Part shown: positions 1 to 64,000 of the stretch, piece by piece
How positions within the stretch are numbered: the first letter of the stretch is position 1
Layout of the letters: each line of letters opens with the position of its first letter
Origin: an uncultured Vicinamibacterales bacterium
GTDB lineage: Bacteria; Acidobacteriota; Vicinamibacteria; Vicinamibacterales; UBA8438
Length of the DNA stretch: 64,000 nt
Direction: 5' to 3'
NCBI GenBank assembly: GCA_958295905.1
Contig: OY282382.1
Coordinates: 2,876,001 to 2,940,000, forward strand
The notes under the pieces: generated by a model
Seen by the model: only the letters and a program-made list of their open reading frames with translations
What the model was told of the DNA's origin: nothing
Database searches by the model: none
Made by a program: the position numbers and the translations under genes

Positions 1-300
1 GCTGGCGCCGTAGGCCGCTTCGAGCGCGTCGAGCCGATTCGTGAGCTCGGTGTCGAACGCCGCGTTGGCGTCCGCGCCGCGGGCGACGCGTACGTAAAGC
101 GCCTTGAAGCAGGCCACCGCTTGCCGATAGGTCCGGGCGCGCTCGGCGCCGGCCCGGTCTCTCCAGTCGATCTGCGCGCAGGCGGCTGCGGCGGCAAGGA
201 GTTCCTCGCCCGCGGCATGCGCGCGCGGCGGACCCAGCGCGGCCCAGCATCCGAGCAACGCCAGCACGGCCGCGGTGCTTGGCCGGGTGAGTCGAGACAT
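1..300 (-). CDS. secreted protein of unknown function, 3' end outside the window
   Basis: Read leftward from ATG at 300, the frame stays open to the window edge for 100 codons. It begins MSRLTRPSTAAVLALLGCW and has a hydrophobic stretch ending in an alanine-rich cleavage region near residue 29, so the product is probably exported. The start is supported by GGGAGGA about 6 bases upstream. After the signal comes a helical, Ala/Arg/Asp-rich segment with two cysteines (in AAAACAQ and AVACFKA). No catalytic motif is visible and I do not recognise the family. Codon positions show the expected high third-position GC, which supports a real gene. Confidence 0.7.
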   Translation of the reverse strand, partial: MSRLTRPSTAAVLALLGCWAALGPPRAHAAGEELLAAAAACAQIDWRDRAGAERARTYRQAVACFKALYVRVARGADANAAFDTELTNRLDALEAAYGAS

Positions 301-690
301 GGCGTCCTCCCGGGGCATCCGCGCCCCGTTCGTTCCTGTCCGGCGACGGTGCGGCCGATGCCGCGGGTTGTCCCGCCGCAATACGGTCGGCGGCGCGGGA
401 GCGGAGGCCAATAGACAATAGAGTAGTCCCGCCAAGTCAGCCAGGTCAATTCAGGTCAATTCGGCCTTGCCGGATCACGGCGATGAATGCGCGGCCGACT
501 TGTGGGACACTCGACGCGGGAGAGGCTTGCGATGCCGCGATTGCGGCGGCAACCACCTCTACCATCGCCCGATCGGGTTTCGCGATGCGAGCGAACGGCG
601 ACCAGCCGATGAGCAGGTCCTCCAGCCGTTCCGCCGTCCGATCTCCGTCGGGCGGACGCAGCACTCTTCCCCGTTGGAGAGCCGCCACCC
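301..690. other. spacer between two divergent genes, no convincing gene
   Basis: This 390-bp stretch separates the leftward secreted-protein gene from the rightward decarboxylase. An 80-codon leftward frame (446-688) exists but shows no family motif and no ribosome binding site, so I do not call it. A short direct repeat (aggtcaattc twice, around 447-467) is the only local structure. Promoters for both flanking genes should lie here, but I see no clear -35/-10 pair. Confidence 0.4.
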
Positions 691-2127
691 ATGTCCACGG
701 ACCTCGCCAACCTGGAATACACGGCCGACGAGATGCGGCGCATGGGGTATGCCACCGTCGAGCGGCTCGTGGACCACGTCCTGAGTCTCGAGACGCAGCC
801 GGCCCGGGGCGACGTGGACGCGGCCGAGCTCTGCCGCCGCCTCCGCGAGCCGCCGCCCGAACAGGGCGTCGCGTACGAGCCGTTGCTCGACCGGCTGCTC
901 GCCGAGTGGGCGCCGCGGTCTTTCACATCGTCGGGGCCCGGCTATCTCGCCTACGTTCCAGGCGGCGGGCTGTATCCGGCGGGGCTGGCGGACCTGATTG
1001 CCGGCGTGGTCAATCGCTACACCGGGGTGCGGCTGGCGGCGCCGGCGCTCGTGCAGCTCGAGTCCAACGCGCTCGACTGGCTGCGCGACTGGATGGCGTT
1101 TCCGGCCCAGGCCCGCGGGCTGTTCACGACCGGCGGGTCGATGGCGAACTTCAACGCCGTGCTGTGCGCGCGCGAGCGGCATCTCGGGGCGGAGATCCGT
1201 CCGGGCGTGCTGTACGGCTCGACGCAGATGCATCACTCGATGATCAAGTCCGCCCGGCTGGCCGGCATCATGCCGGACCGCGTCAGGGCGGTCCGGGTCG
1301 ACGAGCGGTTCCGGATGGACGTGGGGGCCCTGGCCGATGCGATCGCCGCCGATCGTCGGGCCGGTCTCCGACCGTTCTGCGTCGCGTCGGCGGCCGGCAC
1401 CACGAACACGGGCGCGGTCGATCCGTTGAATGCCGTCGCCGACCTGTGCGCCCGCGAGGGGATCTGGCACCACGTGGACGGCGCCTACGGGGCGTTCTTC
1501 CACATGTGCCCGGGGCTTCGGCATCTCATGCCCGGGCTTTCGCGGGCCGATTCCCTCACGCTCGATCCGCACAAGGGCCTGTTCCTGCCGTACGGCACCG
1601 GGGCCCTGCTCGTGCGCGACGGCGCTGCGCTGCGCCGGGCGCACGAGGCGACCGCCGGCTACCTGCCGGGCCGGACCGATGGCGACGAGTTCTACGACCC
1701 TCATCAGTATGGACCGGATCTCTCGCGCGGGTTCCCGGGCCTTCGCGTCTGGCTCTGCGGGAAGCTGTACGGCGCAGGCCGGTTCCGGGCCGCCCTGGAA
1801 GAGAAGCGGGCCCTCGCCCTGGAGGCGGCGGCGCGCGTGGTCGCGGTCCCGGGGATCGTGATGGCGGCCCCGCCGCAGGTGTCGCTGTTCGCGTTCCACC
1901 TTCGCTGGCCCGGCTCGAGCCGGGCCGAGGAGAACCGCGCCACCGAACTGCTGGTGGAGCGTGTGAACCTCCGGAACCGCGTGATGCTGTCGGGCGCCGC
2001 CGTGGAGGGGAGGTTCCTGGCGCGGGTCTGCGTCCTGAGTTTCCGCACCCGCGCCCGTCACGTGGAGGCCTGCGTGACGGATCTGGCGGAGGAGGCGGCC
2101 GCCGTCCTGGCGACCGCCTCGGCATGA
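691..2127 (+). CDS. pyridoxal phosphate-dependent decarboxylase, group II (aromatic amino acid decarboxylase family)
   Basis: A 478-residue protein of the normal length for group II decarboxylases, which remove the carboxyl group from an amino acid such as a tryptophan, tyrosine or glutamate relative. Supporting motifs are the N-terminal Y-T-A-D-E-M-R-R-M-G region, the PLP-aspartate segment HVDGAYGAFFHM near residue 265, and the Schiff-base lysine in LDPHKGLFLPYGTG at about K295. The substrate cannot be assigned. The start at 691 fits homologues, though no strong ribosome binding site precedes it. The gene stands alone, with a decayed remnant downstream. Cytoplasmic by inference. Confidence 0.9.
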   Translation: MSTDLANLEYTADEMRRMGYATVERLVDHVLSLETQPARGDVDAAELCRRLREPPPEQGVAYEPLLDRLLAEWAPRSFTSSGPGYLAYVPGGGLYPAGLADLIAGVVNRYTGVRLAAPALVQLESNALDWLRDWMAFPAQARGLFTTGGSMANFNAVLCARERHLGAEIRPGVLYGSTQMHHSMIKSARLAGIMPDRVRAVRVDERFRMDVGALADAIAADRRAGLRPFCVASAAGTTNTGAVDPLNAVADLCAREGIWHHVDGAYGAFFHMCPGLRHLMPGLSRADSLTLDPHKGLFLPYGTGALLVRDGAALRRAHEATAGYLPGRTDGDEFYDPHQYGPDLSRGFPGLRVWLCGKLYGAGRFRAALEEKRALALEAAARVVAVPGIVMAAPPQVSLFAFHLRWPGSSRAEENRATELLVERVNLRNRVMLSGAAVEGRFLARVCVLSFRTRARHVEACVTDLAEEAAAVLATASA

Positions 2128-2310
2128 CACGACGGCGCGGGGCATCGTCGGCTCGAGGCGGCGGGGGCCGTGTCCGGGTCTGGTGCGGACCGAAACGGTG
2201 CCCGGCGCCGGCGTCTCGACCTGTCCACGCCGGGTAGACACGCCTTGGCAGGCGGGCGCCCCGCCGCTCTCGGTGCGACGCGGGGTTTCGCCACAGGCTG
2301 CTATACCTCG

Positions 2311-2442
2311 GTCGTGGTCGATGACATCGCGGCCGAGCGGGTGGCCGGCATCCGTGACGCGGGACTCGACGACATCGGATTCGCGTTGGCCGGACCGACT
2401 GACCGAACGGGGCGAGCAGCACCACTACCGCGTCCAGGGGCC
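2311..2442 (+). pseudogene. remnant of a DUF3500 protein, truncated and frameshifted
   Basis: One frame reads AAERVAGIRDAGLDDIGFALAG and then loses the family signature. A second frame resumes with GEQHHYRVQGP. In intact DUF3500 proteins the motif 'aGLddirFaWaG ... GepHYYRVQGP' is continuous, so this looks like the C-terminal third of such a gene with one frameshift and with both ends missing. The remaining spacer (2128-2310 and 2443-2468) shows nothing else. Family assignment rests on these two short motifs only. Confidence 0.5.
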
Positions 2443-2468
2443 GCGCGCCGCAGCCCGGCGCCCGCATC

Positions 2469-3455
2469 TCACCCCCAGAATCCGACGACCCGTTCGATGA
2501 CCCAGAAGCTCGCGACGGCGCCCAGGCCGTACGCGGCGGCGTGATCGAGCCGGGCCCGCCGGGCCGGCGTCTCGAGGAGCCGGTAGCAACCCCACAGCAC
2601 GATGCCGCACGCGGCGGCGAACGCGATCTGTCCGAGCTCGATGCCCAGGTTGAAGAGCAACAGCGTCATCGGGACGTCGCGGCCCGCCAACCCGGTGTCG
2701 AGCAGGGCGCCGGCGAAACCGAACCCGTGCATCAGCCCGAAGGCGAACGCCATGGTCCACGGCTTGACCGAACCGGCGTCCGCGTCGTCGCGCCGCAGGA
2801 TCTCGAACGCCAGATAGACGATCGACAGGGCGATGAACGCCTCGACGGGTGGGCCCGGCACCCGCACCACGTCGAGGATGGTCATCCCCAGCGTGATGGA
2901 GTGCGCGATGGTGAACGCCGTGATGGTGGCGACGATGCGGCGCGGCCCGCGTACGAGCAGGATCATGCCGGCGACGAACAGGAGGTGATCGACGCCGCGC
3001 AGGATGTGCTCGACGCCGAGCACGAGCCGATCCCAGGCCCCCGCCGAGCCTGGACTCAACGGGATCCAGGTCAGCGCGCCCGACGCCACGCGCGTCAACC
3101 GGTTGCCGTGCTCGTCCTCGACATGCACGAGGACGTCGACGAAGCCGCCCGCGAGGCCCGCGAGGCCCATCACCGGCGGGGCGTCGGTCGCGTCGCAGAA
3201 GAACCGTTGCTCGACGACGAGACTGTCCGCTTGGCGGAAGCGGCGGTCGGGGCCCCGAGGCGCGCAGGTCGCGGGCAGCCGCACCGCGATCGGCCACGCC
3301 GTCGCGCCCGTCACCGGAATCTTCAGCACGGACACGAAGTCGCCGGGTCCCAGCGCGCGCACTTCCAGGAACGCCAGGCGCGTCTCGTGACCGTGCGCCG
3401 GCGATGCGAACGCCCACAGCGCCACCGCCGCCAGCACCCGGCCCGCCGTTCTCAT
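2469..3455 (-). CDS. HupE/UreJ-like membrane protein with exported N-terminal domain
   Basis: The 328-residue product starts MRTAGRVLAAVALWAFASPAHG, a clear signal peptide, followed by a roughly 110-residue extracytoplasmic beta domain. A HupE/UreJ-type membrane domain of about six or seven segments follows. Family hallmarks are GVEHILRGVDHLLFV, TAFTIAHSITL and FGLMHGFGFAGAL, whose His and Asp residues are thought to bind metal in HupE nickel permeases. Fused forms like this are annotated only as HupE/UreJ 2, so nickel transport is not proven here. I use the ATG at 3455 because it overlaps the stop of the upstream foldase gene by four bases (ATGA), indicating translational coupling. Confidence 0.85.
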   Translation of the reverse strand: MRTAGRVLAAVALWAFASPAHGHETRLAFLEVRALGPGDFVSVLKIPVTGATAWPIAVRLPATCAPRGPDRRFRQADSLVVEQRFFCDATDAPPVMGLAGLAGGFVDVLVHVEDEHGNRLTRVASGALTWIPLSPGSAGAWDRLVLGVEHILRGVDHLLFVAGMILLVRGPRRIVATITAFTIAHSITLGMTILDVVRVPGPPVEAFIALSIVYLAFEILRRDDADAGSVKPWTMAFAFGLMHGFGFAGALLDTGLAGRDVPMTLLLFNLGIELGQIAFAAACGIVLWGCYRLLETPARRARLDHAAAYGLGAVASFWVIERVVGFWG

Positions 3456-4327
3456 GGCTGCACCAGGTCGCCGATCGAGGCGAACGGCGCCACGTCGACC
3501 TCGTAGCGGGCCCGCATCTCGGCGTAGCGCTCGGCCTCGCGCGCGGCGACCTGGTCGCGGCGCCAGTCGTCGAGCACGGTCCCGCGGACCTCGTCCAGCG
3601 TCCGTCGGCGCGCCTCCCGGTAGGCGTCCACCCGCACCAGGTGCGCCCCGTACGCCGAGCGGACCGGTCCGAACCACGCGTGCCCCGGCCGGGGCCGTCC
3701 CGCGTGCTCGAGCACGGCATCGCGAAACGCGGTGCCGAAGAGCCGCTCCAGCCGGTCGGCGTCCTCGAGCGCCAGGGTCTTGGCCGCGTGGAAGCTGTCG
3801 TCGTCCGCGGTCCCGCCCGCGACCAGCGCTTCGAGCGCCCGACGGGCGTCCGCTTCCGCCGAGCCGCCCCGGCGGTCGCGGCTGAAGAACCGGTGGGTCA
3901 GGGTCAGCCCGGCCGGCTCGACGTACCGATCGGCGTGCGACTCGAAGTACCGCCGGAGGTCGTCGGCGCTCGGCTCGACCGCCGCCGCGACGTCGTTCAG
4001 CGCCCTCTCGAGCTTCTCCGCGAGCCGGCGGCGGACCAGGACGTCGTTCTCGTCGAGGTCGAGGGCGAGGGCTTCGCGATACAGGACCTCTTCGCGCACA
4101 CGGTCCACGACGAGCCGGGTGAGCTCGTCACGGGTCGGCGGACGCCTCCACTGGGCCTGCCACAGGGCGGCCAGCGCCTGCAGCTCGTACTGGTCGATGA
4201 TGATGCGGCGGTCCTCGGCCGGGGCCCGGCTCCCCGCCAGCGCGTACACCACAAAGAGCCCGGCCCCCGCCGCGAAGAACCGGGTCAGGGGCTCACGCCA
4301 GAACCGTCGCCAAGGGGATGCGGTCAT
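3452..4327 (-). CDS. parvulin-like peptidyl-prolyl cis-trans isomerase, membrane-anchored
   Basis: The 291-residue product starts MTASPWRRFWREPLTRFF, with one N-terminal membrane segment (FAAGAGLFVVYALAG). A SurA/PpiD-like helical region follows, with IIIDQYELQAL, EEVLYREALALDLDEND and VRRRLAEKLE. The C-terminal half has a divergent PpiC layout (LTLTHRFFSRDRRG ... WFGPVRSAYGAHLVRVDAYREARR). It probably folds or checks exported proteins on the periplasmic face. It is the first gene of a two-gene operon with the HupE-like gene, so it may serve that membrane protein. A longer in-frame extension runs into repeat DNA upstream. I reject that and use the ATG at 4327. Confidence 0.8.
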   Translation of the reverse strand: MTASPWRRFWREPLTRFFAAGAGLFVVYALAGSRAPAEDRRIIIDQYELQALAALWQAQWRRPPTRDELTRLVVDRVREEVLYREALALDLDENDVLVRRRLAEKLERALNDVAAAVEPSADDLRRYFESHADRYVEPAGLTLTHRFFSRDRRGGSAEADARRALEALVAGGTADDDSFHAAKTLALEDADRLERLFGTAFRDAVLEHAGRPRPGHAWFGPVRSAYGAHLVRVDAYREARRRTLDEVRGTVLDDWRRDQVAAREAERYAEMRARYEVDVAPFASIGDLVQP

Positions 4328-4361
4328 GAAGCGTCCGGCAGCGTGGGCGCTCTTCTGCGCC

Positions 4362-4573
4362 GGGAGTCTGCGCCGTGGAACGCACGGACTCCACGAGGCT
4401 GGGTTGGGCGGCAATCGGAACCGCAGGCGACGATTCCGGGCCAGTGCATCGCCGCGACCAAAAAATAGGGTCGTCGGGGGCACTCACATCGAATCGCAAG
4501 AGTCCTATGCAGAAGATATGCGTCGTTCGACTCAAGCCCGTATATCCGAAAATTATGACGTGACGAACCGCTA
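4362..4573. repeat. composite dispersed repeat: module 2 (gggagtctgcgccgtgg...) followed by AT-richer module 3
   Basis: Bases 4362-4445 match 10502-10591 and the reverse complement of 40282-40388: gggagtctgcgcc, then ttgggcggcaatcgg and gcaggcgacgatt. Bases 4450-4573 match, inverted, 11144-11270 and directly 57298-57422, sharing tcgaacgacg, cttctgcatagg and the end attatgacgtgacgaaccgc. The second module is far richer in A/T than the chromosome around it. The last bases of the repeat (ctag) supply or abut the stop codon of the DUF3604 gene. There is no transposase inside, so this is a non-autonomous dispersed repeat. Confidence 0.75.
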
Positions 4574-6274
4574 GTTGTCCGGCATGTACCAGATCGGGGA
4601 CGTGTACGCGCGTTCCTGCAACGTCGGCGCCACGTCGCCGCGCGGGGGGAGGCCGGCCGCCGCGGTGTCGTAGGTCGACCAGCGCGGGGTGGGGATCTCG
4701 ATCACCCGCACGTAGTAGACCGCGTGCGCGTCCGGGTCGAAGTCGGGGTCCCGCCAGACGGCCTGCAACGATGCCGCTCCGATGTCGTTGGTGTAGGTCG
4801 CCCGCATGACGTCGACGGTGCTGCCGACCGGCGGCGCCTTCCCGGTGGGGCCGACGCGCCGGCCGTCGGACAACGCGACGTCGTAGATGCGCTCGAACGT
4901 CCCGCCCCCCGTGCTCCAGCCCTTGATGACTTGGATGCGGTCGAGGTTGGCCGCGACCGGGTCCTTCGCGGCCCGGATGACGAACGTCGGCGCATCGCCC
5001 CCGGCTCCGCGCAGCACCCCGCCCATCGGGACGCCGCCGGCATACCCCTGCGCGACCCAGTCGTCGTGGTCCGGCAGGTCCTCGGCGTAGTCCCAGCCCC
5101 CGAAGAAACGCACGGTGATGCGGGTTCCCGTCGTCGCGTAGGTTTCCCGCCGGCGAAACGCGGCGTAGATCTGGTCGCGGGTGTTTGCGTTGGCCCAGGC
5201 CGCGGTCAGCCCGGCGGCGCTGCGCGCGACGAACGGCAGCCGGCTCCAGGTGTTCGTGACCAGCCGCTCTTCGAGCGTCGCGTCGACCCCGTCGCCGGAC
5301 ATGCTCGTCATGTTGTTCTCTTCCACGGCCGAGGTGCCGGAATGGAAGTCGGTTCCGCCGACGAAGCCGAACTGGAACGGATTGAACCCCTGCTCGGCCT
5401 GCATCCGCACGCCGTTGGCGAGCGCCTCGCGCGCGTAGCTCCCGGGCACGAGCCCGTCGACGCGGACCACCCCGGGGTTGGCCGCCGTCCCGCCGATGGC
5501 CCGGTTCGCGGTGAGGAGCTCGGGGAACAGCTCGAAGTCGGCGAACTCGTCGTTGGGGGACATGACCGGATGCGTCTCCGAGGAGCCCTTGGCCTGGGTG
5601 ATCTCCACCACCGGCTCGTTTCGCAGCCGTTGCGCCGCGTAGTCGGCGGTCATCGGCCCACCCGCGAAGTCGACCAGCGCGAACATCTTGCCGTTGCTGA
5701 CGTTCATGTTGTGGGGAATCGCCAGCGCCTCGACGCCGTTGGCGCGCTGGGTGTCCAGATAGTCCCAGAGGTCTTCCGGATTCTGCGAATCGAGTCGCGA
5801 GAACGGGAAGGGCAGGTCGTCCGTGCCCGCGAAGATCACGTTGCGGTGCAGATTGCCCTCTCGGGTTCCGACCGTCCACTCGTAGCCGGCGAACGTCGTG
5901 AACCCGCCCGGCGCGTAGTGCCTGACCGCCGCCTCGACGATTTCCGCCCAGACCGCGCGCCCGAGGTTCGGGTCGGGATTGGGTCCCGCCTGCACGCGGC
6001 CGATGTTCTCCGCGTGGTCCGTCACGGCCAGGAAATCGAGCGGGGTTCGGAGTTGAATCTCGATGCCCCCCAGATGCGGGATCGCCTCGCCCTTGGCGTA
6101 GCGGTAGGCGTCGTCCGGCGTGCGCGTCGTGCCGAACGTCGCGGCGTCGTTCGAGTAGCGCGTATGCAGATGCAGGTCGCCGAAGTAGACGTTCTCCGAG
6201 ACGGTCGGACTCTGAGCCGCGACCCCCGCCGCGAGCAGGGTCACCGGCCACAGCTTCGTGGCGACTCTCGTCAT
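4571..6274 (-). CDS. DUF3604 family exported protein
   Basis: A 567-residue protein starting MTRVATKLWPVTLLAAGVAAQS, a signal peptide, with AAGGAG 9 bases upstream of the ATG at 6274. The mature part opens with VYFGDLHLHTRYSNDA, the PHP-like metal-binding motif of DUF3604, and continues with FLAVTDHAENIG, FAGYEWTVGT, AIPHNMNVSNG, GTDFHSG and ATTGTRITVRFFGGWDY. These His/Asp-rich motifs resemble PHP phosphoesterases, but the substrate of DUF3604 proteins is unknown. They are abundant in marine and acidobacterial genomes. The stop codon falls in the adjacent dispersed repeat; the protein ends naturally enough (IWYMPDN) that I see no loss. Confidence 0.88.
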   Translation of the reverse strand: MTRVATKLWPVTLLAAGVAAQSPTVSENVYFGDLHLHTRYSNDAATFGTTRTPDDAYRYAKGEAIPHLGGIEIQLRTPLDFLAVTDHAENIGRVQAGPNPDPNLGRAVWAEIVEAAVRHYAPGGFTTFAGYEWTVGTREGNLHRNVIFAGTDDLPFPFSRLDSQNPEDLWDYLDTQRANGVEALAIPHNMNVSNGKMFALVDFAGGPMTADYAAQRLRNEPVVEITQAKGSSETHPVMSPNDEFADFELFPELLTANRAIGGTAANPGVVRVDGLVPGSYAREALANGVRMQAEQGFNPFQFGFVGGTDFHSGTSAVEENNMTSMSGDGVDATLEERLVTNTWSRLPFVARSAAGLTAAWANANTRDQIYAAFRRRETYATTGTRITVRFFGGWDYAEDLPDHDDWVAQGYAGGVPMGGVLRGAGGDAPTFVIRAAKDPVAANLDRIQVIKGWSTGGGTFERIYDVALSDGRRVGPTGKAPPVGSTVDVMRATYTNDIGAASLQAVWRDPDFDPDAHAVYYVRVIEIPTPRWSTYDTAAAGLPPRGDVAPTLQERAYTSPIWYMPDN

Positions 6275-6630
6275 GCTCTCGCTCCTTGTGGACGGCGACA
6301 GCCTGGTTTCTTCGCGCACTCGAACGTCATCTCGAATGGGATGACCACGAGGCCACACGCATCAAGGCGGCCCCCGTCTGCGTAACGGCCCGCCTCCGAC
6401 CCCGGCAGCTCCCGGCGTCGGGGCGGATGGCCCAACCCGGTCGTGCGGGTTGCCGCCCGGTCAGCGCCGTGGCTCCGTTCGCGCCCATCGTATTCCGCAC
6501 CGAGGCGGTCCGCAAGGTCACGCCGGCCGCAGGCATGGCGCCCCGGCGTTCCCGCAGCCTCCGCCCGGGGAGACGCGGACGCCCCGCGCCGCCGCCGCCC
6601 GCGGTCACCGTTGCATGACATTGCATTACG

Positions 6631-6917
6631 ATGAACCTGAGCGAGGGCGGAGCGAGTGCGAGACCAGTTGTGAGCGTCAGGCTGCCCCGCGGGTTGAACA
6701 ACGCCGTGGGGGAACGGGCGAAGCGCGGCGGCCGTCGGACATCGTGCGGCTGGCGCTGCAGGCGTACCTGCCGGGTTCTCCGAACGACGGGGGCCGAGCG
6801 TGGGATGCCCTGGGTGGAGACTTCCTGACGACCTGCGGCGCCGGCGCGCAGGCGCGCTACGCTCCACCGGCCCGTCCCGGTCCTCCGCCCCCCATCGAAA
6901 CGTTCAGGAGCCAGTGA
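6631..6917 (+). pseudogene. frameshifted ribbon-helix-helix (CopG-type) antitoxin-like gene
   Basis: Starting at ATG 6631 the product reads MNLSEGGASARPVVSVRLPRG and on to ERAKRGG. The frame then goes wrong, and a second frame gives RRPSDIVRLALQAYLPGSPND to a stop at 6917. Joined, these are a ribbon-helix-helix strand (VSVRLP) plus two helices ending in the usual SDIVRLALQAYL. One indel in the ggcggccg run near 6730 separates them. The promoter side holds two TTGCAT copies (6613-6627), typical of an autoregulated antitoxin operator. No toxin follows. Its stop overlaps the aminotransferase start (TGATG). An assembly indel is possible. Confidence 0.55.
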
Positions 6918-8122
6918 TGTCCATCGCCGCGCGACGCATGAGCCGTATCAAGGCCTCGCCCGCCGCCACGATCTCAGCGAAGGCGATGGAGATGGCGCGG
7001 GCCGGCCGCGACGTGATTGCCCTCTCCGCGGGCGAGCCGGACTTCGGCACGCCGGACCCCATCAAGATCGCGGCGATACGCGCCATCGTCGAAGGGAAGA
7101 CGAAATACCCGCCGCTCACGGGCATCCCCGAGCTCCGCGAGGCGATCTGCCGCAAGCTCGATCGGGAGAACGGATTGCGCTACACCCCCGAGCAGGTGCT
7201 CGTCTCGAACGGCGGCAAGCAGGTCATCTACAACGCCCTCGCCGCCACCCTCGATCCCGAGGACGAGGTCGTCGTCCCCGCCCCGTTCTGGGTGAGCTAT
7301 CCGGACATGGCGCTGCTCGCGGGGGGGACCCCGGTGGCGGTCGCGGCAGACGCCGCGAACGGGTTCCGACTGACGGCGCAGCAGCTCGAAGGCGCGATCA
7401 CCGCGAGGACGAAGTGGCTGATCCTCAACAACCCCGGCAACCCGTCCGGCGCGGTCTACTCGGCGCGCGATCTGGAGGGGCTCGCCGCGGTGCTGCGCCG
7501 GCATCCCCACGTGTGGGTGCTCACCGACGACATCTACGAGCACATCATCTACGGCGGCGGGCCGTTCTCGACCATCGCGCAGGTCGCGCCCGACCTGCGC
7601 GGGCGCACCCTGACCATGAACGGGCTCTCGAAGGCGTACTGCATGACGGGATGGCGCATCGGCTACGGGGCGGGGCCGAAGGCGCTGATTGCCGCGATGT
7701 CGAAGGTCCAGTCCCAGACCACCAGCGGGGCGTCGAGCATCAGCCAGTGGGCCGGGGTCGAGGCGCTCGACGGTGATCAGACGTTCATCCGGGACAACGT
7801 GGCGGTGTTCGAGGAGCGGCGCGACCTCGGCGTCTCGATGCTCGACCAGGCCGAAGGGCTGTCCTGCAGCGCGCCGAAGGGTGCGTTCTACCTCTACGTC
7901 CACTGCGGTGGGACCGTCGGAAGGCGAACGCCGGACGGCGGCGTCATTGAGAACGACGGCGACTTCGCGAAGTATCTCCTCGACCGCGGGGGAGTCGCGG
8001 TGGTGCACGGCGAGGCGTTCGGCCTCTCGCCGTACTTCCGCGTTTCCTATGCGCTTGCCACCGACCGCCTCACGGAAGCCTGCCGGCGGATCCAGCGCGC
8101 GTGCGCGGCGCTCTCCGGTTGA
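6917..8122 (+). CDS. aspC: aspartate aminotransferase, class I fold type I
   Basis: A 401-residue PLP enzyme that exchanges amino groups between aspartate and 2-oxoglutarate, subgroup Ib like thermophile and Bacillus AspAT. It shows ISAKAMEMARAGRDVIALSAGEPDF at the N terminus, LNNPGNPSGAVY, TDDIYEHIIYGG, the Schiff-base lysine in NGLSKAYCMTGWRIGY (about K239), and a C-terminal FRVSYALATD with the substrate-binding Arg. The start at 6917 has AGGAG 6 bases upstream and overlaps the stop of the small antitoxin-like remnant. The protein has a full family length. Strict specificity for aspartate over related amino acids is inferred. Confidence 0.9.
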   Translation: MSIAARRMSRIKASPAATISAKAMEMARAGRDVIALSAGEPDFGTPDPIKIAAIRAIVEGKTKYPPLTGIPELREAICRKLDRENGLRYTPEQVLVSNGGKQVIYNALAATLDPEDEVVVPAPFWVSYPDMALLAGGTPVAVAADAANGFRLTAQQLEGAITARTKWLILNNPGNPSGAVYSARDLEGLAAVLRRHPHVWVLTDDIYEHIIYGGGPFSTIAQVAPDLRGRTLTMNGLSKAYCMTGWRIGYGAGPKALIAAMSKVQSQTTSGASSISQWAGVEALDGDQTFIRDNVAVFEERRDLGVSMLDQAEGLSCSAPKGAFYLYVHCGGTVGRRTPDGGVIENDGDFAKYLLDRGGVAVVHGEAFGLSPYFRVSYALATDRLTEACRRIQRACAALSG

Positions 8123-8170
8123 TCGGCCTCCGGCGCAGTCTCGGCAGGTCGTCCGACGTCATCGCGGCGA

Positions 8171-8356
8171 TTGACGCCGCTGCACGACGGCGCCGGACTG
8201 GCTGACTGTCAACCTGGAATCGGTGACAAGTGGCTTGACGTCTGCCGGCGGCTCAACGCCGGAGGCGTCGAGTACATCGTGGTCGGCTCCGTCGCCACGG
8301 CACTCGACTTGCTCGTGCCTCGTGACCTGGACATTTCCTGCGGCGCAGACTCCTAG
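8171..8356 (+). pseudogene. N-terminal fragment of a nucleotidyltransferase-like protein, ended by repeat DNA
   Basis: A TTG-started 61-codon frame containing KWLDVCRRLNAGGVEYIVVG and then SVATALDLLVPRDLDIS resembles the start of minimal nucleotidyltransferases (nucleotidyltransferase AbiEii/MNT type), where 'GVEYVVVGGvA...gaPRaTkDiDl' precedes the catalytic Asp pair. Here the frame runs into ttcctgcggcgcagactcc, the terminus of the inverted-repeat element seen intact at 11271-11383, and stops. The rest of the gene is absent. Its stop TAG interlocks with the stop of the convergent helicase gene (CTAG). Confidence 0.5.
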
Positions 8357-9630
8357 CGTGACGCCCGGCCGTTCGACCCCGCGGCGGGGGCGCCGCGGGC
8401 GGCCCGGCGGCCGGGCGCCCCCGCGGATCGGCCGCGGTACCCACCAGGAGACCGGGAGGCGCGGGGCCGCGGCCGCGGGGTGGCGCGCAGGGGGGCCGGT
8501 GCGTTGCCGGGTGCGAACCCCGCCACGATCTCCCTCGGGATCGCTTTCCCCACGAGCCGCTCGATGGCGGCAAGCTGCGACCGCTCCTCGGGGGCCGCCA
8601 GCGAGATCGCGCGGCCGCTCGCCCCGGCCCGGCCCGTGCGCCCGATGCGATGCACGTAGTCTTCCGGCACGGTCGGCAGGTCGAAGTTCACCACGTGGCT
8701 GATGCCGTCGACGTCGATCCCGCGCGCCGCGATGTCGGTGGCGATCAGCGTGTCGATGCTTCCGGTGCGGAAGCCGGCCAGCGCGCGCGTCCGGGCGCTC
8801 TGGCTCTTGTTCCCGTGGATGGCCGCGACCCGGCGCCCCGACTTGTCGAGATGCTTCGCCAACCGGTTGGCCCGCGCCTTCGTGCGGGTGAAGACCAGGG
8901 TCTGTCCCGTTTCCGGCTTTCGGAGCAGCGCCGTGAGGAGGTCGCTCTTGCTGGTCATCGCCACGGGGTGGACGATCTGGCTGATCGCGCCGACCGGAGT
9001 CGCCCGACGCGTGACCTCCAGCATGGCGGGGTCGTTCGTCGTGCGCCGGATCAGATCTTCGATTTCATCCGGCATCGTGGCCGAGAAGAACAGGTTCTGA
9101 CGCTTCGCGGGGAGCGCGCCGAGGATCCGTCGCACGTCGGGCAGGAAGCCCATGTCGAGCATGCGGTCCGCTTCGTCGAGCACGACGATCTCGACGTGAC
9201 TGAGCTCCGCCTGTCCGCGGCGCAGATGGTCGAGCAGCCGGCCCGGTGTCGCGACCAGGAGGTCCAGCCCGCCCCGCAGGCGGCGGGTCTGCGGCTCCAT
9301 GCCGACGCCCCCGAAGATGACGGTGTTGCGCAGGCGCAGGTGCGCCCCGTATCGGGTGGCCATCTCTCCGATCTGCGCCGCCAGTTCGCGGGTCGGGGTG
9401 ACGACGAGCGCGCGCGGGCGCCGTGACCGCGGGCCGCCGGCGAGCCGGTGCAGGATCGGGAGGAGAAAGGCGGCGGTCTTGCCGGTGCCGGTCTGGGCGC
9501 AGGCAATGAGGTCCCGCCCCTTCAGCGCCAGCGGGATGCCGCGTTCCTGTATCGGGGTCGGCGTGGTGTAGCCCGCGCCGCCGACGGCGCGAACGAGTTC
9601 CGGGCGGAGGCCCAGTTCGGCGAACGTCAT
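8353..9630 (-). CDS. rhlE: DEAD-box ATP-dependent RNA helicase, RhlE type
   Basis: A 425-residue protein with all helicase motifs in order: Q motif MTFAELGL...PTPIQERGIP, motif I AQTGTGKT, Ia PTRELAAQ, GG, TPGRLLDHL, II VLDEADRMLDMGF, III FSATMP, then TLVFTRTK, IATDIAARGIDVD and VI HRIGRTGRAG. The C-terminal tail after residue 360 is basic and Arg/Gly/Pro rich, the usual RNA-binding extension. It unwinds structured RNA in ribosome assembly or cold response. The start at 9630 is preceded by AGGAG at about 10 bases. A long leader (about 180 bases) lies between the start and a TACAAT box. Confidence 0.92.
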   Translation of the reverse strand: MTFAELGLRPELVRAVGGAGYTTPTPIQERGIPLALKGRDLIACAQTGTGKTAAFLLPILHRLAGGPRSRRPRALVVTPTRELAAQIGEMATRYGAHLRLRNTVIFGGVGMEPQTRRLRGGLDLLVATPGRLLDHLRRGQAELSHVEIVVLDEADRMLDMGFLPDVRRILGALPAKRQNLFFSATMPDEIEDLIRRTTNDPAMLEVTRRATPVGAISQIVHPVAMTSKSDLLTALLRKPETGQTLVFTRTKARANRLAKHLDKSGRRVAAIHGNKSQSARTRALAGFRTGSIDTLIATDIAARGIDVDGISHVVNFDLPTVPEDYVHRIGRTGRAGASGRAISLAAPEERSQLAAIERLVGKAIPREIVAGFAPGNAPAPLRATPRPRPRASRSPGGYRGRSAGAPGRRAARGAPAAGSNGRASR

Positions 9631-9821
9631 CTGTATCGGTACTCCTGAGCCCGCGCTCACCCTGCGCGGAACCCCAGTGGGTTGTCGCCCGCCTGTATAT
9701 GGGGGCGGATATCGAGAGAATCCGGGAGGAGGGAGACTTGGCAGCCGCCAAGCGGTACCCGCTGCTCTGAGCGGGGCTTCTGGGTGGAAGAAAACCTGCT
9801 CGCGATTCGGCGGCCATTGTA
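9631..9821 (-). promoter_or_regulatory. probable promoter -10 box and long untranslated leader of the RNA helicase gene
   Basis: Reading leftward, TACAAT at 9821-9816 is a good -10 hexamer, and about 180 bases then separate it from the helicase start codon. That leader holds GC-rich inverted segments (agccccgctc/gagcggggct-like pairing around 9760-9780) and no open frame. Cold-shock helicase genes often carry long structured leaders, so regulation by RNA structure is a reasonable inference. I see no clear -35 element. Confidence 0.4.
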
Positions 9822-9927
9822 GCACGAGTGCGGACCGCGACGCGAGTGAAGGATCCGCCGCAGCCGGTGCGCGCCGTGCTCCGGGTCCGGTCGTCACAGC
9901 TCCGCCAACGCCGCCTGCGCGCGCTCG

Positions 9928-10271
9928 TGCGCGACGGTTGAGGTAGTGCTGGACGGCGTCGGTGCTCGGATTCCATGACGTTCCGCACCTGCGGTCCGTG
10001 CGCGACGGTGAGGTAGCGCTGGGACGGCGTCGGGGCCGATGACGCAGGGATGCGGATGGGTGCACGTCAAGAAAGTGAGACGCCGGCGCTGGAGGCATCC
10101 GACGCCGCCGGCCCCGAGGCGCTCTATCGCGCCAAGGCCCGCAGGGGCCCGTTCGGAGGGCGTGGTCGAAGTCGTTCACGACGACCGTCCTCCACCTCTA
10201 TCGCGTCAAGGCCGCAGGGGCCCGTTCGGAGGGCCTCGAGGCCGCGAACGGGATCGAAATCGCCGATCTGA
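9928..10271. repeat. intergenic pair of short tandem duplications (periods 70 and 74 bp)
   Basis: The phrase gtgcgcgacggt(t)gaggtag occurs at 9928 and 9998. The phrase ctctatcgcg(c/t)caagg followed by gcaggggcccgttcggagg occurs at 10122 and 10196. The copies are diverged by single-base changes and indels. No gene is supported in 9830-10290, so this roughly 450-bp stretch is non-coding, duplicated DNA. Confidence 0.6.
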
Positions 10272-10299
10272 CCGTGACAGGGCAGTCGTCTCACAAATC

Positions 10300-10496
10300 T
10301 GACGTGCACCCGATGCGGATCGCCGGGTTGACGGCCGGCCCGCATCGGGTGCTTGGTCTTCGACCCGTCGAAGTTGGTGTGGTTGGCGATGAGCATGTCC
10401 GCGCCCGCCCGTTCGACGATCCCCCGGAACCGCGCGGCCGACTCGACATACTTTGTTCAGCCGCTCGCGGTTCGGATCGAAGTTGAACGCGGTGCC
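10300..10496 (-). pseudogene. C-terminal remnant of a metallo-beta-lactamase-fold hydrolase, frameshifted
   Basis: Reading leftward from 10496, one frame gives GGTAFNFDPNRERLNK. After a one-base shift near 10453, a second frame gives YVESAARFRGIVERAGADM and then LIANHTNFDGSKTKHPMR. The NHTNFDG segment matches the final metal-ligand histidine region of subclass B3-like metallo-hydrolases. Everything N-terminal is replaced by the repeat that begins at 10502, so the repeat sits exactly at the truncation. A remnant, not a working gene. Confidence 0.5.
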
Positions 10497-10501
10497 CCCC
10501 C

Positions 10502-10591
10502 GGGAGTCTGCGCCGTGGAACGGCGCGGACTCCCGGCTGGAGGGTTGGTTGGGCGGCAATCGGAGCCGCAGGCGACGATTTCCGGGACTCC
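10502..10591 (+). repeat. dispersed repeat module 2
   Basis: Starts gggagtctgcgccgtggaac, then cggcgcggactccc, then ggagggttggttgggcggca, ending gacgatttccgggactccca. The same order of words is found at 4362-4445 and, inverted, at 40282-40388. It lies between the truncated hydrolase and the cobalamin riboswitch. There is no coding capacity. Confidence 0.75.
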
Positions 10592-10624
10592 CAGGCGGCC
10601 GCCAATGGAGCGCGGCGGATGGGG

Positions 10625-10868
10625 TCGGGGTGCTATACTGCCGGGCGACTGCATTGCTCCCGATGATTCAGGGAAGTGGGTGAGAATCCCACACGGTCCC
10701 GCCACTGTATGCGGGGAGCGGGCGGCATACGGGCGTTGGTAGGCGCCGGTCACTGTGCTCGGCCGGAAGTTTGCGTCAGCGGAACTTCCCACGCGACCGC
10801 AGGTCGCGCCGGCACAGGAAGACTTTGCCGTTCGGCTTTGATCCGCGAGTCAGGAGACCGATCATCGG
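10625..10868 (+). promoter_or_regulatory. cobalamin (B12) riboswitch
   Basis: A TATACT -10 box at 10632 is followed by the conserved core: tcagggaagtgggtgagaat, then cccacacggtcccgccactg, and at the far side gatccgcgagtcaggagacc, the B12-box region. The order and spacing match adenosylcobalamin riboswitches, which turn off B12 uptake or synthesis genes when the cofactor is plentiful. The adenosyltransferase and btuFCD genes follow about 620 bp downstream, so they are the likely targets. A REP-like hairpin pair (10766-10814) sits inside the variable peripheral region. No clear terminator could be read. Confidence 0.85.
10766..10814. repeat. REP-like double hairpin inside the riboswitch
   Basis: The segment ggaagtttgcgtcagcggaa and then cttcccacgcgaccgcaggt, cgcgccggc matches 49405-49455 (tagaagtttcgcgtcagcga ... 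aacgcgaccgcaagatcgcg). Each copy can form two small stem-loops: gtttcgc/gcgaaac and gcgac/gtcgc. One copy is in the riboswitch periphery and the other between two convergent gene ends, a normal REP location. Confidence 0.5.
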
Positions 10869-11143
10869 GAGGTCGCGCAACCCCGCGGGCCGGCCTGCCG
10901 GTCCGTGAAGTTCGGCGCGTGGACACGCCGAGGGGAGGTTCCTGCCTGTCATGGCTCGTCGCCGTTGCGTGCCGCCCGCGTTCCGCCCGTCACGTGGCTG
11001 ACGAGTCGGGTAATCCCGCAAGCTCGTAGTCGAGAACTTCGTCGAGTGCGGTGGCCGCGCTCCGCGCGGGCTCCGCCTGCGCCTAGCCGGGCAGTCCGTG
11101 CGCCGCGGCCGGCGCAACGCGCCGGGTGCGGTGGAGCGCACTA
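10869..11143. other. spacer after the riboswitch, possible remnant start codon only
   Basis: Between the B12 box and the next repeat there is ggggaggttcctgcctgtca then tggctcgtcgccgttgc. That gives a good ribosome binding site and an ATG, but the frame stops after 16 codons. It may be the start of a lost riboswitch-controlled gene such as a TonB receptor; that is inference. I see nothing else coding. Confidence 0.3.
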
Positions 11144-11270
11144 GTGGTCCGTCACGTCATAAGTTGCGGACAGACGGACTTGGGTCGAACGACGTATTTC
11201 TTCTGCATAGGACTCTTGCGGTTCGAAGCGAGTACCCAGCGACCCCTGTTTTTAGTCGTGGCGATGCGCT
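11144..11270 (+). repeat. dispersed AT-richer repeat module 3
   Basis: Runs from agtggtccgtcacgtcataa to gtcgtggcgatgcgct. The inner words tcgaacgacgtatttcttct and gcataggactcttgcg match, inverted, the copy at 4450-4573, and more distantly 57298-57422. It is joined directly to the 113-bp inverted-repeat element that follows. It has no transposase. Confidence 0.75.
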
Positions 11271-11383
11271 GGGAGTCTGCGCCGCAGAACGGTTTTTGGG
11301 TCCGATCTGACACAATATTTAGCGGTCAATCGCCGGCGCTTGCGCAACATATGGTGGTCATAATTCCTGCGGCGCAGACTCCC
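11271..11383. mobile_element. 113-bp MITE-like element with 17-bp perfect terminal inverted repeats
   Basis: The left end GGGAGTCTGCGCCGCAG is the exact reverse complement of the right end CTGCGGCGCAGACTCCC. The interior is AT-richer (gacacaatatttagcggtca, atggtggtcataattcc). A second, nearly full copy is at 37991-38100, and solo ends occur at 8332-8352 and 40370-40388. Perfect inverted ends and a small non-coding body are what a miniature inverted-repeat transposable element shows. No parent transposase is in the window. Confidence 0.75.
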
Positions 11384-11488
11384 AGGTGCGGTGGACCACG
11401 CGATGCGCTTGCGCATCATACGCGGCCGAGCCGGCAGCGCGCTGGGGCGGCGAATCGGGGAAACCGATCGGCAGTGGAGGCAAGCGGC

Positions 11489-12064
11489 ATGAGCATCGTC
11501 ACCAAGGGGGGCGACAGCGGGGAGACCGGGTTGGTCGGCGGCGTACGGGCTTCCAAGGCGTCGTTGCGTGTCGAAGCGTACGGCGAGGTCGACGAGTTGA
11601 ACAGCCAGATCGGTTTCGCCCGGGCAATCTGCCCGCACGCCGCGGCGGGGGGGCTGCTGAAGGACATCCAGCGCGAGTTGTTCGCGGTCGGCGGCGAGCT
11701 GGCGACGCCGTCGCCCCGGCCCGGTACCGCCCCTGCGGTCACCGCTCCGATGGTCGAGCGGCTCACGGCCGAGGTTCGGCGTATCGAGGCGATCGAGGGC
11801 GTGCTGGGCGACTGGGCGATTCCCGGAGAGCACGCCGCGTCAGCCGCCATGGACGTCGCGCGGGCGGTGTGCCGCCGGGCGGAACGGCGGGTGGTGCAGC
11901 TCGCCGAGTCGGGCGCGGAGGTCGGCGCGGACCTGCTGGCGTATCTCAACCGCCTTTCCGATCTGCTGTGGATTCTCGGCCGTCAGATCGAGGCCGAGGC
12001 GGGCGTCGACGCGGCCCTGCGGATCCCGGAGACGGGCGGCTCGAAATGGTCCCGCGCGTGGTGA
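11489..12064 (+). CDS. pduO: PduO-type corrinoid adenosyltransferase
   Basis: A 191-residue protein that transfers the adenosyl group of ATP to cob(I)alamin, giving coenzyme B12. It starts MSIVTKGGDSGETGLVGG, the PduO ATP-binding signature T-K-x-G-D-x-G-x-T. It continues with VEAYGEVDELNSQIGFARA, the ATP/Arg motif CRRAERRVVQL, and YLNRLSDLLWILGR near the C terminus. The ATG at 11489 has GGAGG about 9 bases upstream. A longer upstream extension would translate repeat DNA and is rejected. It is the first gene of the B12 operon, four bases before btuF and downstream of the cobalamin riboswitch. Confidence 0.92.
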   Translation: MSIVTKGGDSGETGLVGGVRASKASLRVEAYGEVDELNSQIGFARAICPHAAAGGLLKDIQRELFAVGGELATPSPRPGTAPAVTAPMVERLTAEVRRIEAIEGVLGDWAIPGEHAASAAMDVARAVCRRAERRVVQLAESGAEVGADLLAYLNRLSDLLWILGRQIEAEAGVDAALRIPETGGSKWSRAW

Positions 12065-12068
12065 GCCC

Positions 12069-13064
12069 ATGAATCTGTCGCTGCGCCGCCTGCCGCGGGG
12101 ACGACTGCGGGCCCTGCTCGAGGTCGCGCTGTGCCTGGCCCTGGCGCTGGCCGCCTGGCGCTGGAGCGCCGACGCGCGCGCCGGCTGGACGTCCGCCGGA
12201 CCGACCGCGGCACCGCCGACGGCCGGGTTCCCGCGCACGGTGCGCGACTACGCCGGCGACGCGGTGCGGTTGCCGCGGCCGCCGTCGCGGATTGCGTCGC
12301 AGGCGCTGGTGACCGACCACTTTCTGTTCGCCGTGGTGCCCCCGTCACGCATTGCCGCGGTCAGCGCGGTCGCCCACGACCGGCGCTACAGCTACGTCGC
12401 GGAAATGGTGGACGACATGGACGTCGCGGTGGCCGGCGAGCCCGAGGCCCTCCTGCGGCGTCGTCCCGACCTGCTGCTGGCGTCGAATACCGCCCGCGCC
12501 GACTTCGTGGCGCTGGCGCGGGGCGCCGGCATCCCCACGTTCCGCCTGCTGACCGAGTTCGATGACTTCTCGGAGATCATCGGCGGTCTGGAGACCGTCG
12601 GCAGGCTCACCGGCGAGGAACCGGCGGCCGAGCGGGTGACGAGGCGGTTCCGCGAGCGGATTGCGGCGGCGGTGGCGCGCCGGCCGGCCGCGGCGCCGCC
12701 GCCGCGCGTGCTCGTGTACGTCGGTTTCTCGGGCACCCTCGGCGCCGGCTCGCTCTTCGATCACATTCTGACCGAGCTGGGCGCCGTGAACATCGCGGCC
12801 GAGGAGGGCATCGGCCCGCACGGCGCGATCGGCGGCGAGCAGATTGCGGCCTGGGATCCCGACTGGATCATCGCCGATGCCCCCGCCGGTGAAGAGGCGG
12901 CGGTGCGCCGGCGCCTCCTCGACCAGCCGGCGGTGGCGGTGACGGCCGCCGGCCGGACCGGGCAGGTCCTCGTCATCGACCACCGGCGCTTCATTACGAT
13001 GTCGCAGTACGCCGCCGGGCTGACCGAAACGGTGGCCGCCGCGCTGTATCCGGACGCGCCGTGA
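12069..13064 (+). CDS. btuF: vitamin B12 ABC transporter, substrate-binding protein
   Basis: A 331-residue type III periplasmic binding protein with an N-terminal signal/anchor (ALLEVALCLALALAAWRW). The BtuF/FhuD fold shows in the opening VRLPRPPSRIASQALVTDHFLF, EALLRRRPDLLLASNT, EFDDFSEIIGGLETVGRLTG, GAGSLFDHILTELGAVNIA, and the C-terminal DHRRFITMSQYAAGLTETV. It captures corrinoids for BtuCD. It starts four bases after the adenosyltransferase stop. The end of the gene is duplicated in tandem (108 bp), and btuC starts inside or just after that copy. Confidence 0.9.
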   Translation: MNLSLRRLPRGRLRALLEVALCLALALAAWRWSADARAGWTSAGPTAAPPTAGFPRTVRDYAGDAVRLPRPPSRIASQALVTDHFLFAVVPPSRIAAVSAVAHDRRYSYVAEMVDDMDVAVAGEPEALLRRRPDLLLASNTARADFVALARGAGIPTFRLLTEFDDFSEIIGGLETVGRLTGEEPAAERVTRRFRERIAAAVARRPAAAPPPRVLVYVGFSGTLGAGSLFDHILTELGAVNIAAEEGIGPHGAIGGEQIAAWDPDWIIADAPAGEEAAVRRRLLDQPAVAVTAAGRTGQVLVIDHRRFITMSQYAAGLTETVAAALYPDAP

Positions 13065-13174
13065 CCGACACCGGTTCCCGCCATCGACCACCGGCGCTTC
13101 ATCACGACGTCGCAGTACGCCGCCGGGCTGACCGAAGCGGTGGCCGCCGCGCTGTATCCGGGCGCGCCGTGACC
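12974..13174 (+). repeat. tandem duplication of the btuF tail, period 108 bp
   Basis: The words catcgaccaccggcgcttca, tcgcagtacgccgccgggct and gcgctgtatccggacgcgcc occur at 12974 and again from 13082, differing at a few positions (acgatgtcg versus acgacgtcg, cgaaacg versus cgaagcg). Both copies end gcgccgtgacc, so each offers a GTGA where a btuF stop and a btuC start overlap. The second copy lies between the present btuF stop and the probable true btuC start at 13169. Confidence 0.85.
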
Positions 13175-14239
13175 GGCGCCGGACGCCGGCCGGGCGTTCT
13201 CGGCGCCGCGTGGGTCGGCCTGCCGCTGCTGGCCATCCTGCTCGCGGCGGCGGTGGTGGCGGCGATCTCGATCGGCAGCACCGGCATCGCTTGGGGCACG
13301 GTGGTCCGCGTGCTCGGGGCGCGGGCGCTGCCCCACGGCTGGATCGACCTGCGGGACGTCTCCGAGGCCGAGCAGGTCATCATCTGGCTTATTCGCCTGC
13401 CGCGCGTGGTCGTCGCGGCGTTGGTCGGGGCCGCCCTCGCGGTGGCCGGGACGCAGATGCAGGGGCTCTTCCGCAATCCCCTGGCCGAGCCCAGCGTCAT
13501 CGGCATCAGCCAGGGCGCGGCCCTCGGCGCCGTCGCCGCGTTCGTCAGCGGGCTGGCCGCCGCGGCGGTCTTCTGGCTCCCGCTGTTCGCTTTCGCCGGC
13601 GCGCTGGCCGCGCTCGTCACCGTCTACACCATCGCCACCAGCGCCGGGCGCACCCCCGTCGCGACGCTGCTGCTGGCGGGCATCGCGCTCGGGTCGCTGG
13701 CGACCGCCATCGCCACCCTGCTGATTTCCATGAGCGTCGTCAACTGGCAGGTCGCCAACGAGGTCGTCTTCTGGCTGATGGGCGGGCTCGACAACCGGAC
13801 CTGGGCCCACGTCTGGATTTGCCTGCCGCCGGTCGCGGTGGGCGCGGTTGCGGCGCGCTGGCATACCCGGGATCTGGATCTGCTGCTCCTCGGCGAAGAG
13901 ACCGCGGCCAGCCTCGGCGTCGACGTGGAACGGGTGCGGCGGACGATACTGGCGACTGCGGCCCTGCTGACCGGCGCGGCGGTGGCGGTGAGCGGCGTCA
14001 TCGGCTTCGTCGGGCTGATTGTGCCGCACATGCTGCGGCTGGCGCTCGGGCCGTCGAACCGCATCCTGCTTCCGGCGGCCATGCTCGGCGGCGCGTTCTT
14101 TCTGGTCGTCTGCGACCTGCTGGCCCGCACCATCCACCCGCCCACGGAGATCCGGCTCGGCATCATCACGGCCGCCTGCGGCGCGCCGTTCTTCCTCTAT
14201 CTGCTGCGCCGGCAACGGGGAGGGTTCGGCGCACTATGA
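13169..14239 (+). CDS. btuC: vitamin B12 ABC transporter, permease
   Basis: A FecCD/BtuC-family permease, about 356 residues, with roughly ten membrane helices. Family motifs include RLPRVVVAALVGAALAVAGTQMQGLFRNPLAEPSVIGISQGAALGA split across the second and third helices, GEETAASLGVDVERVR, and SGVIGFVGLIVPHMLRLALG. I choose the GTG at 13169 because residues upstream of it merely translate the duplicated btuF tail out of frame. The GTG at 13061 is the alternative and would add 36 nonsense residues. Its stop overlaps the btuD start (ATGA). Confidence 0.9.
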   Translation: MTGAGRRPGVLGAAWVGLPLLAILLAAAVVAAISIGSTGIAWGTVVRVLGARALPHGWIDLRDVSEAEQVIIWLIRLPRVVVAALVGAALAVAGTQMQGLFRNPLAEPSVIGISQGAALGAVAAFVSGLAAAAVFWLPLFAFAGALAALVTVYTIATSAGRTPVATLLLAGIALGSLATAIATLLISMSVVNWQVANEVVFWLMGGLDNRTWAHVWICLPPVAVGAVAARWHTRDLDLLLLGEETAASLGVDVERVRRTILATAALLTGAAVAVSGVIGFVGLIVPHMLRLALGPSNRILLPAAMLGGAFFLVVCDLLARTIHPPTEIRLGIITAACGAPFFLYLLRRQRGGFGAL

Positions 14240-15015
14240 GCTTGCGCCTCGAGCAGGCCAGCCTCCGGATCGGCGCCCGGCATCTCGTGCGCGACGTCAC
14301 GATCGAGGTCCTCCCGGCCCGGATCACCGCGCTCATCGGTCCGAACGGGGCGGGGAAGTCGACGGCGCTGCGCCTCCTGGCGGGCCTCTGGAGCCCGACC
14401 GGCGGCCGCGCCAGCCTCGACGGGACCGGCTTGTCGCGGCTTCCGCGCCGGCTGCTCGCGCGGCGGATCAGCTTCGTGCCGCAGGAGACGCGCATCGATG
14501 TTCCGTTCACGGTGCAGGAGCTCGTGATGATGGGGCGCCATCCCCACCTCGGCCGGTTCGACGCTCCGGGCCCGGCGGACGCCGCGGCCGTCGCCGCGGC
14601 GATGTCGCGCGCGGACGTCGCGCATCTGACCGACCGCCCGGTCACCGAGCTGTCGGGCGGCGAGCGGCGGCGGGCGGTGATCGCGCGCAGTCTCGCCACC
14701 GGCTCGCACGTGATTCTGCTCGACGAGCCGACCGCCAACCTCGACGTCGACCACGTGATCGAGACCCTGACGCTGCTGCGGGAACTGGCCGCGGGCGGCG
14801 CGACGATAGCCCTCGCGCTGCACGACCTCAACATCGTCGCCCGCTGGGCGGACGCGGTCGGGGTGCTGGACGGCGGGCGCCTGCAGGCGGTCGGCCCCCC
14901 CGGGGCGGTGCTCGACGACGACCTCGTGGCGTCGGTGTTCGGCGTGCAGGTGGAGCGGCTCACCGCCCGCGACGGCCGCTCCACGCTCGTGTTCCACCGC
15001 CGGCGGGCGGGTTGA
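14236..15015 (+). CDS. btuD: vitamin B12 ABC transporter, ATP-binding protein
   Basis: A 259-residue ABC ATPase with Walker A GPNGAGKST, Q-loop FVPQET, signature LSGGERRRAVIARSL, Walker B VILLDEPTANLD and H-loop LALHDLNIVARW. This architecture is that of FecE/BtuD importers, which power BtuC. It overlaps btuC by four bases (ATGA) and ends the operon. Beyond it lies about 420 bp without a gene. Located at the cytoplasmic membrane face. Confidence 0.93.
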   Translation: MSLRLEQASLRIGARHLVRDVTIEVLPARITALIGPNGAGKSTALRLLAGLWSPTGGRASLDGTGLSRLPRRLLARRISFVPQETRIDVPFTVQELVMMGRHPHLGRFDAPGPADAAAVAAAMSRADVAHLTDRPVTELSGGERRRAVIARSLATGSHVILLDEPTANLDVDHVIETLTLLRELAAGGATIALALHDLNIVARWADAVGVLDGGRLQAVGPPGAVLDDDLVASVFGVQVERLTARDGRSTLVFHRRRAG

Positions 15016-15435
15016 ACGAACGCCGGCCGCCGAGCGTCACGGAGCGGATCCCCTGGGCGGGCGTCCGCCGCCGTGAGGCCGCCGTCGAGCGGGCGATAAG
15101 CAGCGAACGGTGCCGGAGCCTGTCAGGGACCGGCCGGGGACGACCCGGCCGACCACCTGACCGTGCTCAGCGACGCGCGCGACGGGCCGGCTCGACGTCT
15201 TCACGCGGTTGATCACCGACGACGGCCGCGGGTTCGAGCGGGCGCCGGGTCCTTCGCGACGACGACCCGGCCCGGCGGCGGGGGTCCTGCCGGCGGAGAT
15301 ACAGACGGATCGGCGGCCGGACGGCGTGAACGATCCAGCTCGGCGGCGGCGGTCCCGCCGGGACCGTGCGGCCGGGCGCCGTTCCGGTCGAAGTCTCGGT
15401 GAACGACCCGGCCCGGCGGCGGGGTCCTGCCGGCC
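15016..15435. other. gene-free spacer with a duplicated phrase
   Basis: The phrase acgacccggcccggcggcgg followed by gtcctgccgg occurs near 15262 and again near 15403, a period of about 142 bp. A broken reading (LTVLSDARDG then RLDVFTRLITDDGRG after a shift near 15190) hints at a lost gene, but I cannot identify it. Otherwise nothing is supported. Confidence 0.35.
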
Positions 15436-16209
15436 CTACCGCGGCACTCGGAAGCTCAGCCCCGTACCGGCGAACAGATCGTCGGTCGGACCCAGCAGCC
15501 CCCGGCCGACGAAGACGTCCAACTGGACGACGTCGGTCAGCAGCAGCGTCAGTCCGCCGTCCACGGAGGCGCTGCCCGCGATAGCGCCGGTGACCCGGCG
15601 GTCGCCGAAGACCTCGATGAACGTCCCCAGGCGATCCGTCAGGCTGACACCCAGCGCCAGCGAGTACACGATGAACGCGTCGCGATCCGGCTGATCGGCC
15701 GAGGACTCCCACGCCGCCCCCGCGTTGTAGCCCAGCGCGAGTCTCGGCGGGAGCTCGTGGGCGAACGCGACCAGGAACGACGGGTCGGCGCCGCCGCTCG
15801 AAAACCCGTGGGCGCCGGTCGGGAGCGACAGGCCGCCCAGGAGCGCAAGCTCGGGCCGCCGGCCGTCCGCGCGCGGGATGAGATTGAACTTGGTGCCCAC
15901 CTCGCTGTCGCCGGCGCCGCGGCCTCCTGCTCCGCCCAGGATGCCGGCGTGGCCGACGCGGAGCTCCATCCGGCCGCCGAGACCGATGCGGAACAGCGTG
16001 CCGGGCGCCGCGTGGCCGTCCACGCCGCCGTCACGGGCGAACAGGTAGCCCGTCTCCACCTGCAACCGGCCCCGCGGCACCACCGTGGCCGACTCGGTTT
16101 GATCGGGGCGGTCGGTCACCAGCGCCGGCGCCTGCGCGCCCGCCCCGCCCGTCCCCACCAGCACCGCCGCGCCGACGAGCAGGGCTCCCGCGGACCGTGC
16201 CGCTCCCAC
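15436..16209 (-). CDS. MetA-pathway/phenol-degradation-type outer membrane transporter-like protein
   Basis: A 257-residue exported protein. The signal is VGAARSAGALLVGAAVLVGTGGAGAQA. The mature part begins LVTDRPDQTESATVVPRGRLQVETGY, the hallmark of the MetA-pathway (Phenol_MetA_deg) porin family. It continues with amphipathic strands such as VGTKFNLIPRADGRRPELALLGGLSLPTG read in pieces, and ends in a strand with a terminal Arg. It probably forms a beta barrel; the ligand is unknown. The start is a GTG at 16209 overlapping the upstream stop (TAGTG), so it is co-translated with the secreted paralogue gene before it. Confidence 0.75.
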   Translation of the reverse strand: MGAARSAGALLVGAAVLVGTGGAGAQAPALVTDRPDQTESATVVPRGRLQVETGYLFARDGGVDGHAAPGTLFRIGLGGRMELRVGHAGILGGAGGRGAGDSEVGTKFNLIPRADGRRPELALLGGLSLPTGAHGFSSGGADPSFLVAFAHELPPRLALGYNAGAAWESSADQPDRDAFIVYSLALGVSLTDRLGTFIEVFGDRRVTGAIAGSASVDGGLTLLLTDVVQLDVFVGRGLLGPTDDLFAGTGLSFRVPR

Positions 16210-17271
16210 TACCGGTCCCGGCCGCTCGTCTCCGCCGCGCGTGAGCCGGCGAGGATGTTCGTCATCCCGTAGTTGCCCTCGTGGCAGGCGTACTCGAACA
16301 TCGGTCCCGCGCCGCGGGTCCACGGCGACGAGCCGGTCCACGGGCGGGTCCAGACGTTGGGATCGTTCACCGTGAACTCGTAGTCGAGCGTCCCCGGCCC
16401 CACCCGGGTGAACCGCTCCACGACCCGCAGGTCCGGGCTGAGATCCCAGTTGGTGCCGCCCTGCGGCCCCGGGCCGGACGCGAACAGGTAGGCCCGATCG
16501 CCGAAGTTGGCCGTCTCGACCACGAGCGTGCCGCCCTCCCAGCGCCCGAGCGAATGGCCGCCGAACTGGCCGATGCGCTCGTCGATGCGGGGACGGCCGT
16601 CGAGGTGGATGAAGCGCACGTCGTGGATGTGCTCCTGCACGATCGCGACGACGTTCGGCGTCTGCACGATGTGGTAGTTGTTGTTGTAGGCGGTGGGCAG
16701 CGACGGGACGCCGCGATACCAGATGCACCGGTCGCCGTAGTCGAACTGCGCATAGGAGTCGGCCGGCGCCAGCCCCTCCCGCACATCTTTCAACCGCTGC
16801 CGTTCCGCCGACGTGACGTACGCTCCCCTCCGCCTCGGGCGTCAGCGCGGGGAGACGCCCGTTCGGCGGGTCGATGACGAGCGACGTGCGCCGTGTCGGG
16901 ACGACGGTCGTCCCGCGGTCCAGCCAGAAGCTGTTGTAGGCGCCGACGTTGCCGCCCACCGGCAGCGGCTCGGTGCGGACGGCGCTGGGGGCGTTCGCGC
17001 GGGCGTTGGCCTCGACGACGCGCTGCTCGATGGCCGCCGCTTCCTCCTCGGTGAGGAACGCCTTGCCGGCCTGCGCCTCGGGACGCTCGAGCGGCGTCAC
17101 CGTGGAGCTGTTCCAGACGCCCCCGATGTCCGGGTCGCCCCAGGGCGTCCGCGGCGATTCCGGCGCATCGGACGACCCAGGCTGGGCCCACCCCGACGCC
17201 GGCGCCAGCGTGAGGGTCATGGCCAGCGCCAAGGCGCCGGTCCCGACGTGTCTGCGAACAGGGCGGATCAT
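16209..17271 (-). pseudogene. secreted acidobacterial family protein (paralogue A) with one frameshift
   Basis: Begins MIRPVRRHVGTGALALAMTL, a signal peptide, with AAGGAG upstream. It then shows the family words DPDIGGVWNSSTVTPLERP, FLTEEEAAAIEQR, NSFWLDRGT and RTSLVIDPPNGRLPAL. Near 16828, after EAE in a gggg run, the frame breaks. A one-base shift restores AYVTSAERQRLKDVREGL, YNNNYHIVQTPNVVAIV, GRWEGGTLVVETANF and FEYACHEGNYGMTNIL to a stop at 16209. Without the indel it would be a complete protein of about 350 residues like its three paralogues. Function unknown. Either recent decay or a base-calling error in the G run. Confidence 0.75.
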
Positions 17272-17366
17272 TTTCTCTGGCTCCTTCGCCCGGGAGCCCG
17301 TCGCGCTGCGGGCGGCCCGGGGAGATCACGAACGGCCGTACGGCGGCGCCGGCTCCCGACGCCGGG

Positions 17367-18368
17367 TCAGGGGCGCAGCTCGCGCCCCTCGCGCTCGAGG
17401 TTCCGCGCGCCCGCCAGGATGCCGTACAGCCCGATGTTGCCCTCGTGACAGGCGTACTCGAAGATCGGGCCGTCGGTACGCCGGAACGGCAGCATGACCG
17501 TATAGGGCGCGGTGTACGTCGACGGGTCGGTCAGGGTGTACTCGTAGGCGACGGTATCGGGATCGAGCCGGGTCAGTCGTTCGACCAGGTGCACGCCCGG
17601 GCCGGTCCGCCCGTTCCCCCAATCGCGGAACTGCGTCGTCTCGATGACCAGCGTCTCTCCCTCCCAGCGTCCGCGCGAGACCCCGCCGAGCTGCTCGAAC
17701 CCCGGCTTCCCGGCGTCGTCGAGCGGGATGATCCGCGCCTGGCGCGCCTGCTCGGTGAGAATCACGACGTGGTCGGCGGTCTGGAAGATCATCAAGTTGT
17801 TGTTGTACGCCCCGGGCCGGATCGGCGGGCCCGACTTGCCGAACATGATGCAGCGGTCGCCCAGGCTCCGGTTCTCGTAGGAATCGTACATGTGCTCACG
17901 CCGGTAGGCGGCCCGCTCCCGGCCGGCCTGCCGGGCCGTTTCGGTCTGCGGAGGGTACCGTCCGTCGGGCGGATCGATGATGAGTGACGTCCGCTTGTCC
18001 GAGGTCAGCTCGATGCCCCGCTCGTACCAGAACTCGTTGTAGGAGAGCACGCCCCCGTCGGCGCGCGACTGGTATCCCGCGTTGGGCGCCCCCGTCTCGG
18101 GGTCGAAGAGATCGCGGTTCTGACGCGTCCGCTCCGACGCCTCGAACGCCGCGGCCGCCTCGAGACTCAGCGTCTCCTGTCCCTCGAACCGGGCCGGCCG
18201 CTGCATCGGCGTCAACGTCCGGAAGGTGAAGACGCCGGAGATATGCGGTTGCCCGTCGGGGGTCCGCATCGGCATGCCGCCGCCGGCGGGCTGGGCCGGG
18301 ACCGGCGGGGCCGCGAACGTGAGCACGATCGCCGGAACGACGAGCGCCGCGAAGCCTGTCTTGCGCAT
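17367..18368 (-). CDS. secreted acidobacterial family protein (paralogue B)
   Basis: A 333-residue protein with signal peptide MRKTGFAALVVPAIVLTFAA and the ribosome binding site GGAGG. It carries the shared family layout: PHISGVFTFRTLTPMQRP, YNEFWYERG, KRTSLIIDPPDGRYPP, DSYENRSLGDRCIMFG, AYNNNLMIFQTADHVVIL, IIPLDDAGKP, SRGRWEGETLVIETTQFRDWG, LVERLTRLDPDTVAYEYTLTDPSTY and FEYACHEGNIGLYGILAGAR. Four paralogues occur in this window. I do not recognise a named domain. The conserved DRC...CHEG cysteines could form a disulfide, which is inference. It lies 96 bp before paralogue A, probably the same transcript. Confidence 0.85.
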   Translation of the reverse strand: MRKTGFAALVVPAIVLTFAAPPVPAQPAGGGMPMRTPDGQPHISGVFTFRTLTPMQRPARFEGQETLSLEAAAAFEASERTRQNRDLFDPETGAPNAGYQSRADGGVLSYNEFWYERGIELTSDKRTSLIIDPPDGRYPPQTETARQAGRERAAYRREHMYDSYENRSLGDRCIMFGKSGPPIRPGAYNNNLMIFQTADHVVILTEQARQARIIPLDDAGKPGFEQLGGVSRGRWEGETLVIETTQFRDWGNGRTGPGVHLVERLTRLDPDTVAYEYTLTDPSTYTAPYTVMLPFRRTDGPIFEYACHEGNIGLYGILAGARNLEREGRELRP

Positions 18369-18412
18369 CTGCCACCTCCGGTTCGAGAGGCCTGCTCGAC
18401 GAGATTCCGCTG

Positions 18413-18418
18413 ATTATA
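18413..18418 (-). promoter_or_regulatory. TATAAT -10 box upstream of paralogue B
   Basis: Reading leftward, TATAAT at 18418-18413 lies about 45 bases before the start codon of paralogue B, leaving a short leader that includes GGAGG. I see no good -35 hexamer at 17 bases. It probably serves the leftward pair of secreted genes. The rest of the spacer to 18759 holds no supported gene. Confidence 0.5.
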
Positions 18419-18759
18419 TCTGTCCGCGGTCTCATGACGGCCTGCTCGGCTCCGTCCCGAACGCGGCTCACACCTCGTCGAGCGTCGCGCGGAGGGCGGC
18501 CGCCATGGTGCCGACGAGCCGTTTCCCAGCCCGCCACTTCTTCCTGAAGGCGACGCCCCGGTGCGGTCAAATATCAGCGCTTGGCGCGGCGGCGGTTATG
18601 GCTCTTCGTCCGCGGGTCGACGGAGCGGTGGGCGACGCGGTGGCGCCGCCCGCCGCTGATGCGCGCGCCGTCCCGGCAACCCGCGGCAAGGGTCACCGAA
18701 AGACGGGCCTCCTGATACGATTGGCGGGCCGGGATTCGCCGATTGAGGGGTTGCGACAC

Positions 18760-19560
18760 ATGCAGAGACGGCTGTTCTTCGGTTTGCTGCCCGCGCTGGC
18801 GACGTCGCTCGCGGCCTGTGCGCCGGCCGCCGCCGGGGCGGAGGAGACGCGGACGGTCGCGGTGGTGACGTCGGGCGGTCTGGCCGCGGCCTATGATGCG
18901 CTCGCCCCGCGGTTTCAGGAGCAGACGGGGATCCGGCTGGTCACGGCGTACGGGGCGTCGACCGGCGGGGCTCCCGACTCGATTCCGGTCCGGCTGGAAC
19001 GGGGTGAACGCTTCGACGTCCTGATCATGTCGCAGGCCGGCCTGGAGGCGCTGACCGCCGCGGGGCTGGTGCGGGCGGACACGCGGGTGGACCTGGCCAC
19101 CTCGTCGATCGGGATGGCGGTGCGCGAAGGAGCGCCCCTGCCGGACATCAGCACGCCCGACGCGTTCGTGGAGACGTTGCTGGCCGCCGAGTCCATCGGG
19201 TACTCGGCGAGCGTGAGCGGGACGTACGTGTCGTCGGAGCTGTTTCCCGGGCTCGGCCTCGCCGAAGAGCTCGCGCCGAAGAGCCGGCGCATCGTCAGCG
19301 AACGCGTAGCGGCGGTGGTCGCGCGGGGCGAGGTCGGGATCGGCTTTCAGCAGGTCAGCGAGATACTCTCGATCGAGGGGGCCGCCTATGCCGGCCCCAT
19401 TCCCGACGAGTATCAGCGGGTGACGACGTTCTCGGCCGCGATCGCGGCCGATGCCGAGAATGACGCCGGCGCTCAGAGGCTGTTGGACTTCCTGGCGTCC
19501 GCCGAGGCGGCCGGGACGATTCGCGGGACGGGTCTGGAGCCGACGTCGGGCGTGAACTGA
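18760..19560 (+). CDS. ModA-like periplasmic substrate-binding protein
   Basis: A 266-residue exported protein: MQRRLFFGLLPALATSLAAC gives a lipoprotein-like signal (LAAC). The mature domain has the type II binding-protein layout of ModA/extracellular solute-binding proteins: TVAVVTSGGLAAAYDALAPRFQEQTG, AYGASTGGAPDSIPVRLERGE, RFDVLIMSQAGLEAL, IGMAVREGAP, and VARGEVGIGFQQVSEI. The ligand could be molybdate or another oxyanion; no permease or ATPase accompanies it, so the role is open. I start at the ATG at 18760, since the longer frame upstream has no signal sequence. Its 3' end is duplicated downstream. Confidence 0.75.
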   Translation: MQRRLFFGLLPALATSLAACAPAAAGAEETRTVAVVTSGGLAAAYDALAPRFQEQTGIRLVTAYGASTGGAPDSIPVRLERGERFDVLIMSQAGLEALTAAGLVRADTRVDLATSSIGMAVREGAPLPDISTPDAFVETLLAAESIGYSASVSGTYVSSELFPGLGLAEELAPKSRRIVSERVAAVVARGEVGIGFQQVSEILSIEGAAYAGPIPDEYQRVTTFSAAIAADAENDAGAQRLLDFLASAEAAGTIRGTGLEPTSGVN

Positions 19561-19740
19561 GCGGCCGGAAGCGCCGGCGGAATCCGGGCCGGCGACGACT
19601 GTCCGCGGGAGGGTGATCATGGTCGACGGCGTCTTGCGGTGTTCTTCTCGGCGCTGGTCCTGCCGATGTCGGGCGTGAACTGAGCGGCCGGAAGCGCCGG
19701 CGGAATCCGGGCCGGCGACGACTGTCCGCGGGGGGTGATC
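19546..19740 (+). repeat. tandem duplication spanning the binding-protein end and the next gene start, period 124 bp
   Basis: The run tcgggcgtgaactgagcggc ... gcgacgactgtccgcggg ... gtgatcatggt ... cgtcttgcggtgttcttctc begins at 19546 and again at 19670. The first copy therefore contains a second, defective start of the D-aminoacylase gene (a T is missing after atggt), and the second copy contains a stray stop of the binding-protein gene. Confidence 0.85.
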
Positions 19741-21336
19741 ATGGTTCGACGGCGTCTTGCGGTGTTCTTCTCGGCGCTGATCCTGCTGGCCGCGCCCGCG
19801 CCGGGGCAGGAGGCGGAGCGATTCGATCTGATCGTGCGCGGCGGCCGGGTCGTCGACGGGACGGGGAATCCCTGGATTCGCGCCGACGTCGGGGTGCGCG
19901 GAGACCGTATCGCGCAGGTCGGCGATCTGGCCGGGGCGGCGGCGGACCGGGTCGTCGACGCGGCGGGGCTCGTGGTGGCCCCCGGCTTCATCGATCCGCA
20001 CACCCACGCGGTGCGCGGCATCTTCGACGTTCCGACCGCCGACAACTACCTGCTGCAGGGGGTCACCACCCTGACCGAGGGCAACGACGGCGGCTCGCCG
20101 TGGCCCATCGGTCCGCACCTGGACGAGATCGCCGCCGCCGGCATCAGCCCGAACTGGGCGGTCTTCGCCGGTCAGGGCACGATTCGCCGCGAGGTGTTGG
20201 GGAGCGACGACCGCGGGCCGACGCGCGGCGAGCTCGACCGGATGCGCGCGCTCGTCGGCGAGGCCATGGAAGCGGGGGCCCTCGGGCTCTCGACGGGGCT
20301 GTTCTACGTGCCGGGGAGCTTCACGCCGACCGAGGAGGTCATCGCGCTCTCCGAGGTGGCGGCTGCGTACGGCGGCATCTACATCTCGCACATGCGCGAC
20401 GAAGCCCAGGGGCTGCTCGACTCGGTGCGCGAGACGATCCGGATCGGCGAAGAGGCGGGGATTCCGGTGCAGATGACCCACCACAAGGCGATCGGCCGCG
20501 ACATGTGGGGGCGAAGCGTGGAGAGCCTCGCCCTGGTCGACGCGGCGCGGGCGCGCGGCGTCGACATCACGATCGACCAATACCCCTATACCGCATCCCA
20601 GACCTCGATCACCGCGGTGGTCCCGCAGTGGGCTCAGGCCGGCGGCACGAGCGCGCTTCTCGCGCGTCTCGCGGATCCCGAGATTCGCCGGCGCGTCCGC
20701 GGGGAGATCGTCTACCGCATCGAGCACGACCGCGGCGGCGGCGACCCCGCGAACATCGTCATCGGACTCTGCGATTGGGACCGGTCGCTGGAGGGCAGGA
20801 GCCTCGCGGACATTCTCGCGGACCGCGGGGACGAGGTGACGGTGGCGGCCGCCGCCGACCTCGTGATGGAGATCATCGAGCGCGGCGGCGCGCGCGCCGT
20901 CTACCACGCGATGGACGAGGCGGACATCGAGCGCATCATGCGGCATCCGGCCACCGCCGTCGGTTCGGACGGCGGGGTGTCGGTCTTCGGCGAGAGCGTA
21001 CCCCACCCGCGCGAGTACGGCACGTTCGCGCGCGTCCTCGGCCGCTACGTACGGGAACGGGGGGTGCTGACCCTCGAAGAGGCGGTACGCAAGATGAGCG
21101 GCGCGACCGCGCAGCGGATCGGCCTGCGCGACCGCGGGCTGGTCCGCGAGGGGTTCTTCGCCGACGTCGCCGTCTTCGACCCGGCCCGCGTCGTGGATCG
21201 CGCCACGTTCGCAGAGCCGCACCAGTATGCCGAGGGGGTCGAGTACGTCCTGGTGAACGGGACCCTCGTCGTCGACGGCGGCGAGCACACCGGGGCGCGT
21301 CCGGGGCGCGTGCTCTACGGCCCGGGCCGGCGCTGA
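19741..21336 (+). CDS. N-acyl-D-amino-acid deacylase (D-aminoacylase), exported
   Basis: A 531-residue amidohydrolase that frees D-amino acids from N-acyl forms. MVRRRLAVFFSALILLAAPAPG is a signal peptide. The metal site is visible as GFIDPHTHAVRGIF, ISHMRDEAQGLLD, VQMTHHKAIGR and AVGSDGGVSVFG; the D-aminoacylase hallmark DQYPYTASQTSI lies between them, and RKMSGATAQRIGLRDRGLVREGFFADV closes the protein. The ATG at 19741 follows GGGGTGATC with a purine-rich site. Together with the downstream asparaginase it suggests periplasmic breakdown of peptide or peptidoglycan-derived amino acids. Its 3' end is partly duplicated. Confidence 0.9.
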   Translation: MVRRRLAVFFSALILLAAPAPGQEAERFDLIVRGGRVVDGTGNPWIRADVGVRGDRIAQVGDLAGAAADRVVDAAGLVVAPGFIDPHTHAVRGIFDVPTADNYLLQGVTTLTEGNDGGSPWPIGPHLDEIAAAGISPNWAVFAGQGTIRREVLGSDDRGPTRGELDRMRALVGEAMEAGALGLSTGLFYVPGSFTPTEEVIALSEVAAAYGGIYISHMRDEAQGLLDSVRETIRIGEEAGIPVQMTHHKAIGRDMWGRSVESLALVDAARARGVDITIDQYPYTASQTSITAVVPQWAQAGGTSALLARLADPEIRRRVRGEIVYRIEHDRGGGDPANIVIGLCDWDRSLEGRSLADILADRGDEVTVAAAADLVMEIIERGGARAVYHAMDEADIERIMRHPATAVGSDGGVSVFGESVPHPREYGTFARVLGRYVRERGVLTLEEAVRKMSGATAQRIGLRDRGLVREGFFADVAVFDPARVVDRATFAEPHQYAEGVEYVLVNGTLVVDGGEHTGARPGRVLYGPGRR

Positions 21337-21428
21337 CGCCGCCTCTGAACGGGACCTCGTCGTCGACGGCGGCGAGCACACCGGGGCGCGTCCGGGGCGC
21401 GTGCTCTACGGCCCGGGCCGGCGCCGAC
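21255..21428 (+). repeat. tandem duplication of the D-aminoacylase tail, period 92 bp
   Basis: gaacgggaccctcgtcgtcg to gctctacggcccgggccggc occurs at 21255 within the gene and at 21347 after its stop. The second copy has lost one C (gggacctcg), so it cannot extend the frame. It lies in the spacer before the asparaginase. Confidence 0.85.
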
Positions 21429-21650
21429 GTTGCGTCCCATCGCCGCCGGTGCCGGGCGGGCGGTCCGCGCCGGTGGCGGGTCATGCCGTCGATCTTGCCT
21501 TCGGGCGGCCCGGCCATCAAGATGTCACGATGACACGCGACACGCCACGTCCCGCGGATACGCGCGGTGTCCTCGGTCTCTCGGGAGCGCGCCGACGAGA
21601 TCGACCCGTGCACCCCACCGCGGCTCCGGCTCACGCCTGCCGGGGTCGGG

Positions 21651-21758
21651 GGCTCATGCCTGTCGTTGCCGCCGTGGCCGCGCTGTTCCGAGGCGGCGGG
21701 TCGGGTGGGGCACGCGCGGCGTGGCTCATGCCTGCCGTTGCCGCCGTGGCCGCGCTCT
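21651..21758 (+). repeat. 72-bp tandem duplication at the asparaginase start
   Basis: ggctcatgcctgtcgttgcc gccgtggccgcgctgt at 21651 recurs at 21723 as ggctcatgcctgccgttgcc. The period of 72 is a multiple of three, so both ATGs (21656 and 21728) are in the asparaginase frame and the choice of start is ambiguous. Confidence 0.8.
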
Positions 21759-22807
21759 GGGCCTCCTGGCCGGCCGCACCGGCGTTCGCCCAGGAGGCGC
21801 CCGTGGCGCCGCCGGTGGTCTGGGTGCTCGCGACCGGGGGCACCATCTCGGGCGGCGGCCCGTCGTCGACCAGCCTGACGGAGTACCGCGCGGGCGCGTT
21901 CTCGGGCGAGGAGCTCGTCGCGGCGGTGCCGGACCTTGCCCGGCACGCCACCATCCGGGTCGAGCAGGTCGCCAATGTCGGCAGCCCCAACATCACCTTC
22001 GACGACTGGCTGACCCTGGCCCGCCGCATAGACGAGATCTTCCGCGGCGACCCCGAGGCGGCCGGGGTCGTCATCACCCACGGCACCAACACCCTCGAGG
22101 AGACCGCCTACTTCCTCAACCTGACGGTCCGGCACGATCGGCCGGTGGTCCTCGTCGGCGCCCAGCGGCCGGCCACCGCGATCAGCGCCGACGGCCCCCT
22201 CAACCTGCTGAACGCGGTACGGACCGCGGCGGCTCCCGAGGCGCGGGGCAAGGGGGTGCTGGTGGTGATGAACGACGAGATCAACGCGGCCCGCGACGTC
22301 ACCAAGACCAGCACCTACCGGGTCGAGACGTTCCGCTCGCGCGACCTCGGGTTCCTCGGCTACGTCGACGGCGACCGCGTCAGCTTCTACCGCGCGCCGA
22401 CGAAGCGGCACACCGCCGGTTCGGAGTTCGATCTGACCGGGGTCACCGAGTTCCCGGCCGTCGACGTCGTCTACTCGTACGTCGAGCCGAATCCCGTGTT
22501 GATAGAGACCCTGATAGCGGAGGGGGTCGACGGCATCGTGCTCGCGGGCACCGGCGCGGGGCTCGTCTCGCGCGTCGAACGCGCCGCCCTCGAGCGCGCG
22601 GCGGCTCTGCCGGCGACCGGCCGCCCGGTGATCGTCCGGTCGAACCGGACCGGGAGCGGCCGCGTGGTTCCGCTCCCCGCCTACGACGAGCAGGGCATGA
22701 TCGCGGGCGACACCCTCAACCCCCAGAAGGCGCGCATCCTGCTGATGCTCGCCCTCGCGAAGACCCGCGACCTCGACGACATCCGCCGGATCTTCCGGGA
22801 GTACTGA
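21728..22807 (+). CDS. ansB: type II L-asparaginase, exported
   Basis: About 359 residues from ATG 21728. It hydrolyses asparagine to aspartate and ammonia. The first catalytic threonine is in VLATGGTISGG and the second in VITHGTNTLEETAYFLNLTV. Other family words are ADGPLNLLNAV, KGVLVVMNDEINAARDVTK and GIVLAGTGAGLVS. The hydrophobic stretch AVAALWASWPAAPAFAQE looks like the end of a signal peptide. Starting at 21728 leaves it without a basic head, while 21656 or 21530 would add one, so the true start is uncertain because of the 72-bp duplication. It follows the D-aminoacylase, probably in one catabolic transcript. Confidence 0.88.
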   Translation: MPAVAAVAALWASWPAAPAFAQEAPVAPPVVWVLATGGTISGGGPSSTSLTEYRAGAFSGEELVAAVPDLARHATIRVEQVANVGSPNITFDDWLTLARRIDEIFRGDPEAAGVVITHGTNTLEETAYFLNLTVRHDRPVVLVGAQRPATAISADGPLNLLNAVRTAAAPEARGKGVLVVMNDEINAARDVTKTSTYRVETFRSRDLGFLGYVDGDRVSFYRAPTKRHTAGSEFDLTGVTEFPAVDVVYSYVEPNPVLIETLIAEGVDGIVLAGTGAGLVSRVERAALERAAALPATGRPVIVRSNRTGSGRVVPLPAYDEQGMIAGDTLNPQKARILLMLALAKTRDLDDIRRIFREY

Positions 22808-23239
22808 TACGGTGGAGCCCCCGGCGGAACCCCGCGCCGCCCGGAGACCGGCGATGCATCCCGCCTGGCTGCGTTGGTCGTCGGTTGCCTATCAGTCCGT
22901 GGCAGAAGTTGCGCTGCATCCAGTCGGGGCCGTATTCGGCCCAAAACGTGTCGTGCAACGGTCAAGAATCGCCGAAATCTGACCGATCCGGAGCCGTTTC
23001 CGCGCCACCGCCGGCCAGTTTCGGCGCGCCGCGAGTTTTGCCACGGGCTGCTATGCCTGGTAGGCGCCCTCCTCACGTCCGGTCAGGCACGGGTGTTTGC
23101 CCGTTAAGAAGGCTTGAGACGGTGTAACATTTCAAGTGTCGCATCGGCGGCGGCCGATGCTCTTGCGAATACTTGCTCCTTGGCTTCGTCAACCGGTGAC
23201 GGGCGGGGAAGTTCCTCCGATCCGGCGGGGTATCACCTG
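22808..23239. other. gene-free spacer with a short conserved hairpin motif
   Basis: No gene is supported in these 430 bp. At 23081-23108, ggtcaggcacgggtgtttgc ccgttaag resembles 45977-46003 (ggtcaggcacggtgttgtgc cagttaa). Both can form a small GGCAC/GTGCC-type stem. The stretch after 23100 is AT-richer (cttgagacggtgtaacattt) and probably carries the promoter of the P450 operon. Confidence 0.4.
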
Positions 23240-24598
23240 ATGCAGGCTGCCCGATCGCATGCGCCGCCCAGCGCGCCTGGTTTGCCCTTGGTCGGGGATG
23301 CATTCGCCATGGCAGGCGACGTCGGGGCGTTCTTTACCCGGCAGTACCAGCGGCTCGGTCCGGTCTTCCGCGTCCGCGCGCTCCACCGCAGGTTCACGGT
23401 GCTTGCGGGACCCGAGGCCAACCTGTTCGTCACGCGTCAGGGCGGCAAGCACCTCCGCTCGCGCGAGTTCTGGATGGATTTCGACAAGGAGCTGGGTGCG
23501 GCGCGCTCGACGGTGAGCATGGACGGGGCCGAGCACGCCCGGATGCGCAAGGCGCAGCAGCCAGGCTACTCGCGCTCGTTCATCCACGAGCACCTGAACG
23601 ACGTCGTTGCCATCACGAGGCGTGAGGTTGCCGAGTGGCCCCTCGACGAGCCCATCCCCGGCCTGTACGCGTTGCAGCGCATCATCACGGACCAGCTCGG
23701 CACCATCGCCGCCGGCGTGTCGCCCCGCGACTACCTGGACGACATGATCGTCTTCGTGCGCACGCTCCTCGCGGCGCGGGTCACGCGCCAGCGGCCGGCC
23801 GTGCTGACGCGGACCCCGCGCTTCCGGCGCGCCCGTCGGCGGGTCGAGGAACTCTACTCGACGGTGCTGGCGGCCCACGACCCGGACCGTCGGTCCGGCG
23901 CCGAGCCTGACCTCGTCGACGACCTGATGGCGCTCCACCAGGTCGACCCGCAGTTCCTGCCTGAGACCGACCTGATGCCGGCGGTGCTGGGGCCGTTCAT
24001 CGCCGGGCTCGACACGGTGGGGAGCACGTGCGCGTTCATGCTCTACGCGCTGCTGAAGCACCCCGACCTGCTCGACCGGATGACCGCCGAGGCGGATGCG
24101 GGCTTCGCGCACGGCACGCTGACCGCGGAGGCCGTGCGCCGTCTCGACGTCACGCACCGGGTCGCGCTCGAGACGCTGCGGATGTATCCGATCGCGCCGG
24201 CCATCACGCGCACCGTGTCGAACACGTTCGAGTTCGCCGGCTACACCATCCCGGCCGGAGAGAAGGTCATTGTGGCGACCACGGTGACACACCATCTGCC
24301 GCAGTGCTTTCCCGAGCCGGAGCGCTTCGATATCGAGCGCTACACCGCCGAGCGGCGGGAGCACCGTCAGCCCGGCGTGTTCGTCCCGTTCGGCGTCGGC
24401 TCGCATGTCTGCCTCGGGGCCGGATTCGCCGAGGTGGCCATCGCCGCGACGATGGCGACCATCGTCCGCGAAGTCGAGCTGGCCCTCGACCCTCCCGACT
24501 ACATCCTGAAGATCAGTCCGGTCCCCACACCCAGCCCCGACAACCGCTTCCGGTTCCGCGTGGCGCGCCGGCGCCGGTGGGCTGCGGAAGCGACATGA
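23240..24598 (+). CDS. cytochrome P450
   Basis: A 452-residue soluble P450 monooxygenase. The heme-binding loop FGVGSHVCLGAG puts the thiolate cysteine at about residue 391. The K-helix E-x-x-R is in ALETLRMYP, the I-helix oxygen groove is FIAGLDTVGST, and the PERF-type meander is FPEPERFDIERY. The N terminus PPSAPGLPLVGDAFAMAGD is proline-rich without a membrane anchor. I use the ATG at 23240; a longer upstream frame lacks family similarity. The substrate is unknown. It overlaps the following kinase-like gene by four bases (ATGA), so the two act together. Confidence 0.9.
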   Translation: MQAARSHAPPSAPGLPLVGDAFAMAGDVGAFFTRQYQRLGPVFRVRALHRRFTVLAGPEANLFVTRQGGKHLRSREFWMDFDKELGAARSTVSMDGAEHARMRKAQQPGYSRSFIHEHLNDVVAITRREVAEWPLDEPIPGLYALQRIITDQLGTIAAGVSPRDYLDDMIVFVRTLLAARVTRQRPAVLTRTPRFRRARRRVEELYSTVLAAHDPDRRSGAEPDLVDDLMALHQVDPQFLPETDLMPAVLGPFIAGLDTVGSTCAFMLYALLKHPDLLDRMTAEADAGFAHGTLTAEAVRRLDVTHRVALETLRMYPIAPAITRTVSNTFEFAGYTIPAGEKVIVATTVTHHLPQCFPEPERFDIERYTAERREHRQPGVFVPFGVGSHVCLGAGFAEVAIAATMATIVREVELALDPPDYILKISPVPTPSPDNRFRFRVARRRRWAAEAT

Positions 24599-25815
24599 CG
24601 AGCCGCCCGGCCCTCTGCGACGACCCGGCCGCGATTGACGCGGACTGGATGCAGCGGGCGCTGGCCGCGGGCGGCGCATCCGATGCGCCGGTGATAAAGG
24701 ACGTCGTCGTCGAGGACCTCGGGTCAGCCACCAACGCCTTCGGAAGGCTCCTGCGCTGTCACCTGACGACCGACGGCGGCTTCGCCGCGGCTCCCGCCAC
24801 CGTCATCGTCAAGCTGCCGACCGCGGACCGGAGGGCGTTCCGGTTCGCGAAGTGGCTGTCGATGCATGAGCGCGAATACTTGTACTACCGCCGCGTTGCG
24901 CGGCATGCGCGCATCCGATCCCCGGCCCTCCTGTACGGCGATTTCGACGAAGATACGCACCGGTTCGTCCTGGTGCTTGAAGATCTGCGCGATCTGGAGG
25001 TGCCGTTCCAGGCCGCGGGCGTCGAGGCCGGGCGGGCGAGGCTCGCGGTGCGGGAGATCGCCAAACTGCACGGGCAGTTCTGGGGCGCGGTCGATCACCC
25101 GGCCCTGTCCGGTTGCCGCGACGTCCTCGGCCCGAGGTTCCGGCGCTTCATGCAGATTGCCTATCTGCTCTGCCTTCCGGTCGTTCTCGAGCGCTTCGAC
25201 GGCTCCTTTTCCCGGGAGACCCGCCGGCTGGTCGAGGCTCTGGGGCCGAGGATCACCGCGCACTTCGCGGCGGTCGCGGCCGGGCCCAGGACCTTCGTCC
25301 ACGGCGACTACCGGGGGGAGAACATGTTCTTCGGCCCCGAAGTCGGCGTCGGCGCTTCGGCCGGCGACGGCGCTGCCGCCGGGGCGGACTTCGCAGTGGT
25401 GGATTGGCAGGGCTGCGGGCTGGGCGCCGGCCTCTACGACGTGGCGTACTTCCTCGGGGCCAACATCCTCCCCGGCGACCGCCGCCGCATCGAGCGCGCG
25501 GCGCTCGGTGAGTACCACGACATCGTGTGCCGCCTGGGCGCCAGGGACTTCACGTTCGACGACTGCTGGCGCAGCTATCGCCAGAACATGCTGGGTGTTC
25601 TCATGCCCTGCATCCTGGCCTGCGGCGGGCTCGACCTCGGCGACCAGCGGCTCCACGATCTGGTGAAGTCGGGGCTGGAGCGCACGCTGGCCGCGATCGA
25701 GGACCTGGACGTGGCGGAGTTCCTGCCGCGCGGCCGGTTGCTGAGCGCCGGGAATGCGCTTTCGATCCTGTCGCGGGGGGTGCGCAAGGCCTACCGGCTC
25801 TCGCGCCGCCGGTAA
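24595..25815 (+). CDS. CHK/ecdysteroid kinase-like or aminoglycoside phosphotransferase-fold protein
   Basis: A 406-residue protein kinase-like small-molecule kinase. Visible motifs are [15 protein letters not shown] (ATP lysine), [14 protein letters not shown] (hinge), the catalytic loop [13 protein letters not shown] and the metal motif [11 protein letters not shown] followed by [12 protein letters not shown]. The arrangement fits the EcKinase/CHK-like or oxidoreductase-associated branch of the APH fold. A phosphorylated substrate cannot be named. Translational coupling to the P450 suggests that a hydroxylated product is phosphorylated or that both handle one lipid or terpenoid; that is inference. 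Confidence 0.8.
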
Positions 25816-25840
25816 GGGACGGCGAACGACAATCAGCGCC

Positions 25841-26302
25841 GCGAACCCGCAGTCGACGATCGGCGAGGCGACGACGATGGAGGACCAGCTGCTGAACGCT
25901 GTCGCTTGGCCGAGGCTCTACGCCTTCTTCGTGGGGTCGCTCGCTGGGATCATCCTGGTCCTTGCAGCCGTCGGCATCTACGGGCTGCTGAGCTACACCG
26001 TAGCCCAGCGCGAGCGCGAGATCGGCATCCGCATGGCGCTGGGTGCCGGGAGCACGCGGATCGTCACGCTGGTGTTGAGGCAGGGTGCGGCGCTCGTCGG
26101 TGTAGGCACCCTCGTAGGTGTAGCCGTTACGTTGGCGGGTAGTCGGGTGTTGGAGAGCCTGCTCTACGGAGTCTCGGCGGACGATTTGCTGACGTTCGCG
26201 CTGGCACCGCTCGCGCTGGTCGCCATCGCACTCGTCGCCTGCTGGATTCCGGCCCGGCGGGCGACGAGCGTCGATCCGATCAGGGCGCTTCGCTTCGAGT
26301 AG
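25841..26302 (+). pseudogene. C-terminal remnant of an ADOP/MacB-type ABC permease
   Basis: The frame carries [20 protein letters not shown] and then [53 protein letters not shown], and finally [20 protein letters not shown]. This is the last quarter of acidobacterial ADOP permeases (usually about 800 residues). The missing N-terminal 650 residues are not upstream, where the kinase gene ends instead. A start at ATG 25877 would give a 141-residue, four-helix piece, but a working role is doubtful. Its 3' end overlaps the convergent Sel1 gene by 23 bases. Confidence 0.75.
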
Positions 26303-27029
26303 GGCTCCAGTCACGCGCCCGGGCCTCGGCTTCCGCGAGCTGTTCGGGCGTCATGAACTTGGCCAGAGTTTCGTGCGCTCCCCCGTCAGAGGTACTGGAG
26401 CCTGCCGCCGTTGCTAGAGACAACCACATGTACGCGGCTACGAAGTCCCGCTCCACGCCCCGGCCGGCGAAGTACATCATCCCCAGGAGATGCTGCGCAG
26501 TGTAGTTTCCCTGCTCGGCGCCCAGGCGGTACAGGCGAACCGCCTCCTCGTGGTCCTGCGCCACGCCGCGACCGTTGCCATACGCGGTCCCCAGGACCAC
26601 CTGTCCCCTGGGGTCTCCCTGCTCGGCGGCGAGCCGGGACCAGCGCAGCGCCTCCTCGTAGTTCTGTTCCACGCCGCTACCGGTGTTGTACGCCGACGCC
26701 AGTACACCTTGCCCACGAGCGGAGCCCTGGTCAACGGCGAGGCGGGACCAGCGCAGCGCCTCCTGGAAGTCCTGCGCCACGCCGAGCCCGAGGTAGTACG
26801 CTTCCGCGAGACGAGCCTGTGCGTCGGCGTCTCCTTGTTCGGCGAGAGCCCGATCTGCTCCGACATCGAGATGAACCGGCTCGGCAGCCGCTCCCAGCGA
26901 CTGTACCTCGGCCGCTTGCCGATCAACGGGGAGCGGCTTATCGACCTCCCCGGTGCACGCCGGGCTCGCAACAAGCACGAAACCGACGGCACTGAGGCGC
27001 AGCAGCGGCGCTCGTAGTGTTGATGTCAT
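26280..27029 (-). CDS. Sel1-repeat lipoprotein
   Basis: About 249 residues. The start [25 protein letters not shown] gives a lipoprotein signal with a Cys lipobox, so it should be anchored in a membrane facing the periplasm. Four or more Sel1 (TPR-like) repeats follow, each with A-E-Q-G-[DS]-A/P...G...A-Y..G.GV.Q[DN]..EAL[RK]W.RLA, then a [22 protein letters not shown] unit. Such proteins serve as scaffolds. An ATG at 27044 is an alternative start adding five residues. The tail overlaps the permease remnant. Confidence 0.8.
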
Positions 27030-27082
27030 GATGTCAAGGTACATGGATTAGAAGACGGGCGCACACGGTCAGGAGCTACCGC

Positions 27083-27254
27083 CTAGCCGCCCCCGATGAT
27101 GCAGATCAAGATGTCGATGCATCCCGAGGCGTCGGGATAGACCCAGCAGAAGGTAAACATGAAGCACTCATCCGCCTGCACGGGCTGCTGCACCCCGACC
27201 GGGGCGAGCATCAGGGCAGCCGTCAGGGCAGGCTGTCGCCAGTAATCGTTTCAC
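27083..27254 (-). pseudogene. small secreted Cys-rich peptide gene with a frameshift in its signal peptide
   Basis: AGGAGGAGG precedes GTG at 27254, which starts VKRLLATAC. One base out of frame, LTAALMLAPVGVQQPVQA continues as a perfect signal peptide, and the mature peptide DECFMFTFCWVYPD ... GCIDILICIIGGG ends at 27083. The restored product would be about 56 residues with four cysteines and a very hydrophobic mature part. As it stands, only the 42-codon frame from ATG 27211 is open. I do not recognise the family. The indel lies in the gccctgacggctgccctg repeat near 27222. Confidence 0.5.
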
Positions 27255-27386
27255 CAATGCCTCCTCCTGCGATTATGGTCTGGACACCATGCCCAGCGGG
27301 TTGAACCTTAGCCCACATTGGCCATACGAGCCCGTGGAAGGGGGGCAATGTCCGGGCAATGTCCCCCTCTCGACGCCCTGCCCGCC

Positions 27387-27426
27387 GCCCTGACCCGGCG
27401 CTCGAAACCGAGCGGCGGGTCAGGGC
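27387..27426 (-). terminator. strong hairpin after katG
   Basis: GCCCTGACCCGGCGCTCG and CGAGCGGCGGGTCAGGGC can pair over 18 bases with one mismatch around an AAA-type loop, 22 bases past the katG stop. No U tract follows on the transcript side, so it may be a terminator of the L type or an mRNA end-protecting structure. Confidence 0.6.
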
Positions 27427-27447
27427 CTTGCGAGCGCGCCTTCCGCT

Positions 27448-29639
<2,192 letters not shown>

Positions 29640-29802
29640 GTGGCCTCCCGCATGAGCATGCTGTCCCTTTCGTGTTGCCTGTCAACCGGGAATCAGGCCG
29701 CGGCGGTGAGGGAATCGGAGCGTCGGCCGTCGGCGGCGCGTGGACACGGGCGCGGGTGAAGCGGTACGCTGAAGCGGTGACGCGATGGCAGGAGGGTCTT
29801 GG

Positions 29803-30633
29803 ATGTCGATGACCGACCGGAACATGAGACGGCGGGAGTTCCTGGCGAGCGGTTCGGCCGGGTTGGTGGCGGCGGCGTTCGCGCGTACCGAGGCGTTCGC
29901 GGCGCGGCAGGCCCTGAGCGAACGCGTCCAGGGGGTGCGGGCGATGACGTTCGACGTCTTCGGCACGGTGGTCGACTGGCGGACGAGCATCACCCGGGAG
30001 GGCGAGGCGGTCGGGCGCCGCAAGGGCATTGAGGCCGACTGGGCCGCGTTCGCCGACGACTGGCGGGGGGGCTACGGCCCCGCGATGGGCCGCGTGCGCC
30101 GGGGCGAGCTGGGGTGGACGAAGATCGATGACCTGCACCGGATGATCCTCGACGAGCTGGTCCCGAAGTACGGACTGGAGAGCCTGACCGAGGCGGAGCT
30201 CGACGACCTGAACCGCGCCTGGCACCGCCTGACGCCGTGGCCGGACACCGTCGAGGGGCTGACCCGGCTGCGCAAGCGCTACGTGCTGGCGTCGCTGTCG
30301 AACGGCAACGTGGCCCTGCTCGTCAACATGGCGAAGAACGCCGGCATCCCGTGGGACGCGGTGCTGTCGGCGGAGCTGGCGCGCCGCTACAAGCCCGACC
30401 CGGAAGCTTATCTGACCGCGGCCGACCTGCTGGGCCTCGAGCCCGAGCAGGTGATGATGGTCGCCGCCCACAAGGGCGACCTCCGGGCCGCGGCTCGGCT
30501 GGGGTTCCGCACCGGCTACGTACCCCGGCCGACCGAGTTCGGACCCGGCGTCGAGCGGGACCTGACGCCGGACCCCGACTTCGACGTCGTTGCCACGGAC
30601 TTCAACGACATGGCGGGTCGGCTCGGTCTCTGA
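29803..30633 (+). CDS. haloacid dehalogenase, type II, Tat-exported
   Basis: A 276-residue HAD-superfamily hydrolase. The N terminus MTDRNMRRREFLASGSAGLV has a twin-arginine signal (RRREFLASG). The nucleophile aspartate is in MTFDVFGTVVDWR, motif II is LASLSNGN, the lysine motif is RRYKPDPEAY and the acidic motif is MVAAHKGDLRAAARLGFRTGYV. This matches type II (S)-2-haloacid dehalogenases, which hydrolyse 2-haloacids. The start at 29803 has GGAGG 7 bases upstream. Export through Tat is unusual for this normally cytoplasmic enzyme. Its stop overlaps the next gene (TGATG). Confidence 0.85.
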   Translation: MSMTDRNMRRREFLASGSAGLVAAAFARTEAFAARQALSERVQGVRAMTFDVFGTVVDWRTSITREGEAVGRRKGIEADWAAFADDWRGGYGPAMGRVRRGELGWTKIDDLHRMILDELVPKYGLESLTEAELDDLNRAWHRLTPWPDTVEGLTRLRKRYVLASLSNGNVALLVNMAKNAGIPWDAVLSAELARRYKPDPEAYLTAADLLGLEPEQVMMVAAHKGDLRAAARLGFRTGYVPRPTEFGPGVERDLTPDPDFDVVATDFNDMAGRLGL

Positions 30634-30980
30634 TGGGCGGCGCGGTCGATCCGGCCGGGCCGCATCGGGCCGTGGCTGAACAGGAACCGCCTCGTGCGGA
30701 CGGGGACGGCGGCGCGGTCGCGAACCGCCCGGTCGAGCCGTCGGGCATCACCGCGGGGTGGATGCCGCGGACATTGATGCTGGCGGCCGCCGTCGGCGTC
30801 GGGTGGCTGATATACCCCCCCGCGGTGCGGTCGCTCTTCGACGCGTGGCAGTCGCTCGCCGGCAATGATCTCGTGTGGCTTCTCTCCGGGGTCGCGCTGG
30901 CCGCGAGGTGGTGGTTCCGGAACGTGGTGTGGCCGGACGACCTGCCCCGCGGCACGCAGCGGCGCGACGAGGGCCGGTGA
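30633..30980 (+). CDS. small membrane protein of unknown function
   Basis: A 115-residue protein starting in a TGATG overlap with the haloacid dehalogenase gene, hence co-translated. The first 45 residues are polar and Pro/Gly rich. Two hydrophobic segments follow (TLMLAAAVGVGWLIYPPAV and LVWLLSGVALAARWWF), with a basic C-terminal tail. I do not recognise a family. The coupling suggests an accessory to the dehalogenase, but that is inference. Confidence 0.6.
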   Translation: MGGAVDPAGPHRAVAEQEPPRADGDGGAVANRPVEPSGITAGWMPRTLMLAAAVGVGWLIYPPAVRSLFDAWQSLAGNDLVWLLSGVALAARWWFRNVVWPDDLPRGTQRRDEGR

Positions 30981-31133
30981 CGGTTGGCCGCCCGGCCGGG
31001 GACCTTCTATCCCCGGCCGCCCGGCTCGGTCGCGTTCCCGCCCGCTTCAACACCGCGGGCCTGAGTCCGGTGCGGGCCCCGCGGGACTTCGCGAATCGTG
31101 GGGTGGCTCGTCGCCTCCGGCCGGCCGCTCACG

Positions 31134-31886
31134 CTATGGCCGGGGCTGCATCACGATGTGCGCGAGAGTTCGCGAATCGTGGGGCAGCTCGCCGTTTCCG
31201 GCCGGCATGCCGCCGACCGAGAGCATGTAGGCGATGACGTCGACGTACTCTTCGTCGGTGAGGGAGCGGGGATTGTCCTCGGGCATCGTCAGACGGGTGT
31301 ACGCGAACAGGGCGGCGAGCGAGCTGCCCTCCCATTCGCGAACGAATCGCGCGCGCGCCAGCGGGGGGGTGGACCGCATGTCCGGATCGTCCGGCGCGCC
31401 GTTCAATCGGCGGCCGTGGCACAAGGCGCACGCGCCCGAGTACGCCCGCCGGCCCCGCGCCGCCTGCGCCTCGGTGAAGACGCCGTCCCAGACCGACGCC
31501 ATCGGTCCGGCCTCCGGGAACCGGTCCAGCAACGCGGCCACCTCGCCGGTCGCCACCCCGCCGAAGTCGTTCGTCCAGGCGTTGCGGACGTAGCCGGCCA
31601 GGGAGGCGGTCTCGGCCGCGGTCAGGGCCGGGAACGGCGGCATGTCCGCCGTGCCCTGGCGGACGGCGCGGACGATCCGGGCCGCGTTCGCGAGCGCGTC
31701 GTTGCCGCTCAGCGCGGGAACCGCCGGCGGGTTCCCGGCGCCCGAAGCTCCGTGGCACCGCGCGCACTGCGCCTCGTAGAGCTGCTCTCCCTGCTCGAAG
31801 AGCGCCGCGTCGTCGACCTGCGCGGCGACGGCGCACGGGACGATGGCCCACCCGAGGCACAGACCGGCAACCACCAGTTTCTTCAT
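31134..31886 (-). CDS. diheme cytochrome c
   Basis: A 250-residue exported protein: MKKLVVAGLCLGWAIVPCAV is the signal, with GGGAG upstream of the ATG at 31886. Two class I heme sites are present, CARCHGASGAG and CALCHGRRLNG, each followed by a putative Met ligand region (ADMPPFPALTAAE and RLTMPEDNPRSLTDEEYVDV). The second domain ends in the usual VIAYML. It probably passes electrons in the periplasm, possibly to or from the flavoprotein encoded upstream in the same direction (32618-34696), which makes a plausible dehydrogenase-cytochrome unit. Confidence 0.88.
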   Translation of the reverse strand: MKKLVVAGLCLGWAIVPCAVAAQVDDAALFEQGEQLYEAQCARCHGASGAGNPPAVPALSGNDALANAARIVRAVRQGTADMPPFPALTAAETASLAGYVRNAWTNDFGGVATGEVAALLDRFPEAGPMASVWDGVFTEAQAARGRRAYSGACALCHGRRLNGAPDDPDMRSTPPLARARFVREWEGSSLAALFAYTRLTMPEDNPRSLTDEEYVDVIAYMLSVGGMPAGNGELPHDSRTLAHIVMQPRP

Positions 31887-31917
31887 CAGAGCTCCCACGA
31901 GTTGTCGGCGCCGTCGA

Positions 31918-32604
31918 TCAGGACCAGATATCGGCATCGGAAAGCTCCCGATCGTGCGCAAGCTCCGCGCGGATCGTCGTGTCGGCCTTCACGGCGCCGT
32001 CGAAGCGGAAGGGGATGTAGCTTTTCCCTGACACGAACAGTCTGTACTCGCCGGCCGCAACCCGCAGCTCCGCCACCCCGCGGTCGTCGGTGACGGCCCG
32101 GTACGGGTGGGCGACCACTCTTGCGCCCGCGACCGGGTTCCGGCTCTCCGCGTCGGTGGCGACGACGGTCAGGAGGCACGCCGGCGCGGACACGACGCGC
32201 ACGCCGATGCGGGCGCGGCCGCCGGTGTGCGCGGCCGCCGGACGGTCCGTCAGGGCCGCGGCCGTCCAGGTGTGGAGACCCTCGACGTCCGGGGCGACGA
32301 GGGCGACTTCCGCATGGCAGAGCGCGTCGGTGCCGGGCCACGGGTCGTCGCCGAGGGTGGCCGCCGCCCTCTTCCCGCCCGCGTCGTCGCGCACCTCCAC
32401 CACCCAGCCGGCGGTCCGGCACCCGGCGGAGCAGGCGACCCCGAGCCGGACGGCGAAGCGCTTCCCGCACTCGATGGCCGCCGGCGTGTCCCAGACGACG
32501 ACCCGCGCGTCGTGCGGCTCGTCGCCGCCGGTTTCCGCCGCGCCGGGCGCTCCCACGACGCGGTCCGCGTCGCGGGGGCGCGGCGTATCGTCCTGCTGAG
32601 CCAT
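31918..32604 (-). CDS. two-domain beta-sandwich protein with carboxypeptidase-regulatory-like repeat
   Basis: 228 residues from ATG 32604, 13 bases after the flavoprotein stop. It has no signal peptide. The first domain (ARVVVWDTPAAIECGKRFAV ... GLHTWTAAAL) contains three closely spaced cysteines (ACSAGCRTAGW plus ECG). The second is a CarboxypepD_reg/transthyretin-like fold: PVAGARVVAHPYRAVTDDRGVAELRVAAGEYRLFVSGKSY read in pieces. I do not recognise a named family. It sits between a flavoprotein and a cytochrome c, so it may belong to their complex; that is inference. No good ribosome binding site is seen. Confidence 0.65.
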   Translation of the reverse strand: MAQQDDTPRPRDADRVVGAPGAAETGGDEPHDARVVVWDTPAAIECGKRFAVRLGVACSAGCRTAGWVVEVRDDAGGKRAAATLGDDPWPGTDALCHAEVALVAPDVEGLHTWTAAALTDRPAAAHTGGRARIGVRVVSAPACLLTVVATDAESRNPVAGARVVAHPYRAVTDDRGVAELRVAAGEYRLFVSGKSYIPFRFDGAVKADTTIRAELAHDRELSDADIWS

Positions 32605-32617
32605 GGCCGGTGCGCGG

Positions 32618-34696
32618 CTATCCCTTGTCGGAGGGCTCTTCGGCGGCATGCGTGCCGGCGATGTAGCCGTGGACGTGGCCCTTGCCGAGGCCGTGCTTGT
32701 TGAACCCGCCCACGGCCTCGCCGCCGGCGTAGAGACCCGGAATGGCCTGCCCCTGCATGTCCACGACCTGCTGGCGGCCGTTGACCCGCAGGCCGCCGTA
32801 GGAGTCGTGCCAGACCACCATGATCGTCAGCGCGTAAAACGGCGGTCGGTCGATGCGGTTCATCGGCGCATCCGCCTCCCGCTCGAACTCGGGGTCGGCG
32901 CCGGCGTCCACGTAGCGGTTCCACGTGGCGACCGTCTCGGCCAGGTGACGCAACGGCATCCGCTGGAACTCGTGGCCGGCGGCAATCTTCTCGGCCAGCG
33001 CCTCGATGGTGTCGGCCCGGAAGAAGTAGCCGTTGTCCGACACGTAGGGGAATCGGAGCTCCCACCCCGTGCGCTCGACCGCCTCCTGGTCGAAGATGGC
33101 CCAGAGCGGTCCCGAGTAGTAGTCCGGCCCTTTCGACCCTTCGTTCATGGCCAGCGCGGCGTCGAGGCCGTGGTCGTAGCTGTACATCTGCCGGACCCAC
33201 TGCTTTTGGCAGTTGCGCCAGTCGAGGGGCTTGTGGTCGAGGCCCCGGCCGGGGGCGCCGCCGTCGCCGGGGTACCGGCTTCCGCCGGGTCTGGCGGGAA
33301 GACGGACCTCGTTGAAGAACCGCTTCCCGACCTGGTTCACCGCGATGAACTCCTCGAAGCCGGCGCTGCCGACGTTGACCCCGGCCGAGGCGCGGAAGCC
33401 GAACGTCGGGTGCCCGGGCATCATGGTCGTGTACGCGTCGCGGGTGCCGAGGCGGGTCGAGATGTGGAACGTCGTGGGATACGACAGGTTCTGCTGCATC
33501 CCCGCGAGGTTCGCGCCCACCCGCAGGCCGGCGACGAGCGCGCTCGCGTCCTGACCGTGGGGGCCCTGGAGGGCAACGCCGCTCGTCGGGAAGGCGGGCT
33601 CCCGCATGGCGGGGTAGAACATGCTGCGGACCTGGGGATTGCCGGCGTGGCCGCCGCTCGCCAAGATGACGCCCCGGCGGGCGCGGATGGTCACGGTCCC
33701 GCGCCGTTCGTCGACGTTGCCGTTCTGCCAGTAGCTCCGCATGAGCTCGCCGGTCTCGGGGTGGCGCCGCGGCGAGTAGTGGGCCCTGATGCCCGCCACG
33801 CGGCCCGAGAACGGCTGTTCGCGGATGAGGTCGGCGAATCGGCGGTGCAGCATGAACTCGACGCCCTTCTCGCGCGCCGAGAACTCCAGCGACCGCGAGA
33901 GGGCCACGCCGTTGCTCACCGCGTTGGGGCCGACCTGGCGGCTCGCGTTGTTCATCTGCACCGGCGCGAACGCGCTCGTCCGCTCGGGGTCCGCGACGCC
34001 CGCGTCCTCCGCCGTGATCGTGCCCGCCTTGATGTCCGTCTTGTCGCCCAGCATCAGGAAGCAGCGCGCCCCCCGCGCGCGCGACAGGCCGCCGCCGCCG
34101 TGCGTGCCGCTCACGCGCGTGAACCGGACGTAGTTGTCGATGAGGAACTGCCGCGTCGCGGGGCAGTTCTCGGCCCACGCGCGGGCGAGCTCCCGCTCGT
34201 TGTAGCGGTAGGGGCTCTGGCCCTTGGGGTCGACGACCGACCAGTCGGTGATGTCCGTGAACAGGAGGTCGACGTTGTCGTCGAGCTCTTCCGCCGCCTC
34301 GACGGGATCGACCGTTATCAGTCCCTCCTTGTCGCTCTCGCCCTTCATGTCCCGCCGCTGGACCGGGTCGCCGCCGCCCAGGGACACGAAGGCCCCGCTG
34401 TGCAGCATCCGGCCGCCGAGGTCGTAGTTCTGATCGACCACCAGCACGCTGGCCCCGAGGTCCCGCGCGCGAATGGCCGCGGTCAGGCCGGCGCATCCGC
34501 CCCCCGCGACGACCACGTCCACCTCGTAGTCCCAGCTGAGGTCGCCGGCGTCCGATGTCTGCGCCTGCGCCGGGTCCGGCGTCAGCAGCGCGCCCGCCCC
34601 CAGGCCCGCGGCGGCTCCCGTCCTGACGAAGTCCCGCCGGCTGACGCCGGCCTCGTTCTCGATCCGCGGATCGCCGCCGATGCCTTTCTTCGCCAT
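32618..34696 (-). CDS. Tat-exported FAD-dependent oxidoreductase, fumarate reductase/succinate dehydrogenase flavoprotein fold
   Basis: A 692-residue protein. After MAKKGIGGDPRIENEAG comes the twin-arginine signal SRRDFVRTGAAAGLGAGALL. The FAD dinucleotide fold is VDVVVAGGGCAGLTAAIRARDLGA, with a second FAD contact GLYAGGEAVGGFNKHGLGKGHVHG at the C terminus. GVILASGGHAGN and HDSYGGLRVN are further family words. The middle part is longer than in fumarate reductases. The substrate is unknown; it may be a ketosteroid-dehydrogenase-like or sugar-acid enzyme. The start has GGAGG 6 bases upstream. Genes for a beta-sandwich protein and a diheme cytochrome c follow on the same strand. Confidence 0.85.
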   Translation of the reverse strand: MAKKGIGGDPRIENEAGVSRRDFVRTGAAAGLGAGALLTPDPAQAQTSDAGDLSWDYEVDVVVAGGGCAGLTAAIRARDLGASVLVVDQNYDLGGRMLHSGAFVSLGGGDPVQRRDMKGESDKEGLITVDPVEAAEELDDNVDLLFTDITDWSVVDPKGQSPYRYNERELARAWAENCPATRQFLIDNYVRFTRVSGTHGGGGLSRARGARCFLMLGDKTDIKAGTITAEDAGVADPERTSAFAPVQMNNASRQVGPNAVSNGVALSRSLEFSAREKGVEFMLHRRFADLIREQPFSGRVAGIRAHYSPRRHPETGELMRSYWQNGNVDERRGTVTIRARRGVILASGGHAGNPQVRSMFYPAMREPAFPTSGVALQGPHGQDASALVAGLRVGANLAGMQQNLSYPTTFHISTRLGTRDAYTTMMPGHPTFGFRASAGVNVGSAGFEEFIAVNQVGKRFFNEVRLPARPGGSRYPGDGGAPGRGLDHKPLDWRNCQKQWVRQMYSYDHGLDAALAMNEGSKGPDYYSGPLWAIFDQEAVERTGWELRFPYVSDNGYFFRADTIEALAEKIAAGHEFQRMPLRHLAETVATWNRYVDAGADPEFEREADAPMNRIDRPPFYALTIMVVWHDSYGGLRVNGRQQVVDMQGQAIPGLYAGGEAVGGFNKHGLGKGHVHGYIAGTHAAEEPSDKG

Positions 34697-34789
34697 CTCA
34701 GCCTCCTCCGCGTCGCCCTTCGCGCGCGTTGCCTGCCGTCGCGGCCGTCCTTCCGTCGGGAATCCCGTCGGCGCGGCCTGAGAACACCA

Positions 34790-34959
34790 AGCCGGTAGAT
34801 TGAACAGGGCGGCGGCGTCGCCCCCCAGGATGGCGGCGCGGTCGGCGTCGCTCAGTCCCGGCGCGTCGAAGCGGCCGCGTCCCGCACCCCGGCACCGGCC
34901 AAAGCCATGCCGGCCACCGCGCTCGCCGTCTGTCCGATGAAGTGCCTGCGGGTCGGCAT
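34790..34959 (-). pseudogene. amidohydrolase remnant: Tat signal joined to the last C-terminal residues
   Basis: ATG 34959, preceded by GGGGAGGAG, starts MPTRRHFIGQTASAVAGMAL AGAGVRDAAA, a twin-arginine signal. Immediately afterward, in another frame, comes FDAPGLSDADRAAILGGDAA ALFNLPA, the C-terminal signature of amidohydrolase-2 enzymes (LSDADRAAILGGNAARLFGL). The entire catalytic domain between these ends is missing. This is a clean internal deletion leaving both termini, directly upstream of the flavoprotein gene. Confidence 0.6.
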
Positions 34960-35390
34960 TTCGCTCCTCCCCGGCCGCCGAGCGGCGGCGGCCTGCGGGG
35001 CCCCGAAGCGGTGCAGCTCGTTCAGCAGGCCGATTATGCCACCCTTCGAGCGTCGACGCGCGGTCCTGTTTCAGGCGGACCGTCGATGCGGCCCGTGGTT
35101 CTCGGCAGCCGGTGGAGAACATGCCGCCGTGGAGGTCGGAGTGCTATTCTCGATCTGCAGCGCAAGTGGGCGGTGTTCGCCCGTCCTTGAGCTGCAGGGA
35201 CGACGGGGCGGCGGTGGGCGCATCGGACGGCGGTCCGACGTCGCGGCCGTGCGAAACCGCCGGCGGGGGGCCGGGGGGCCCCCCCGCCGCGCGCGGCGGG
35301 TCCTGGTCCACCGGCCCCCGAGCGCCGCTCACGACCGTAGAGGCGAGAATCCGAGTCATGGGCGCTCCGGGGGAGCGCCGGAGTACCGCC
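34960..35390. other. gene-free spacer between divergent genes
   Basis: About 430 bp of GC-rich DNA separate the amidohydrolase remnant from the hemerythrin gene. A GC hairpin-prone run (ccggcggggggccggggggc cccccgccgcgcgcgg) lies at 35261-35298. I see no supported gene or clear promoter pair. Confidence 0.35.
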
Positions 35391-35873
35391 ATGAAGCGAC
35401 ACGCCGGCCTGGTTCCGCTCTCCCGCGACCACCATCACGGCCTGGTGATGGCCCAGCGGCTGATTCTCGGACGGTCGACCAACCCGCGCGCCGACTGGCC
35501 GGACGACCGGGCGCAGCAGGCGGCGCGCCTGATCGACTTCTTCGAGACCGACCTGCGGGCGCACTTCGAGGCGGAGGAGGCGCACGTGTTTCCGGCCGCG
35601 GCGCGGGACCTCGGTGAGGGCGCGCGTCTCACCGGCGCCCTGATCGCCGAGCACGGGACCATGCGGGCGATGATCCGGGACCTCGCGGCCGAGCCCGCCG
35701 CCCGTCTGGACGAACGGCTCACCGCCTTCGGCGAGTTGCTCAGGGCGCATATCCACACCGAAGAGCGCGTGCTCTTCGAGCAGATGCAGACCGCGTGCGA
35801 CCCCGAGGTGCTGGAGACCCTCGGGGCGCGGATTGCGGACGCCGCTGCCGTTGGGCCGGGCTGTCGGCGGTGA
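35391..35873 (+). CDS. hemerythrin HHE-domain protein
   Basis: A 160-residue four-helix protein. The iron ligands are seen as SRDHHHGLVMAQRL, LRAHFEAEEAHVFP, IAEHGTMRAMI and LRAHIHTEERVLFEQMQ, the spacing of cation-binding hemerythrin domains that bind a diiron centre and oxygen or nitric oxide. The protein is cytoplasmic, with no signal. An in-frame ATG at 35358 is an alternative start. The neighbouring secreted paralogue is convergent. Confidence 0.85.
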   Translation: MKRHAGLVPLSRDHHHGLVMAQRLILGRSTNPRADWPDDRAQQAARLIDFFETDLRAHFEAEEAHVFPAAARDLGEGARLTGALIAEHGTMRAMIRDLAAEPAARLDERLTAFGELLRAHIHTEERVLFEQMQTACDPEVLETLGARIADAAAVGPGCRR

Positions 35874-35902
35874 CGGCGCCGCCGCGGGCGCCGCCGCGCC
35901 CG

Positions 35903-36880
35903 TCAATCCTGCCCGCCCTCCCGGTTCCGCTCTTCCAGACGCGCACCGCCCAGGATGTTCGGCATGGCGTAGTTGCCCTCGTGGCAGGCGTACTCGAACA
36001 GCGGCAGCGCGTTCCACCGCATCGGGATCTGGGCGGTCCAGGGCGCGGTCCACGTGCCGGGGTCGTCGATCGTGAACTCGTAGAGCAGCGTGTCCGCGTC
36101 GATCCGCGTGAACCGTTCGAAGAGGCGACGGTCGCTGGTCGAACCGCGGTAGCTGTGCCGGTCGCTGAAGTGCGTGGTCTCGACCACCAGCGTGTCGCCT
36201 TCCCAATGCCCGCGCGACTCGCCGGTCCATGACTCGATCTCGGGCCGCGGGCGACCGTCGAGGGGGATGATGCGCGAGTCGTGGACCATCTCGTTGAGCA
36301 CCACGACGTAGTCGGGGGTCTGGAACAACTGCATGTTCTGGTTGTAGAAGCCGGGAGTCATCGGCGGCCCGGTGTTGAACCCGAGGATGCAACGGTCGAA
36401 CGCGCTGCGGTCGGTATAGGAGTCGGCCGGGTGGGCCTCCCGATACGCGCGCCGCTCGTCGGCGCGCCGCCGCCCCGCCTCGGACAGGGCGGGGATGCGC
36501 CCGTCCGGCGGATCGACGACGAGCGACGTGCGCCGGTCCTCGATGACGTTCGTGCCGAAGTCCAGCCAGAAGTTGTTGTAGCCGCCGACGTTGCCCCCGG
36601 CCTCGGTCCGGCGGGGCGGCGCTTCCCAGAGACGGATGTTCCGCTCGACCCTCTCCTGCTCGATGGCGGCCGCCTCCTCCTCCGTCAGGAACGCCTGGTC
36701 GCCGCGATCCTCGGGCCGCTCGAGCGGCGTGGCGGTGCGGAAGTCCCAGACGCCCTGCAGGTCCGGGGCGCCCCACGCCGTCCGCGGCGCGTCCTGGCCG
36801 GTGGCGGGACCGGCCGCCAGCACGACGAGCCCCGCCGCCAGCGCCGCCGCCGCCGCGCTTCGACCCTTCACGACCGTCAT
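35903..36880 (-). CDS. secreted acidobacterial family protein (paralogue C)
   Basis: 325 residues, signal MTVVKGRSAAAAALAAGLVV, ribosome binding site GAGGAGG. It shares the whole layout of paralogues A, B and D: APDLQGVWDFRTATPLERP, FLTEEEAAAIEQ, NNFWLDFGTNVIEDRRTSLV, FDRCILGFNTGPP, YNQNMQLFQTPDYVVVLNEM, SRIIPLDGRPRPE, GHWEGDTLVVETTHFSDRHS, LFERFTRIDADTLLYEF and FEYACHEGNYAMPNILGGAR. It is closest to paralogue D by eye. Function unknown; presumably periplasmic or surface-bound. Confidence 0.85.
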   Translation of the reverse strand: MTVVKGRSAAAAALAAGLVVLAAGPATGQDAPRTAWGAPDLQGVWDFRTATPLERPEDRGDQAFLTEEEAAAIEQERVERNIRLWEAPPRRTEAGGNVGGYNNFWLDFGTNVIEDRRTSLVVDPPDGRIPALSEAGRRRADERRAYREAHPADSYTDRSAFDRCILGFNTGPPMTPGFYNQNMQLFQTPDYVVVLNEMVHDSRIIPLDGRPRPEIESWTGESRGHWEGDTLVVETTHFSDRHSYRGSTSDRRLFERFTRIDADTLLYEFTIDDPGTWTAPWTAQIPMRWNALPLFEYACHEGNYAMPNILGGARLEERNREGGQD

Positions 36881-37146
36881 GATTCCACCTCCTCGGTACG
36901 GGTCGCCCGCCTTGCAGGGGCGCCCCGGCGGTCCACGATAGCCCTTGGCGGGCCTTCTGTAAACTCGCCCCTGCAATCCATCCCGCGAGGGGCGTTGCGC
37001 GTCGCGGGGCGCCGCGCCGCGCGGACGCGACCAGGAGTCTTGAGCAACTCGCATCGCCGCTCTCGATGCACAGCTCGACGACCCGGAAACCGGCGTATAC
37101 TGCCGCCCAGCAGGCAGCGATTTCCGGAATTGCGAAGGAGAGACCC

Positions 37147-37563
37147 ATGACCGCCGTGGAAGGCGCGCGGGTCTATCTGCGAACGGGGTGCGCGGGATGC
37201 CACGGGAGGGAGGGCGAAGGCGGCCGAGCTCCCCGGCGGGCTCCCAGGTTGGTGAAAGTCGAACCCGGGCCGGACGTCGACCCGTGGGCCGCGGCGCGCA
37301 TACTGCCGTACCGCTCACCGTACGCGACGACGGTATGGGACTATATCAACCGCGGCATGCCGCTCAATAGAGAGGGGACGCTGACCGCCGACGAGGTATA
37401 CGCGCTGACCGCCTTTCTGCTCTACAAGAACGACGTCATCGCGGAGGACACGGTGCTCGACGCCCAGAGTCTGCCGCAGGTCAAGATGCCGAATCGTGAC
37501 GGATTCGCGCCCCTGCCGGACTGGCAGCCGGGGATGCCGCGGCTGCCGGGTTACCCCTACTGA
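37147..37563 (+). CDS. monoheme cytochrome c without a visible signal peptide
   Basis: A 138-residue protein from ATG 37147 with AAGGAGA upstream. The heme site is YLRTGCAGCHGREGEGG. The rest resembles cytochrome subunits of sulfite dehydrogenase/SoxX-like proteins: PYATTVWDYINRGMPLNREG with the Met ligand, TADEVYALTAFLLYKNDVIA and VKMPNRDGFAPLP. Heme attachment needs export, yet no hydrophobic leader precedes the heme motif, and extending to ATG 37066 adds only a polar stretch. The N terminus may have been lost. A TATACT box lies at 37096. Confidence 0.75.
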   Translation: MTAVEGARVYLRTGCAGCHGREGEGGRAPRRAPRLVKVEPGPDVDPWAAARILPYRSPYATTVWDYINRGMPLNREGTLTADEVYALTAFLLYKNDVIAEDTVLDAQSLPQVKMPNRDGFAPLPDWQPGMPRLPGYPY

Positions 37564-37702
37564 TCGTCCGTGTCGGCACGCTCTCGACGGGCTGTCGTGG
37601 CGGGAGGGCGGAGAACGGATCTTCGTCTTCCAGCCCGCCGCGGCAGCGCTCCGAAGCGGACTCCCCTGCGGCTCATGGTCGAGGTGCCGCGCCAAGCGTT
37701 CC

Positions 37703-37816
37703 AGGTGCGACGCCTCGCTGGGAATCTCCGGCGGATTCGGCACCCGGTGTCGAGGTCGAGCCCGGTCATGATGTTCTGGGTGCGATGCCTCGCTGGGAAT
37801 CTCCGGCGGATTCGGG
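37703..37816. repeat. 76-bp tandem duplication in a gene-free spacer
   Basis: ggtgcgacgcctcgctggga atctccggcggattcgg at 37703 recurs at 37779 with one base changed (gatgcc). The region 37564-37990 has no supported gene. Confidence 0.7.
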
Positions 37817-37990
37817 GCCCAGCCGACATGCGCCATCTCGTCCGCGGCCTCGACGCATCAATCCCCACGGACGTCGGTGCCGAGCGGGTCGCGTAACATG
37901 CGGTGCGACACGAGGAGCAGCGGGTCGGTCACCCGCGAAGTTCAACCGCCTGAAGGACGCCCCCGGAAGCACCGGTGGTTCCGCGACGAG

Positions 37991-38100
37991 AGGAGTCCGC
38001 GCCGTAGAACGGTTTGAGTCCGATTTGGCACAATATGTAGCGGTCGATCGCCTGCGCTTGCTCAATATATGGTGGTCATAATTTCCTGCGGCGCAGACTC
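37991..38100. mobile_element. second copy of the MITE-like element with 17-bp inverted ends
   Basis: aggagtccgcgccgtagaac at the left and cctgcggcgcagactc at the right frame the same interior as 11271-11383: cacaatatgtagcggtc, cgcttgctcaatatatggtg and gtcataatttcc. The left end is degraded. It lies 33 bp before the start of paralogue D, so its AT-rich interior might act as that gene's promoter; that is inference. Confidence 0.75.
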
Positions 38101-38133
38101 AGAGCACGGATTTCGACTGTCGAAGAGCATGCG

Positions 38134-39231
38134 ATGGGCAACCGGGGGTACGCCGCAGTTCTGATTCTGCTCGTGACCGCGTCGGGCGCGACGGCGCCCG
38201 CCGCAGCCCAGACCGGGTTCGAGTCGCCGCGCCTCGGCGACGGCCGGCCGGATCTGCAGGGGGTCTGGGATTTCCGCACGCTGACGCCGCTCGAGCGGCC
38301 CGAGGACCGCGCCGGCCGAGCGCTGCTGACGCCGGAGGAAGCGGCGGCGATCGAGGCCGCCGCGGCGCAGCGCGCCATCGAGGCGGACCGGTCCGGGATC
38401 CGGACGGCGCGGTTGCCGGCCGGCGGCAACATCGTCAGCTACAACGATTTCTGGAACGACCGCGGGGCCGGGGTCGTCGACGACCGGCGCACATCCCTCA
38501 TCGTCGATCCCCCGGACGGACGGATACCGTCGCCGCAGCCGGGGGCGCGGCGGCAGCTTGCGGTCGCCGCCGGCGCCCCCGCGGCGCCGCCGGACCGTCC
38601 GGTGCGGTTCCTGGTGGGCGGCATCGGGATGCGCGGCCCCGAGGATCGCGGGCTCGCCGAGCGTTGTCTGCGCGGCTTCAACGCCGGCCCCCCGATCGTG
38701 CCGGTCTCCCCCAGAGGCCGCTACAACCAGAACATGCAGCTTTTTCAGACGCCGGACCACGTGGTCGTGTTCACCGAGATGGTGCACGACGCGCGTATCG
38801 TGCCGCTCGACGGGCGGGACCCGCTGCCGGACGGCATACGGCAGTGGATGGGCAGCTCGCGTGGCCGCTGGGAGGGCGACACGCTGGTGGTCGAGACGAC
38901 CAACTTCACCGACCGGACCGCGAGCTTCGTTCCGTTCACGCGCCTCGCGATCGGGACGGGCCGGACGCTGCACCTGACCGAGCGGTTCCGGCTCGTCGGG
39001 CCGGATACGCTCCTCTACGAGTTCACCATTGACGACCTGACGAGCTTTACGCGGCCGTTCTCGGCGGCGATTCCGATGAAGCGCGGGACTGCGCCGCTCT
39101 TCGAATACGCGTGCCACGAGGGCAACTACGGCATGCGGAACATGCTCTCAGGCGCCCGCATCGAGGAGGGGCGGACGTCCGAGCGCGGACATCGCGCCCG
39201 CCGCGGGCCGCTCGATGCGCGCCCGCCGTGA
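38134..39231 (+). CDS. secreted acidobacterial family protein (paralogue D)
   Basis: 365 residues, signal MGNRGYAAVLILLVTASGAT. It has the family words RPDLQGVWDFRTLTPLERP, LLTPEEAAAIEAA, YNDFWNDRGAGVVDDRRTSL, AERCLRGFNAGPP, YNQNMQLFQTPDHVVVFTEM, ARIVPLDGRDPLP, GRWEGDTLVVETTNFTDRTA, LTERFRLVGPDTLLYEFTID and FEYACHEGNYGMRNMLSGAR. An insertion of about 20 residues (PAAPPDRPVRFLVGG) precedes the Cys motif compared with paralogue C. A MITE-like repeat ends 33 bp upstream. Role unknown. Confidence 0.85.
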   Translation: MGNRGYAAVLILLVTASGATAPAAAQTGFESPRLGDGRPDLQGVWDFRTLTPLERPEDRAGRALLTPEEAAAIEAAAAQRAIEADRSGIRTARLPAGGNIVSYNDFWNDRGAGVVDDRRTSLIVDPPDGRIPSPQPGARRQLAVAAGAPAAPPDRPVRFLVGGIGMRGPEDRGLAERCLRGFNAGPPIVPVSPRGRYNQNMQLFQTPDHVVVFTEMVHDARIVPLDGRDPLPDGIRQWMGSSRGRWEGDTLVVETTNFTDRTASFVPFTRLAIGTGRTLHLTERFRLVGPDTLLYEFTIDDLTSFTRPFSAAIPMKRGTAPLFEYACHEGNYGMRNMLSGARIEEGRTSERGHRARRGPLDARPP

Positions 39232-39405
39232 GGCCGAATCCGGCATCGGACCGAGGCTCTCGGCGAAGGCCGGGACCCGGCCGGCCGCCCCTTCGCCGGC
39301 GGCCCGGGGGATCTCGGTCCGTTCCGGCTCAAGATCGACCAACGTCTCCGCGCGAGCCGACGGCGGCCGCGCATCGAGACGGGAGGACGCCCCCCGGCCG
39401 CCGCA

Positions 39406-40149
39406 TCACTCCGGCAGATCGTTGCCGCTGGAATCGCGGCTCGAAGCGGGCTGAAGCTCGTCCGGCGAGATGCGCCCGTCGCCGTCGGTGTCGAGTCTGC
39501 GCAACGACTGCGCCGCCGATTCGATCTCCGTCTCGGAGATCGTTCCGTCCTGGTCCGCGTCGAACGCCGCCATGAGGGGCATGCGTACCTGCGGGCCTCC
39601 GCCGCCGCTCCCGGTTCCCTGCGACGGGGCTGCGGGCCCTTCCGCGCTCCCGGGCTCCCGATCTCTCGGCCCACCCGTTTCCGCCGCCAACCCCAGGATT
39701 TCCGCCGCGGAGGCCGCGCCGTCCCCGTCGGCGTCGGCAGAAGACAGGAGACTCCGGAACTGCGGCGGCAGATCCGCGATATCCAGCGCTTCGTCGGCGC
39801 CCAGGGTCCTGATCTCAGTCCCCTCGGGGAGGTTCGCCGGATTGCCGAAGAAGACGCGGGGGCCGCCCCGCCGGGGCCGCAGTTCGCCGGCCGAAAGCCG
39901 TCCGTCGCCGTCGTCGTCGAGTGAGGCGAGCGATTCCGGGGCCGCGTCGATCTCGCCGGCCGAGATACCGCCGTCGTCGTCGGTGTCGAGGGCGCGGAAG
40001 GCCGGCAGCCTGCGCACCCCGCGGTCGTTGTCCCCGCGTTCCTCGGGCTGGACATCTTCCCGCGGCTGGTTCGTCGCGGCGCAACCGGCCAGCCCAAGCG
40101 TCAGCGCCAACGCCGCCGCCGTCTTGAGCGCGGGCGCTCGTGAGCGCAT
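39406..40149 (-). CDS. EF-hand lipoprotein
   Basis: About 247 residues from ATG 40149: MRSRAPALKTAAALALTLGL AGC is a lipoprotein signal with lipobox LAGC. Four to five EF-hand calcium loops follow: DTDDDGGISAGEI, DDDGDGRLSAGEL, DADGDGAASAAEI, DADQDGTISETEI and DTDGDGRISPDEL, each with the D-x-D-x-D-G pattern. It probably binds calcium at the outer or inner membrane surface. An ATG at 40236 is an alternative start but gives an over-long basic head. It is transcribed toward paralogue D, tail to tail. Confidence 0.8.
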   Translation of the reverse strand: MRSRAPALKTAAALALTLGLAGCAATNQPREDVQPEERGDNDRGVRRLPAFRALDTDDDGGISAGEIDAAPESLASLDDDGDGRLSAGELRPRRGGPRVFFGNPANLPEGTEIRTLGADEALDIADLPPQFRSLLSSADADGDGAASAAEILGLAAETGGPRDREPGSAEGPAAPSQGTGSGGGGPQVRMPLMAAFDADQDGTISETEIESAAQSLRRLDTDGDGRISPDELQPASSRDSSGNDLPE

Positions 40150-40281
40150 GGCCGACGCCCGTGGGAAGACGCGCGACGGCGGTCGGCGCGCGGGTCGTGG
40201 GTCACGTCGCGGGAACGGACGAATCAACTGGGTCATGGTCTTCTCTCTCCATGCGATTCCCGATGTCTTGCTTGCCGCCCT

Positions 40282-40388
40282 GGCCCGGAGAGCGTCGCCT
40301 TCGGCTCCGCTCACCGCCCAACCAACCCTCCAGGGAAGTCGGCGCCTCCGGGGGGAGGCGGCGCCGTTCTACGGCGCAGACTCCTGGC
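40282..40388 (-). repeat. dispersed repeat module 2 (inverted copy)
   Basis: Read leftward, ccaggagtctgcgccgtaga, then ttccctggagggttggttgg, gcggtgagcggagccgaagg and cgacgctctccgggcc match the words at 10502-10591 and 4362-4445. It fills most of the spacer between the EF-hand gene and the M56 peptidase gene. Confidence 0.7.
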
Positions 40389-40517
40389 TCCGCCGTGCGT
40401 CATCCTCCGCCGCCGGATGCGACGGCGTCGCCTTGCGCACGCGCCCGCGGTTCACGTCAGACGCGTTCCCCGTTCCGTGCGTCGGGCGGGGCCGGAGGGG
40501 AGCCTCCACGACCGGAG

Positions 40518-41852
40518 TCACCGGCCCGCCCGCCGCTCGTCCAGCTCGGCGAGTCGTTCCTGCAGCCCGGCGACCTGTCGCGCCAGCTCGCCCGCCGCCG
40601 CGTCGTTCCCCAACGGGCCGGATATCGCGGCAAGCGCTTGTTGCAGCTCCTGCAGGACCGCCGTGGTCCGTTGCCTCATGTCGCCGGTTCCGGCCGACCG
40701 AGGCGGACGCCGACGGCCGGCGGAGGTTGCCGGCTGACCGGCGCCCGGTGCCGGCTGCGCCGGCCCCCGCGCGGCGGCGAAGAGCGTAATCGTCACCCGG
40801 GTTGCCGGTTGACCGGCGCCCGGCGCCGGTTGCGCCGACCCCCGCGCGGCGGCGGCCGGTGGAACCGTCGCCGCCGCGGCGCTCAGCGGAACCGTCGCCG
40901 CCGCCGTCCAGACCGCCGCACCCAGCGCCGCGCCCAGCCCCATCGCGAGCGCCGCCGACACTCGTTTGGACATCGTTCCATCCCTCTCGAACAACGCATC
41001 GGCCCTGGCGCGCAGCTCCGTCGGCCGCAGCATCGGCGCCGCGGGCGGCAACGCCCGCGGGTGCCCCGCCAGCGCGATCAGACAACGCACGTAGGCGCGC
41101 CGATCGCCGGTGCGGCGCACGACCGCGGCATCGACGACCTGCTCCCGGCGCAGGCGGATGCGCCGGCGGATCAGCCACGCCCAGGGGTGGAACCACAGAA
41201 GCGCCGCCACCACTTCCTCGGCCACCGCCGCGGCGAAGTCGCGCCGTTCGAGGTGCAGAAGCTCGTGGCAGACGATGCCGCGCTGGAACGTCGGTTCGAA
41301 CCGGTCGAAGGCGGCCGGCAGCACCACGGTCGGGCGGAACAGCCCGAAACTGCAGGGCATCCGGACGTCCGGCGGCTGAACGAAGGCGGCCGTCCGGAAC
41401 CGCGCCAGGAACTCCCGCGCCGGCGCCGGCGGCGCGATCTGGTCCGCCGAGCGGCCGAGACGGCCGAGCCGCACGAGGCCCAGCCCGAGCCGTGTCAGCC
41501 GGAAGACGGCGCCCGCGGCCAGAAGCCCCAGAACCCACGTCCACGGGTCGACGCCCCACCGTTCGGCGGGCAGGGCGACGACGCTCTCGGCGACCGAGAC
41601 ACCGGCGACGCCGGTGGGCTCCCGCTCCGGTCCGACCAGGGGCGCTCCGTGGGCGGGTGTCGCCGGGACCGGCTGCCAGGGCTGCATCCACGGCATCACC
41701 ACCAGCAGCAGGAGCACCGCCTGCCAGTACTTCAGCAGGAAGCCGGGCTCGCGAAGCCGCAGGACACAGACCCCGAACCCGGCGGCGCCGGCCACGCCGG
41801 CGGCCTGCATCCAGTGCGCGACGACGTTCTGCGCCAGCAGCTCAGCCGTCAT
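40518..41852 (-). CDS. M56-family (BlaR1/MecR1-like) membrane metallopeptidase
   Basis: 444 residues with about four membrane helices (GVAGAAGFGVCVL, YWQAVLLLLVVMPWM, WTWVLGLLAAGAVF and a later segment ALAMGLGAALGAAVW). The zinc site is VCHELLHLERRDF (HELLH near residue 196), followed by FHPWAWLIRRRIRLRREQVVDA, a typical M56 motif. It should sense a cell-envelope signal and cleave or release the BlaI-type repressor encoded just upstream. There is no penicillin-binding sensor domain. Instead the C-terminal part is Ala/Pro rich, carries a 25-residue duplicated unit (75 bp, 40725 and 40800), and ends in a coiled coil. It overlaps the repressor gene by 11 bases. Confidence 0.85.
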   Translation of the reverse strand: MTAELLAQNVVAHWMQAAGVAGAAGFGVCVLRLREPGFLLKYWQAVLLLLVVMPWMQPWQPVPATPAHGAPLVGPEREPTGVAGVSVAESVVALPAERWGVDPWTWVLGLLAAGAVFRLTRLGLGLVRLGRLGRSADQIAPPAPAREFLARFRTAAFVQPPDVRMPCSFGLFRPTVVLPAAFDRFEPTFQRGIVCHELLHLERRDFAAAVAEEVVAALLWFHPWAWLIRRRIRLRREQVVDAAVVRRTGDRRAYVRCLIALAGHPRALPPAAPMLRPTELRARADALFERDGTMSKRVSAALAMGLGAALGAAVWTAAATVPLSAAAATVPPAAAARGSAQPAPGAGQPATRVTITLFAAARGPAQPAPGAGQPATSAGRRRPPRSAGTGDMRQRTTAVLQELQQALAAISGPLGNDAAAGELARQVAGLQERLAELDERRAGR

Positions 41853-42231
41853 CGTCCTTGTCCAGCCCGTTCAGCCGGCTCGCGATGTCTCGGAGGTCGT
41901 CTGCGCTGAGTCGCTTGTCGCGGATGAGGTGCTGCACGAGCGGCTCGGCCGCGCCCCCGAACACGCGGTCGACGAAGTGGCGTACCATCGCCCGGAGCAC
42001 GCCCTCGCGGGTGGACCGCGCTCGATAGACGTGCGCCCGGGCGGCGCGGCTGACGCTCAGATGCCCTTTCCGCTCGAGAATCCGCATCGTCGTCAGCACC
42101 GTGGTGTAGGCGATGGGCCGGCGCTCCCGGAACGCCTCGTAGACCTCGCGCACCGTCACCTCGCCGCGGGCCCAGACCGCCTGCATGATCTCGAGCTCCT
42201 GGTCGGCGAGGGGAGGACGTTGGCGCGGCAT
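41842..42231 (-). CDS. blaI: BlaI/MecI/CopY-family transcriptional repressor
   Basis: A 129-residue winged-helix repressor: LADQELEIMQAVWARGEVTV, REVYEAFRERRPIAYTTVLT, TMRILERKGHLSVSRAARAH and the C-terminal dimer region ending GLDKDDDG. It represses its own operon until the M56 partner is activated. The start ATG at 42231 has no Shine-Dalgarno sequence; a TACT-N8-AGTA palindrome lies 4-19 bases before it and overlaps the promoter. It overlaps the M56 gene by 11 bases. Confidence 0.88.
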   Translation of the reverse strand: MPRQRPPLADQELEIMQAVWARGEVTVREVYEAFRERRPIAYTTVLTTMRILERKGHLSVSRAARAHVYRARSTREGVLRAMVRHFVDRVFGGAAEPLVQHLIRDKRLSADDLRDIASRLNGLDKDDDG

Positions 42232-42234
42232 AAC

Positions 42235-42273
42235 TACTATCTAATCAGTACTCGGCTGCGTATAGTTTGTCAA
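42235..42273 (-). promoter_or_regulatory. promoter and palindromic operator of the blaI-M56 operon
   Basis: Reading leftward, TTGACA (42273-42268), a 17-base spacer and TACTGA (42250-42245) form a sigma-70-type promoter. The palindrome TACTATCTAATCAGTA (42235-42250) covers the -10 region and start site, as expected for BlaI-family autoregulation. The start codon follows within a few bases, so the transcript should be nearly leaderless. Confidence 0.65.
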
Positions 42274-42290
42274 GCCGCGCGAGACCCGGG
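42252..42290. repeat. 39-bp direct repeat, left copy
   Basis: tcggctgcgtatagtttgtc aagccgcgcgagacccggg recurs at 43173-43211 with a single change (gagacc versus gggacc). The two copies bracket the toxin-antitoxin cassette. This left copy contains the -35 element of the blaI promoter. Confidence 0.85.
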
Positions 42291-42498
42291 ATCTCGCCGT
42301 CCTCGCTCCCTGACCGTCGCCGGCATGCGGCTTGATATCGACATGGCCTGGCTGGCCGTCGAGTGGCGGCGCAGCGGTGAGCCAGGAGCTCGGCGCGCAG
42401 GAGTCGCCGTCCGCGAAGTCGCCGACTTCCGGAACGCCGCCGATCGTATCGAACCTGCCGTGATCGTGAGGCTCCCCGGAGGCCGCGCCCGCCGATCT

Positions 42499-42530
42499 TG
42501 CCTGCGCAGATGTGATACCGTGCCTGCGCA
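42499..42530 (+). promoter_or_regulatory. direct-repeat operator before the antitoxin gene
   Basis: TGCCTGCGCA occurs at 42499 and 42521, a spacing of 22 bases (two helical turns), flanking tgtgatacc, a possible -10 region. The antitoxin start lies 7 bases after the second copy. This is a plausible site for autoregulation by the ribbon-helix-helix antitoxin. Confidence 0.5.
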
Positions 42531-42536
42531 TACAGC

Positions 42537-42779
42537 ATGCAGTACACGATTCGAGCGGTTCCCGACGAGATCGATCGCGCCATTCGGCGGCGGGCCAAGC
42601 GTGAATCGAAGAGCCTCAATGCGGTCGTCATCGACGCGCTGGCCCGCGGGCTGGCCCTGGACGCCGCGACCACCCGGCATACCGATCTGGACCACCTGGT
42701 CGGCACGTGGCAGGAAGACCCGGGTTTCGACAGCGCTGTCGCCGAGTTCGAACGCATCGACGACGAGTCGTGGAAATGA
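42537..42779 (+). CDS. vapB: ribbon-helix-helix antitoxin (FitA/VapB type)
   Basis: An 80-residue protein starting MQYTIRAVPDEIDRAIRRRA with a DNA-binding beta strand (YTIRAVP), two helices (KRESKSLNAVVIDALARGLA) and a C-terminal toxin-neutralising tail (HLVGTWQEDPGFDSAVAEFE RIDDESWK). This fits FitA-like antitoxins of PIN toxins. Its stop overlaps the toxin start (ATGA), the usual translational coupling that keeps the antitoxin in excess. The cassette lies between 39-bp direct repeats. Confidence 0.85.
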   Translation: MQYTIRAVPDEIDRAIRRRAKRESKSLNAVVIDALARGLALDAATTRHTDLDHLVGTWQEDPGFDSAVAEFERIDDESWK

Positions 42780-43159
42780 ACGTCGCCCTCGACACGAACG
42801 CCTACCGCGACTTCATGCGCGGCGCTGCCGAACGGGTCGAGATCATTCGAGCGGTGCGGGCCATCGTCCTGCCGCTCATCGTGCTGGGTGAGTTGCGGGC
42901 CGGTTTCGCGGCCGGCAACCGGGAGTCGACGAACGCCGCCAACCTGCAACGGTTCCTGGCCAGTCCTCGGGTGTCCGTGCTCCCGCCCGACGAACAGACC
43001 GCGCACTACTACGCGCAACTGCACCAGCAACTTCGCAACGACGGACGCCCGATACCTACCAACGACCTCTGGATCGCGGCTCTCGCGGTCCAGCACGACT
43101 TGGTGCTCTGCACATCCGACCGCCATTTTCGGCAGATTCCGCAGCTCGTGATCTGCTGA
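42776..43159 (+). CDS. vapC: PIN-domain ribonuclease toxin (VapC/FitB type)
   Basis: A 127-residue PIN domain. The acidic metal site is visible as VALDTNAYRDF (first Asp), LIVLGELRAGF (Glu), PTNDLWIAALAVQ (Asp) and LCTSDRHFRQI (last Asp). Such proteins cut tRNA or other RNA when not bound by the antitoxin. Overlap ATGA with the antitoxin gene, complete length. The module may have entered here together with, or by recombination between, the flanking direct repeats. Confidence 0.88.
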   Translation: MNVALDTNAYRDFMRGAAERVEIIRAVRAIVLPLIVLGELRAGFAAGNRESTNAANLQRFLASPRVSVLPPDEQTAHYYAQLHQQLRNDGRPIPTNDLWIAALAVQHDLVLCTSDRHFRQIPQLVIC

Positions 43160-43172
43160 TCACCCGTCACGA

Positions 43173-43211
43173 TCGGCTGCGTATAGTTTGTCAAGCCGCG
43201 CGGGACCCGGG
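43173..43211. repeat. 39-bp direct repeat, right copy
   Basis: Matches 42252-42290 at 38 of 39 positions. Here the TTGACA element faces leftward into the toxin gene and lacks a -10 partner, so this copy does not look like an active promoter. Confidence 0.85.
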
Positions 43212-43310
43212 GTTGATTTTGATGCCGTCGGCGGCGTTCCGGCGAGAGCGGTGCGCCGCGTTTCGGTAGAATCAGCGGCGGAAGACAGACACCCACCACG
43301 GAGGAGAGTC

Positions 43311-44276
43311 ATGCGATTCGCCAACGTTGCCGCCGTCGCCGTCGCCGCGTTCACGGTCCTGCCCGCGGGTGCCGCAGCACCCGCCGCCGCCCAGTCGTGG
43401 ACCCCGCCGTCGCCCGACGAACGCTGTCCCGGCAAGTGGGGCGCCGGCGACGAGCGGGGCGCGGGGAACCACATGGGTCCCGAGACGGTGCTCAAGGCGG
43501 CGCGTCTGATACGGACCGGCCGCGTGATCGAGCTCGGGCAGGTACTGAGAGGTTCGATGCCGCTCGGCGCCCGCCACTTCGACCTCTACATGAAGCCGAC
43601 CGGCCGGAACGCGGGTTCGAACCGGCGCGGCTCGAACGAGGAGCTGGTCGTCGCCGAAATGGGTCAGGTGGGCACGCAGTTCGACGGCTTCACCCACCAG
43701 ACCATCGGCGACAGCCTCTACAACTGCATCGATCAGAACGAGATCATGACGCGGACGGGGTTCACGCGGCTCGGCGTCGAGAACGTCGGCACGCTGATGA
43801 CCCGGGGCGTGCTGATCGACGTGGCCGCCCTCAAGGGCGTCGACATGCTTCCCGACACGTACGAGATCACGGTCGACGACCTGCAGCAGGCGCTCGACCG
43901 GCAGGGGGTGGCGCTGGAACCGGGCGATGCGGTGCTGATCCACACCGGTTGGGGCGTGCTCTGGGACACCGACGCGGAGCGCTTCATGGCGACCAATCCG
44001 GGGATCGGCGTCGCGGCCGCGCAGTGGCTCGTGGAACAGGACCCCATGCTGCTGGGCGCGGACAACCAGCCGGTCGAGGTCTCGCCCAACCCGGATCCGG
44101 AAGTGTCGTTGCCGGTCCACCAGATCATGCTGGTGGTCAACGGCATCCATCTCGTGGAGCGGATGAAGCTGGACGAGCTGGCCGCGGCCGGCGTCCACGA
44201 GTTCGCCTTCGTCGTCCAGCCTCTCAAGATCCAGGGCGGCACGGGATCGACCGTCGCGCCGGTCGCGATCCACTGA
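43311..44276 (+). CDS. cyclase-family (kynurenine formamidase-like) hydrolase, exported
   Basis: A 321-residue protein with signal MRFANVAAVAVAAFTVLPAG and ribosome binding site GGAGGAGAG. A TAGAAT -10 box lies at 43266. The Pfam Cyclase (PF04199) layout is visible: IELGQVLRGSMPLG, the metal motif GQVGTQFDGFTHQTIGD (G-T-x-x-D-x-x-x-H with Gln in place of the first His), RGVLIDVAAL, LEPGDAVLIHTGWG and VNGIHLVERMKLDELAAAGV. Members hydrolyse formamides or cyclic amides; the substrate here is unknown. A perfect 10-bp hairpin follows the stop. Confidence 0.85.
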   Translation: MRFANVAAVAVAAFTVLPAGAAAPAAAQSWTPPSPDERCPGKWGAGDERGAGNHMGPETVLKAARLIRTGRVIELGQVLRGSMPLGARHFDLYMKPTGRNAGSNRRGSNEELVVAEMGQVGTQFDGFTHQTIGDSLYNCIDQNEIMTRTGFTRLGVENVGTLMTRGVLIDVAALKGVDMLPDTYEITVDDLQQALDRQGVALEPGDAVLIHTGWGVLWDTDAERFMATNPGIGVAAAQWLVEQDPMLLGADNQPVEVSPNPDPEVSLPVHQIMLVVNGIHLVERMKLDELAAAGVHEFAFVVQPLKIQGGTGSTVAPVAIH

Positions 44277-44285
44277 ACCGGGGGA

Positions 44286-44322
44286 GGGTGCGGGCGACGG
44301 CCGCAAGCCGCGGCCCGCACCC
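44286..44322 (+). terminator. hairpin after the cyclase-family gene
   Basis: GGGTGCGGGC (44286-44295) and GCCCGCACCC (44313-44322) pair perfectly around a 17-base loop, ten bases past the stop. There is no T tract. The remaining spacer to 44693 is gene-free; its last 40 bases are AT-rich (ttgtaaattaaccacaatgt ggataaattg) and probably hold the promoter of the next gene. Confidence 0.55.
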
Positions 44323-44693
44323 CCGCACTCTGTTGACCGCCGGCCGCCTCCGCGGTGGAACCGTCCCGACCCTGCCCCCGAGCGTGCTTCGGTCTCTCAG
44401 ATTCCCCTTGGTCGAGGCCCATTCCCCGCGTGGGAAGGGAAGCGGAATCCCTACGGCGAACAGACCCCGAAGAACCAAGTCCCGAGAGGACCCCGACAAA
44501 GCGTCGCCGGGTGGAGACCTCCCGCTTCTCCAACGTGTCCGCCGGCGCGCGCCAGTCCGCGCGTGGAGGACCGCCGGGACAGCCTACCTACACGACCGTC
44601 TGTGCACGCCGGTGATGATCGGGGTGAAGGCGGACGGGGGCGGCAAAAAAGGATCTGCTTGTAAATTAACCACAATGTGGATAAATTGCAAGG

Positions 44694-45875
44694 GTGATTC
44701 CGCGAATCATCACATCCGACGTCGAACACGCCCTGAAGCGTCAGGCCGCCGTGGGGCTGATCGGACCGCGACAGGTCGGCAAGACGACGCTCGCACTGGA
44801 GATCGCTCGGTCGCGCGATGCGCTCTATCTCGATCTGGAGGACCGTGACGATCGGAGCCGGCTTGCCGAGCCCGCGCTGTTCCTCGACAACGTGGAGGAT
44901 CGACTTGTCATCCTCGACGAGATTCACCGAATGCCGGAGCTGTTCCAGACGTTGCGCGGCGTCATCGACAGAGGCCGGCGTCGGGGGAAGGGCAAGGGCC
45001 GGTTCCTCATCCTGGGATCGGCGGCGATCGACCTGTTGCGGCAATCCGGCGAGACGCTGGCCGGCCGCATCGCGTACATCGACATGGCGCCGTTTTCCGC
45101 GCTCGAAGTGGAAGATGCCCGTGCGTCGCGAGAGCGGCTATGGTTGCGTGGCGGCTTTCCGGACAGCTACTTGGCCGAGAGCGACCAGGACAGCCTGGCG
45201 CTGCGCCGGGACTTCATCCGCACCTATCTGGAGCGTGACGTCGCGATGTTCGGGCCACGTGTTCCCGCTGCGACTTTGGACCGACTGTGGACGATGCTCG
45301 CGCACCGCCAGGGAACGACGCTGAATGCCTCGGTGCTTGCGAGGGCCCTGGAGGTGAGCGTGCAGTCGGTGACCCGCTACATCGATCTCCTCGCGGACCT
45401 GCTGCTGTTGCGCCGGCTGCCTCCCCTGCATGCCAACGTCGGCAAGCGTCTCGTGAAGTCGCCCAAGGTCTACGTGCGCGACAGCGGCCTCGCGCATGCC
45501 CTGCTCGGCATCGTGTCGCTGGAACAGCTCGCCGGGCATCCGGTGGTCGGAGAGAGCTGGGAAGGCTACGTCGTCGAGACCCTGGTTTCCGTACTGCCCC
45601 CGCGGGCGAAGCCGCATTTCTACCGGACGAGCGCCGGCGCCGAGATCGACCTCGTCATCGAACACGACGACGGCATGCGTTGGGCGGTCGAAATCAAGCG
45701 CTCGTTGTCCGCCCGGGTCGGCCGCGGCTTCCACCTTTCGTGCCTGGACCTCAAGCCCGCGCGGGCCTTCGTCGTCCACGCGGGAGAAGACCGCTACCCG
45801 CTTTCGGAAAGCGTGGAAGCCATCGGCGTCCGCGAGCTGGCCACCCAGCTCGCCGTGGGGCCTGAAGGAGGTTGA
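44694..45875 (+). CDS. AAA ATPase with DUF4143 domain
   Basis: A 393-residue protein starting at GTG 44694 (MIPRIITSDVEHALKRQAAV). The AAA_14 ATPase has Walker A LIGPRQVGKTTL and Walker B RLVILDEIHRMPELF. The sensor region is RFLILGSAAIDLL. The C-terminal DUF4143 half has the endonuclease-like core FYRTSAGAEIDLVIEHDD followed by WAVEIKRSLSA, a PD-(D/E)xK-type arrangement. Proteins of this kind are common, solitary and often linked to mobile DNA or host defence, but the function is unknown. The codon choice looks slightly less GC-biased than in its neighbours. No strong ribosome binding site. Confidence 0.85.
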   Translation: MIPRIITSDVEHALKRQAAVGLIGPRQVGKTTLALEIARSRDALYLDLEDRDDRSRLAEPALFLDNVEDRLVILDEIHRMPELFQTLRGVIDRGRRRGKGKGRFLILGSAAIDLLRQSGETLAGRIAYIDMAPFSALEVEDARASRERLWLRGGFPDSYLAESDQDSLALRRDFIRTYLERDVAMFGPRVPAATLDRLWTMLAHRQGTTLNASVLARALEVSVQSVTRYIDLLADLLLLRRLPPLHANVGKRLVKSPKVYVRDSGLAHALLGIVSLEQLAGHPVVGESWEGYVVETLVSVLPPRAKPHFYRTSAGAEIDLVIEHDDGMRWAVEIKRSLSARVGRGFHLSCLDLKPARAFVVHAGEDRYPLSESVEAIGVRELATQLAVGPEGG

Positions 45876-45976
45876 CTCTCCGGTCACGCCGGCAAAGACA
45901 CGGCGCTTTTTGGCAGTCCCGGTTGGTCCGAGAACATCCGGTTGGAATCCGCTGTGAATTGGCGGGTAAAATGCGG

Positions 45977-46003
45977 GGTCAGGCACGGTGTTGTGCCAGT
46001 TAA
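45977..46003. repeat. short hairpin motif shared with 23081-23108
   Basis: ggtcaggcacggtgttgtgc cagttaa can fold as GGCAC/GTGCC. The related copy is upstream of the P450 gene. Here it lies between the ATPase gene and the 3' end of tmRNA. Confidence 0.4.
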
Positions 46004-46035
46004 CCTTTTATTTTCAATGATTTAATGAAAGTTAG

Positions 46036-46391
46036 TGGTGGAGGCGGCGGGAGTCGAACCCGCGTCCGAGAATACGTCCCCACAGGACTCTACATGCGTA
46101 TCCGCGCCTGTTGTTTCGCCACCCGTGTGAGAGCGCGGCCAAAACCGCGGGCGGCTGAGCGTCGGAAAATCTCGCTACGACCCGTCGTCGCCCCGGGTCG
46201 GAGCCAGCCTGCTGAATGACGTTCCGTCGCGCCCCGCAGGCGAAGGCGAGGGGAACGTCGCCGCTTGATTAGGCGGCGAGAGCGAGCTGCGTATCGTTCG
46301 CAGTTATGGTGTTTTCCATCGGATTAACGAGTCGATGGTGCTCGGCATGCATCCCGTGTTCGCCTATCCCCGTCGAAGCCGTGTCGCCCCC
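46036..46391 (-). ncRNA. ssrA: tmRNA (transfer-messenger RNA)
   Basis: Read leftward, the 5' end GGGGGCGACACGGCTTCGAC and the 3' end CGCGGGTTCGACTCCCGCCG CCTCCACCA form the tRNA-like half: GGGGGCG pairs with CGCCTCC and CCA is encoded. The tag frame reads ANDTQLALAA and stop TAA at 46269, so ribosomes stalled on broken mRNAs would be tagged ANDTQLALAA, possibly preceded by the resume alanine. Pseudoknot-like inverted segments follow the tag. The length is about 356 bases, typical of one-piece tmRNA. Confidence 0.95.
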
Positions 46392-46508
46392 CCCTTTCGA
46401 CATGCGCCGGTCCGCCGGAGCCGTGCCGGTCGGGCCGTGTCCGAGACTGAGAATCCAGTATACCGCGGATGCGGCGCGGGGTCTCGGGCGGAGCATCCGG
46501 GGCAGGAC

Positions 46509-46669
46509 CATCCCACGCTCCGCCACCGCCGTGCGCAGGCGGCATCGTGGCGGGTCCCGGGGCTCCGGACGTGCGGAATCGTGGGTCTCACGCGGGGCCG
46601 GCCGGTCGGCAAGACGGTGGCGACCCCTCGAATCGGGGGCGGGCCGTCACGCGCCGTCAGCGTAGGATG
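46509..46669 (-). mobile_element. 161-bp MITE-like element, inverted copy
   Basis: Framed by CATCCCACGCT and AGCGTAGGATG, exactly 161 bp. Inside are gtgcgcaggcggcatcgtgg, cggggctccggacgtgcgga, caagacggtggcgacccctc and gggggcgggccgtcacgcg, the reverse complement of the copies at 58556 and 58738. It lies between tmRNA and the coiled-coil gene and has no open frame of interest. Confidence 0.85.
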
Positions 46670-46792
46670 CCCCGGCGTCCGGGGTGACGGGCGCCGTCTC
46701 GATCGGCGGTCTGCGGGACCGGTCGACGATCGGAAGGACCGGCGCGTTGCGCGCGGGTCGAGGGTCGAGGCCCGGCTGGCCGGCCGACGCGC

Positions 46793-46798
46793 TATAAT
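46793..46798 (+). promoter_or_regulatory. TATAAT -10 box giving a very short leader
   Basis: TATAAT at 46793-46798 lies 12 bases before the ATG at 46811, so the transcript leader should be only about five bases and has no room for a Shine-Dalgarno site. The -35 region is not clear. Confidence 0.6.
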
Positions 46799-46810
46799 CG
46801 AGAGAAGACT

Positions 46811-47785
46811 ATGGTGCTCGAAGACGCGGTGCAACGCTCGGGCGAGAAGCTGCTGCGGAGAATCCGGGAGCAATCGGAACCGGAGATCCGCGGGTTCATC
46901 GGCGAGTTGCTGACAGCGGCGGCGCGGGAGCGGGCGGCGGCCCTCGATGATGTTCGCCGGCACGCCGACGCGGACCGCGAGAAGGCGGTGCGCGAACAGG
47001 CGGCCAGCGTTCGGGCCGAGGCGCAGCAGGCGATGGAATCGGCGCTGGAGGCGGCGCGCGAGGAGGCCGAACGCGTGCTGGCCCGGCGCGTCGGCGAGGT
47101 GCAGGCGGAGACCGAGCGGACCCTGGCGGAGCTGGCCGCCCTGGAGGCGAGCCTGGCCGAGGCGCCCAGGCCCGAGGAGGTTCTGGGCCGCGTGGTCGAC
47201 GGCGTGCGGCGGCTCGACAGCGCGTCGAGCCTGACCGACGTGCTGAACGCCTTGGCGGAGGTCGCCGGCGCCGAGGCGCAACGGGCCGGCGTGGTCATCG
47301 TGGAGGGGGAGCGCATCCGCGGCTGGCGCTTCGTGGGTTTCGAGCCGACGCTGCCTTCGGCCCGCCAGGTCGATCTGGCCCTCGTCGACGCGGGCATCGT
47401 GGGAGAGGCTGCGAAGTCGGCGGCGTCGCGATCCGTGGTGGCCGGCGCGGAGCCGGGAGCCGGCGCGGCGGTGCCGGCGTTCATGACGCTGCCGTCCGGC
47501 GCGAGCGCGGTGGCGGTGCCGGTGCTGGTCGGCGGGGACGTGAGCGCCATCGTCTACGGCGACGACGGCGGGGGAGAGCCGCCGGCGGGCTGGCGCGAGT
47601 CGATCGAGATTCTGGCCCGTCATGCGGGACACTGTCTTGAAGGCCTGACCGCCGCCCGCATGGCCCAACTCGCGCACCTGGACGCCGTCGGAGGCGTGAG
47701 GTCCGCCCTGCCGCGGCCGCCCTTCAAGGACCTTGATGATCGCCCGGGAAAGGCTGTCCTGGCCCCCGACGACTCGCCCAACTGA
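46811..47785 (+). CDS. coiled-coil protein with a GAF-like C-terminal domain
   Basis: 324 residues. The first 130 are a long, charged helix rich in E, A and R (ARERAAALDDVRRHADADRE, AQQAMESALEAAREEAERVL), a probable coiled coil. From about residue 140, LDSASSLTDVLNALAEVAGA, RAGVVIVEGERIRGWRFVGF, SAVAVPVLVGGDVSAIVYGD and IEILARHAGHCLEGLTAARM match the GAF layout. It has no membrane segment. It might act as a sensor or a structural coiled-coil protein; the ligand is unknown. The start is set by the TATAAT box just upstream. Confidence 0.7.
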   Translation: MVLEDAVQRSGEKLLRRIREQSEPEIRGFIGELLTAAARERAAALDDVRRHADADREKAVREQAASVRAEAQQAMESALEAAREEAERVLARRVGEVQAETERTLAELAALEASLAEAPRPEEVLGRVVDGVRRLDSASSLTDVLNALAEVAGAEAQRAGVVIVEGERIRGWRFVGFEPTLPSARQVDLALVDAGIVGEAAKSAASRSVVAGAEPGAGAAVPAFMTLPSGASAVAVPVLVGGDVSAIVYGDDGGGEPPAGWRESIEILARHAGHCLEGLTAARMAQLAHLDAVGGVRSALPRPPFKDLDDRPGKAVLAPDDSPN

Positions 47786-47844
47786 TTCTCACGCCAACCG
47801 GCGTTCCGTTCCATCGGTCGGGATGGTTATCGATCAGGCATGCG

Positions 47845-47876
47845 GCCTGCGCACGGCGGCGGCGGAGCGTGGGATG
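47845..47876. mobile_element. terminal fragment of the 161-bp MITE-like element
   Basis: gcctgcgcacggcggcggcg gagcgtgggatg matches the last 32 bases of the full copies. The rest is missing. It lies 53 bp upstream of the aminotransferase start. Confidence 0.6.
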
Positions 47877-47916
47877 GTCCTGCTCCGCGCCCCCGGGGCG
47901 GGTCGCTCCGCGCCGG

Positions 47917-47922
47917 TATAAT
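47917..47922 (+). promoter_or_regulatory. TATAAT box directly before a GTG start (leaderless transcript)
   Basis: TATAAT at 47917-47922 is followed by only six bases (gcgccc) and the GTG start at 47929. Transcription beginning 6-8 bases past the box would start on the initiation codon. No Shine-Dalgarno site exists. Confidence 0.65.
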
Positions 47923-47928
47923 GCGCCC

Positions 47929-49113
47929 GTGACGACGACCACCGGCTCGCGCAAGGCGGCCCGGTTCACCGAGTCGGTGATCCGCGAGATGACCCGGCTG
48001 GCCCACCGGCACGGGGCGGTGAACCTGTCTCAGGGGTTCCCCGACTTCGCCGCGCCGGCCGCATTGAAGGCGGCGGCGCAGGCTGCGATAGGCGCCGACA
48101 TCAACCAGTACGCGGTGACGTGGGGCGCGAAGCCGCTGCGCGAGGCGGTGGCGCGCGACTTCACGCGCCGGCACGGCGTCGCGGTCGACCCCGAGGCCCA
48201 GGTGACGGTGTGCTGCGGGTCGACCGAGGCGATGATGTCGACGATGCTGGCGACGGTCGACCCCGGCGACGAGGTGGTCGTGTTCGAGCCGTTCTACGAG
48301 AACTACGGTCCCGACGCGATTCTGTCGGGAGCGGCGCCGCGCTACGTAACGCTGCGGGCGCCGGACTGGACGTTCGATCCGGATGCCCTGGCCGCCGCGT
48401 TCAACGCCCGGACGCGGGCCGTCATCATCAACACGCCCAACAATCCGACCGGCAAGGTCTTCGCCCGCGACGAGCTGGAGACGATTGCCGAGCTGTGCCG
48501 CCGGTGGGACGTCCTCGCTGTCACCGACGAGATCTACGAGCACATCCTCTACGACGGCGCCCGGCACGTTCCGATGGCGGCCATCGATGGGATGGCGGAC
48601 CGCACCGTCACGATCAACAGCCTGTCCAAGACCTACAGCGTGACCGGGTGGCGGGTGGGGTGGGCCATCGCTTCGCCGCAGCTCACGGGGGCGATCCGGA
48701 AGGTGCACGATTTTCTGACGGTGGGCGCGGCGGCGCCGCTGCAGGAGGCGGGGGCGGCGGCCCTCGCGCTGCCCGACGCCTACTACGCGGAGCTGGCGGC
48801 GGGGTACCGGCGGCGGCGCGACGTGCTGCTCGATCTGCTCGAGCCGCGCGGATTCAGATGCTTCAAGCCGCGCGGGGCCTACTACATCATGACCGACGTC
48901 AGCGGGTTCGGATTCGCCGACGACCTCGAGTTCGCACGCTACCTGGTGGCCGACGTGGGGGTCGCGGTGGTCCCCGGCAGCAGCTTCTATCACGACCCGG
49001 TCCTGGGCCGCACGCAGGTCCGCTTCACCTTCTGCAAGCGCGACGAGACGCTGCAGGCGGCGGGACGCCGTCTCGCCGCGATACCCGTCCCCGCCGGGTC
49101 GTCGGCGCCGTAG
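47929..49113 (+). CDS. class I/II aminotransferase (kynurenine/methionine aminotransferase-like)
   Basis: 394 residues. MTRLAHRHGAVNLSQGFPDF is the hallmark of the YbdL/kynurenine-oxoglutarate transaminase branch. Further motifs are INQYAVTWGAKPLREAVARD, NTPNNPTGKVF, TDEIYEHILYDG, the PLP lysine in NSLSKTYSVTGWRVGW (about K234) and VRFTFCKRDETL with the carboxylate-binding Arg. It probably uses methionine, glutamine or aromatic amino acids. The GTG start is placed by a TATAAT box six bases upstream. The 3' end is followed by two degenerate copies of its own tail. Confidence 0.88.
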   Translation: MTTTTGSRKAARFTESVIREMTRLAHRHGAVNLSQGFPDFAAPAALKAAAQAAIGADINQYAVTWGAKPLREAVARDFTRRHGVAVDPEAQVTVCCGSTEAMMSTMLATVDPGDEVVVFEPFYENYGPDAILSGAAPRYVTLRAPDWTFDPDALAAAFNARTRAVIINTPNNPTGKVFARDELETIAELCRRWDVLAVTDEIYEHILYDGARHVPMAAIDGMADRTVTINSLSKTYSVTGWRVGWAIASPQLTGAIRKVHDFLTVGAAAPLQEAGAAALALPDAYYAELAAGYRRRRDVLLDLLEPRGFRCFKPRGAYYIMTDVSGFGFADDLEFARYLVADVGVAVVPGSSFYHDPVLGRTQVRFTFCKRDETLQAAGRRLAAIPVPAGSSAP

Positions 49114-49380
49114 TGGCCGGCGTGGGGGTCGCGGTGGTCCCCGGCGGCAGCTTCTATCACGACCCGGTCCTGGGCCGCACGCAGGTCCGCTTCACCTTAA
49201 CTGCAAGCGCGACGAGACGCTGCAGGCGGCGGGACGCCGTCTCGCCGCGATACCCGTCCCCGCCGGGTCGTCGGCGCCGTAGTGGCCGGCGTGGGGGTCG
49301 CGGTGGTCCCCGGCGGCAGCTTCTATCACGACCCGGTCCTGGGCCGCACGCAGGTCCGCCTCACCTTACTGCAAGCGGGG
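48947..49380 (+). repeat. aminotransferase tail repeated three times, period about 168 bp
   Basis: tggccgacgtgggggtcgcg to gtcgtcggcgccgtag occurs in the gene from 48947, again from 49114 and partly from 49283. Copies two and three share changes (ggcggc for ggcagc, gccggc for gccgac) and carry indels (cttaactgcaag, cttactgcaag) that destroy the frame. The last copy stops after ttactgcaagcg. Confidence 0.9.
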
Positions 49381-49404
49381 ACGGCACGCGAAGAGCTTGC
49401 CCCG

Positions 49405-49455
49405 TAGAAGTTTCGCGTCAGCGAAACGTCCAACGCGACCGCAAGATCGCGCCAG
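49405..49455. repeat. REP-like double hairpin between convergent genes
   Basis: tagaagtttcgcgtcagcga aacgtccaacgcgaccgcaa gatcgcgccagc matches 10766-10814. GTTTCGC/GCGAAAC is a clean stem. It ends one base before the stop of the outer membrane protein gene. Confidence 0.5.
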
Positions 49456-50391
49456 CTAGAATCGCAGCAGGGCGCCCACGTACACGCCTTCGAGCTTCAG
49501 GTCGACGTCGTGATCCGCGGTTTCCAGGTGCAGGCGCCGGGACCGGTAGCCGAGCTGCAGCCCGAACGCGTCGACGAAGTTCAGCACCGCATGCACATCG
49601 TAGGCGAGATGTTCGCCGGTATAGCCGAGGATTTTGCCGATCCCGGGCGGCGTCCGGAGGAGGCTCGCCTCGGCCCCCAGCATGATCACCGGTGACGGGT
49701 ACAGCCGCACCACCCCGCCGACGCCGGGGACGGGCCGGCGCAGGCGCGCCAACTCGCAGGCGGGGGCCGCGGCGTCGCACCCGGGGCCCGGCGCGCCGTC
49801 CTGCGCGACCCGGACGTCGGTATAACCGGCCTCGGCGAAGAGACCCAGCGAGCCGCGGGCCAAGTGGAGGACGTCGTACTCGTAGGCCAGCCGCCAAGTC
49901 TTCCACGTGAGGGTCGAGGCGACGGCGCCCCCGGGTTCGACCCCGGTGTCTCCGGGGGGCGGCCGGTCGTCGAGGGCGGTGTCGGCGGCGTAGCGGATCG
50001 GCAGATAGTCGAGATGAACCCGCTGCCGGCGGCTCAGTCGCAGCCGCACCCGCCCGTCGATGAACCGCGGCGCGGAAGCGCCCGGGTCGCCGGCCGGGCT
50101 GGTGGTGGCGCCGGACCCGCCCGACCCGCGGCCCTCGACGGTCAGATCCTGCGCCGGCGACCACAGCGAGGCCAGAAACTCGATGCGGTACTGCTCGCCG
50201 ACCGGGAAGTCCGCCGGGGTGGGTGATAGCTGGGCCGCCGCGGGATGGGCGCAGGTCAGCAGGCCGATCAGCAGGCATCCCCGGACGGCGGCGCAGGGAA
50301 GCGACGAGAGGGCCGCGGCGCGCGGGCGACCGGGGCAGGATCTCCGGTCGGACCGAGGCCGGCGGTCGAATGCAGCGGGGTCTTGTGTCAC
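49456..50391 (-). CDS. outer membrane beta-barrel protein of unknown function
   Basis: About 311 residues. After a basic head, AVRGCLLIGLLTCAHPAAAQ is a signal peptide. The mature part alternates hydrophobic and polar residues in strands (YRIEFLASLWSP, RVRLRLSRRQRVHLDYLPIR, GLFAEAGYTDVRVAQ, EHLAYDVHAVLNFVDAFGLQ) and ends in a strand finishing with Phe (YVGALLRF), the usual outer-membrane assembly signal. I see no family name. The start is uncertain: the N-terminal region is a tandem duplication (VTQDPAAFDRRP twice, 75 bp). I use GTG at 50391; ATG 50466 is the upstream copy. Confidence 0.65.
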   Translation of the reverse strand: MTQDPAAFDRRPRSDRRSCPGRPRAAALSSLPCAAVRGCLLIGLLTCAHPAAAQLSPTPADFPVGEQYRIEFLASLWSPAQDLTVEGRGSGGSGATTSPAGDPGASAPRFIDGRVRLRLSRRQRVHLDYLPIRYAADTALDDRPPPGDTGVEPGGAVASTLTWKTWRLAYEYDVLHLARGSLGLFAEAGYTDVRVAQDGAPGPGCDAAAPACELARLRRPVPGVGGVVRLYPSPVIMLGAEASLLRTPPGIGKILGYTGEHLAYDVHAVLNFVDAFGLQLGYRSRRLHLETADHDVDLKLEGVYVGALLRF

Positions 50392-51010
50392 CCCGACCAC
50401 CGAGCAACTGGCGGCGGACGGCCACGCGGGAGGCCGGCGGTCGAATGCAGCGGGGTCTTGTGTCACGGGCTATCTGCCGCAACCGGGGGCGTCGCGGGCG
50501 CCGGCGGCCCCGACGATCCAGTCCAGCTATGACTGAGTGTCCGCCCACGCCGCAACCGGGGGCGTCACGGGTGTCGGCGGCCCCGCATCGGCGCGAGATC
50601 GTTTCACGGGGTTTATCGACACTTCCCATTCCCGGCTGCAGTCCGTCTGGGCGATTCCTCGGGCGTCGCCGGCCGGTGAATCCCCAACGGCCGCCGCTAC
50701 CCGCCCCGCAATCAGTTGTTTGGGCGATGCCCCGGGCGTCCCCGGCCGGCGAGCCCGCGCGGGGCGCATCCGGCGAACCGGGCGGACGCACCCACCGCCG
50801 GGCGCCAGCCTGCCACCCGCCGAGCCCGCGCGGGGCGCATCCAGCGGACCGGGCGGACGCGCCGCCCGGGCGACGGTTGCCCCCTCGCTCGGGAGGGCCG
50901 CGCGGGGTGCGTCCGGCGGACCGGGCGATGCGCTGGCGGCGGGGCCGTCGCGTGGGCTCGTCCCCCGGAAGCCGGCGTGGGGCGTCCCCGGGCGTCCCGG
51001 CCGGTGAACC
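50356..51010. repeat. degenerate tandem repeat region before the ABC exporter
   Basis: aggccggcggtcgaatgcag cggggtcttgtgtcac occurs at 50356 and 50431 (75 bp). gccgcaaccgggggcgtc occurs near 50478 and 50549. The phrase agcccgcgcggggcgcatcc ... gcgaaccgggcggacgc recurs at 50751 and 50822, and in worn form near 50898. gggcgt(c)cccggccgg(c/t)ga appears four times. Periods are about 70-76 bp. No gene is supported in 50530-51160, which is about 75-80 percent G+C by eye. Confidence 0.7.
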
Positions 51011-51164
51011 CGCGCGGCGCGGCTCGGGCGGGTCCGGGGGAGCGCCGCCGCCGGGGCCGCGGCGGGGCCCGGCCGCGGAAGCTGGTATCCTGGAAGCCGC
51101 GACCCCGGCGGCGTCCCGCCGCTTGCCGCGGGTCGCCCGGTCTGCGTACGGCTCTCCGTTTCCC

Positions 51165-53042
51165 ATGTCTCCTCTCGCACGACTCGTTCCCTTTGTCCTG
51201 CGGTATCGACGGCGGTTCCTGCTCGGTCTGCTGTGCCTGGTGCTCACCACCGCGTTCTCGCTGCTCGGGCCGTGGGTGCTCCGCTTCGCCGTGGACGACC
51301 TGACGGCGGGCGTGACCCGGGACAAGCTCGCCCGGCATGCGGCCGCGTTGCTCGGTCTCGCGGTGGCCGGCGGGGGGTTCCGGTTCCTCATGCGCCGGAT
51401 TCTCGTCGGCGCGTCGCGCGCCATCGAGTACGACCTGCGCAACGCCTTCGTCGCCCACGTGCAACGGCTGCCGCTGGCGTACTTCCACGCCACCCGCACC
51501 GGCGACCTGATGTCCCGCGCCACGAACGACCTGAACGCGGTGCGGATGATGGTCGGTCCCGCCATCATGTACATGGCCAACACCGGCATGGTGTTCGTCG
51601 TCTCGGTCGCCCTGATGTTGTCCATCGACCCCGTCCTGACGCTGGCCGCGCTGGCGTGCCTGCCGCTGGTCTCGTTGGTCGTGAAGTTCTTCGGGAGCGC
51701 GGTGTACCGCCACACGGAGCAGATTCAGGCCCAGTTGTCGACGCTGAGCACGGTGGTGCAGGAGGGGCTGGCCGGCGTGCGGGTGGTGCGCGCGTACTGC
51801 CGCGAGGGTGCCGAAACGGAACGGTTCCGGCGCGAGAACCAGGAGTACTTCGTCCGCAACGCGCGGCTCATCCGGGTCCAGGCGCTGTTCTATCCGAGCC
51901 TGGGTTTCATTCTGGGGCTGGCCGGGGTGCTGGTGCTCTGGCTCGGCGCGCGGCACGTCATCGAGGGGCGGATCACGGTGGGGCAGTTCGTCGCTTTCAA
52001 CGCCTATCTGCTCATGTTGAGCTGGCCGATGATTGCGTTCGGGTTCGTGACCAATCTGTTTCAGCGGGGGATGGCGGCCTGGCGTCGGATGTGCGACGTC
52101 CTCGACGCGCCCCCGGCCGAGCCCGACCCCGTGGCCGCCGCCGCGACGCCGGGGTCAGGAGCCCGCGGTGAGATCGCGCAGGGCGCCGAGAGCGATCGCG
52201 GGCGGTGGGACCCTGGTTGCGGGTTCCCCGGCGGCATCGAGTTCCGCGGCCTGTCGTTCGCCTACAACGGCAGGCCGGTGCTGCGGGAGGTGTCCGCCCG
52301 CGTCGAGCCCGGCCGGGTGCTCGGGGTCATCGGCCCCACGGGTTCGGGCAAGTCGACGCTCCTCGCCCTGCTGCCGCGGTTGTTCAACCCCCCGCGGGGG
52401 ACCGTCTTCATCGACGGCGTCGACGTGCTGGACCTGCCGCTGCCGGTGCTGCGCCGGCAGATCGCCATGGTGCCGCAGGATCCGTTCCTGTTCTCGGACA
52501 CCATCGCCGGTAACGTGTCGTTCGGGGTCGAAGCGGCCGGCGCACCCGGCGCCGGCGACCCGCACGCCGGTGCGCTCGATGCCGGCGCACCCGATGCGGC
52601 GCGGGACGCCGGGGCGGTGGTGGCCGGCGCGCTGGCCCTGGCGCGGCTCGACACGGATATCGCGGGGTTTCCCGACGGCGCGGAGACGCGGGTCGGCGAG
52701 CGCGGCGTCACCCTGTCGGGCGGGCAGAAGCAGCGGACGGCGCTGGCGCGGGCGATCTCGGCCGATGCGCCGATCCTGCTCCTCGACGACGCCCTCTCGG
52801 CCATCGACGCCCGTACGGAAGCGGATATCCTGGCCGGGCTCCGCCGGGTCCTGCGCGGGCGCACATCCATCATCGTGTCGCACCGCATCTCGACGGTGCG
52901 GGCCGCCGACCTGATCCTCGTGCTTGATGAAGGACGCGTTGTCGAGCGCGGCGCTCACGACGAACTGGTGGCGCGCGACGGGCTGTACGCCGGGCTGCAT
53001 CGGAAGCAACTGATCGAGCAGGCGCTGGTGGAGCAGGGGTGA
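51165..53042 (+). CDS. ABC exporter half-transporter, MdlA/SmdA type
   Basis: 625 residues: a six-helix membrane domain (VPFVLRYRRRFLLGLLCLVL onward, with FHATRTGDLMSRATNDLNAV) and an ATPase domain with Walker A GPTGSGKST, signature LSGGQKQRTALARAIS, Walker B ILLLDDALSAIDA and H-loop ISTVRA preceded by VSHR. The residue after the Walker B Asp is Asp instead of catalytic Glu, as in MdlA-like subunits of heterodimeric exporters. A 28-residue Ala/Gly/Asp-rich insert (AGAPGAGDPHAGALDAGAPD) lies before the signature helix. It pairs with the downstream ATPase gene. The exported compound is unknown. Confidence 0.9.
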   Translation: MSPLARLVPFVLRYRRRFLLGLLCLVLTTAFSLLGPWVLRFAVDDLTAGVTRDKLARHAAALLGLAVAGGGFRFLMRRILVGASRAIEYDLRNAFVAHVQRLPLAYFHATRTGDLMSRATNDLNAVRMMVGPAIMYMANTGMVFVVSVALMLSIDPVLTLAALACLPLVSLVVKFFGSAVYRHTEQIQAQLSTLSTVVQEGLAGVRVVRAYCREGAETERFRRENQEYFVRNARLIRVQALFYPSLGFILGLAGVLVLWLGARHVIEGRITVGQFVAFNAYLLMLSWPMIAFGFVTNLFQRGMAAWRRMCDVLDAPPAEPDPVAAAATPGSGARGEIAQGAESDRGRWDPGCGFPGGIEFRGLSFAYNGRPVLREVSARVEPGRVLGVIGPTGSGKSTLLALLPRLFNPPRGTVFIDGVDVLDLPLPVLRRQIAMVPQDPFLFSDTIAGNVSFGVEAAGAPGAGDPHAGALDAGAPDAARDAGAVVAGALALARLDTDIAGFPDGAETRVGERGVTLSGGQKQRTALARAISADAPILLLDDALSAIDARTEADILAGLRRVLRGRTSIIVSHRISTVRAADLILVLDEGRVVERGAHDELVARDGLYAGLHRKQLIEQALVEQG

Positions 53043-53372
53043 TGCCGTCGGACGGTCAAGTTGTCGGCAGGGCCTGCGACGCCCCGGCTGATGCGCCGGC
53101 GGCTTTGCAACGGAAGCAACTGATCGAGCAGGCGCTGGTGGAGCAGGGGGTGGTGCCGTCGGACGGCGAGGTTGTCGGCGGGGCCTGCGGCGCCCGGCTG
53201 ATGCGCCGGCGGCTTTGCAACGGAAGCAACTGATCGAGCAGGCGCTGGTGGGAGCAGGGGTGATGCCGTCGGACGGCGAGGTTGTCGGCGGGGCCTGCGG
53301 CGCCCGGCTGATGCGCCGGCGGCTTTGCAACGGAAGCAACTGATCGAGCAGGCGCTGGTGGAGCAGGGGGTG
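53001..53372 (+). repeat. four copies of the junction between the two exporter genes, period exactly 110 bp
   Basis: cggaagcaactgatcgagca ggcgctggtggagcagggg starts at 53001, 53111, 53221 and 53331. Each unit holds the last 13 codons of the first gene, its stop, and the first 20 or so codons of the second gene. Copies differ by indels in the g run (gagcaggggtgatg, gagcagggggtggtg, ggagcaggggtgatg, gagcagggggtgatgg). Since 110 is not a multiple of three, the inner copies are read in changing frames. Only the outermost junctions are functional. Confidence 0.95.
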
Positions 53373-55463
53373 ATGGAGTCGGACGACGAGGTTGTCGGCA
53401 AGGCCTACGACGCCCGGCTGATGCGCCGGCTGCTGGGCTACATGCAGCCCTATCGCGGCCGTATCGGACTGGCGTTCTTCTCGATTCTGGGACTCTCGAT
53501 CCTGCAGCTGGCGCCGCCGTACCTGACCAAGGTGGCGATCGACACCCATATCGCGGCGGGTGACGTGGAGGGCCTGACCCGGTTGGCCCTGCTGCTGCTC
53601 GGAGTCCTGGTGCTGTCCTATCTGTTCGAGGCGGTGCAGACCCATGCGCTGCAGGTCACCGGCCAACGCATCATCTTCGACCTGCGGATGCAGATTCATG
53701 GGCATCTGCAGCGTCTCGACGTGGCGTTCTTCGATCGCAACCCGGTCGGCCGCCTCATGACCCGGGTGACGACCGACGTCGACGCCCTGAACGACCTGTT
53801 CGCGTCCGGCGTCGTGTCCGTCTTCCGTGACGTCTTCATGCTGACGGGCATCGCGATCGTGCTGTTCGTCATGGACTGGCGCCTCGCGATCGTCGCCCTC
53901 TCGGTGCTGCCCCTGATCGCGGCGGTGACGCAGTGGTTCCGCCGCCACGCCCGGCAGTCGTACCGTGAAGTGCGGGGCTGGATAGCCCGCATCAACGCCT
54001 TCCTGCAGGAGAACGTCACCGGGATGGCGACCGTGCAGTTGTTCCGGCGCGAGGCGCGGCAGTACGAACGGTTCGACGACATCAACCGGGCGTGCCGGGA
54101 CGCGCACCTCGCATCCATCTTTTTCTACGCGGTGTTCTATCCCGCCGTCGAGGTGCTGGGGGCGCTGGCCGTGGCCTCGATCATCTGGTTCGGCGGCGCG
54201 TGGACGCTCCAGGGCAGCCTCGAGCTCGGGTCCCTGGTGGCGTTCGTGCTGTACTCGCAGCGCTTCTTCCGCCCGATCAGCGATTTGTCCGAGAAGTTCA
54301 ACGTCCTGCAGGCGGCGATGGCGTCGTCCGAGCGGATCTTCGGGTTGCTCGACACCCCGGTGGCGGTCGCCGACCCCGCCGCGCCGGCCGCCGCGGTGCG
54401 GGAGCGCCTGCGGGATGACCGGAGAGATCACGGCGGTGCGGTCGCGGACCCTGCGCCCCCGGCCGCCGCGGCGCGGAGGCGGCTGCGGCATGGCGAGACA
54501 GATCACGGCACGCCGGTCGCAGACTCCGCCGTTTCGGCCGCCGCGGTGCGGGAGCGCCTGCGGAATGACGACCGCGATCACGGCGATCCGGTTACCGCCA
54601 GCCCCGCGCCGGCCCCTGCGCGGCGGGAGCGCCTGCGGGATGACGACCGCGATCACGGCGATCGGGTCATCGCCCCCTTCGCCCCGGCCGCCACGGCGCG
54701 GGGAGGCGGCCACATCCGGTTCGAGCACGTCTGGTTCGCGTATCGCGGCGACCAGTACGTGCTTGAGGACGTGACCTTCGACGTCGCGCCCGGCCGGCGC
54801 GTCGGCGTGGTCGGCGCCACCGGGGCGGGGAAGAGCACCGTGCTCAACCTGCTGATGCGGTTCTACGACGTCAGCCGCGGGCGCATCACCATCGACGGCG
54901 TCGACATCCGCGACCTGCCGCTCCACGACCTGCGCTCCCGGTTCGGTCTCGTGCTGCAGGACGTCTATCTGTTCTCCGGCACCGTGGCCGACAACATCCG
55001 TCTCGGCAACGAGGCGATCACCGACGACGAGGTGCGCCGGGCGGCGCGGGGCGTGCACGCCGACCGGTTCATCGCGTCACTCTCCGACGGGCTCGGGACC
55101 GCGGTCGCCGAGCGGGGGGCCACCTTCTCGGTGGGGCAGCGCCAACTGCTGTCGTTCGCGCGCGCCCTCGCCTCCCGGTCGCCGGTGCTGCTGCTCGACG
55201 AGGCCACGTCGAGTGTGGACACCGACACCGAGCGGCTCATCCAGGACGCGCTGCACGTGCTCATGTCCGGCCGCACCACCATCGCCATCGCCCACCGGCT
55301 GTCGACGGTGCAGGACATGGACACGATCCTCGTCTTCCACAAGGGCCGGCTGCGCGAGCACGGCAGCCACCGGCAGTTGCTCGCCGGGCGGGGCCTGTAC
55401 TACAAGCTCTACCAGCTGCAGTATCGAGACCAGGAGGTCGGGATGGCTCCCGTGGTGCCGTAG
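53373..55463 (+). CDS. ABC exporter half-transporter, MdlB/SmdB type
   Basis: 696 residues from ATG 53373. The membrane domain begins RLLGYMQPYRGRIGLAFFSI and includes FDRNPVGRLMTRVTTDVDAL. The ATPase has Walker A GATGAGKST, Q-loop LVLQDVYLFSGT, signature FSVGQRQLLSFARAL, Walker B VLLLDEATSSVD and H-loop AHRLSTV, a complete catalytic site complementing the degenerate one of its partner. Between the domains, residues of about 335-435 are four in-frame copies of a 25-residue unit (75 bp), an acquired linker extension. It follows the first exporter gene after the duplicated junction. Confidence 0.92.
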   Translation: MESDDEVVGKAYDARLMRRLLGYMQPYRGRIGLAFFSILGLSILQLAPPYLTKVAIDTHIAAGDVEGLTRLALLLLGVLVLSYLFEAVQTHALQVTGQRIIFDLRMQIHGHLQRLDVAFFDRNPVGRLMTRVTTDVDALNDLFASGVVSVFRDVFMLTGIAIVLFVMDWRLAIVALSVLPLIAAVTQWFRRHARQSYREVRGWIARINAFLQENVTGMATVQLFRREARQYERFDDINRACRDAHLASIFFYAVFYPAVEVLGALAVASIIWFGGAWTLQGSLELGSLVAFVLYSQRFFRPISDLSEKFNVLQAAMASSERIFGLLDTPVAVADPAAPAAAVRERLRDDRRDHGGAVADPAPPAAAARRRLRHGETDHGTPVADSAVSAAAVRERLRNDDRDHGDPVTASPAPAPARRERLRDDDRDHGDRVIAPFAPAATARGGGHIRFEHVWFAYRGDQYVLEDVTFDVAPGRRVGVVGATGAGKSTVLNLLMRFYDVSRGRITIDGVDIRDLPLHDLRSRFGLVLQDVYLFSGTVADNIRLGNEAITDDEVRRAARGVHADRFIASLSDGLGTAVAERGATFSVGQRQLLSFARALASRSPVLLLDEATSSVDTDTERLIQDALHVLMSGRTTIAIAHRLSTVQDMDTILVFHKGRLREHGSHRQLLAGRGLYYKLYQLQYRDQEVGMAPVVP
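54366..54700 (+). repeat. 75-bp in-frame tandem repeat in the linker of the second exporter protein
   Basis: Landmarks gtcgccgacc, gtcgcggacc, gtcgcagac, gttaccgcc and gtcatcgcc occur at 54366, 54441, 54516, 54591 and 54666, a spacing of exactly 75. Each unit encodes about 25 residues of the form VADPAPPAAAVRERLRDDRRDHG. All copies keep the frame, unlike the intergenic duplications. Confidence 0.9.
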
Positions 55464-55529
55464 ACGCTTGCGGCGGGACCGGCACCGTGCCGCGGCGTGT
55501 GACGGCCGGGGAAGTGACGCACGCGGCGA

Positions 55530-56189
55530 TCAGAGCGCGGCGGCGCGTCGGAGAAACGCAACCAACTCATCGAATGCCGGGCTCGCAACCGGAACCGGGT
55601 TGTGGGTCTTCGACCAGATGTGTCCGGCGCCGGCGCTCGGGTCGTCCTTGCACGTGATCGCAACCGCGGTCTGAAACTGCATCTTCGCGCGCTTCACGGC
55701 GTCCCACTTATCGCAGCTCGTCGCGGGGCACTCGTCCAGTTGCCGCAGGCAATCGCCAAGGTTCCCGCGCTTCTGGAGGATGGCCTCCACGAGAAGCGTC
55801 TCGAGCGCTCCAGCCGTGTCGGCGCTCGGCATCATGAAGATGCCCGTGGACGGCCTGCCGTGCGTGCCGTCGGCGATTTGGGCATGGCGGTCCGGGGCTG
55901 GCAGCCGCTCCCCGGTGAGCGCATCGTGCGCATTCTTCCAGCGCGCCGACGGCTTGGTGTCGTTGTCGCCCACGATCAGAAGGCGCTTCACTTTCCGCCA
56001 ATCGGAACTCGTCGTGAGCCCCCGAACGTGCGCTGCGAAATGCTGGTATCCCTTGGCGAAGTTCACCGAGAAGCCTTGGAGATGCTCGCGCTTCAACAAC
56101 TCGGTGACGAGGCGTACATCGGCGGGGCCTTCGCACAGAACGTAGATCGGCTCGTCGAAACGGAATGGAGCGACTGCCTTGTCCGCCAT
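55530..56189 (-). CDS. TOPRIM-like (DUF3226-type) protein, candidate effector
   Basis: 219 residues. YVLCEGPADVRLVTELLKRE has the TOPRIM glutamate (E20), and RLLIVGDNDTKPS has the D-x-D pair (D75, D77), the metal site of OLD and topoisomerase-primase nucleases. The fold resembles DUF3226/DUF4435-type stand-alone TOPRIM proteins. It starts 8 bases after the stop of the ATPase gene, so the pair is one operon with the ATPase first, as in PARIS (AriA-AriB) defence. The DNA here is visibly less GC-rich than its surroundings, suggesting transfer. Nuclease activity is inferred. Confidence 0.75.
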   Translation of the reverse strand: MADKAVAPFRFDEPIYVLCEGPADVRLVTELLKREHLQGFSVNFAKGYQHFAAHVRGLTTSSDWRKVKRLLIVGDNDTKPSARWKNAHDALTGERLPAPDRHAQIADGTHGRPSTGIFMMPSADTAGALETLLVEAILQKRGNLGDCLRQLDECPATSCDKWDAVKRAKMQFQTAVAITCKDDPSAGAGHIWSKTHNPVPVASPAFDELVAFLRRAAAL

Positions 56190-56197
56190 ACGCCTGA

Positions 56198-57250
56198 CTA
56201 TCTGATCTCGAGACTTTCTTCCAGGGCGGCCGCGAAGTGCCGGCCGTCGAAGCAGTCGATCTCGCTGGCCCCGTTGTCGTTGGTCGTGCGGAGCAGTTGG
56301 AAGTCGTCGGGGTGCTCTTGTGCGACCGGCAGCAACGCGCGCAGGTACTCGAGGCTGTGAGTCGTCACGAAGAGCTGGGTGTTCGATTCCCGGGCGGCAT
56401 CCAGGATCGCTTTGGACGCGCGGCCCATCAGGTCGAAGTACAAGCCGTTCTCCATCTCGTCGATGAGGACTATTCCGTGCGAGCAGTAATCTACCGCGAG
56501 CAGGATCGACAGCATCTTGTTGATGCCGTCGGACACGAGAGGCAGCGGTACCTTCTCGGACATGGAATGAAGTTTGGCGTGCACCATGGCGGTGCCGTCG
56601 CTGCTGTACTCGACGCTGAGATTCTCGATGAAGGGAAACTGCTTCCGGATGACCGAGACGACGGCCTCGTGTTCACCCCTCTTGCTCAGGAAGGAGAACC
56701 GTTGGCCGTTGCGCTCCGGGTCTTCTCGGGCGGCCGGGGACAGGAAGATCGCGGGAAACGTCTCGACCATCGCTCCGAACGACAACCCCTGATTGGTGAG
56801 TGCCACTTGGCACCCGACGATCCGACCGTTGGCCATCTCGTACTCGAAATCTATCGTGGCGTGTCTGAGTAGCGTGTCTACGGAACCCTCGCCGAACGGC
56901 ACGGTTGCTCCGTCCGAGCCGTACGACACCCTCAACGAGCGGGCGTTCTCGTCCGTTCCGCGCGACCGCAATTCGATTGTGGATGCCTCATCGAAATCGA
57001 AAAAGAAGTCTCGCCACAAAGACCGAAAGGAACGGGTGTCCGCGGAGATCGAGGTCTTTTCCCCGAGGCCCCGCAGTTGGCGTATCTTCAGGATCGGTTG
57101 CGGACCGCCACTGGCCAGGAAGAAGAGCGCCTCCAGAAGAGCGGTCTTGCCGGCACCGCTTCGGCCGACGATGACGTTGAACCGGCTGAGGTCGCGGATG
57201 TGTAGTGCCTTGAAGCACCTGAAGTTCGAGATCTCGAGATCTTGAATCAT
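56198..57250 (-). CDS. AAA_15/AAA_21 (RecF/OLD-like) ATPase, candidate sensor of a defence pair
   Basis: 350 residues. The N terminus MIQDLEISNFRCFKALHIRD and Walker A VIVGRSGAGKTALLEALFFL (K35) are typical of SMC/RecF-like ATPases. The ABC-signature-like region is PLVSDGINKMLSILLAVDYC, Walker B is GIVLIDEMENGLYFDLMG, and the H-loop is QLFVTTHSLEYLRALL. No TOPRIM domain is fused, unlike OLD nucleases; instead the neighbouring gene supplies one. Lower GC than its neighbours. A dispersed repeat of module 3 lies just upstream. The arrangement is that of two-gene antiphage systems; the trigger is unknown. Confidence 0.82.
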   Translation of the reverse strand: MIQDLEISNFRCFKALHIRDLSRFNVIVGRSGAGKTALLEALFFLASGGPQPILKIRQLRGLGEKTSISADTRSFRSLWRDFFFDFDEASTIELRSRGTDENARSLRVSYGSDGATVPFGEGSVDTLLRHATIDFEYEMANGRIVGCQVALTNQGLSFGAMVETFPAIFLSPAAREDPERNGQRFSFLSKRGEHEAVVSVIRKQFPFIENLSVEYSSDGTAMVHAKLHSMSEKVPLPLVSDGINKMLSILLAVDYCSHGIVLIDEMENGLYFDLMGRASKAILDAARESNTQLFVTTHSLEYLRALLPVAQEHPDDFQLLRTTNDNGASEIDCFDGRHFAAALEESLEIR

Positions 57251-57297
57251 GAGGACCTGCGGCGTCCGGGATGGGTGCCGATGGCTCCTATTGCGGT

Positions 57298-57422
57298 GTC
57301 ACGAATAAATATAAGGGTCATCGGGGAACTCACCTCGAATTCAGGAGAGCCCCCCCCATGCAGGAGAATTACATCATCGACTCAAGTCCGTCCATTCGAA
57401 AATTATGACGTGACGAACCGCT
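57298..57422 (-). repeat. dispersed repeat module 3, diverged copy
   Basis: gtcacgaataaatataaggg, gaattcaggagagcc, tcgactcaagtccg and ccattcgaaaattatgacgt gacgaaccgc match the order of words at 4450-4573. It is AT-richer than its surroundings and begins about 50 bp upstream of the ATPase gene, so it may contain the promoter of that operon. From 57423 to 57726 I see no gene. Confidence 0.7.
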
Positions 57423-57726
57423 GGGCCGCGAGAGCGTACCGCGAGTCCACTGGCCAGTCAACGAGACGCTGCAATCGCAAGAACCGGGCCAGGGCGGGGT
57501 CGCCCGAATGCACGGGTTAAGGACGGGCCGCGAGCCGCCGGCGCCGGCACGAACTGCCATCCCGCGGTTGCGCCCGGGGGCGCACGGACGTCAACGTGTT
57601 GGGGAAGTGGAAGGGCGGTGATACTCGGGGCCGGCCGTGTGTCGGGCCGGCCGCGGCGGGCAGGGATGGAACGTGTGGCGGCGGCTCCGGCTCGATCCGC
57701 CGCCACACGCGCCCGCGGGCCGCCGA

Positions 57727-58377
57727 CTACAGGCCTTCCGCCTGCTTCATCAGGTCGGCATGGGTCTGGGCCGTTTCCAGGCCGCCTTCGCCTTCCTGCC
57801 AGCCGGTGCGTCCGTCGCCGTTGGCGTCGACCCCCGACAGCAGCGCCTGCGCGAGCGTGTTCAGCTCGGCGACCAGGGGGGCGGCGTCGGCCGCGGTCGT
57901 GGTTCTCGCGATGCGCTTGGCGAGCATGACGATCTCGTCCGCGCGCGCTACCGTGTTCTGGGCCGACGTCGCGACGTGCACCGCGTGGGTCTGGACCGCG
58001 CCCGACGCGCCGTCCGAGTTGGCGGCGGCGGTGATGTGCCGGGCCGCGCCGGCCGCGCCCCGCTTCACGCCGTAGCCGAGGCCGGGGCCGTTCTCGATCT
58101 GCTCGGGGTCGACGGCGTGCAGCACGTGGGTGGTGTGCCGCTTCATCGACGCGAAGTTGCTCGGGTCGCTGGCCGCCAAGCCGGCATGCCGCGCCGCGAT
58201 TTCGGCCTCGGCGATGGCCGCCGGCAGCAGGCCCTGCCCGTCCGGCGTGTCGCGCCAGGCGTCGGTGACGTGGCCGATGTGGTTGTGGGCGGCGTTCTGC
58301 TGGGCGGCGAGGTTGCCCCCGGCCAGGACCGCCACTGCGAGCAGGGCGGCGAGGGCGGCGTAGCTGGTTCTCTTCAT
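57727..58377 (-). CDS. secreted helical protein of unknown function with one EF-hand-like loop
   Basis: 216 residues: signal MKRTSYAALAALLAVAVLAG with GGAGG upstream. The mature part is His/Ala rich (NAAHNHIGHVTDAWRDTPDG, HAGLAASDPSNFASMKRHTT) and helical. Near the C terminus, DANGDGRTGWQEGE looks like a single EF-hand calcium loop. I do not recognise the family. Length and signal suggest a periplasmic protein. The spacer downstream is empty; upstream lie two copies of the 161-bp element. Confidence 0.75.
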   Translation of the reverse strand: MKRTSYAALAALLAVAVLAGGNLAAQQNAAHNHIGHVTDAWRDTPDGQGLLPAAIAEAEIAARHAGLAASDPSNFASMKRHTTHVLHAVDPEQIENGPGLGYGVKRGAAGAARHITAAANSDGASGAVQTHAVHVATSAQNTVARADEIVMLAKRIARTTTAADAAPLVAELNTLAQALLSGVDANGDGRTGWQEGEGGLETAQTHADLMKQAEGL

Positions 58378-58555
58378 CGGTTTCCTCCGGATTCGTGACA
58401 GGGGCGGGCGCGAGCCCGCGGGATCCGCGGCGGCTCCGGCTCGGCCGGCCGCCGCGGGGACCGCTCCGGGACATCGCCCGGACGTGCCGTTGACCATCTG
58501 TTCTTATACCGTGCCGGCCGGCCGGCGGCAAGTCGTCTCCGCGGCCGGTCGGGAG

Positions 58556-58898
58556 CATCCCACGCTGACTTCGCGTGACGGCCCGCCCCCGATTCGAGGG
58601 GTCGCCACCGTCTTGCCGCCCGGCCGGCGCCGCGTGAGACCCGCGATTCCGCCCGTCCGGAGCCCCAGGACCCGCCACGATTCCGCCTGCGCACGGCGGT
58701 CACGGAGCGTGGGATGGTCCTGGCGGCCGGTCGGGAGCATCCCACGCTGACTTCGCGTGACGGCCCGCCCCCGATTCGAGGGGTCGCCACCGTCTTGCCG
58801 CCCGGCCGGCGCCGCGTGAGACCCACGATTCCGCACGTCCGGAGCCCCAGGACCCGCCACGATTCCGCCTGCGCACGGCGGTGGCGGAGCGTGGGATG
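58556..58898 (+). mobile_element. two tandem copies of the 161-bp MITE-like element, period 182 bp
   Basis: Each copy runs from CATCCCACGCT to AGCGTGGGATG (58556-58716 and 58738-58898), exactly 161 bp with 11-bp perfect inverted ends. They are almost identical and separated by gtcctggcggccggtcggga g. The element also occurs inverted at 46509-46669 and in part at 29511-29608 and 47845-47876. The interior has inverted segments but no gene. Confidence 0.9.
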
Positions 58899-58918
58899 GT
58901 CCTGGCGGCCGGGGGGGC

Positions 58919-59941
58919 CTACCGAAAGTGCTCGTATCCCGGCGGGAGCGCCCGGTCGCCGTCGGGGGTGCGCAGCACCAGATCGGGGGGCTTGGTCAAC
59001 CCGCCGATACGCGTGATCGGGACCCCCCGGAACAGGCGCGCCAGGGTCCGGAGCCCGCGGCGATTGCGGCGGGGAACCGCGATCAGCAGTTCGTAGTCGT
59101 CCCCCCCGCGGAGGGCCGCCTCGACCGGGTCGTCCCCGCGCCGGACGAACCAGCGGCGCGCCCCGGGATGCACGGGTATCGCGGCCGAGTCGACCACCGC
59201 GCCCACGCCGGAGGCGCGGGTGAGCTGGCGGAGCCCGTCCGCCAGTCCGTCGCTCAAGTCGACGCCGGCCCGCGCCACGCGGTTCCGGCCGAGCAGGGCG
59301 CCGATGCGGACTCTCGGCTCCGGCCGCCGGTAACGGTGGACGCAGTCGTCGAGATCGGGGTCGGAGGCGGGGTCTGCGGGGCGGCCCCGGCGGAGCGCGT
59401 CGAGCCCCGCCGCGGCGGCGCCGACGCTGCCGGTCACCCACAGCTCGTCCCCCGGCCGGCCCCCGTCCCGGGTCACGACCCGGCGGCGCCGTACCGCCCC
59501 GACCGCGGTCAGGCCGAGCACGAGGGGGCCGTGCGTGCGCGTGACGTTGCCGCCGACGAGCGCGATCCCGTGCCGGGCGGCCAGGGTGAGCAGGCCCTCC
59601 AAGACCGCGTCCAGATCGAGCACGCTCACCGCATCGGGCAGGACCAGGGCCAGCACCGCCACGCGCGGGGCGGCTCCCATGGCCGCCAGATCGCTCAGGT
59701 TGATCGCGAGCGTCTTGTGACCGACATCGGCCGCCGACACGAACGACAGATCGAAGTGGACGCCCTCGACGAGGGTGTCGGTGGTCACGACGTCGAGGGT
59801 GCCGCGGGCCGGCTCCACGACCGCCGCATCGTCGCCGATGCCGGTGGGGACCCAATCCGGCGGCGCCGGCGTCCGGCGTCGTATCCGCTCGATGATGGCC
59901 GCCTCGCCGAGGTCGCCGACGGTCGTCCCGGGGGCGGCGAT
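58919..59941 (-). CDS. thiL: thiamine-monophosphate kinase, no canonical start codon
   Basis: About 341 residues. ThiL phosphorylates thiamine monophosphate to the diphosphate coenzyme. Motifs: TVGDLGEAAIIERIRRR, the metal/ATP motif PTGIGDDAAVVEP, TTDTLVEGVHFDLSFVSAAD, GHKTLAINLSDLAAMGAAPR, ALVGGNVTRTHGP, DLSDGLADGLRQL and RGGDDYELLIAVP. The first usable GTG (59818) would remove the essential GDDAAV motif. Upstream the frame stays open through GTTVGDLGEA to ATC at 59941, one base after the rny stop, with no ATG, GTG or TTG. Either a rare start codon is used or a base is wrong. Co-transcribed with rny. Confidence 0.82.
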   Translation of the reverse strand: MAAPGTTVGDLGEAAIIERIRRRTPAPPDWVPTGIGDDAAVVEPARGTLDVVTTDTLVEGVHFDLSFVSAADVGHKTLAINLSDLAAMGAAPRVAVLALVLPDAVSVLDLDAVLEGLLTLAARHGIALVGGNVTRTHGPLVLGLTAVGAVRRRRVVTRDGGRPGDELWVTGSVGAAAAGLDALRRGRPADPASDPDLDDCVHRYRRPEPRVRIGALLGRNRVARAGVDLSDGLADGLRQLTRASGVGAVVDSAAIPVHPGARRWFVRRGDDPVEAALRGGDDYELLIAVPRRNRRGLRTLARLFRGVPITRIGGLTKPPDLVLRTPDGDRALPPGYEHFR

Positions 59942-59942
59942 G

Positions 59943-61517
59943 TTATCTGGCGTAGTCCACCGCCCGGGTTTCGCGGATGACCGTGACCTTTATCTGGCCG
60001 GGATACTGCAACTCGTTCTCGACCCGTTTCGCGATGTCCTTCGACAGCCAGACCGCCTCTTCGTCGCCGACCTTGTCGCTCTCGACCATGATGCGGACCT
60101 CGCGCCCCGCCTGCAGTGCGAACGCCTTCGAGACCCCGTCGAACGAGTCGGCGATGCTCTCGAGCTGCTTGAGACGCTTGATGTAGGACTCGAGGATGTC
60201 CCGCCGGGCGCCGGGCCGGGCGGCCGAGATGGCGTCCGCGGCCTGCACCAGCATCGACTCGAGCGACGGCCAGTCGATGTCCATGTGGTGGGCGGCCATG
60301 GCGTCGATGACCGCCTCGCTCTCGCCGTGCTGGCGGAGGAAGTCGATGCCGAGCGAGAGGTGGGTTCCCTGCAGGTCGCGGTCGATGGCCTTCCCGATGT
60401 CGTGCACGAACGCGCCCCGTATCGTCGTGTGCGCGTCGAGTCCCACCTCGCGGGCCATGATGCCGGCCAGATAGGCGACCTCCTTCGAGTGCCCAAGCAC
60501 GTTCTGGCCGTAGCTGGTGCGGAACTTCAGCTTGCCCATCAGCCGGTGGATCTCCGGGTGCATGTCGAAGAGCCCCAGCTCGAACGCCGCCGCCTCCCCT
60601 TCCTTGAGGGCCAGCTCGTCCTGTTCGACCTTGACTTTCTCGACGACTTCCTCGATGCGGGCGGGGTGGATGCGGCCGTCCGCGATCAGCCGTTCGATGG
60701 CCTGCTTCGCCACTTCGCGGCGGAAGGGATCGAAGCTCGACAGGATGATGGCTCCGGGGGTGTCGTCGACGATGAGCTCGACGCCGGTGGCCTGCTCGAG
60801 GGCGCGGATGTTCCGGCCCTCGCGGCCGATGATGCGCCCCTTGAGATCGTCGCTGGGCAGGTCGACGACCGAAACCGTGGTCTCGATGGCGTGTTCCGGG
60901 GCGCTGCGCTGGATCGCCTGGGTGATGATCTGCTTCGCCTTCTCCGCCGCCATCTCGCGGGCCTCCGCCTCGAGACGCTTGACGAGGTTGGCGGCGTCGC
61001 GGCGGGCCTCCTGCTCGATCTGCTTGATGACGAGATCCTTCGCCTCGTCGGCGGTGAGGCCGGAAACGCGTTGCAGGGCCTGCTGCTGCTCGCGGAGCAG
61101 CTCGTCGCAGCGCCGGCGCTCGGCGGCGAGGGCGCGCTCCCGTTCGTCGAGCGCCTGTTGCCGTTCACCCAGCACGGCCTCCGTGCGCTTGGCCTCGCGA
61201 TCCTGCTCCGTCAGCTCCTGGGTCCTGCGCGTGAGCTGCCGCTCGATGGACGCCAGCTCGTCCCGCCGCTCCTGGCTCTGACGCTCGCTGTCCTGCAACA
61301 GGGTGTGGGCCTGTTCCTTCGCGGCGAATTCCGCCTCCTTCCCGTAGGCGTCGGCCTCTCGGCGGGCGTCACGCAGGAGCCGTTCCGACGCCTCCTCCGC
61401 CTGGCCGACGGTCTGGGCGGCGCGTTTGCGGGTGACGACCCACGCGCCGCGCACGACGAGCGCGGCGAGTACGACGATCACCGCCAGCAACAGGCCCGCG
61501 GTCGAGACAAGGTCCAT
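59943..61517 (-). CDS. rny: ribonuclease Y
   Basis: 524 residues, full length. An N-terminal membrane anchor (MDLVSTAGLLLAVIVVLAAL) is followed by a long coiled coil (residues 40-200, rich in RREADAYGKEAEFAAKEQ). The KH domain is LPSDDLKGRIIGREGRNIRA. The HD phosphohydrolase domain has NVLGHSKEVAYLAG and GAFVHDIGKAIDRD. It is the membrane-bound endoribonuclease that starts mRNA decay. The ATG at 61517 has GAGGG upstream. The order zapA, 6S RNA, rny is a conserved chromosomal arrangement. Confidence 0.95.
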   Translation of the reverse strand: MDLVSTAGLLLAVIVVLAALVVRGAWVVTRKRAAQTVGQAEEASERLLRDARREADAYGKEAEFAAKEQAHTLLQDSERQSQERRDELASIERQLTRRTQELTEQDREAKRTEAVLGERQQALDERERALAAERRRCDELLREQQQALQRVSGLTADEAKDLVIKQIEQEARRDAANLVKRLEAEAREMAAEKAKQIITQAIQRSAPEHAIETTVSVVDLPSDDLKGRIIGREGRNIRALEQATGVELIVDDTPGAIILSSFDPFRREVAKQAIERLIADGRIHPARIEEVVEKVKVEQDELALKEGEAAAFELGLFDMHPEIHRLMGKLKFRTSYGQNVLGHSKEVAYLAGIMAREVGLDAHTTIRGAFVHDIGKAIDRDLQGTHLSLGIDFLRQHGESEAVIDAMAAHHMDIDWPSLESMLVQAADAISAARPGARRDILESYIKRLKQLESIADSFDGVSKAFALQAGREVRIMVESDKVGDEEAVWLSKDIAKRVENELQYPGQIKVTVIRETRAVDYAR

Positions 61518-61680
61518 GGGTGGTCCCTCGGACCCCGCGGCTGGCGGCCGGGGGTCGCGGGGAGCGCCAGACAAACCGGCGCGGCGGGCAGCCCCTCGAC
61601 GGGAGGCGCCGGCTGCCGCGGCCCGCTGCGTCAGCCGCGGGCCGCGGAACGGCGACGCCTGGAGAGGTGAGGTGTAAAAC

Positions 61681-61912
61681 CCCGCATTGCCGTGTGGGGA
61701 GGTCGAATGAACCTGCCAAAAAGCAGGTGGAGCCGCTCTTGTAGTAACCAGCTTCGCTTTGCGCTACCTCGCGCGGAGGCCTGCGCGCCACGAAGCGTCG
61801 CGGCTCACTGGGATATAGCGTTGGCTCAAACGATCCTCCGGAACCATCACGAACACTGCAGGGATCTCGTAAATCCACATGGCTGCCAACCGCCAGCCGA
61901 CACATGCGGCAG
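61681..61912 (-). ncRNA. ssrS: probable 6S RNA
   Basis: This 230-base gene-free stretch directly downstream of zapA is where 6S RNA is commonly encoded. On the leftward strand CCGCATGTGT near the 5' end pairs with ACAC...ATGCGG at the 3' end, closing a long irregular hairpin. Inner segments such as gccaacgctatatcccagtg and acctgctttttggcaggt also fold. GCGGGGTTTT follows as a terminator-like end. 6S RNA mimics an open promoter and holds sigma-70 polymerase. Ends are approximate and the family call depends on position and shape rather than a strict sequence motif. Confidence 0.55.
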
Positions 61913-62031
61913 AGCTTGACCGCCTGTCTGAATCGCTCTCAATGACCCGATCTTAGAACGAACCAGGACCGCCCGCAAGGCCCGGGGTGCCGGGAGCCCG
62001 CTATCCGCACCCGCTCCGGCGGTCCGACGGC

Positions 62032-62379
62032 TCAGCTTCCGGTCGTCGGAGCCGGTCCCGCATCCGCCAACGCGTCGTCGACCATCCGTTCGATTTCACC
62101 GGCCCGCGCCTTCACCGCCGTCTCCAGGGAGATCTCCGTGTCGCGGCTGCGGAAGTACTCGTCGGCGATGTTCATCGCCGCCAGCACCGCGATGCGCACC
62201 GCGTCTCCGCCGGTCGAATGTTCGGTCGCGGACTGAATCTTGTGGTCGACGTAGCTGGCCAGCCGGTTGATGTACTCGATGTCGAGCGAGCTCCGGATCA
62301 AGAAGCGCTGACCCATGATTTCCACCGTCACGACCTCCGGCGTATCGCCGGTCACGGGTACTTCTTCGATCTCGGTCAC
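62032..62379 (-). CDS. zapA: cell division protein ZapA
   Basis: 115 residues from GTG 62379. VTVEIMGQRFLIRSSLDIEYINRLASYVDHKI shows, in pieces, the ZapA beta-hairpin and helix (TVEIMGQRF, IEYINRLASYVDHKIQ). VRIAVLAAMNIADEYFRSRD is the family core, followed by a coiled-coil helix (ETAVKARAGEIERMVDDALA). ZapA bundles FtsZ protofilaments at the division ring. No clear ribosome binding site is seen. It lies 39 bp after a small coiled-coil gene. Confidence 0.9.
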   Translation of the reverse strand: MTEIEEVPVTGDTPEVVTVEIMGQRFLIRSSLDIEYINRLASYVDHKIQSATEHSTGGDAVRIAVLAAMNIADEYFRSRDTEISLETAVKARAGEIERMVDDALADAGPAPTTGS

Positions 62380-62418
62380 GGTGGCAGCACTCGGACGCGC
62401 GGGGCGTCCTTCTTTCCG

Positions 62419-62694
62419 CTAGAGGCTGAGCTCTTCGATCTGTTCGAGCATTTTCGTGACGCGCCCGCGGATCTCGTCGCGCTCGGACTCGAACTCGCGG
62501 GTCTGCGTTTCCTGCTGCGCCTCGGCGGCCTGCAGCTTGCCGCGGAGCTCTTCGACGTCGTCCGACAGTTTGGTGTTTTCGTCGAGGGCGAACTTCAACT
62601 CCTCGCGCGTGGTCTCGAGCACGTCAATGAGGGACTGAACCCGCGCGGCCAACTGTTCGATGGGCTTCAGCTCGACAGGGGCTTCCGTTTTCAT
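62419..62694 (-). CDS. small coiled-coil protein, ZapB-like
   Basis: 91 residues from ATG 62694 (MKTEAPVELKPIEQLAARVQ) with GGAG about 9 bases upstream. Almost the whole chain is a coiled coil of heptads (LIDVLETTREELKFALDENT, LSDDVEELRGKLQAAEAQQE, TREFESERDEIRGRVTKMLE). Such a gene between pheT and zapA is usually annotated as a ZapB-like or hypothetical division protein. A role together with ZapA is inferred from position. GTG 62715 is an alternative start. Confidence 0.75.
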   Translation of the reverse strand: MKTEAPVELKPIEQLAARVQSLIDVLETTREELKFALDENTKLSDDVEELRGKLQAAEAQQETQTREFESERDEIRGRVTKMLEQIEELSL

Positions 62695-62789
62695 CTTGAG
62701 CAACTCCTGCAGCACGGGCGGCCATGGTCACCTGACACCGGATCGCCGCGCGCCGGGCGGTCCGGGGACCGCGGTCGTGTGGATCGTCT

Positions 62790-64000
62790 TCAACGCTGTT
62801 TCGCGCGATGGGTTTCCGCGAGTGTCTGCAGCACCCTGTCGGTGCTTCGTTGGACTTCGGCGTCGGTCAGTGTCCGATCGGGGGCGCGGAACGTCAATCG
62901 AAGCGACAAGCTGACGGCGCCGGCGGCCACCCCGGATCCCGTATAGCGGTCGACCTCGACGACCTCGACCAGGGTTGGCCCGGCCGCCGTCCGGATCGTG
63001 TCACGAACCTGCGCCGCAGGCAAGGCGTCGTCGACCTCGACCGAGAGGTCGCGCGTTATCGACGGGTAGCGGGGCACCGGCGCCGCCCGCAGGCGGTCGA
63101 AGACGCCGAGGTCGAGCGGCCGCAGATCGAGCTCGGCGACGTACACCGGATCGAGCCCGGTCATGCCGCGCGTCGCCGCGAACGCCGGATCGAGCTGGCC
63201 GGCCTCCCCCAGCACGACGGGGTCGCCGCCGGTCTGCAGATGCACGCGGGCGCTCCGTCCCGGCACCAGATGGCCGGCGGTCAACGGCTCGAACGTCGCC
63301 TCCACGCCGAACCCCGAGCACAGCCGCGCGATGACCCCGGTCAGGTCGAACAGGTCCGCCCGCCGGGCCGGGGCGCTCCAATGGACCGCGGACGCCGCGC
63401 CGGTGATCGCGATCGCGAGGGCGGGCGTTTCTCCAGCGCCGCGGCGGAAGCGGCTGCCGATCTCGAACAGCCGGACGTCCGGCCGCTCGCGGCGGCGATT
63501 GTGGACCACGGAATCGACGAGACCGGGGAGCAGCGAGGGCCTGAGCACGGCGCCGCGCTCCGACAGCGGGTTGCGCAGGGCCACGATGTCCTGCGGGTCG
63601 GCGTGGACGGCGCGCGCGGCGGCCTGCTCGATGAAGCCGTAGGTGACCGCCTCGGAGAAGCCGCTGCCGGTCAGCAGGCGGCGCACGAGGCGGTCGCGGT
63701 CCCGCCAGGGACCCGGCGCCGCCGCCGGGCGGGTCAGGGCCGGGAACGTGGTCGGAATCTCGTCATAGCCGTGGTGACGTGCGATCTCCTCTATCAGGTC
63801 CTCTTCCCGGCTGACGTCCACCCGGAACGTCGGAACGCGGACGCGCCAGACCGCGCCGCCGTCTCCCGCCGCCGGCGTCGGCTCGAAGCCGAGCCGCGTC
63901 AGCGCCGGCGCCACGAAGCCTTCGTCGATGCCTTGACCGAGCACGCGGCCGATCCGGGCGTGTCGGAGCCGCAACTCGATCGGTTCGGGCGGGGACGGAA
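62790..64000 (-). CDS. pheT: phenylalanyl-tRNA synthetase beta subunit, C-terminal part (continues beyond the window)
   Basis: The frame is open from the right window edge to a stop at 62790, about 403 residues. It begins in the B5 domain (PIELRLRHARIGRVLG, then VPTFRVDVSREEDLIEEIAR HHGYDEIPTTFP). It continues through the catalytic-like core (LLTGSGFSEAVTYGFIEQ, RNPLSERGAVLRPSLLPGLV, VRLFEIGSRF) and ends in the ferredoxin-fold anticodon-binding domain (PVPRYPSITRDLSVEVDDAL, YTGSGVAAGAVSLSLRLTFR). It charges tRNA-Phe together with PheS. The N-terminal half lies outside. Confidence 0.95.
   Translation of the reverse strand, partial: PSPPEPIELRLRHARIGRVLGQGIDEGFVAPALTRLGFEPTPAAGDGGAVWRVRVPTFRVDVSREEDLIEEIARHHGYDEIPTTFPALTRPAAAPGPWRDRDRLVRRLLTGSGFSEAVTYGFIEQAAARAVHADPQDIVALRNPLSERGAVLRPSLLPGLVDSVVHNRRRERPDVRLFEIGSRFRRGAGETPALAIAITGAASAVHWSAPARRADLFDLTGVIARLCSGFGVEATFEPLTAGHLVPGRSARVHLQTGGDPVVLGEAGQLDPAFAATRGMTGLDPVYVAELDLRPLDLGVFDRLRAAPVPRYPSITRDLSVEVDDALPAAQVRDTIRTAAGPTLVEVVEVDRYTGSGVAAGAVSLSLRLTFRAPDRTLTDAEVQRSTDRVLQTLAETHRAKQR

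What the first reader, a model, noticed from the sequence alone, without database searches (positions are those of the whole stretch)
9928..54700. Many unrelated loci share short tandem duplications with a period near 75 bp
Independent sequences are duplicated head to tail with similar spacing: 70 bp (9928/9998), 74 (10122/10196), 72 (21651/21723), 76 (37703/37779), 75 (40725/40800), 75 (50356/50431), about 71 and 76 (50751/50822/50898) and 75 four times (54366-54666). Longer periods of 92, 108, 110, 124, 142, 168 and 182 bp occur at other gene junctions. The duplicated words differ from place to place, so this is a process acting on any sequence, not a repeat family. Inside genes the period keeps the frame (72, 75, 75); in spacers it need not. 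A preferred length near seven helical turns hints at a mechanism such as fork reversal, a nucleoid-protein footprint or a specific slippage intermediate.
Basis: seen in the sequence. Interest (0 to 1): 0.72.

Follow-up and report, generated by a model that had tools for sequence, protein, structure and literature searches.

The report
Off-target CRISPR spacer insertions genome-wide
The odd 75-base repeats in this bacterium are very probably scars where its own CRISPR memory-making enzymes pasted short pieces of DNA into the chromosome outside the CRISPR array, apparently many times over, which would make an immune system a source of mutations.

Summary
In 2.46 Mb of sampled chromosome, direct repeats of 33-42 bp at a spacing of 69-77 bp occur 87 times, against 11 and 8 in the adjacent 9-bp classes. 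They are not tandem duplications. Nearly all are a ~36-bp repeat, an unrelated ~37-bp spacer and the same repeat again; the repeat differs from locus to locus. Both lengths match the type I-G (36 bp) and I-C (37 bp) CRISPR arrays of the same genome. Relatives at five clean sites have one repeat and no spacer. In six of 103 loci of a dispersed element the same 36 bp are doubled around six different spacers. Best explanation: off-target spacer integration by Cas1-Cas2; roughly 200 scars per genome by extrapolation. The longer periods (91-182 bp) are true tandem duplications without a preferred length. Off-target integration itself is known (E. coli; a few natural cases, recalled); I found no report of this scale in a natural genome. 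No phage protospacer was found, and which Cas1 is responsible is not proven.

The parts
9928..9964 (.). site A, repeat copy 1 (older, with indels)
9965..9998 (.). site A, spacer (34 bp)
9999..10035 (.). site A, repeat copy 2
10122..10161 (.). site B, repeat copy 1 (1-bp indel against copy 2)
10162..10195 (.). site B, spacer (34 bp)
10196..10234 (.). site B, repeat copy 2
21651..21684 (.). site C, repeat copy 1; in frame, doubles the hydrophobic core of a signal-peptide-like stretch before the asparaginase domain (reading by eye)
21685..21722 (.). site C, spacer (38 bp)
21723..21756 (.). site C, repeat copy 2
37704..37740 (.). site D, repeat copy 1
37741..37778 (.). site D, spacer (38 bp)
37779..37815 (.). 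site D, repeat copy 2
50355..50391 (.). site E, repeat copy 1 (identical copies)
50392..50429 (.). site E, spacer (38 bp)
50430..50466 (.). site E, repeat copy 2
50513..50548 (.). site F, spacer (36 bp)
50549..50585 (.). site F, repeat copy 2
50750..50789 (.). site G, repeat copy 1
50790..50820 (.). site G, spacer 1 (31 bp)
50821..50860 (.). site G, repeat copy 2
50861..50932 (.). site G, possible second spacer and a diverged third repeat copy; boundaries approximate

Best explanation
The ~73-bp pairs are scars of off-target spacer integration. A Cas1-Cas2 complex of one of the genome's own CRISPR-Cas systems attacks the two strands of a chromosomal target about 36 bp apart, preferring G+C-rich DNA, joins a ~37-bp prespacer, and gap repair copies the 36 bp on both sides. 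The result is repeat-spacer-repeat (net gain about 73 bp), as in a normal array but with the local sequence as the 'repeat'. Shown: the geometry, the match to the genome's own array dimensions, ancestral empty sites at some loci, independent events at one exact 36-bp target, open cas1 frames with Cas2-like frames beside two of them. Inferred: that Cas1-Cas2 is the enzyme, that most spacers are of foreign origin, and that type I-G (36-bp repeat) is the main culprit (about 55%); type I-C (37 bp) may contribute. Sites are depleted in coding sequence, and those inside it tend to keep the frame.
For: Peak of 87 pairs at offset 69-77 with repeat 33-42 against 3-11 in the nearest classes. Spacer lengths at 88 scattered sites have their mode at 36-38, like arrays A1 (mode 38) and A2 (mode 36); mean offset 73.2, sd 1.7, against 73.8 in both arrays. 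Three CRISPR-Cas loci: I-G (Cas4-Cas1 fusion, Cas3g, Cas8g; repeat 36), I-C (Cas1c, Cas4c; repeat 37, 175 repeats in view), I-D (repeat 28); Cas2-like ORFs lie beside the first two cas1 genes (recognised by eye). Empty sites: of 20 coding-context sites searched in two congeners, 7 span the junction in the 'one repeat, no spacer' model; five are clean in print: L121_5599, L134_5418, L035_15713, L126_15220 and L070_19160. L074_16498 also has one copy in G001. Dispersed element: 121 core matches at 103 loci; six loci have the same 36 bp doubled around six unrelated spacers of 35, 39, 38, 36, 40 and 38 bp (one copy has a 1-bp indel, some have substitutions). No obvious shared insert ends in 25 identical pairs. 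For 80 of 88 spacers no match within 2 kb at E 0.001; of the 8 matches four are only 14-22 bp. Coding depletion: 23 of 86 sites (27%) against 80% of 4000 random positions. 2 of 88 spacers have a full-length match with one mismatch elsewhere in the sampled genome.
Against: No phage or plasmid protospacer was found; only 3 valid exact-match scans of viral contigs were made, all empty. Only 1 of the 2 self-protospacers has TTC beside it. No sequence motif at the targets beyond controls, whereas off-target sites in E. coli resemble the CRISPR locus (recalled). I-G is not singled out: identical pairs peak at 37 bp (11 of 32) rather than 36 (6 of 32), and offsets differ slightly from both arrays (Mann-Whitney P 0.04 and 0.02). 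No clear peak for the 28-bp repeat of I-D. At least 5 of the 88 sites are better read as tandem or coding repeats (L058_2406, L112_15709, L113_5440, L126_118, window 54548). G001 has a cas1 gene yet only 1 pair in 126 kb. At L126_15220 the other congener, G002, has a tandem copy of about 72 bp over the same place (from coordinates). No neo spacer matches an array spacer over its length. Of 20 sites tested in relatives, 13 were undetermined.
Confidence: 0.86

Rival explanations
1. Short tandem duplications with a preferred length near 75 bp (slippage, fork reversal or a protein footprint), half of the unit having diverged.
For: True tandem duplications are common in this genome, and at least 5 of the 88 sites look like such.
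Against: The repeat halves are identical in 32 of 88 while the spacer is not repeated. Tandem periods show no peak near 75. Clean empty sites lack the spacer altogether.
Confidence: 0.04
2. Insertion of filler DNA during end joining of staggered breaks, with fill-in making the flanking repeats.
For: Can make repeat-insert-repeat in principle (general knowledge, no call).
Against: It would not be expected to give two narrow length distributions like those of the genome's CRISPR arrays, nor the same 36 bp six times.
Confidence: 0.04
3. A tiny transposon or another Cas1-like integrase (casposase-like), not the CRISPR adaptation machinery.
For: Long target duplications with a fixed length are integrase-like.
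Against: No obvious common insert ends in 25 identical pairs; the three cas1 genes found by Pfam all lie in CRISPR-Cas loci; insert lengths match array spacers. Other integrase families were not searched for.
Confidence: 0.05
4. Remnants of old, decayed CRISPR arrays scattered by rearrangement.
For: Four pairs lie within 0.9 kb beside array A1; one repeat, L058_9015, resembles the I-G repeat.
Against: Repeats differ from locus to locus; several sites lie in or at the ends of genes with a single copy and no spacer in relatives.
Confidence: 0.01

Closest known systems
Non-canonical (off-target) spacer integration / neo-CRISPR loci, Nivala, Shipman and Church 2018 (paper not held; known from passages in PMC9456107, PMC11788318 and PMC11687729, and from recall of the abstract)
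   Same: Spacers integrated into the chromosome outside CRISPR arrays by Cas1-Cas2.
   Different: There: Cas1-Cas2 overexpression in E. coli (so cited in PMC11788318) and, recalled, a few putative natural cases at sites resembling the array. Here: some 80 scars in 40% of one natural genome, no general motif, frame mostly kept in coding-like sequence, one element hit six times at the same 36 bp.
Ectopic spacer acquisition in Streptococcus thermophilus arrays (PMC7999890; title and start of abstract seen in the search listing)
   Same: Spacer acquisition at a non-standard place.
   Different: Within the CRISPR array, while this is outside any array.
Type V-C Cas1 off-target integration (mentioned in PMC13034035; passage seen)
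   Same: Frequent integration outside the CRISPR locus.
   Different: A system without Cas2; the passage does not speak of scars in a natural genome.

Membership tests
Cas1-Cas2 off-target spacer integration (neo-CRISPR) | Target-site duplication as long as a CRISPR repeat of the genome | tested here: met
   36 or 37 bp in 17 of 32 identical pairs (range 33-40); 36 at the six element loci; array repeats 36 and 37
Cas1-Cas2 off-target spacer integration (neo-CRISPR) | Insert as long as the array spacers | tested here: met
   modes 36-38 against 38 (A1) and 36 (A2)
Cas1-Cas2 off-target spacer integration (neo-CRISPR) | Ancestral empty site with one copy and no spacer | tested here: met
   7 of 20 sites span, 5 clean in print; 13 of 20 undetermined
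Cas1-Cas2 off-target spacer integration (neo-CRISPR) | Spacer derived from a protospacer with the system's PAM | tested here: inconclusive
   2 of 88 with a full-length self match, one beside TTC; three viral scans empty
Cas1-Cas2 off-target spacer integration (neo-CRISPR) | cas1 and cas2 in the genome | tested here: met
   3 cas1; two Cas2-like ORFs (by eye)
Cas1-Cas2 off-target spacer integration (neo-CRISPR) | Not defining, reported for E. coli (recalled): target resembles the leader-repeat junction | tested here: not met
   no motif above controls
Cas1-Cas2 off-target spacer integration (neo-CRISPR) | Dependence on active Cas1 | not testable with these tools
   needs an experiment
Functional CRISPR array | One shared repeat with several spacers | tested here: not met
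   repeats differ between loci; three possible two-spacer chains in the sample and perhaps site G of the window
Tandem duplication | Unit length equals period | tested here: not met
   repeat 33-42 in a period of 69-78; about 5 of 88 excepted

The most novel reading that the evidence does not exclude
CRISPR adaptation in this lineage works as a standing, genome-wide insertional mutagen: it has added some 200 to 300 spacers of ~37 bp with 36-bp target duplications across the chromosome, lengthening intergenic regions and adding 24-25 residues in frame to proteins, so that the genome holds a second, scattered record of past DNA encounters.
Probability: 0.6. Interest if true: 0.92.

Novelty: new variant of a known kind. 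Interest (0 to 1): 0.84.

Why it matters
Off-target integration is discussed as a danger to genome integrity that Cas1-Cas2 may guard against (passage of PMC8390005). A genome full of such scars would show that CRISPR immunity carries a lasting mutational cost, give many natural target sites from which to learn Cas1-Cas2 specificity, offer raw material for new arrays and for protein change, and suggest that some 'single-spacer CRISPRs' are real events. It is directly testable: the scar length should follow the repeat length of each genome's own CRISPR system.

Tried and rejected
Motif search at targets with hidden orientation and shift gave scores no better than controls taken 200-600 bp away. 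Inverted repeats in the targets: no excess; only G+C is raised (0.757 against 0.706). Scars of the I-D type (28-bp repeat, offset 62-68): no clear peak. Neo against array spacers: short matches only, best 22 bp at 91%. A first attempt at empty sites in the window, L011 and L074 mostly failed because intergenic flanks do not align with the congeners. L115_16658 first looked shared with G001 by score, but the alignment shows no second repeat there, so it is not counted. L069_6114 passes the rule but its right flank does not align well, and L064_3323 is gappy. One search held 43 of 85 spacers and scored only 40 candidates per genome, so it missed a known self match (L042); only the L047 spacer was found elsewhere at full length. 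In 173 kb of loci from other genera (fetched for a transport gene or for cas1) all 143 pairs at 69-78 lay in ordinary arrays beside cas1 (judged by eye), so that sample shows no scars but is small. Searches of the held papers for natural off-target integration found no survey of this kind; most subscription papers are not held.
Full report
WHERE IT IS. The window is C1:2876001-2940000 of an unnamed 6.3-Mb genome in 3 contigs. Four of the five named records that match a window protein are Vicinamibacteria or Vicinamibacteraceae metagenome assemblies (75-87% protein identity). The habitat is not known to me. I sampled 120 stretches of 20 kb over contig C1 plus the window, 2.464 Mb, about 40% of the contig.

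THE OBSERVATION. Tandem Repeats Finder and a self-comparison show two classes in the window. Class 1: true head-to-tail duplications, 91 to 182 bp, 93-97% matches by the finder for the six named in the observation check. Class 2: a word of 34-40 bp that returns after 70-75 bp while the bases between the copies are not repeated. In the 2.464 Mb the offset histogram has one sharp peak at 71-75. With repeat length 33-42 and the type I-G array excluded, 87 pairs lie at 69-77; the classes beside it hold 11 and 8, then 3 and 3. Of isolated, simple gapped repeats, 129 lie at offsets 60-89 and at most 11 in any other 15-bp class. True tandem repeats have no peak: 39, 26, 21, 21, 20, 15, 8 for successive 20-bp classes from 20.

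ANATOMY. For 88 sites (offset 69-78, array excluded) the spacer is 31-44 bp with mode 36-38. Copies are identical in 32 of 88 and below 95% in 30 of 88, which suggests a process that went on for long. The repeat sequence differs from locus to locus, apart from dispersed elements. Sites are spread over the chromosome, 14 to 54 per Mb by eighths. On checking, at least 5 of the 88 are better read as tandem or coding repeats, because the spacer returns nearby or the place is a coding array: L058_2406, L112_15709, L113_5440, L126_118 and window 54548; I did not take them out of the counts. At 21651 the insertion keeps the frame and doubles the hydrophobic core of what looks by eye like the signal peptide of an asparaginase.

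THE GENOME'S OWN CRISPR SYSTEMS. The scan hit a real array: repeat GCTTCAATGAGGCCGCGGGGATTACCCCGCGGATGC, 36 bp, in L130 and L167. Pfam finds three cas1 genes. System A1: Cas4-Cas1 fusion, Cas3g and Cas8g, so type I-G, 86 spacers seen, offset 70-79. System A2: Cas1c and Cas4c, so type I-C, repeat 37 bp, 173 spacers seen (its left end lies outside the stretch), offset 71-78 but one. System A3: Cas10d, Cas3d, Cas5d, Cas6d and Cas7d, so type I-D, repeat 28 bp, offset 63-70 but three. Short frames beside the first two cas1 genes read as Cas2 by eye. Scattered pairs have mean offset 73.2 (sd 1.7), arrays A1 and A2 73.8 (sd 1.9 and 1.7); the small difference is nominally significant (P 0.04 and 0.02). 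No clear peak matches A3.

EMPTY SITES. I searched 20 of the 88 sites, chosen for coding-like flanks, in G001 and G002 with a query of left flank + one repeat + right flank. By the rule, 7 of 20 are spanned in that form in at least one relative: L035, L064, L069, L070, L121, L126 and L134. Printed alignments are clean for L121, L134, L035 and L126 and L070; L064 is gappy and L069 weak on the right. The other 13 align on one side only or not at all. At L126 the coordinates show that G002 has its own tandem copy of about 72 bp over that place. L074_16498 also has a single copy in G001. So at the clean sites the event added one repeat copy plus the spacer. A tandem duplication would not have brought in other letters.

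THE HOTSPOT. The core of a dispersed element matches 121 times, at 103 loci, in the sample. At six of these loci (L028, L047, L077, L086, L107, L123) the same 36 bp, GTCGCC...GCGTG, is doubled, with six spacers of 35, 39, 38, 36, 40 and 38 bp that share no match longer than 9 bp. One first copy has a 1-bp indel (L028) and some have substitutions. Spread of one insertion with the element would give one spacer; these look like six separate events at one position. The flanks in common fix the duplication at 36 bp, the length of the I-G repeat; but 11 of 32 identical pairs elsewhere measure 37, so I-C may take part.

TARGETS AND SPACERS. No sequence motif stands out over controls. Targets are richer in G+C (0.757 against 0.706, P about 1e-6). 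Only 23 of 86 sites lie in coding-like sequence against 80% of 4000 random positions; of these 15 of 23 keep the frame, against 25 of 63 elsewhere (one-sided Fisher P 0.03). Four pairs lie in 0.9 kb at what is probably the trailer end of array A1 (end judged from repeat orientation). Spacers: 2 of 88 match another place in the sampled genome over their whole length with one mismatch; 0 of 359 array spacers do outside arrays, one having a partial match of 29 of 36 bp at 90%. One of the two matches has TTC beside it, a PAM I recall for type I-C and of the TTN kind for I-G; the other has not. Three exact scans of viral contigs were empty. Within 2 kb, 8 of 88 spacers have a match at E 0.001; four of these are tandem cases named above and four are 14-22 bp. 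Spacer origin is thus mostly unknown.

RELATIVES. In 259 kb of G001 and G002, regions chosen as counterparts of the window and of sites here, 3 pairs were seen (1 and 2; one of them visibly low-complexity) where about 9 would be expected at the density found here; other offsets from 51 to 122 gave 9. G001 has a cas1 gene; in G002 none was found. The sample is too small to tie presence to cas1.

MECHANISM. An integrase that attacks the two strands ~36 bp apart and carries a ~37-bp substrate explains all of this, and Cas1-Cas2 pairs of that very geometry are in the genome. That Cas1-Cas2 can do this outside the array is cited for E. coli under overexpression (Nivala et al. 2018, in a passage of PMC11788318; the paper itself is not held). 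I recall from its abstract that a few natural cases were proposed. The step from geometry to enzyme is inference; no experiment was possible.

NUMBERS. 87 pairs in 2.464 Mb scale to about 220 in 6.3 Mb; background and the tandem cases would take off about a tenth, so about 200. Pairs at offset 69-78 with repeats of 20-32 bp (47 in the list) are probably in part decayed scars, so about 300 is possible. Both figures are extrapolations.

VERDICT. Real, strongly non-random, and best read as natural off-target spacer integration on a scale I have not found described in the papers searched. Filed as a new variant of a known kind. The claim rests on sequence geometry, empty sites and the hotspot; the missing pieces are phage protospacers, a link to one Cas1, and a survey of other genomes.

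Noticed in passing
window 58541-58912; 121 core matches at 103 loci in the sampled 2.46 Mb: A dispersed element of about 100 bp or more (GATTCGAGGGGTCGCCACCGTCTTGCCGACCGGCCGGCGCCGCGTGAGACCCACGATTC) is very common in this genome; part of it lies in the 182-bp tandem duplication of the window.
   Followed up: partly
window 12974-13182, 19539-19786, 21254-21429, 48946-49377, 52996-53434, 58541-58912: True tandem duplications, several at gene ends; those at 12974 and 21254 are single copy in the congeners compared, which have duplications of their own (for example at the place of 14196-14271).
   Followed up: partly
window 54364-54702: Degenerate 25-residue repeat, 4.5 copies, in the linker between the membrane and ATPase domains of an ABC transporter.
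   Followed up: no
L130:18069-18877: Four repeat-spacer-repeat pairs with different repeats crowd into 0.9 kb beside the type I-G array.
   Followed up: partly
C1:5238006-5244459, C1:3984001-3997008 (left end not seen), C1:4985136-4992176: Three CRISPR-Cas systems (I-G, I-C, I-D) with 88, 175 and 103 repeats in view in one genome.
   Followed up: partly
L167:9324-10547: A gene that reads like a transposase lies between the I-G array and its cas2/cas1 genes (named by eye).
   Followed up: no
window 46036-46391 (-), 10647-10880 (+), 61675-61867 (-): tmRNA, cobalamin riboswitch and 6S RNA by Rfam.
   Followed up: no
offsets 177-185 in the sampled genome: A second, smaller excess of gapped repeats (13 pairs with repeat 33-42) at 177-185 bp; listed only, partly pieces of dispersed elements.
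   Followed up: partly
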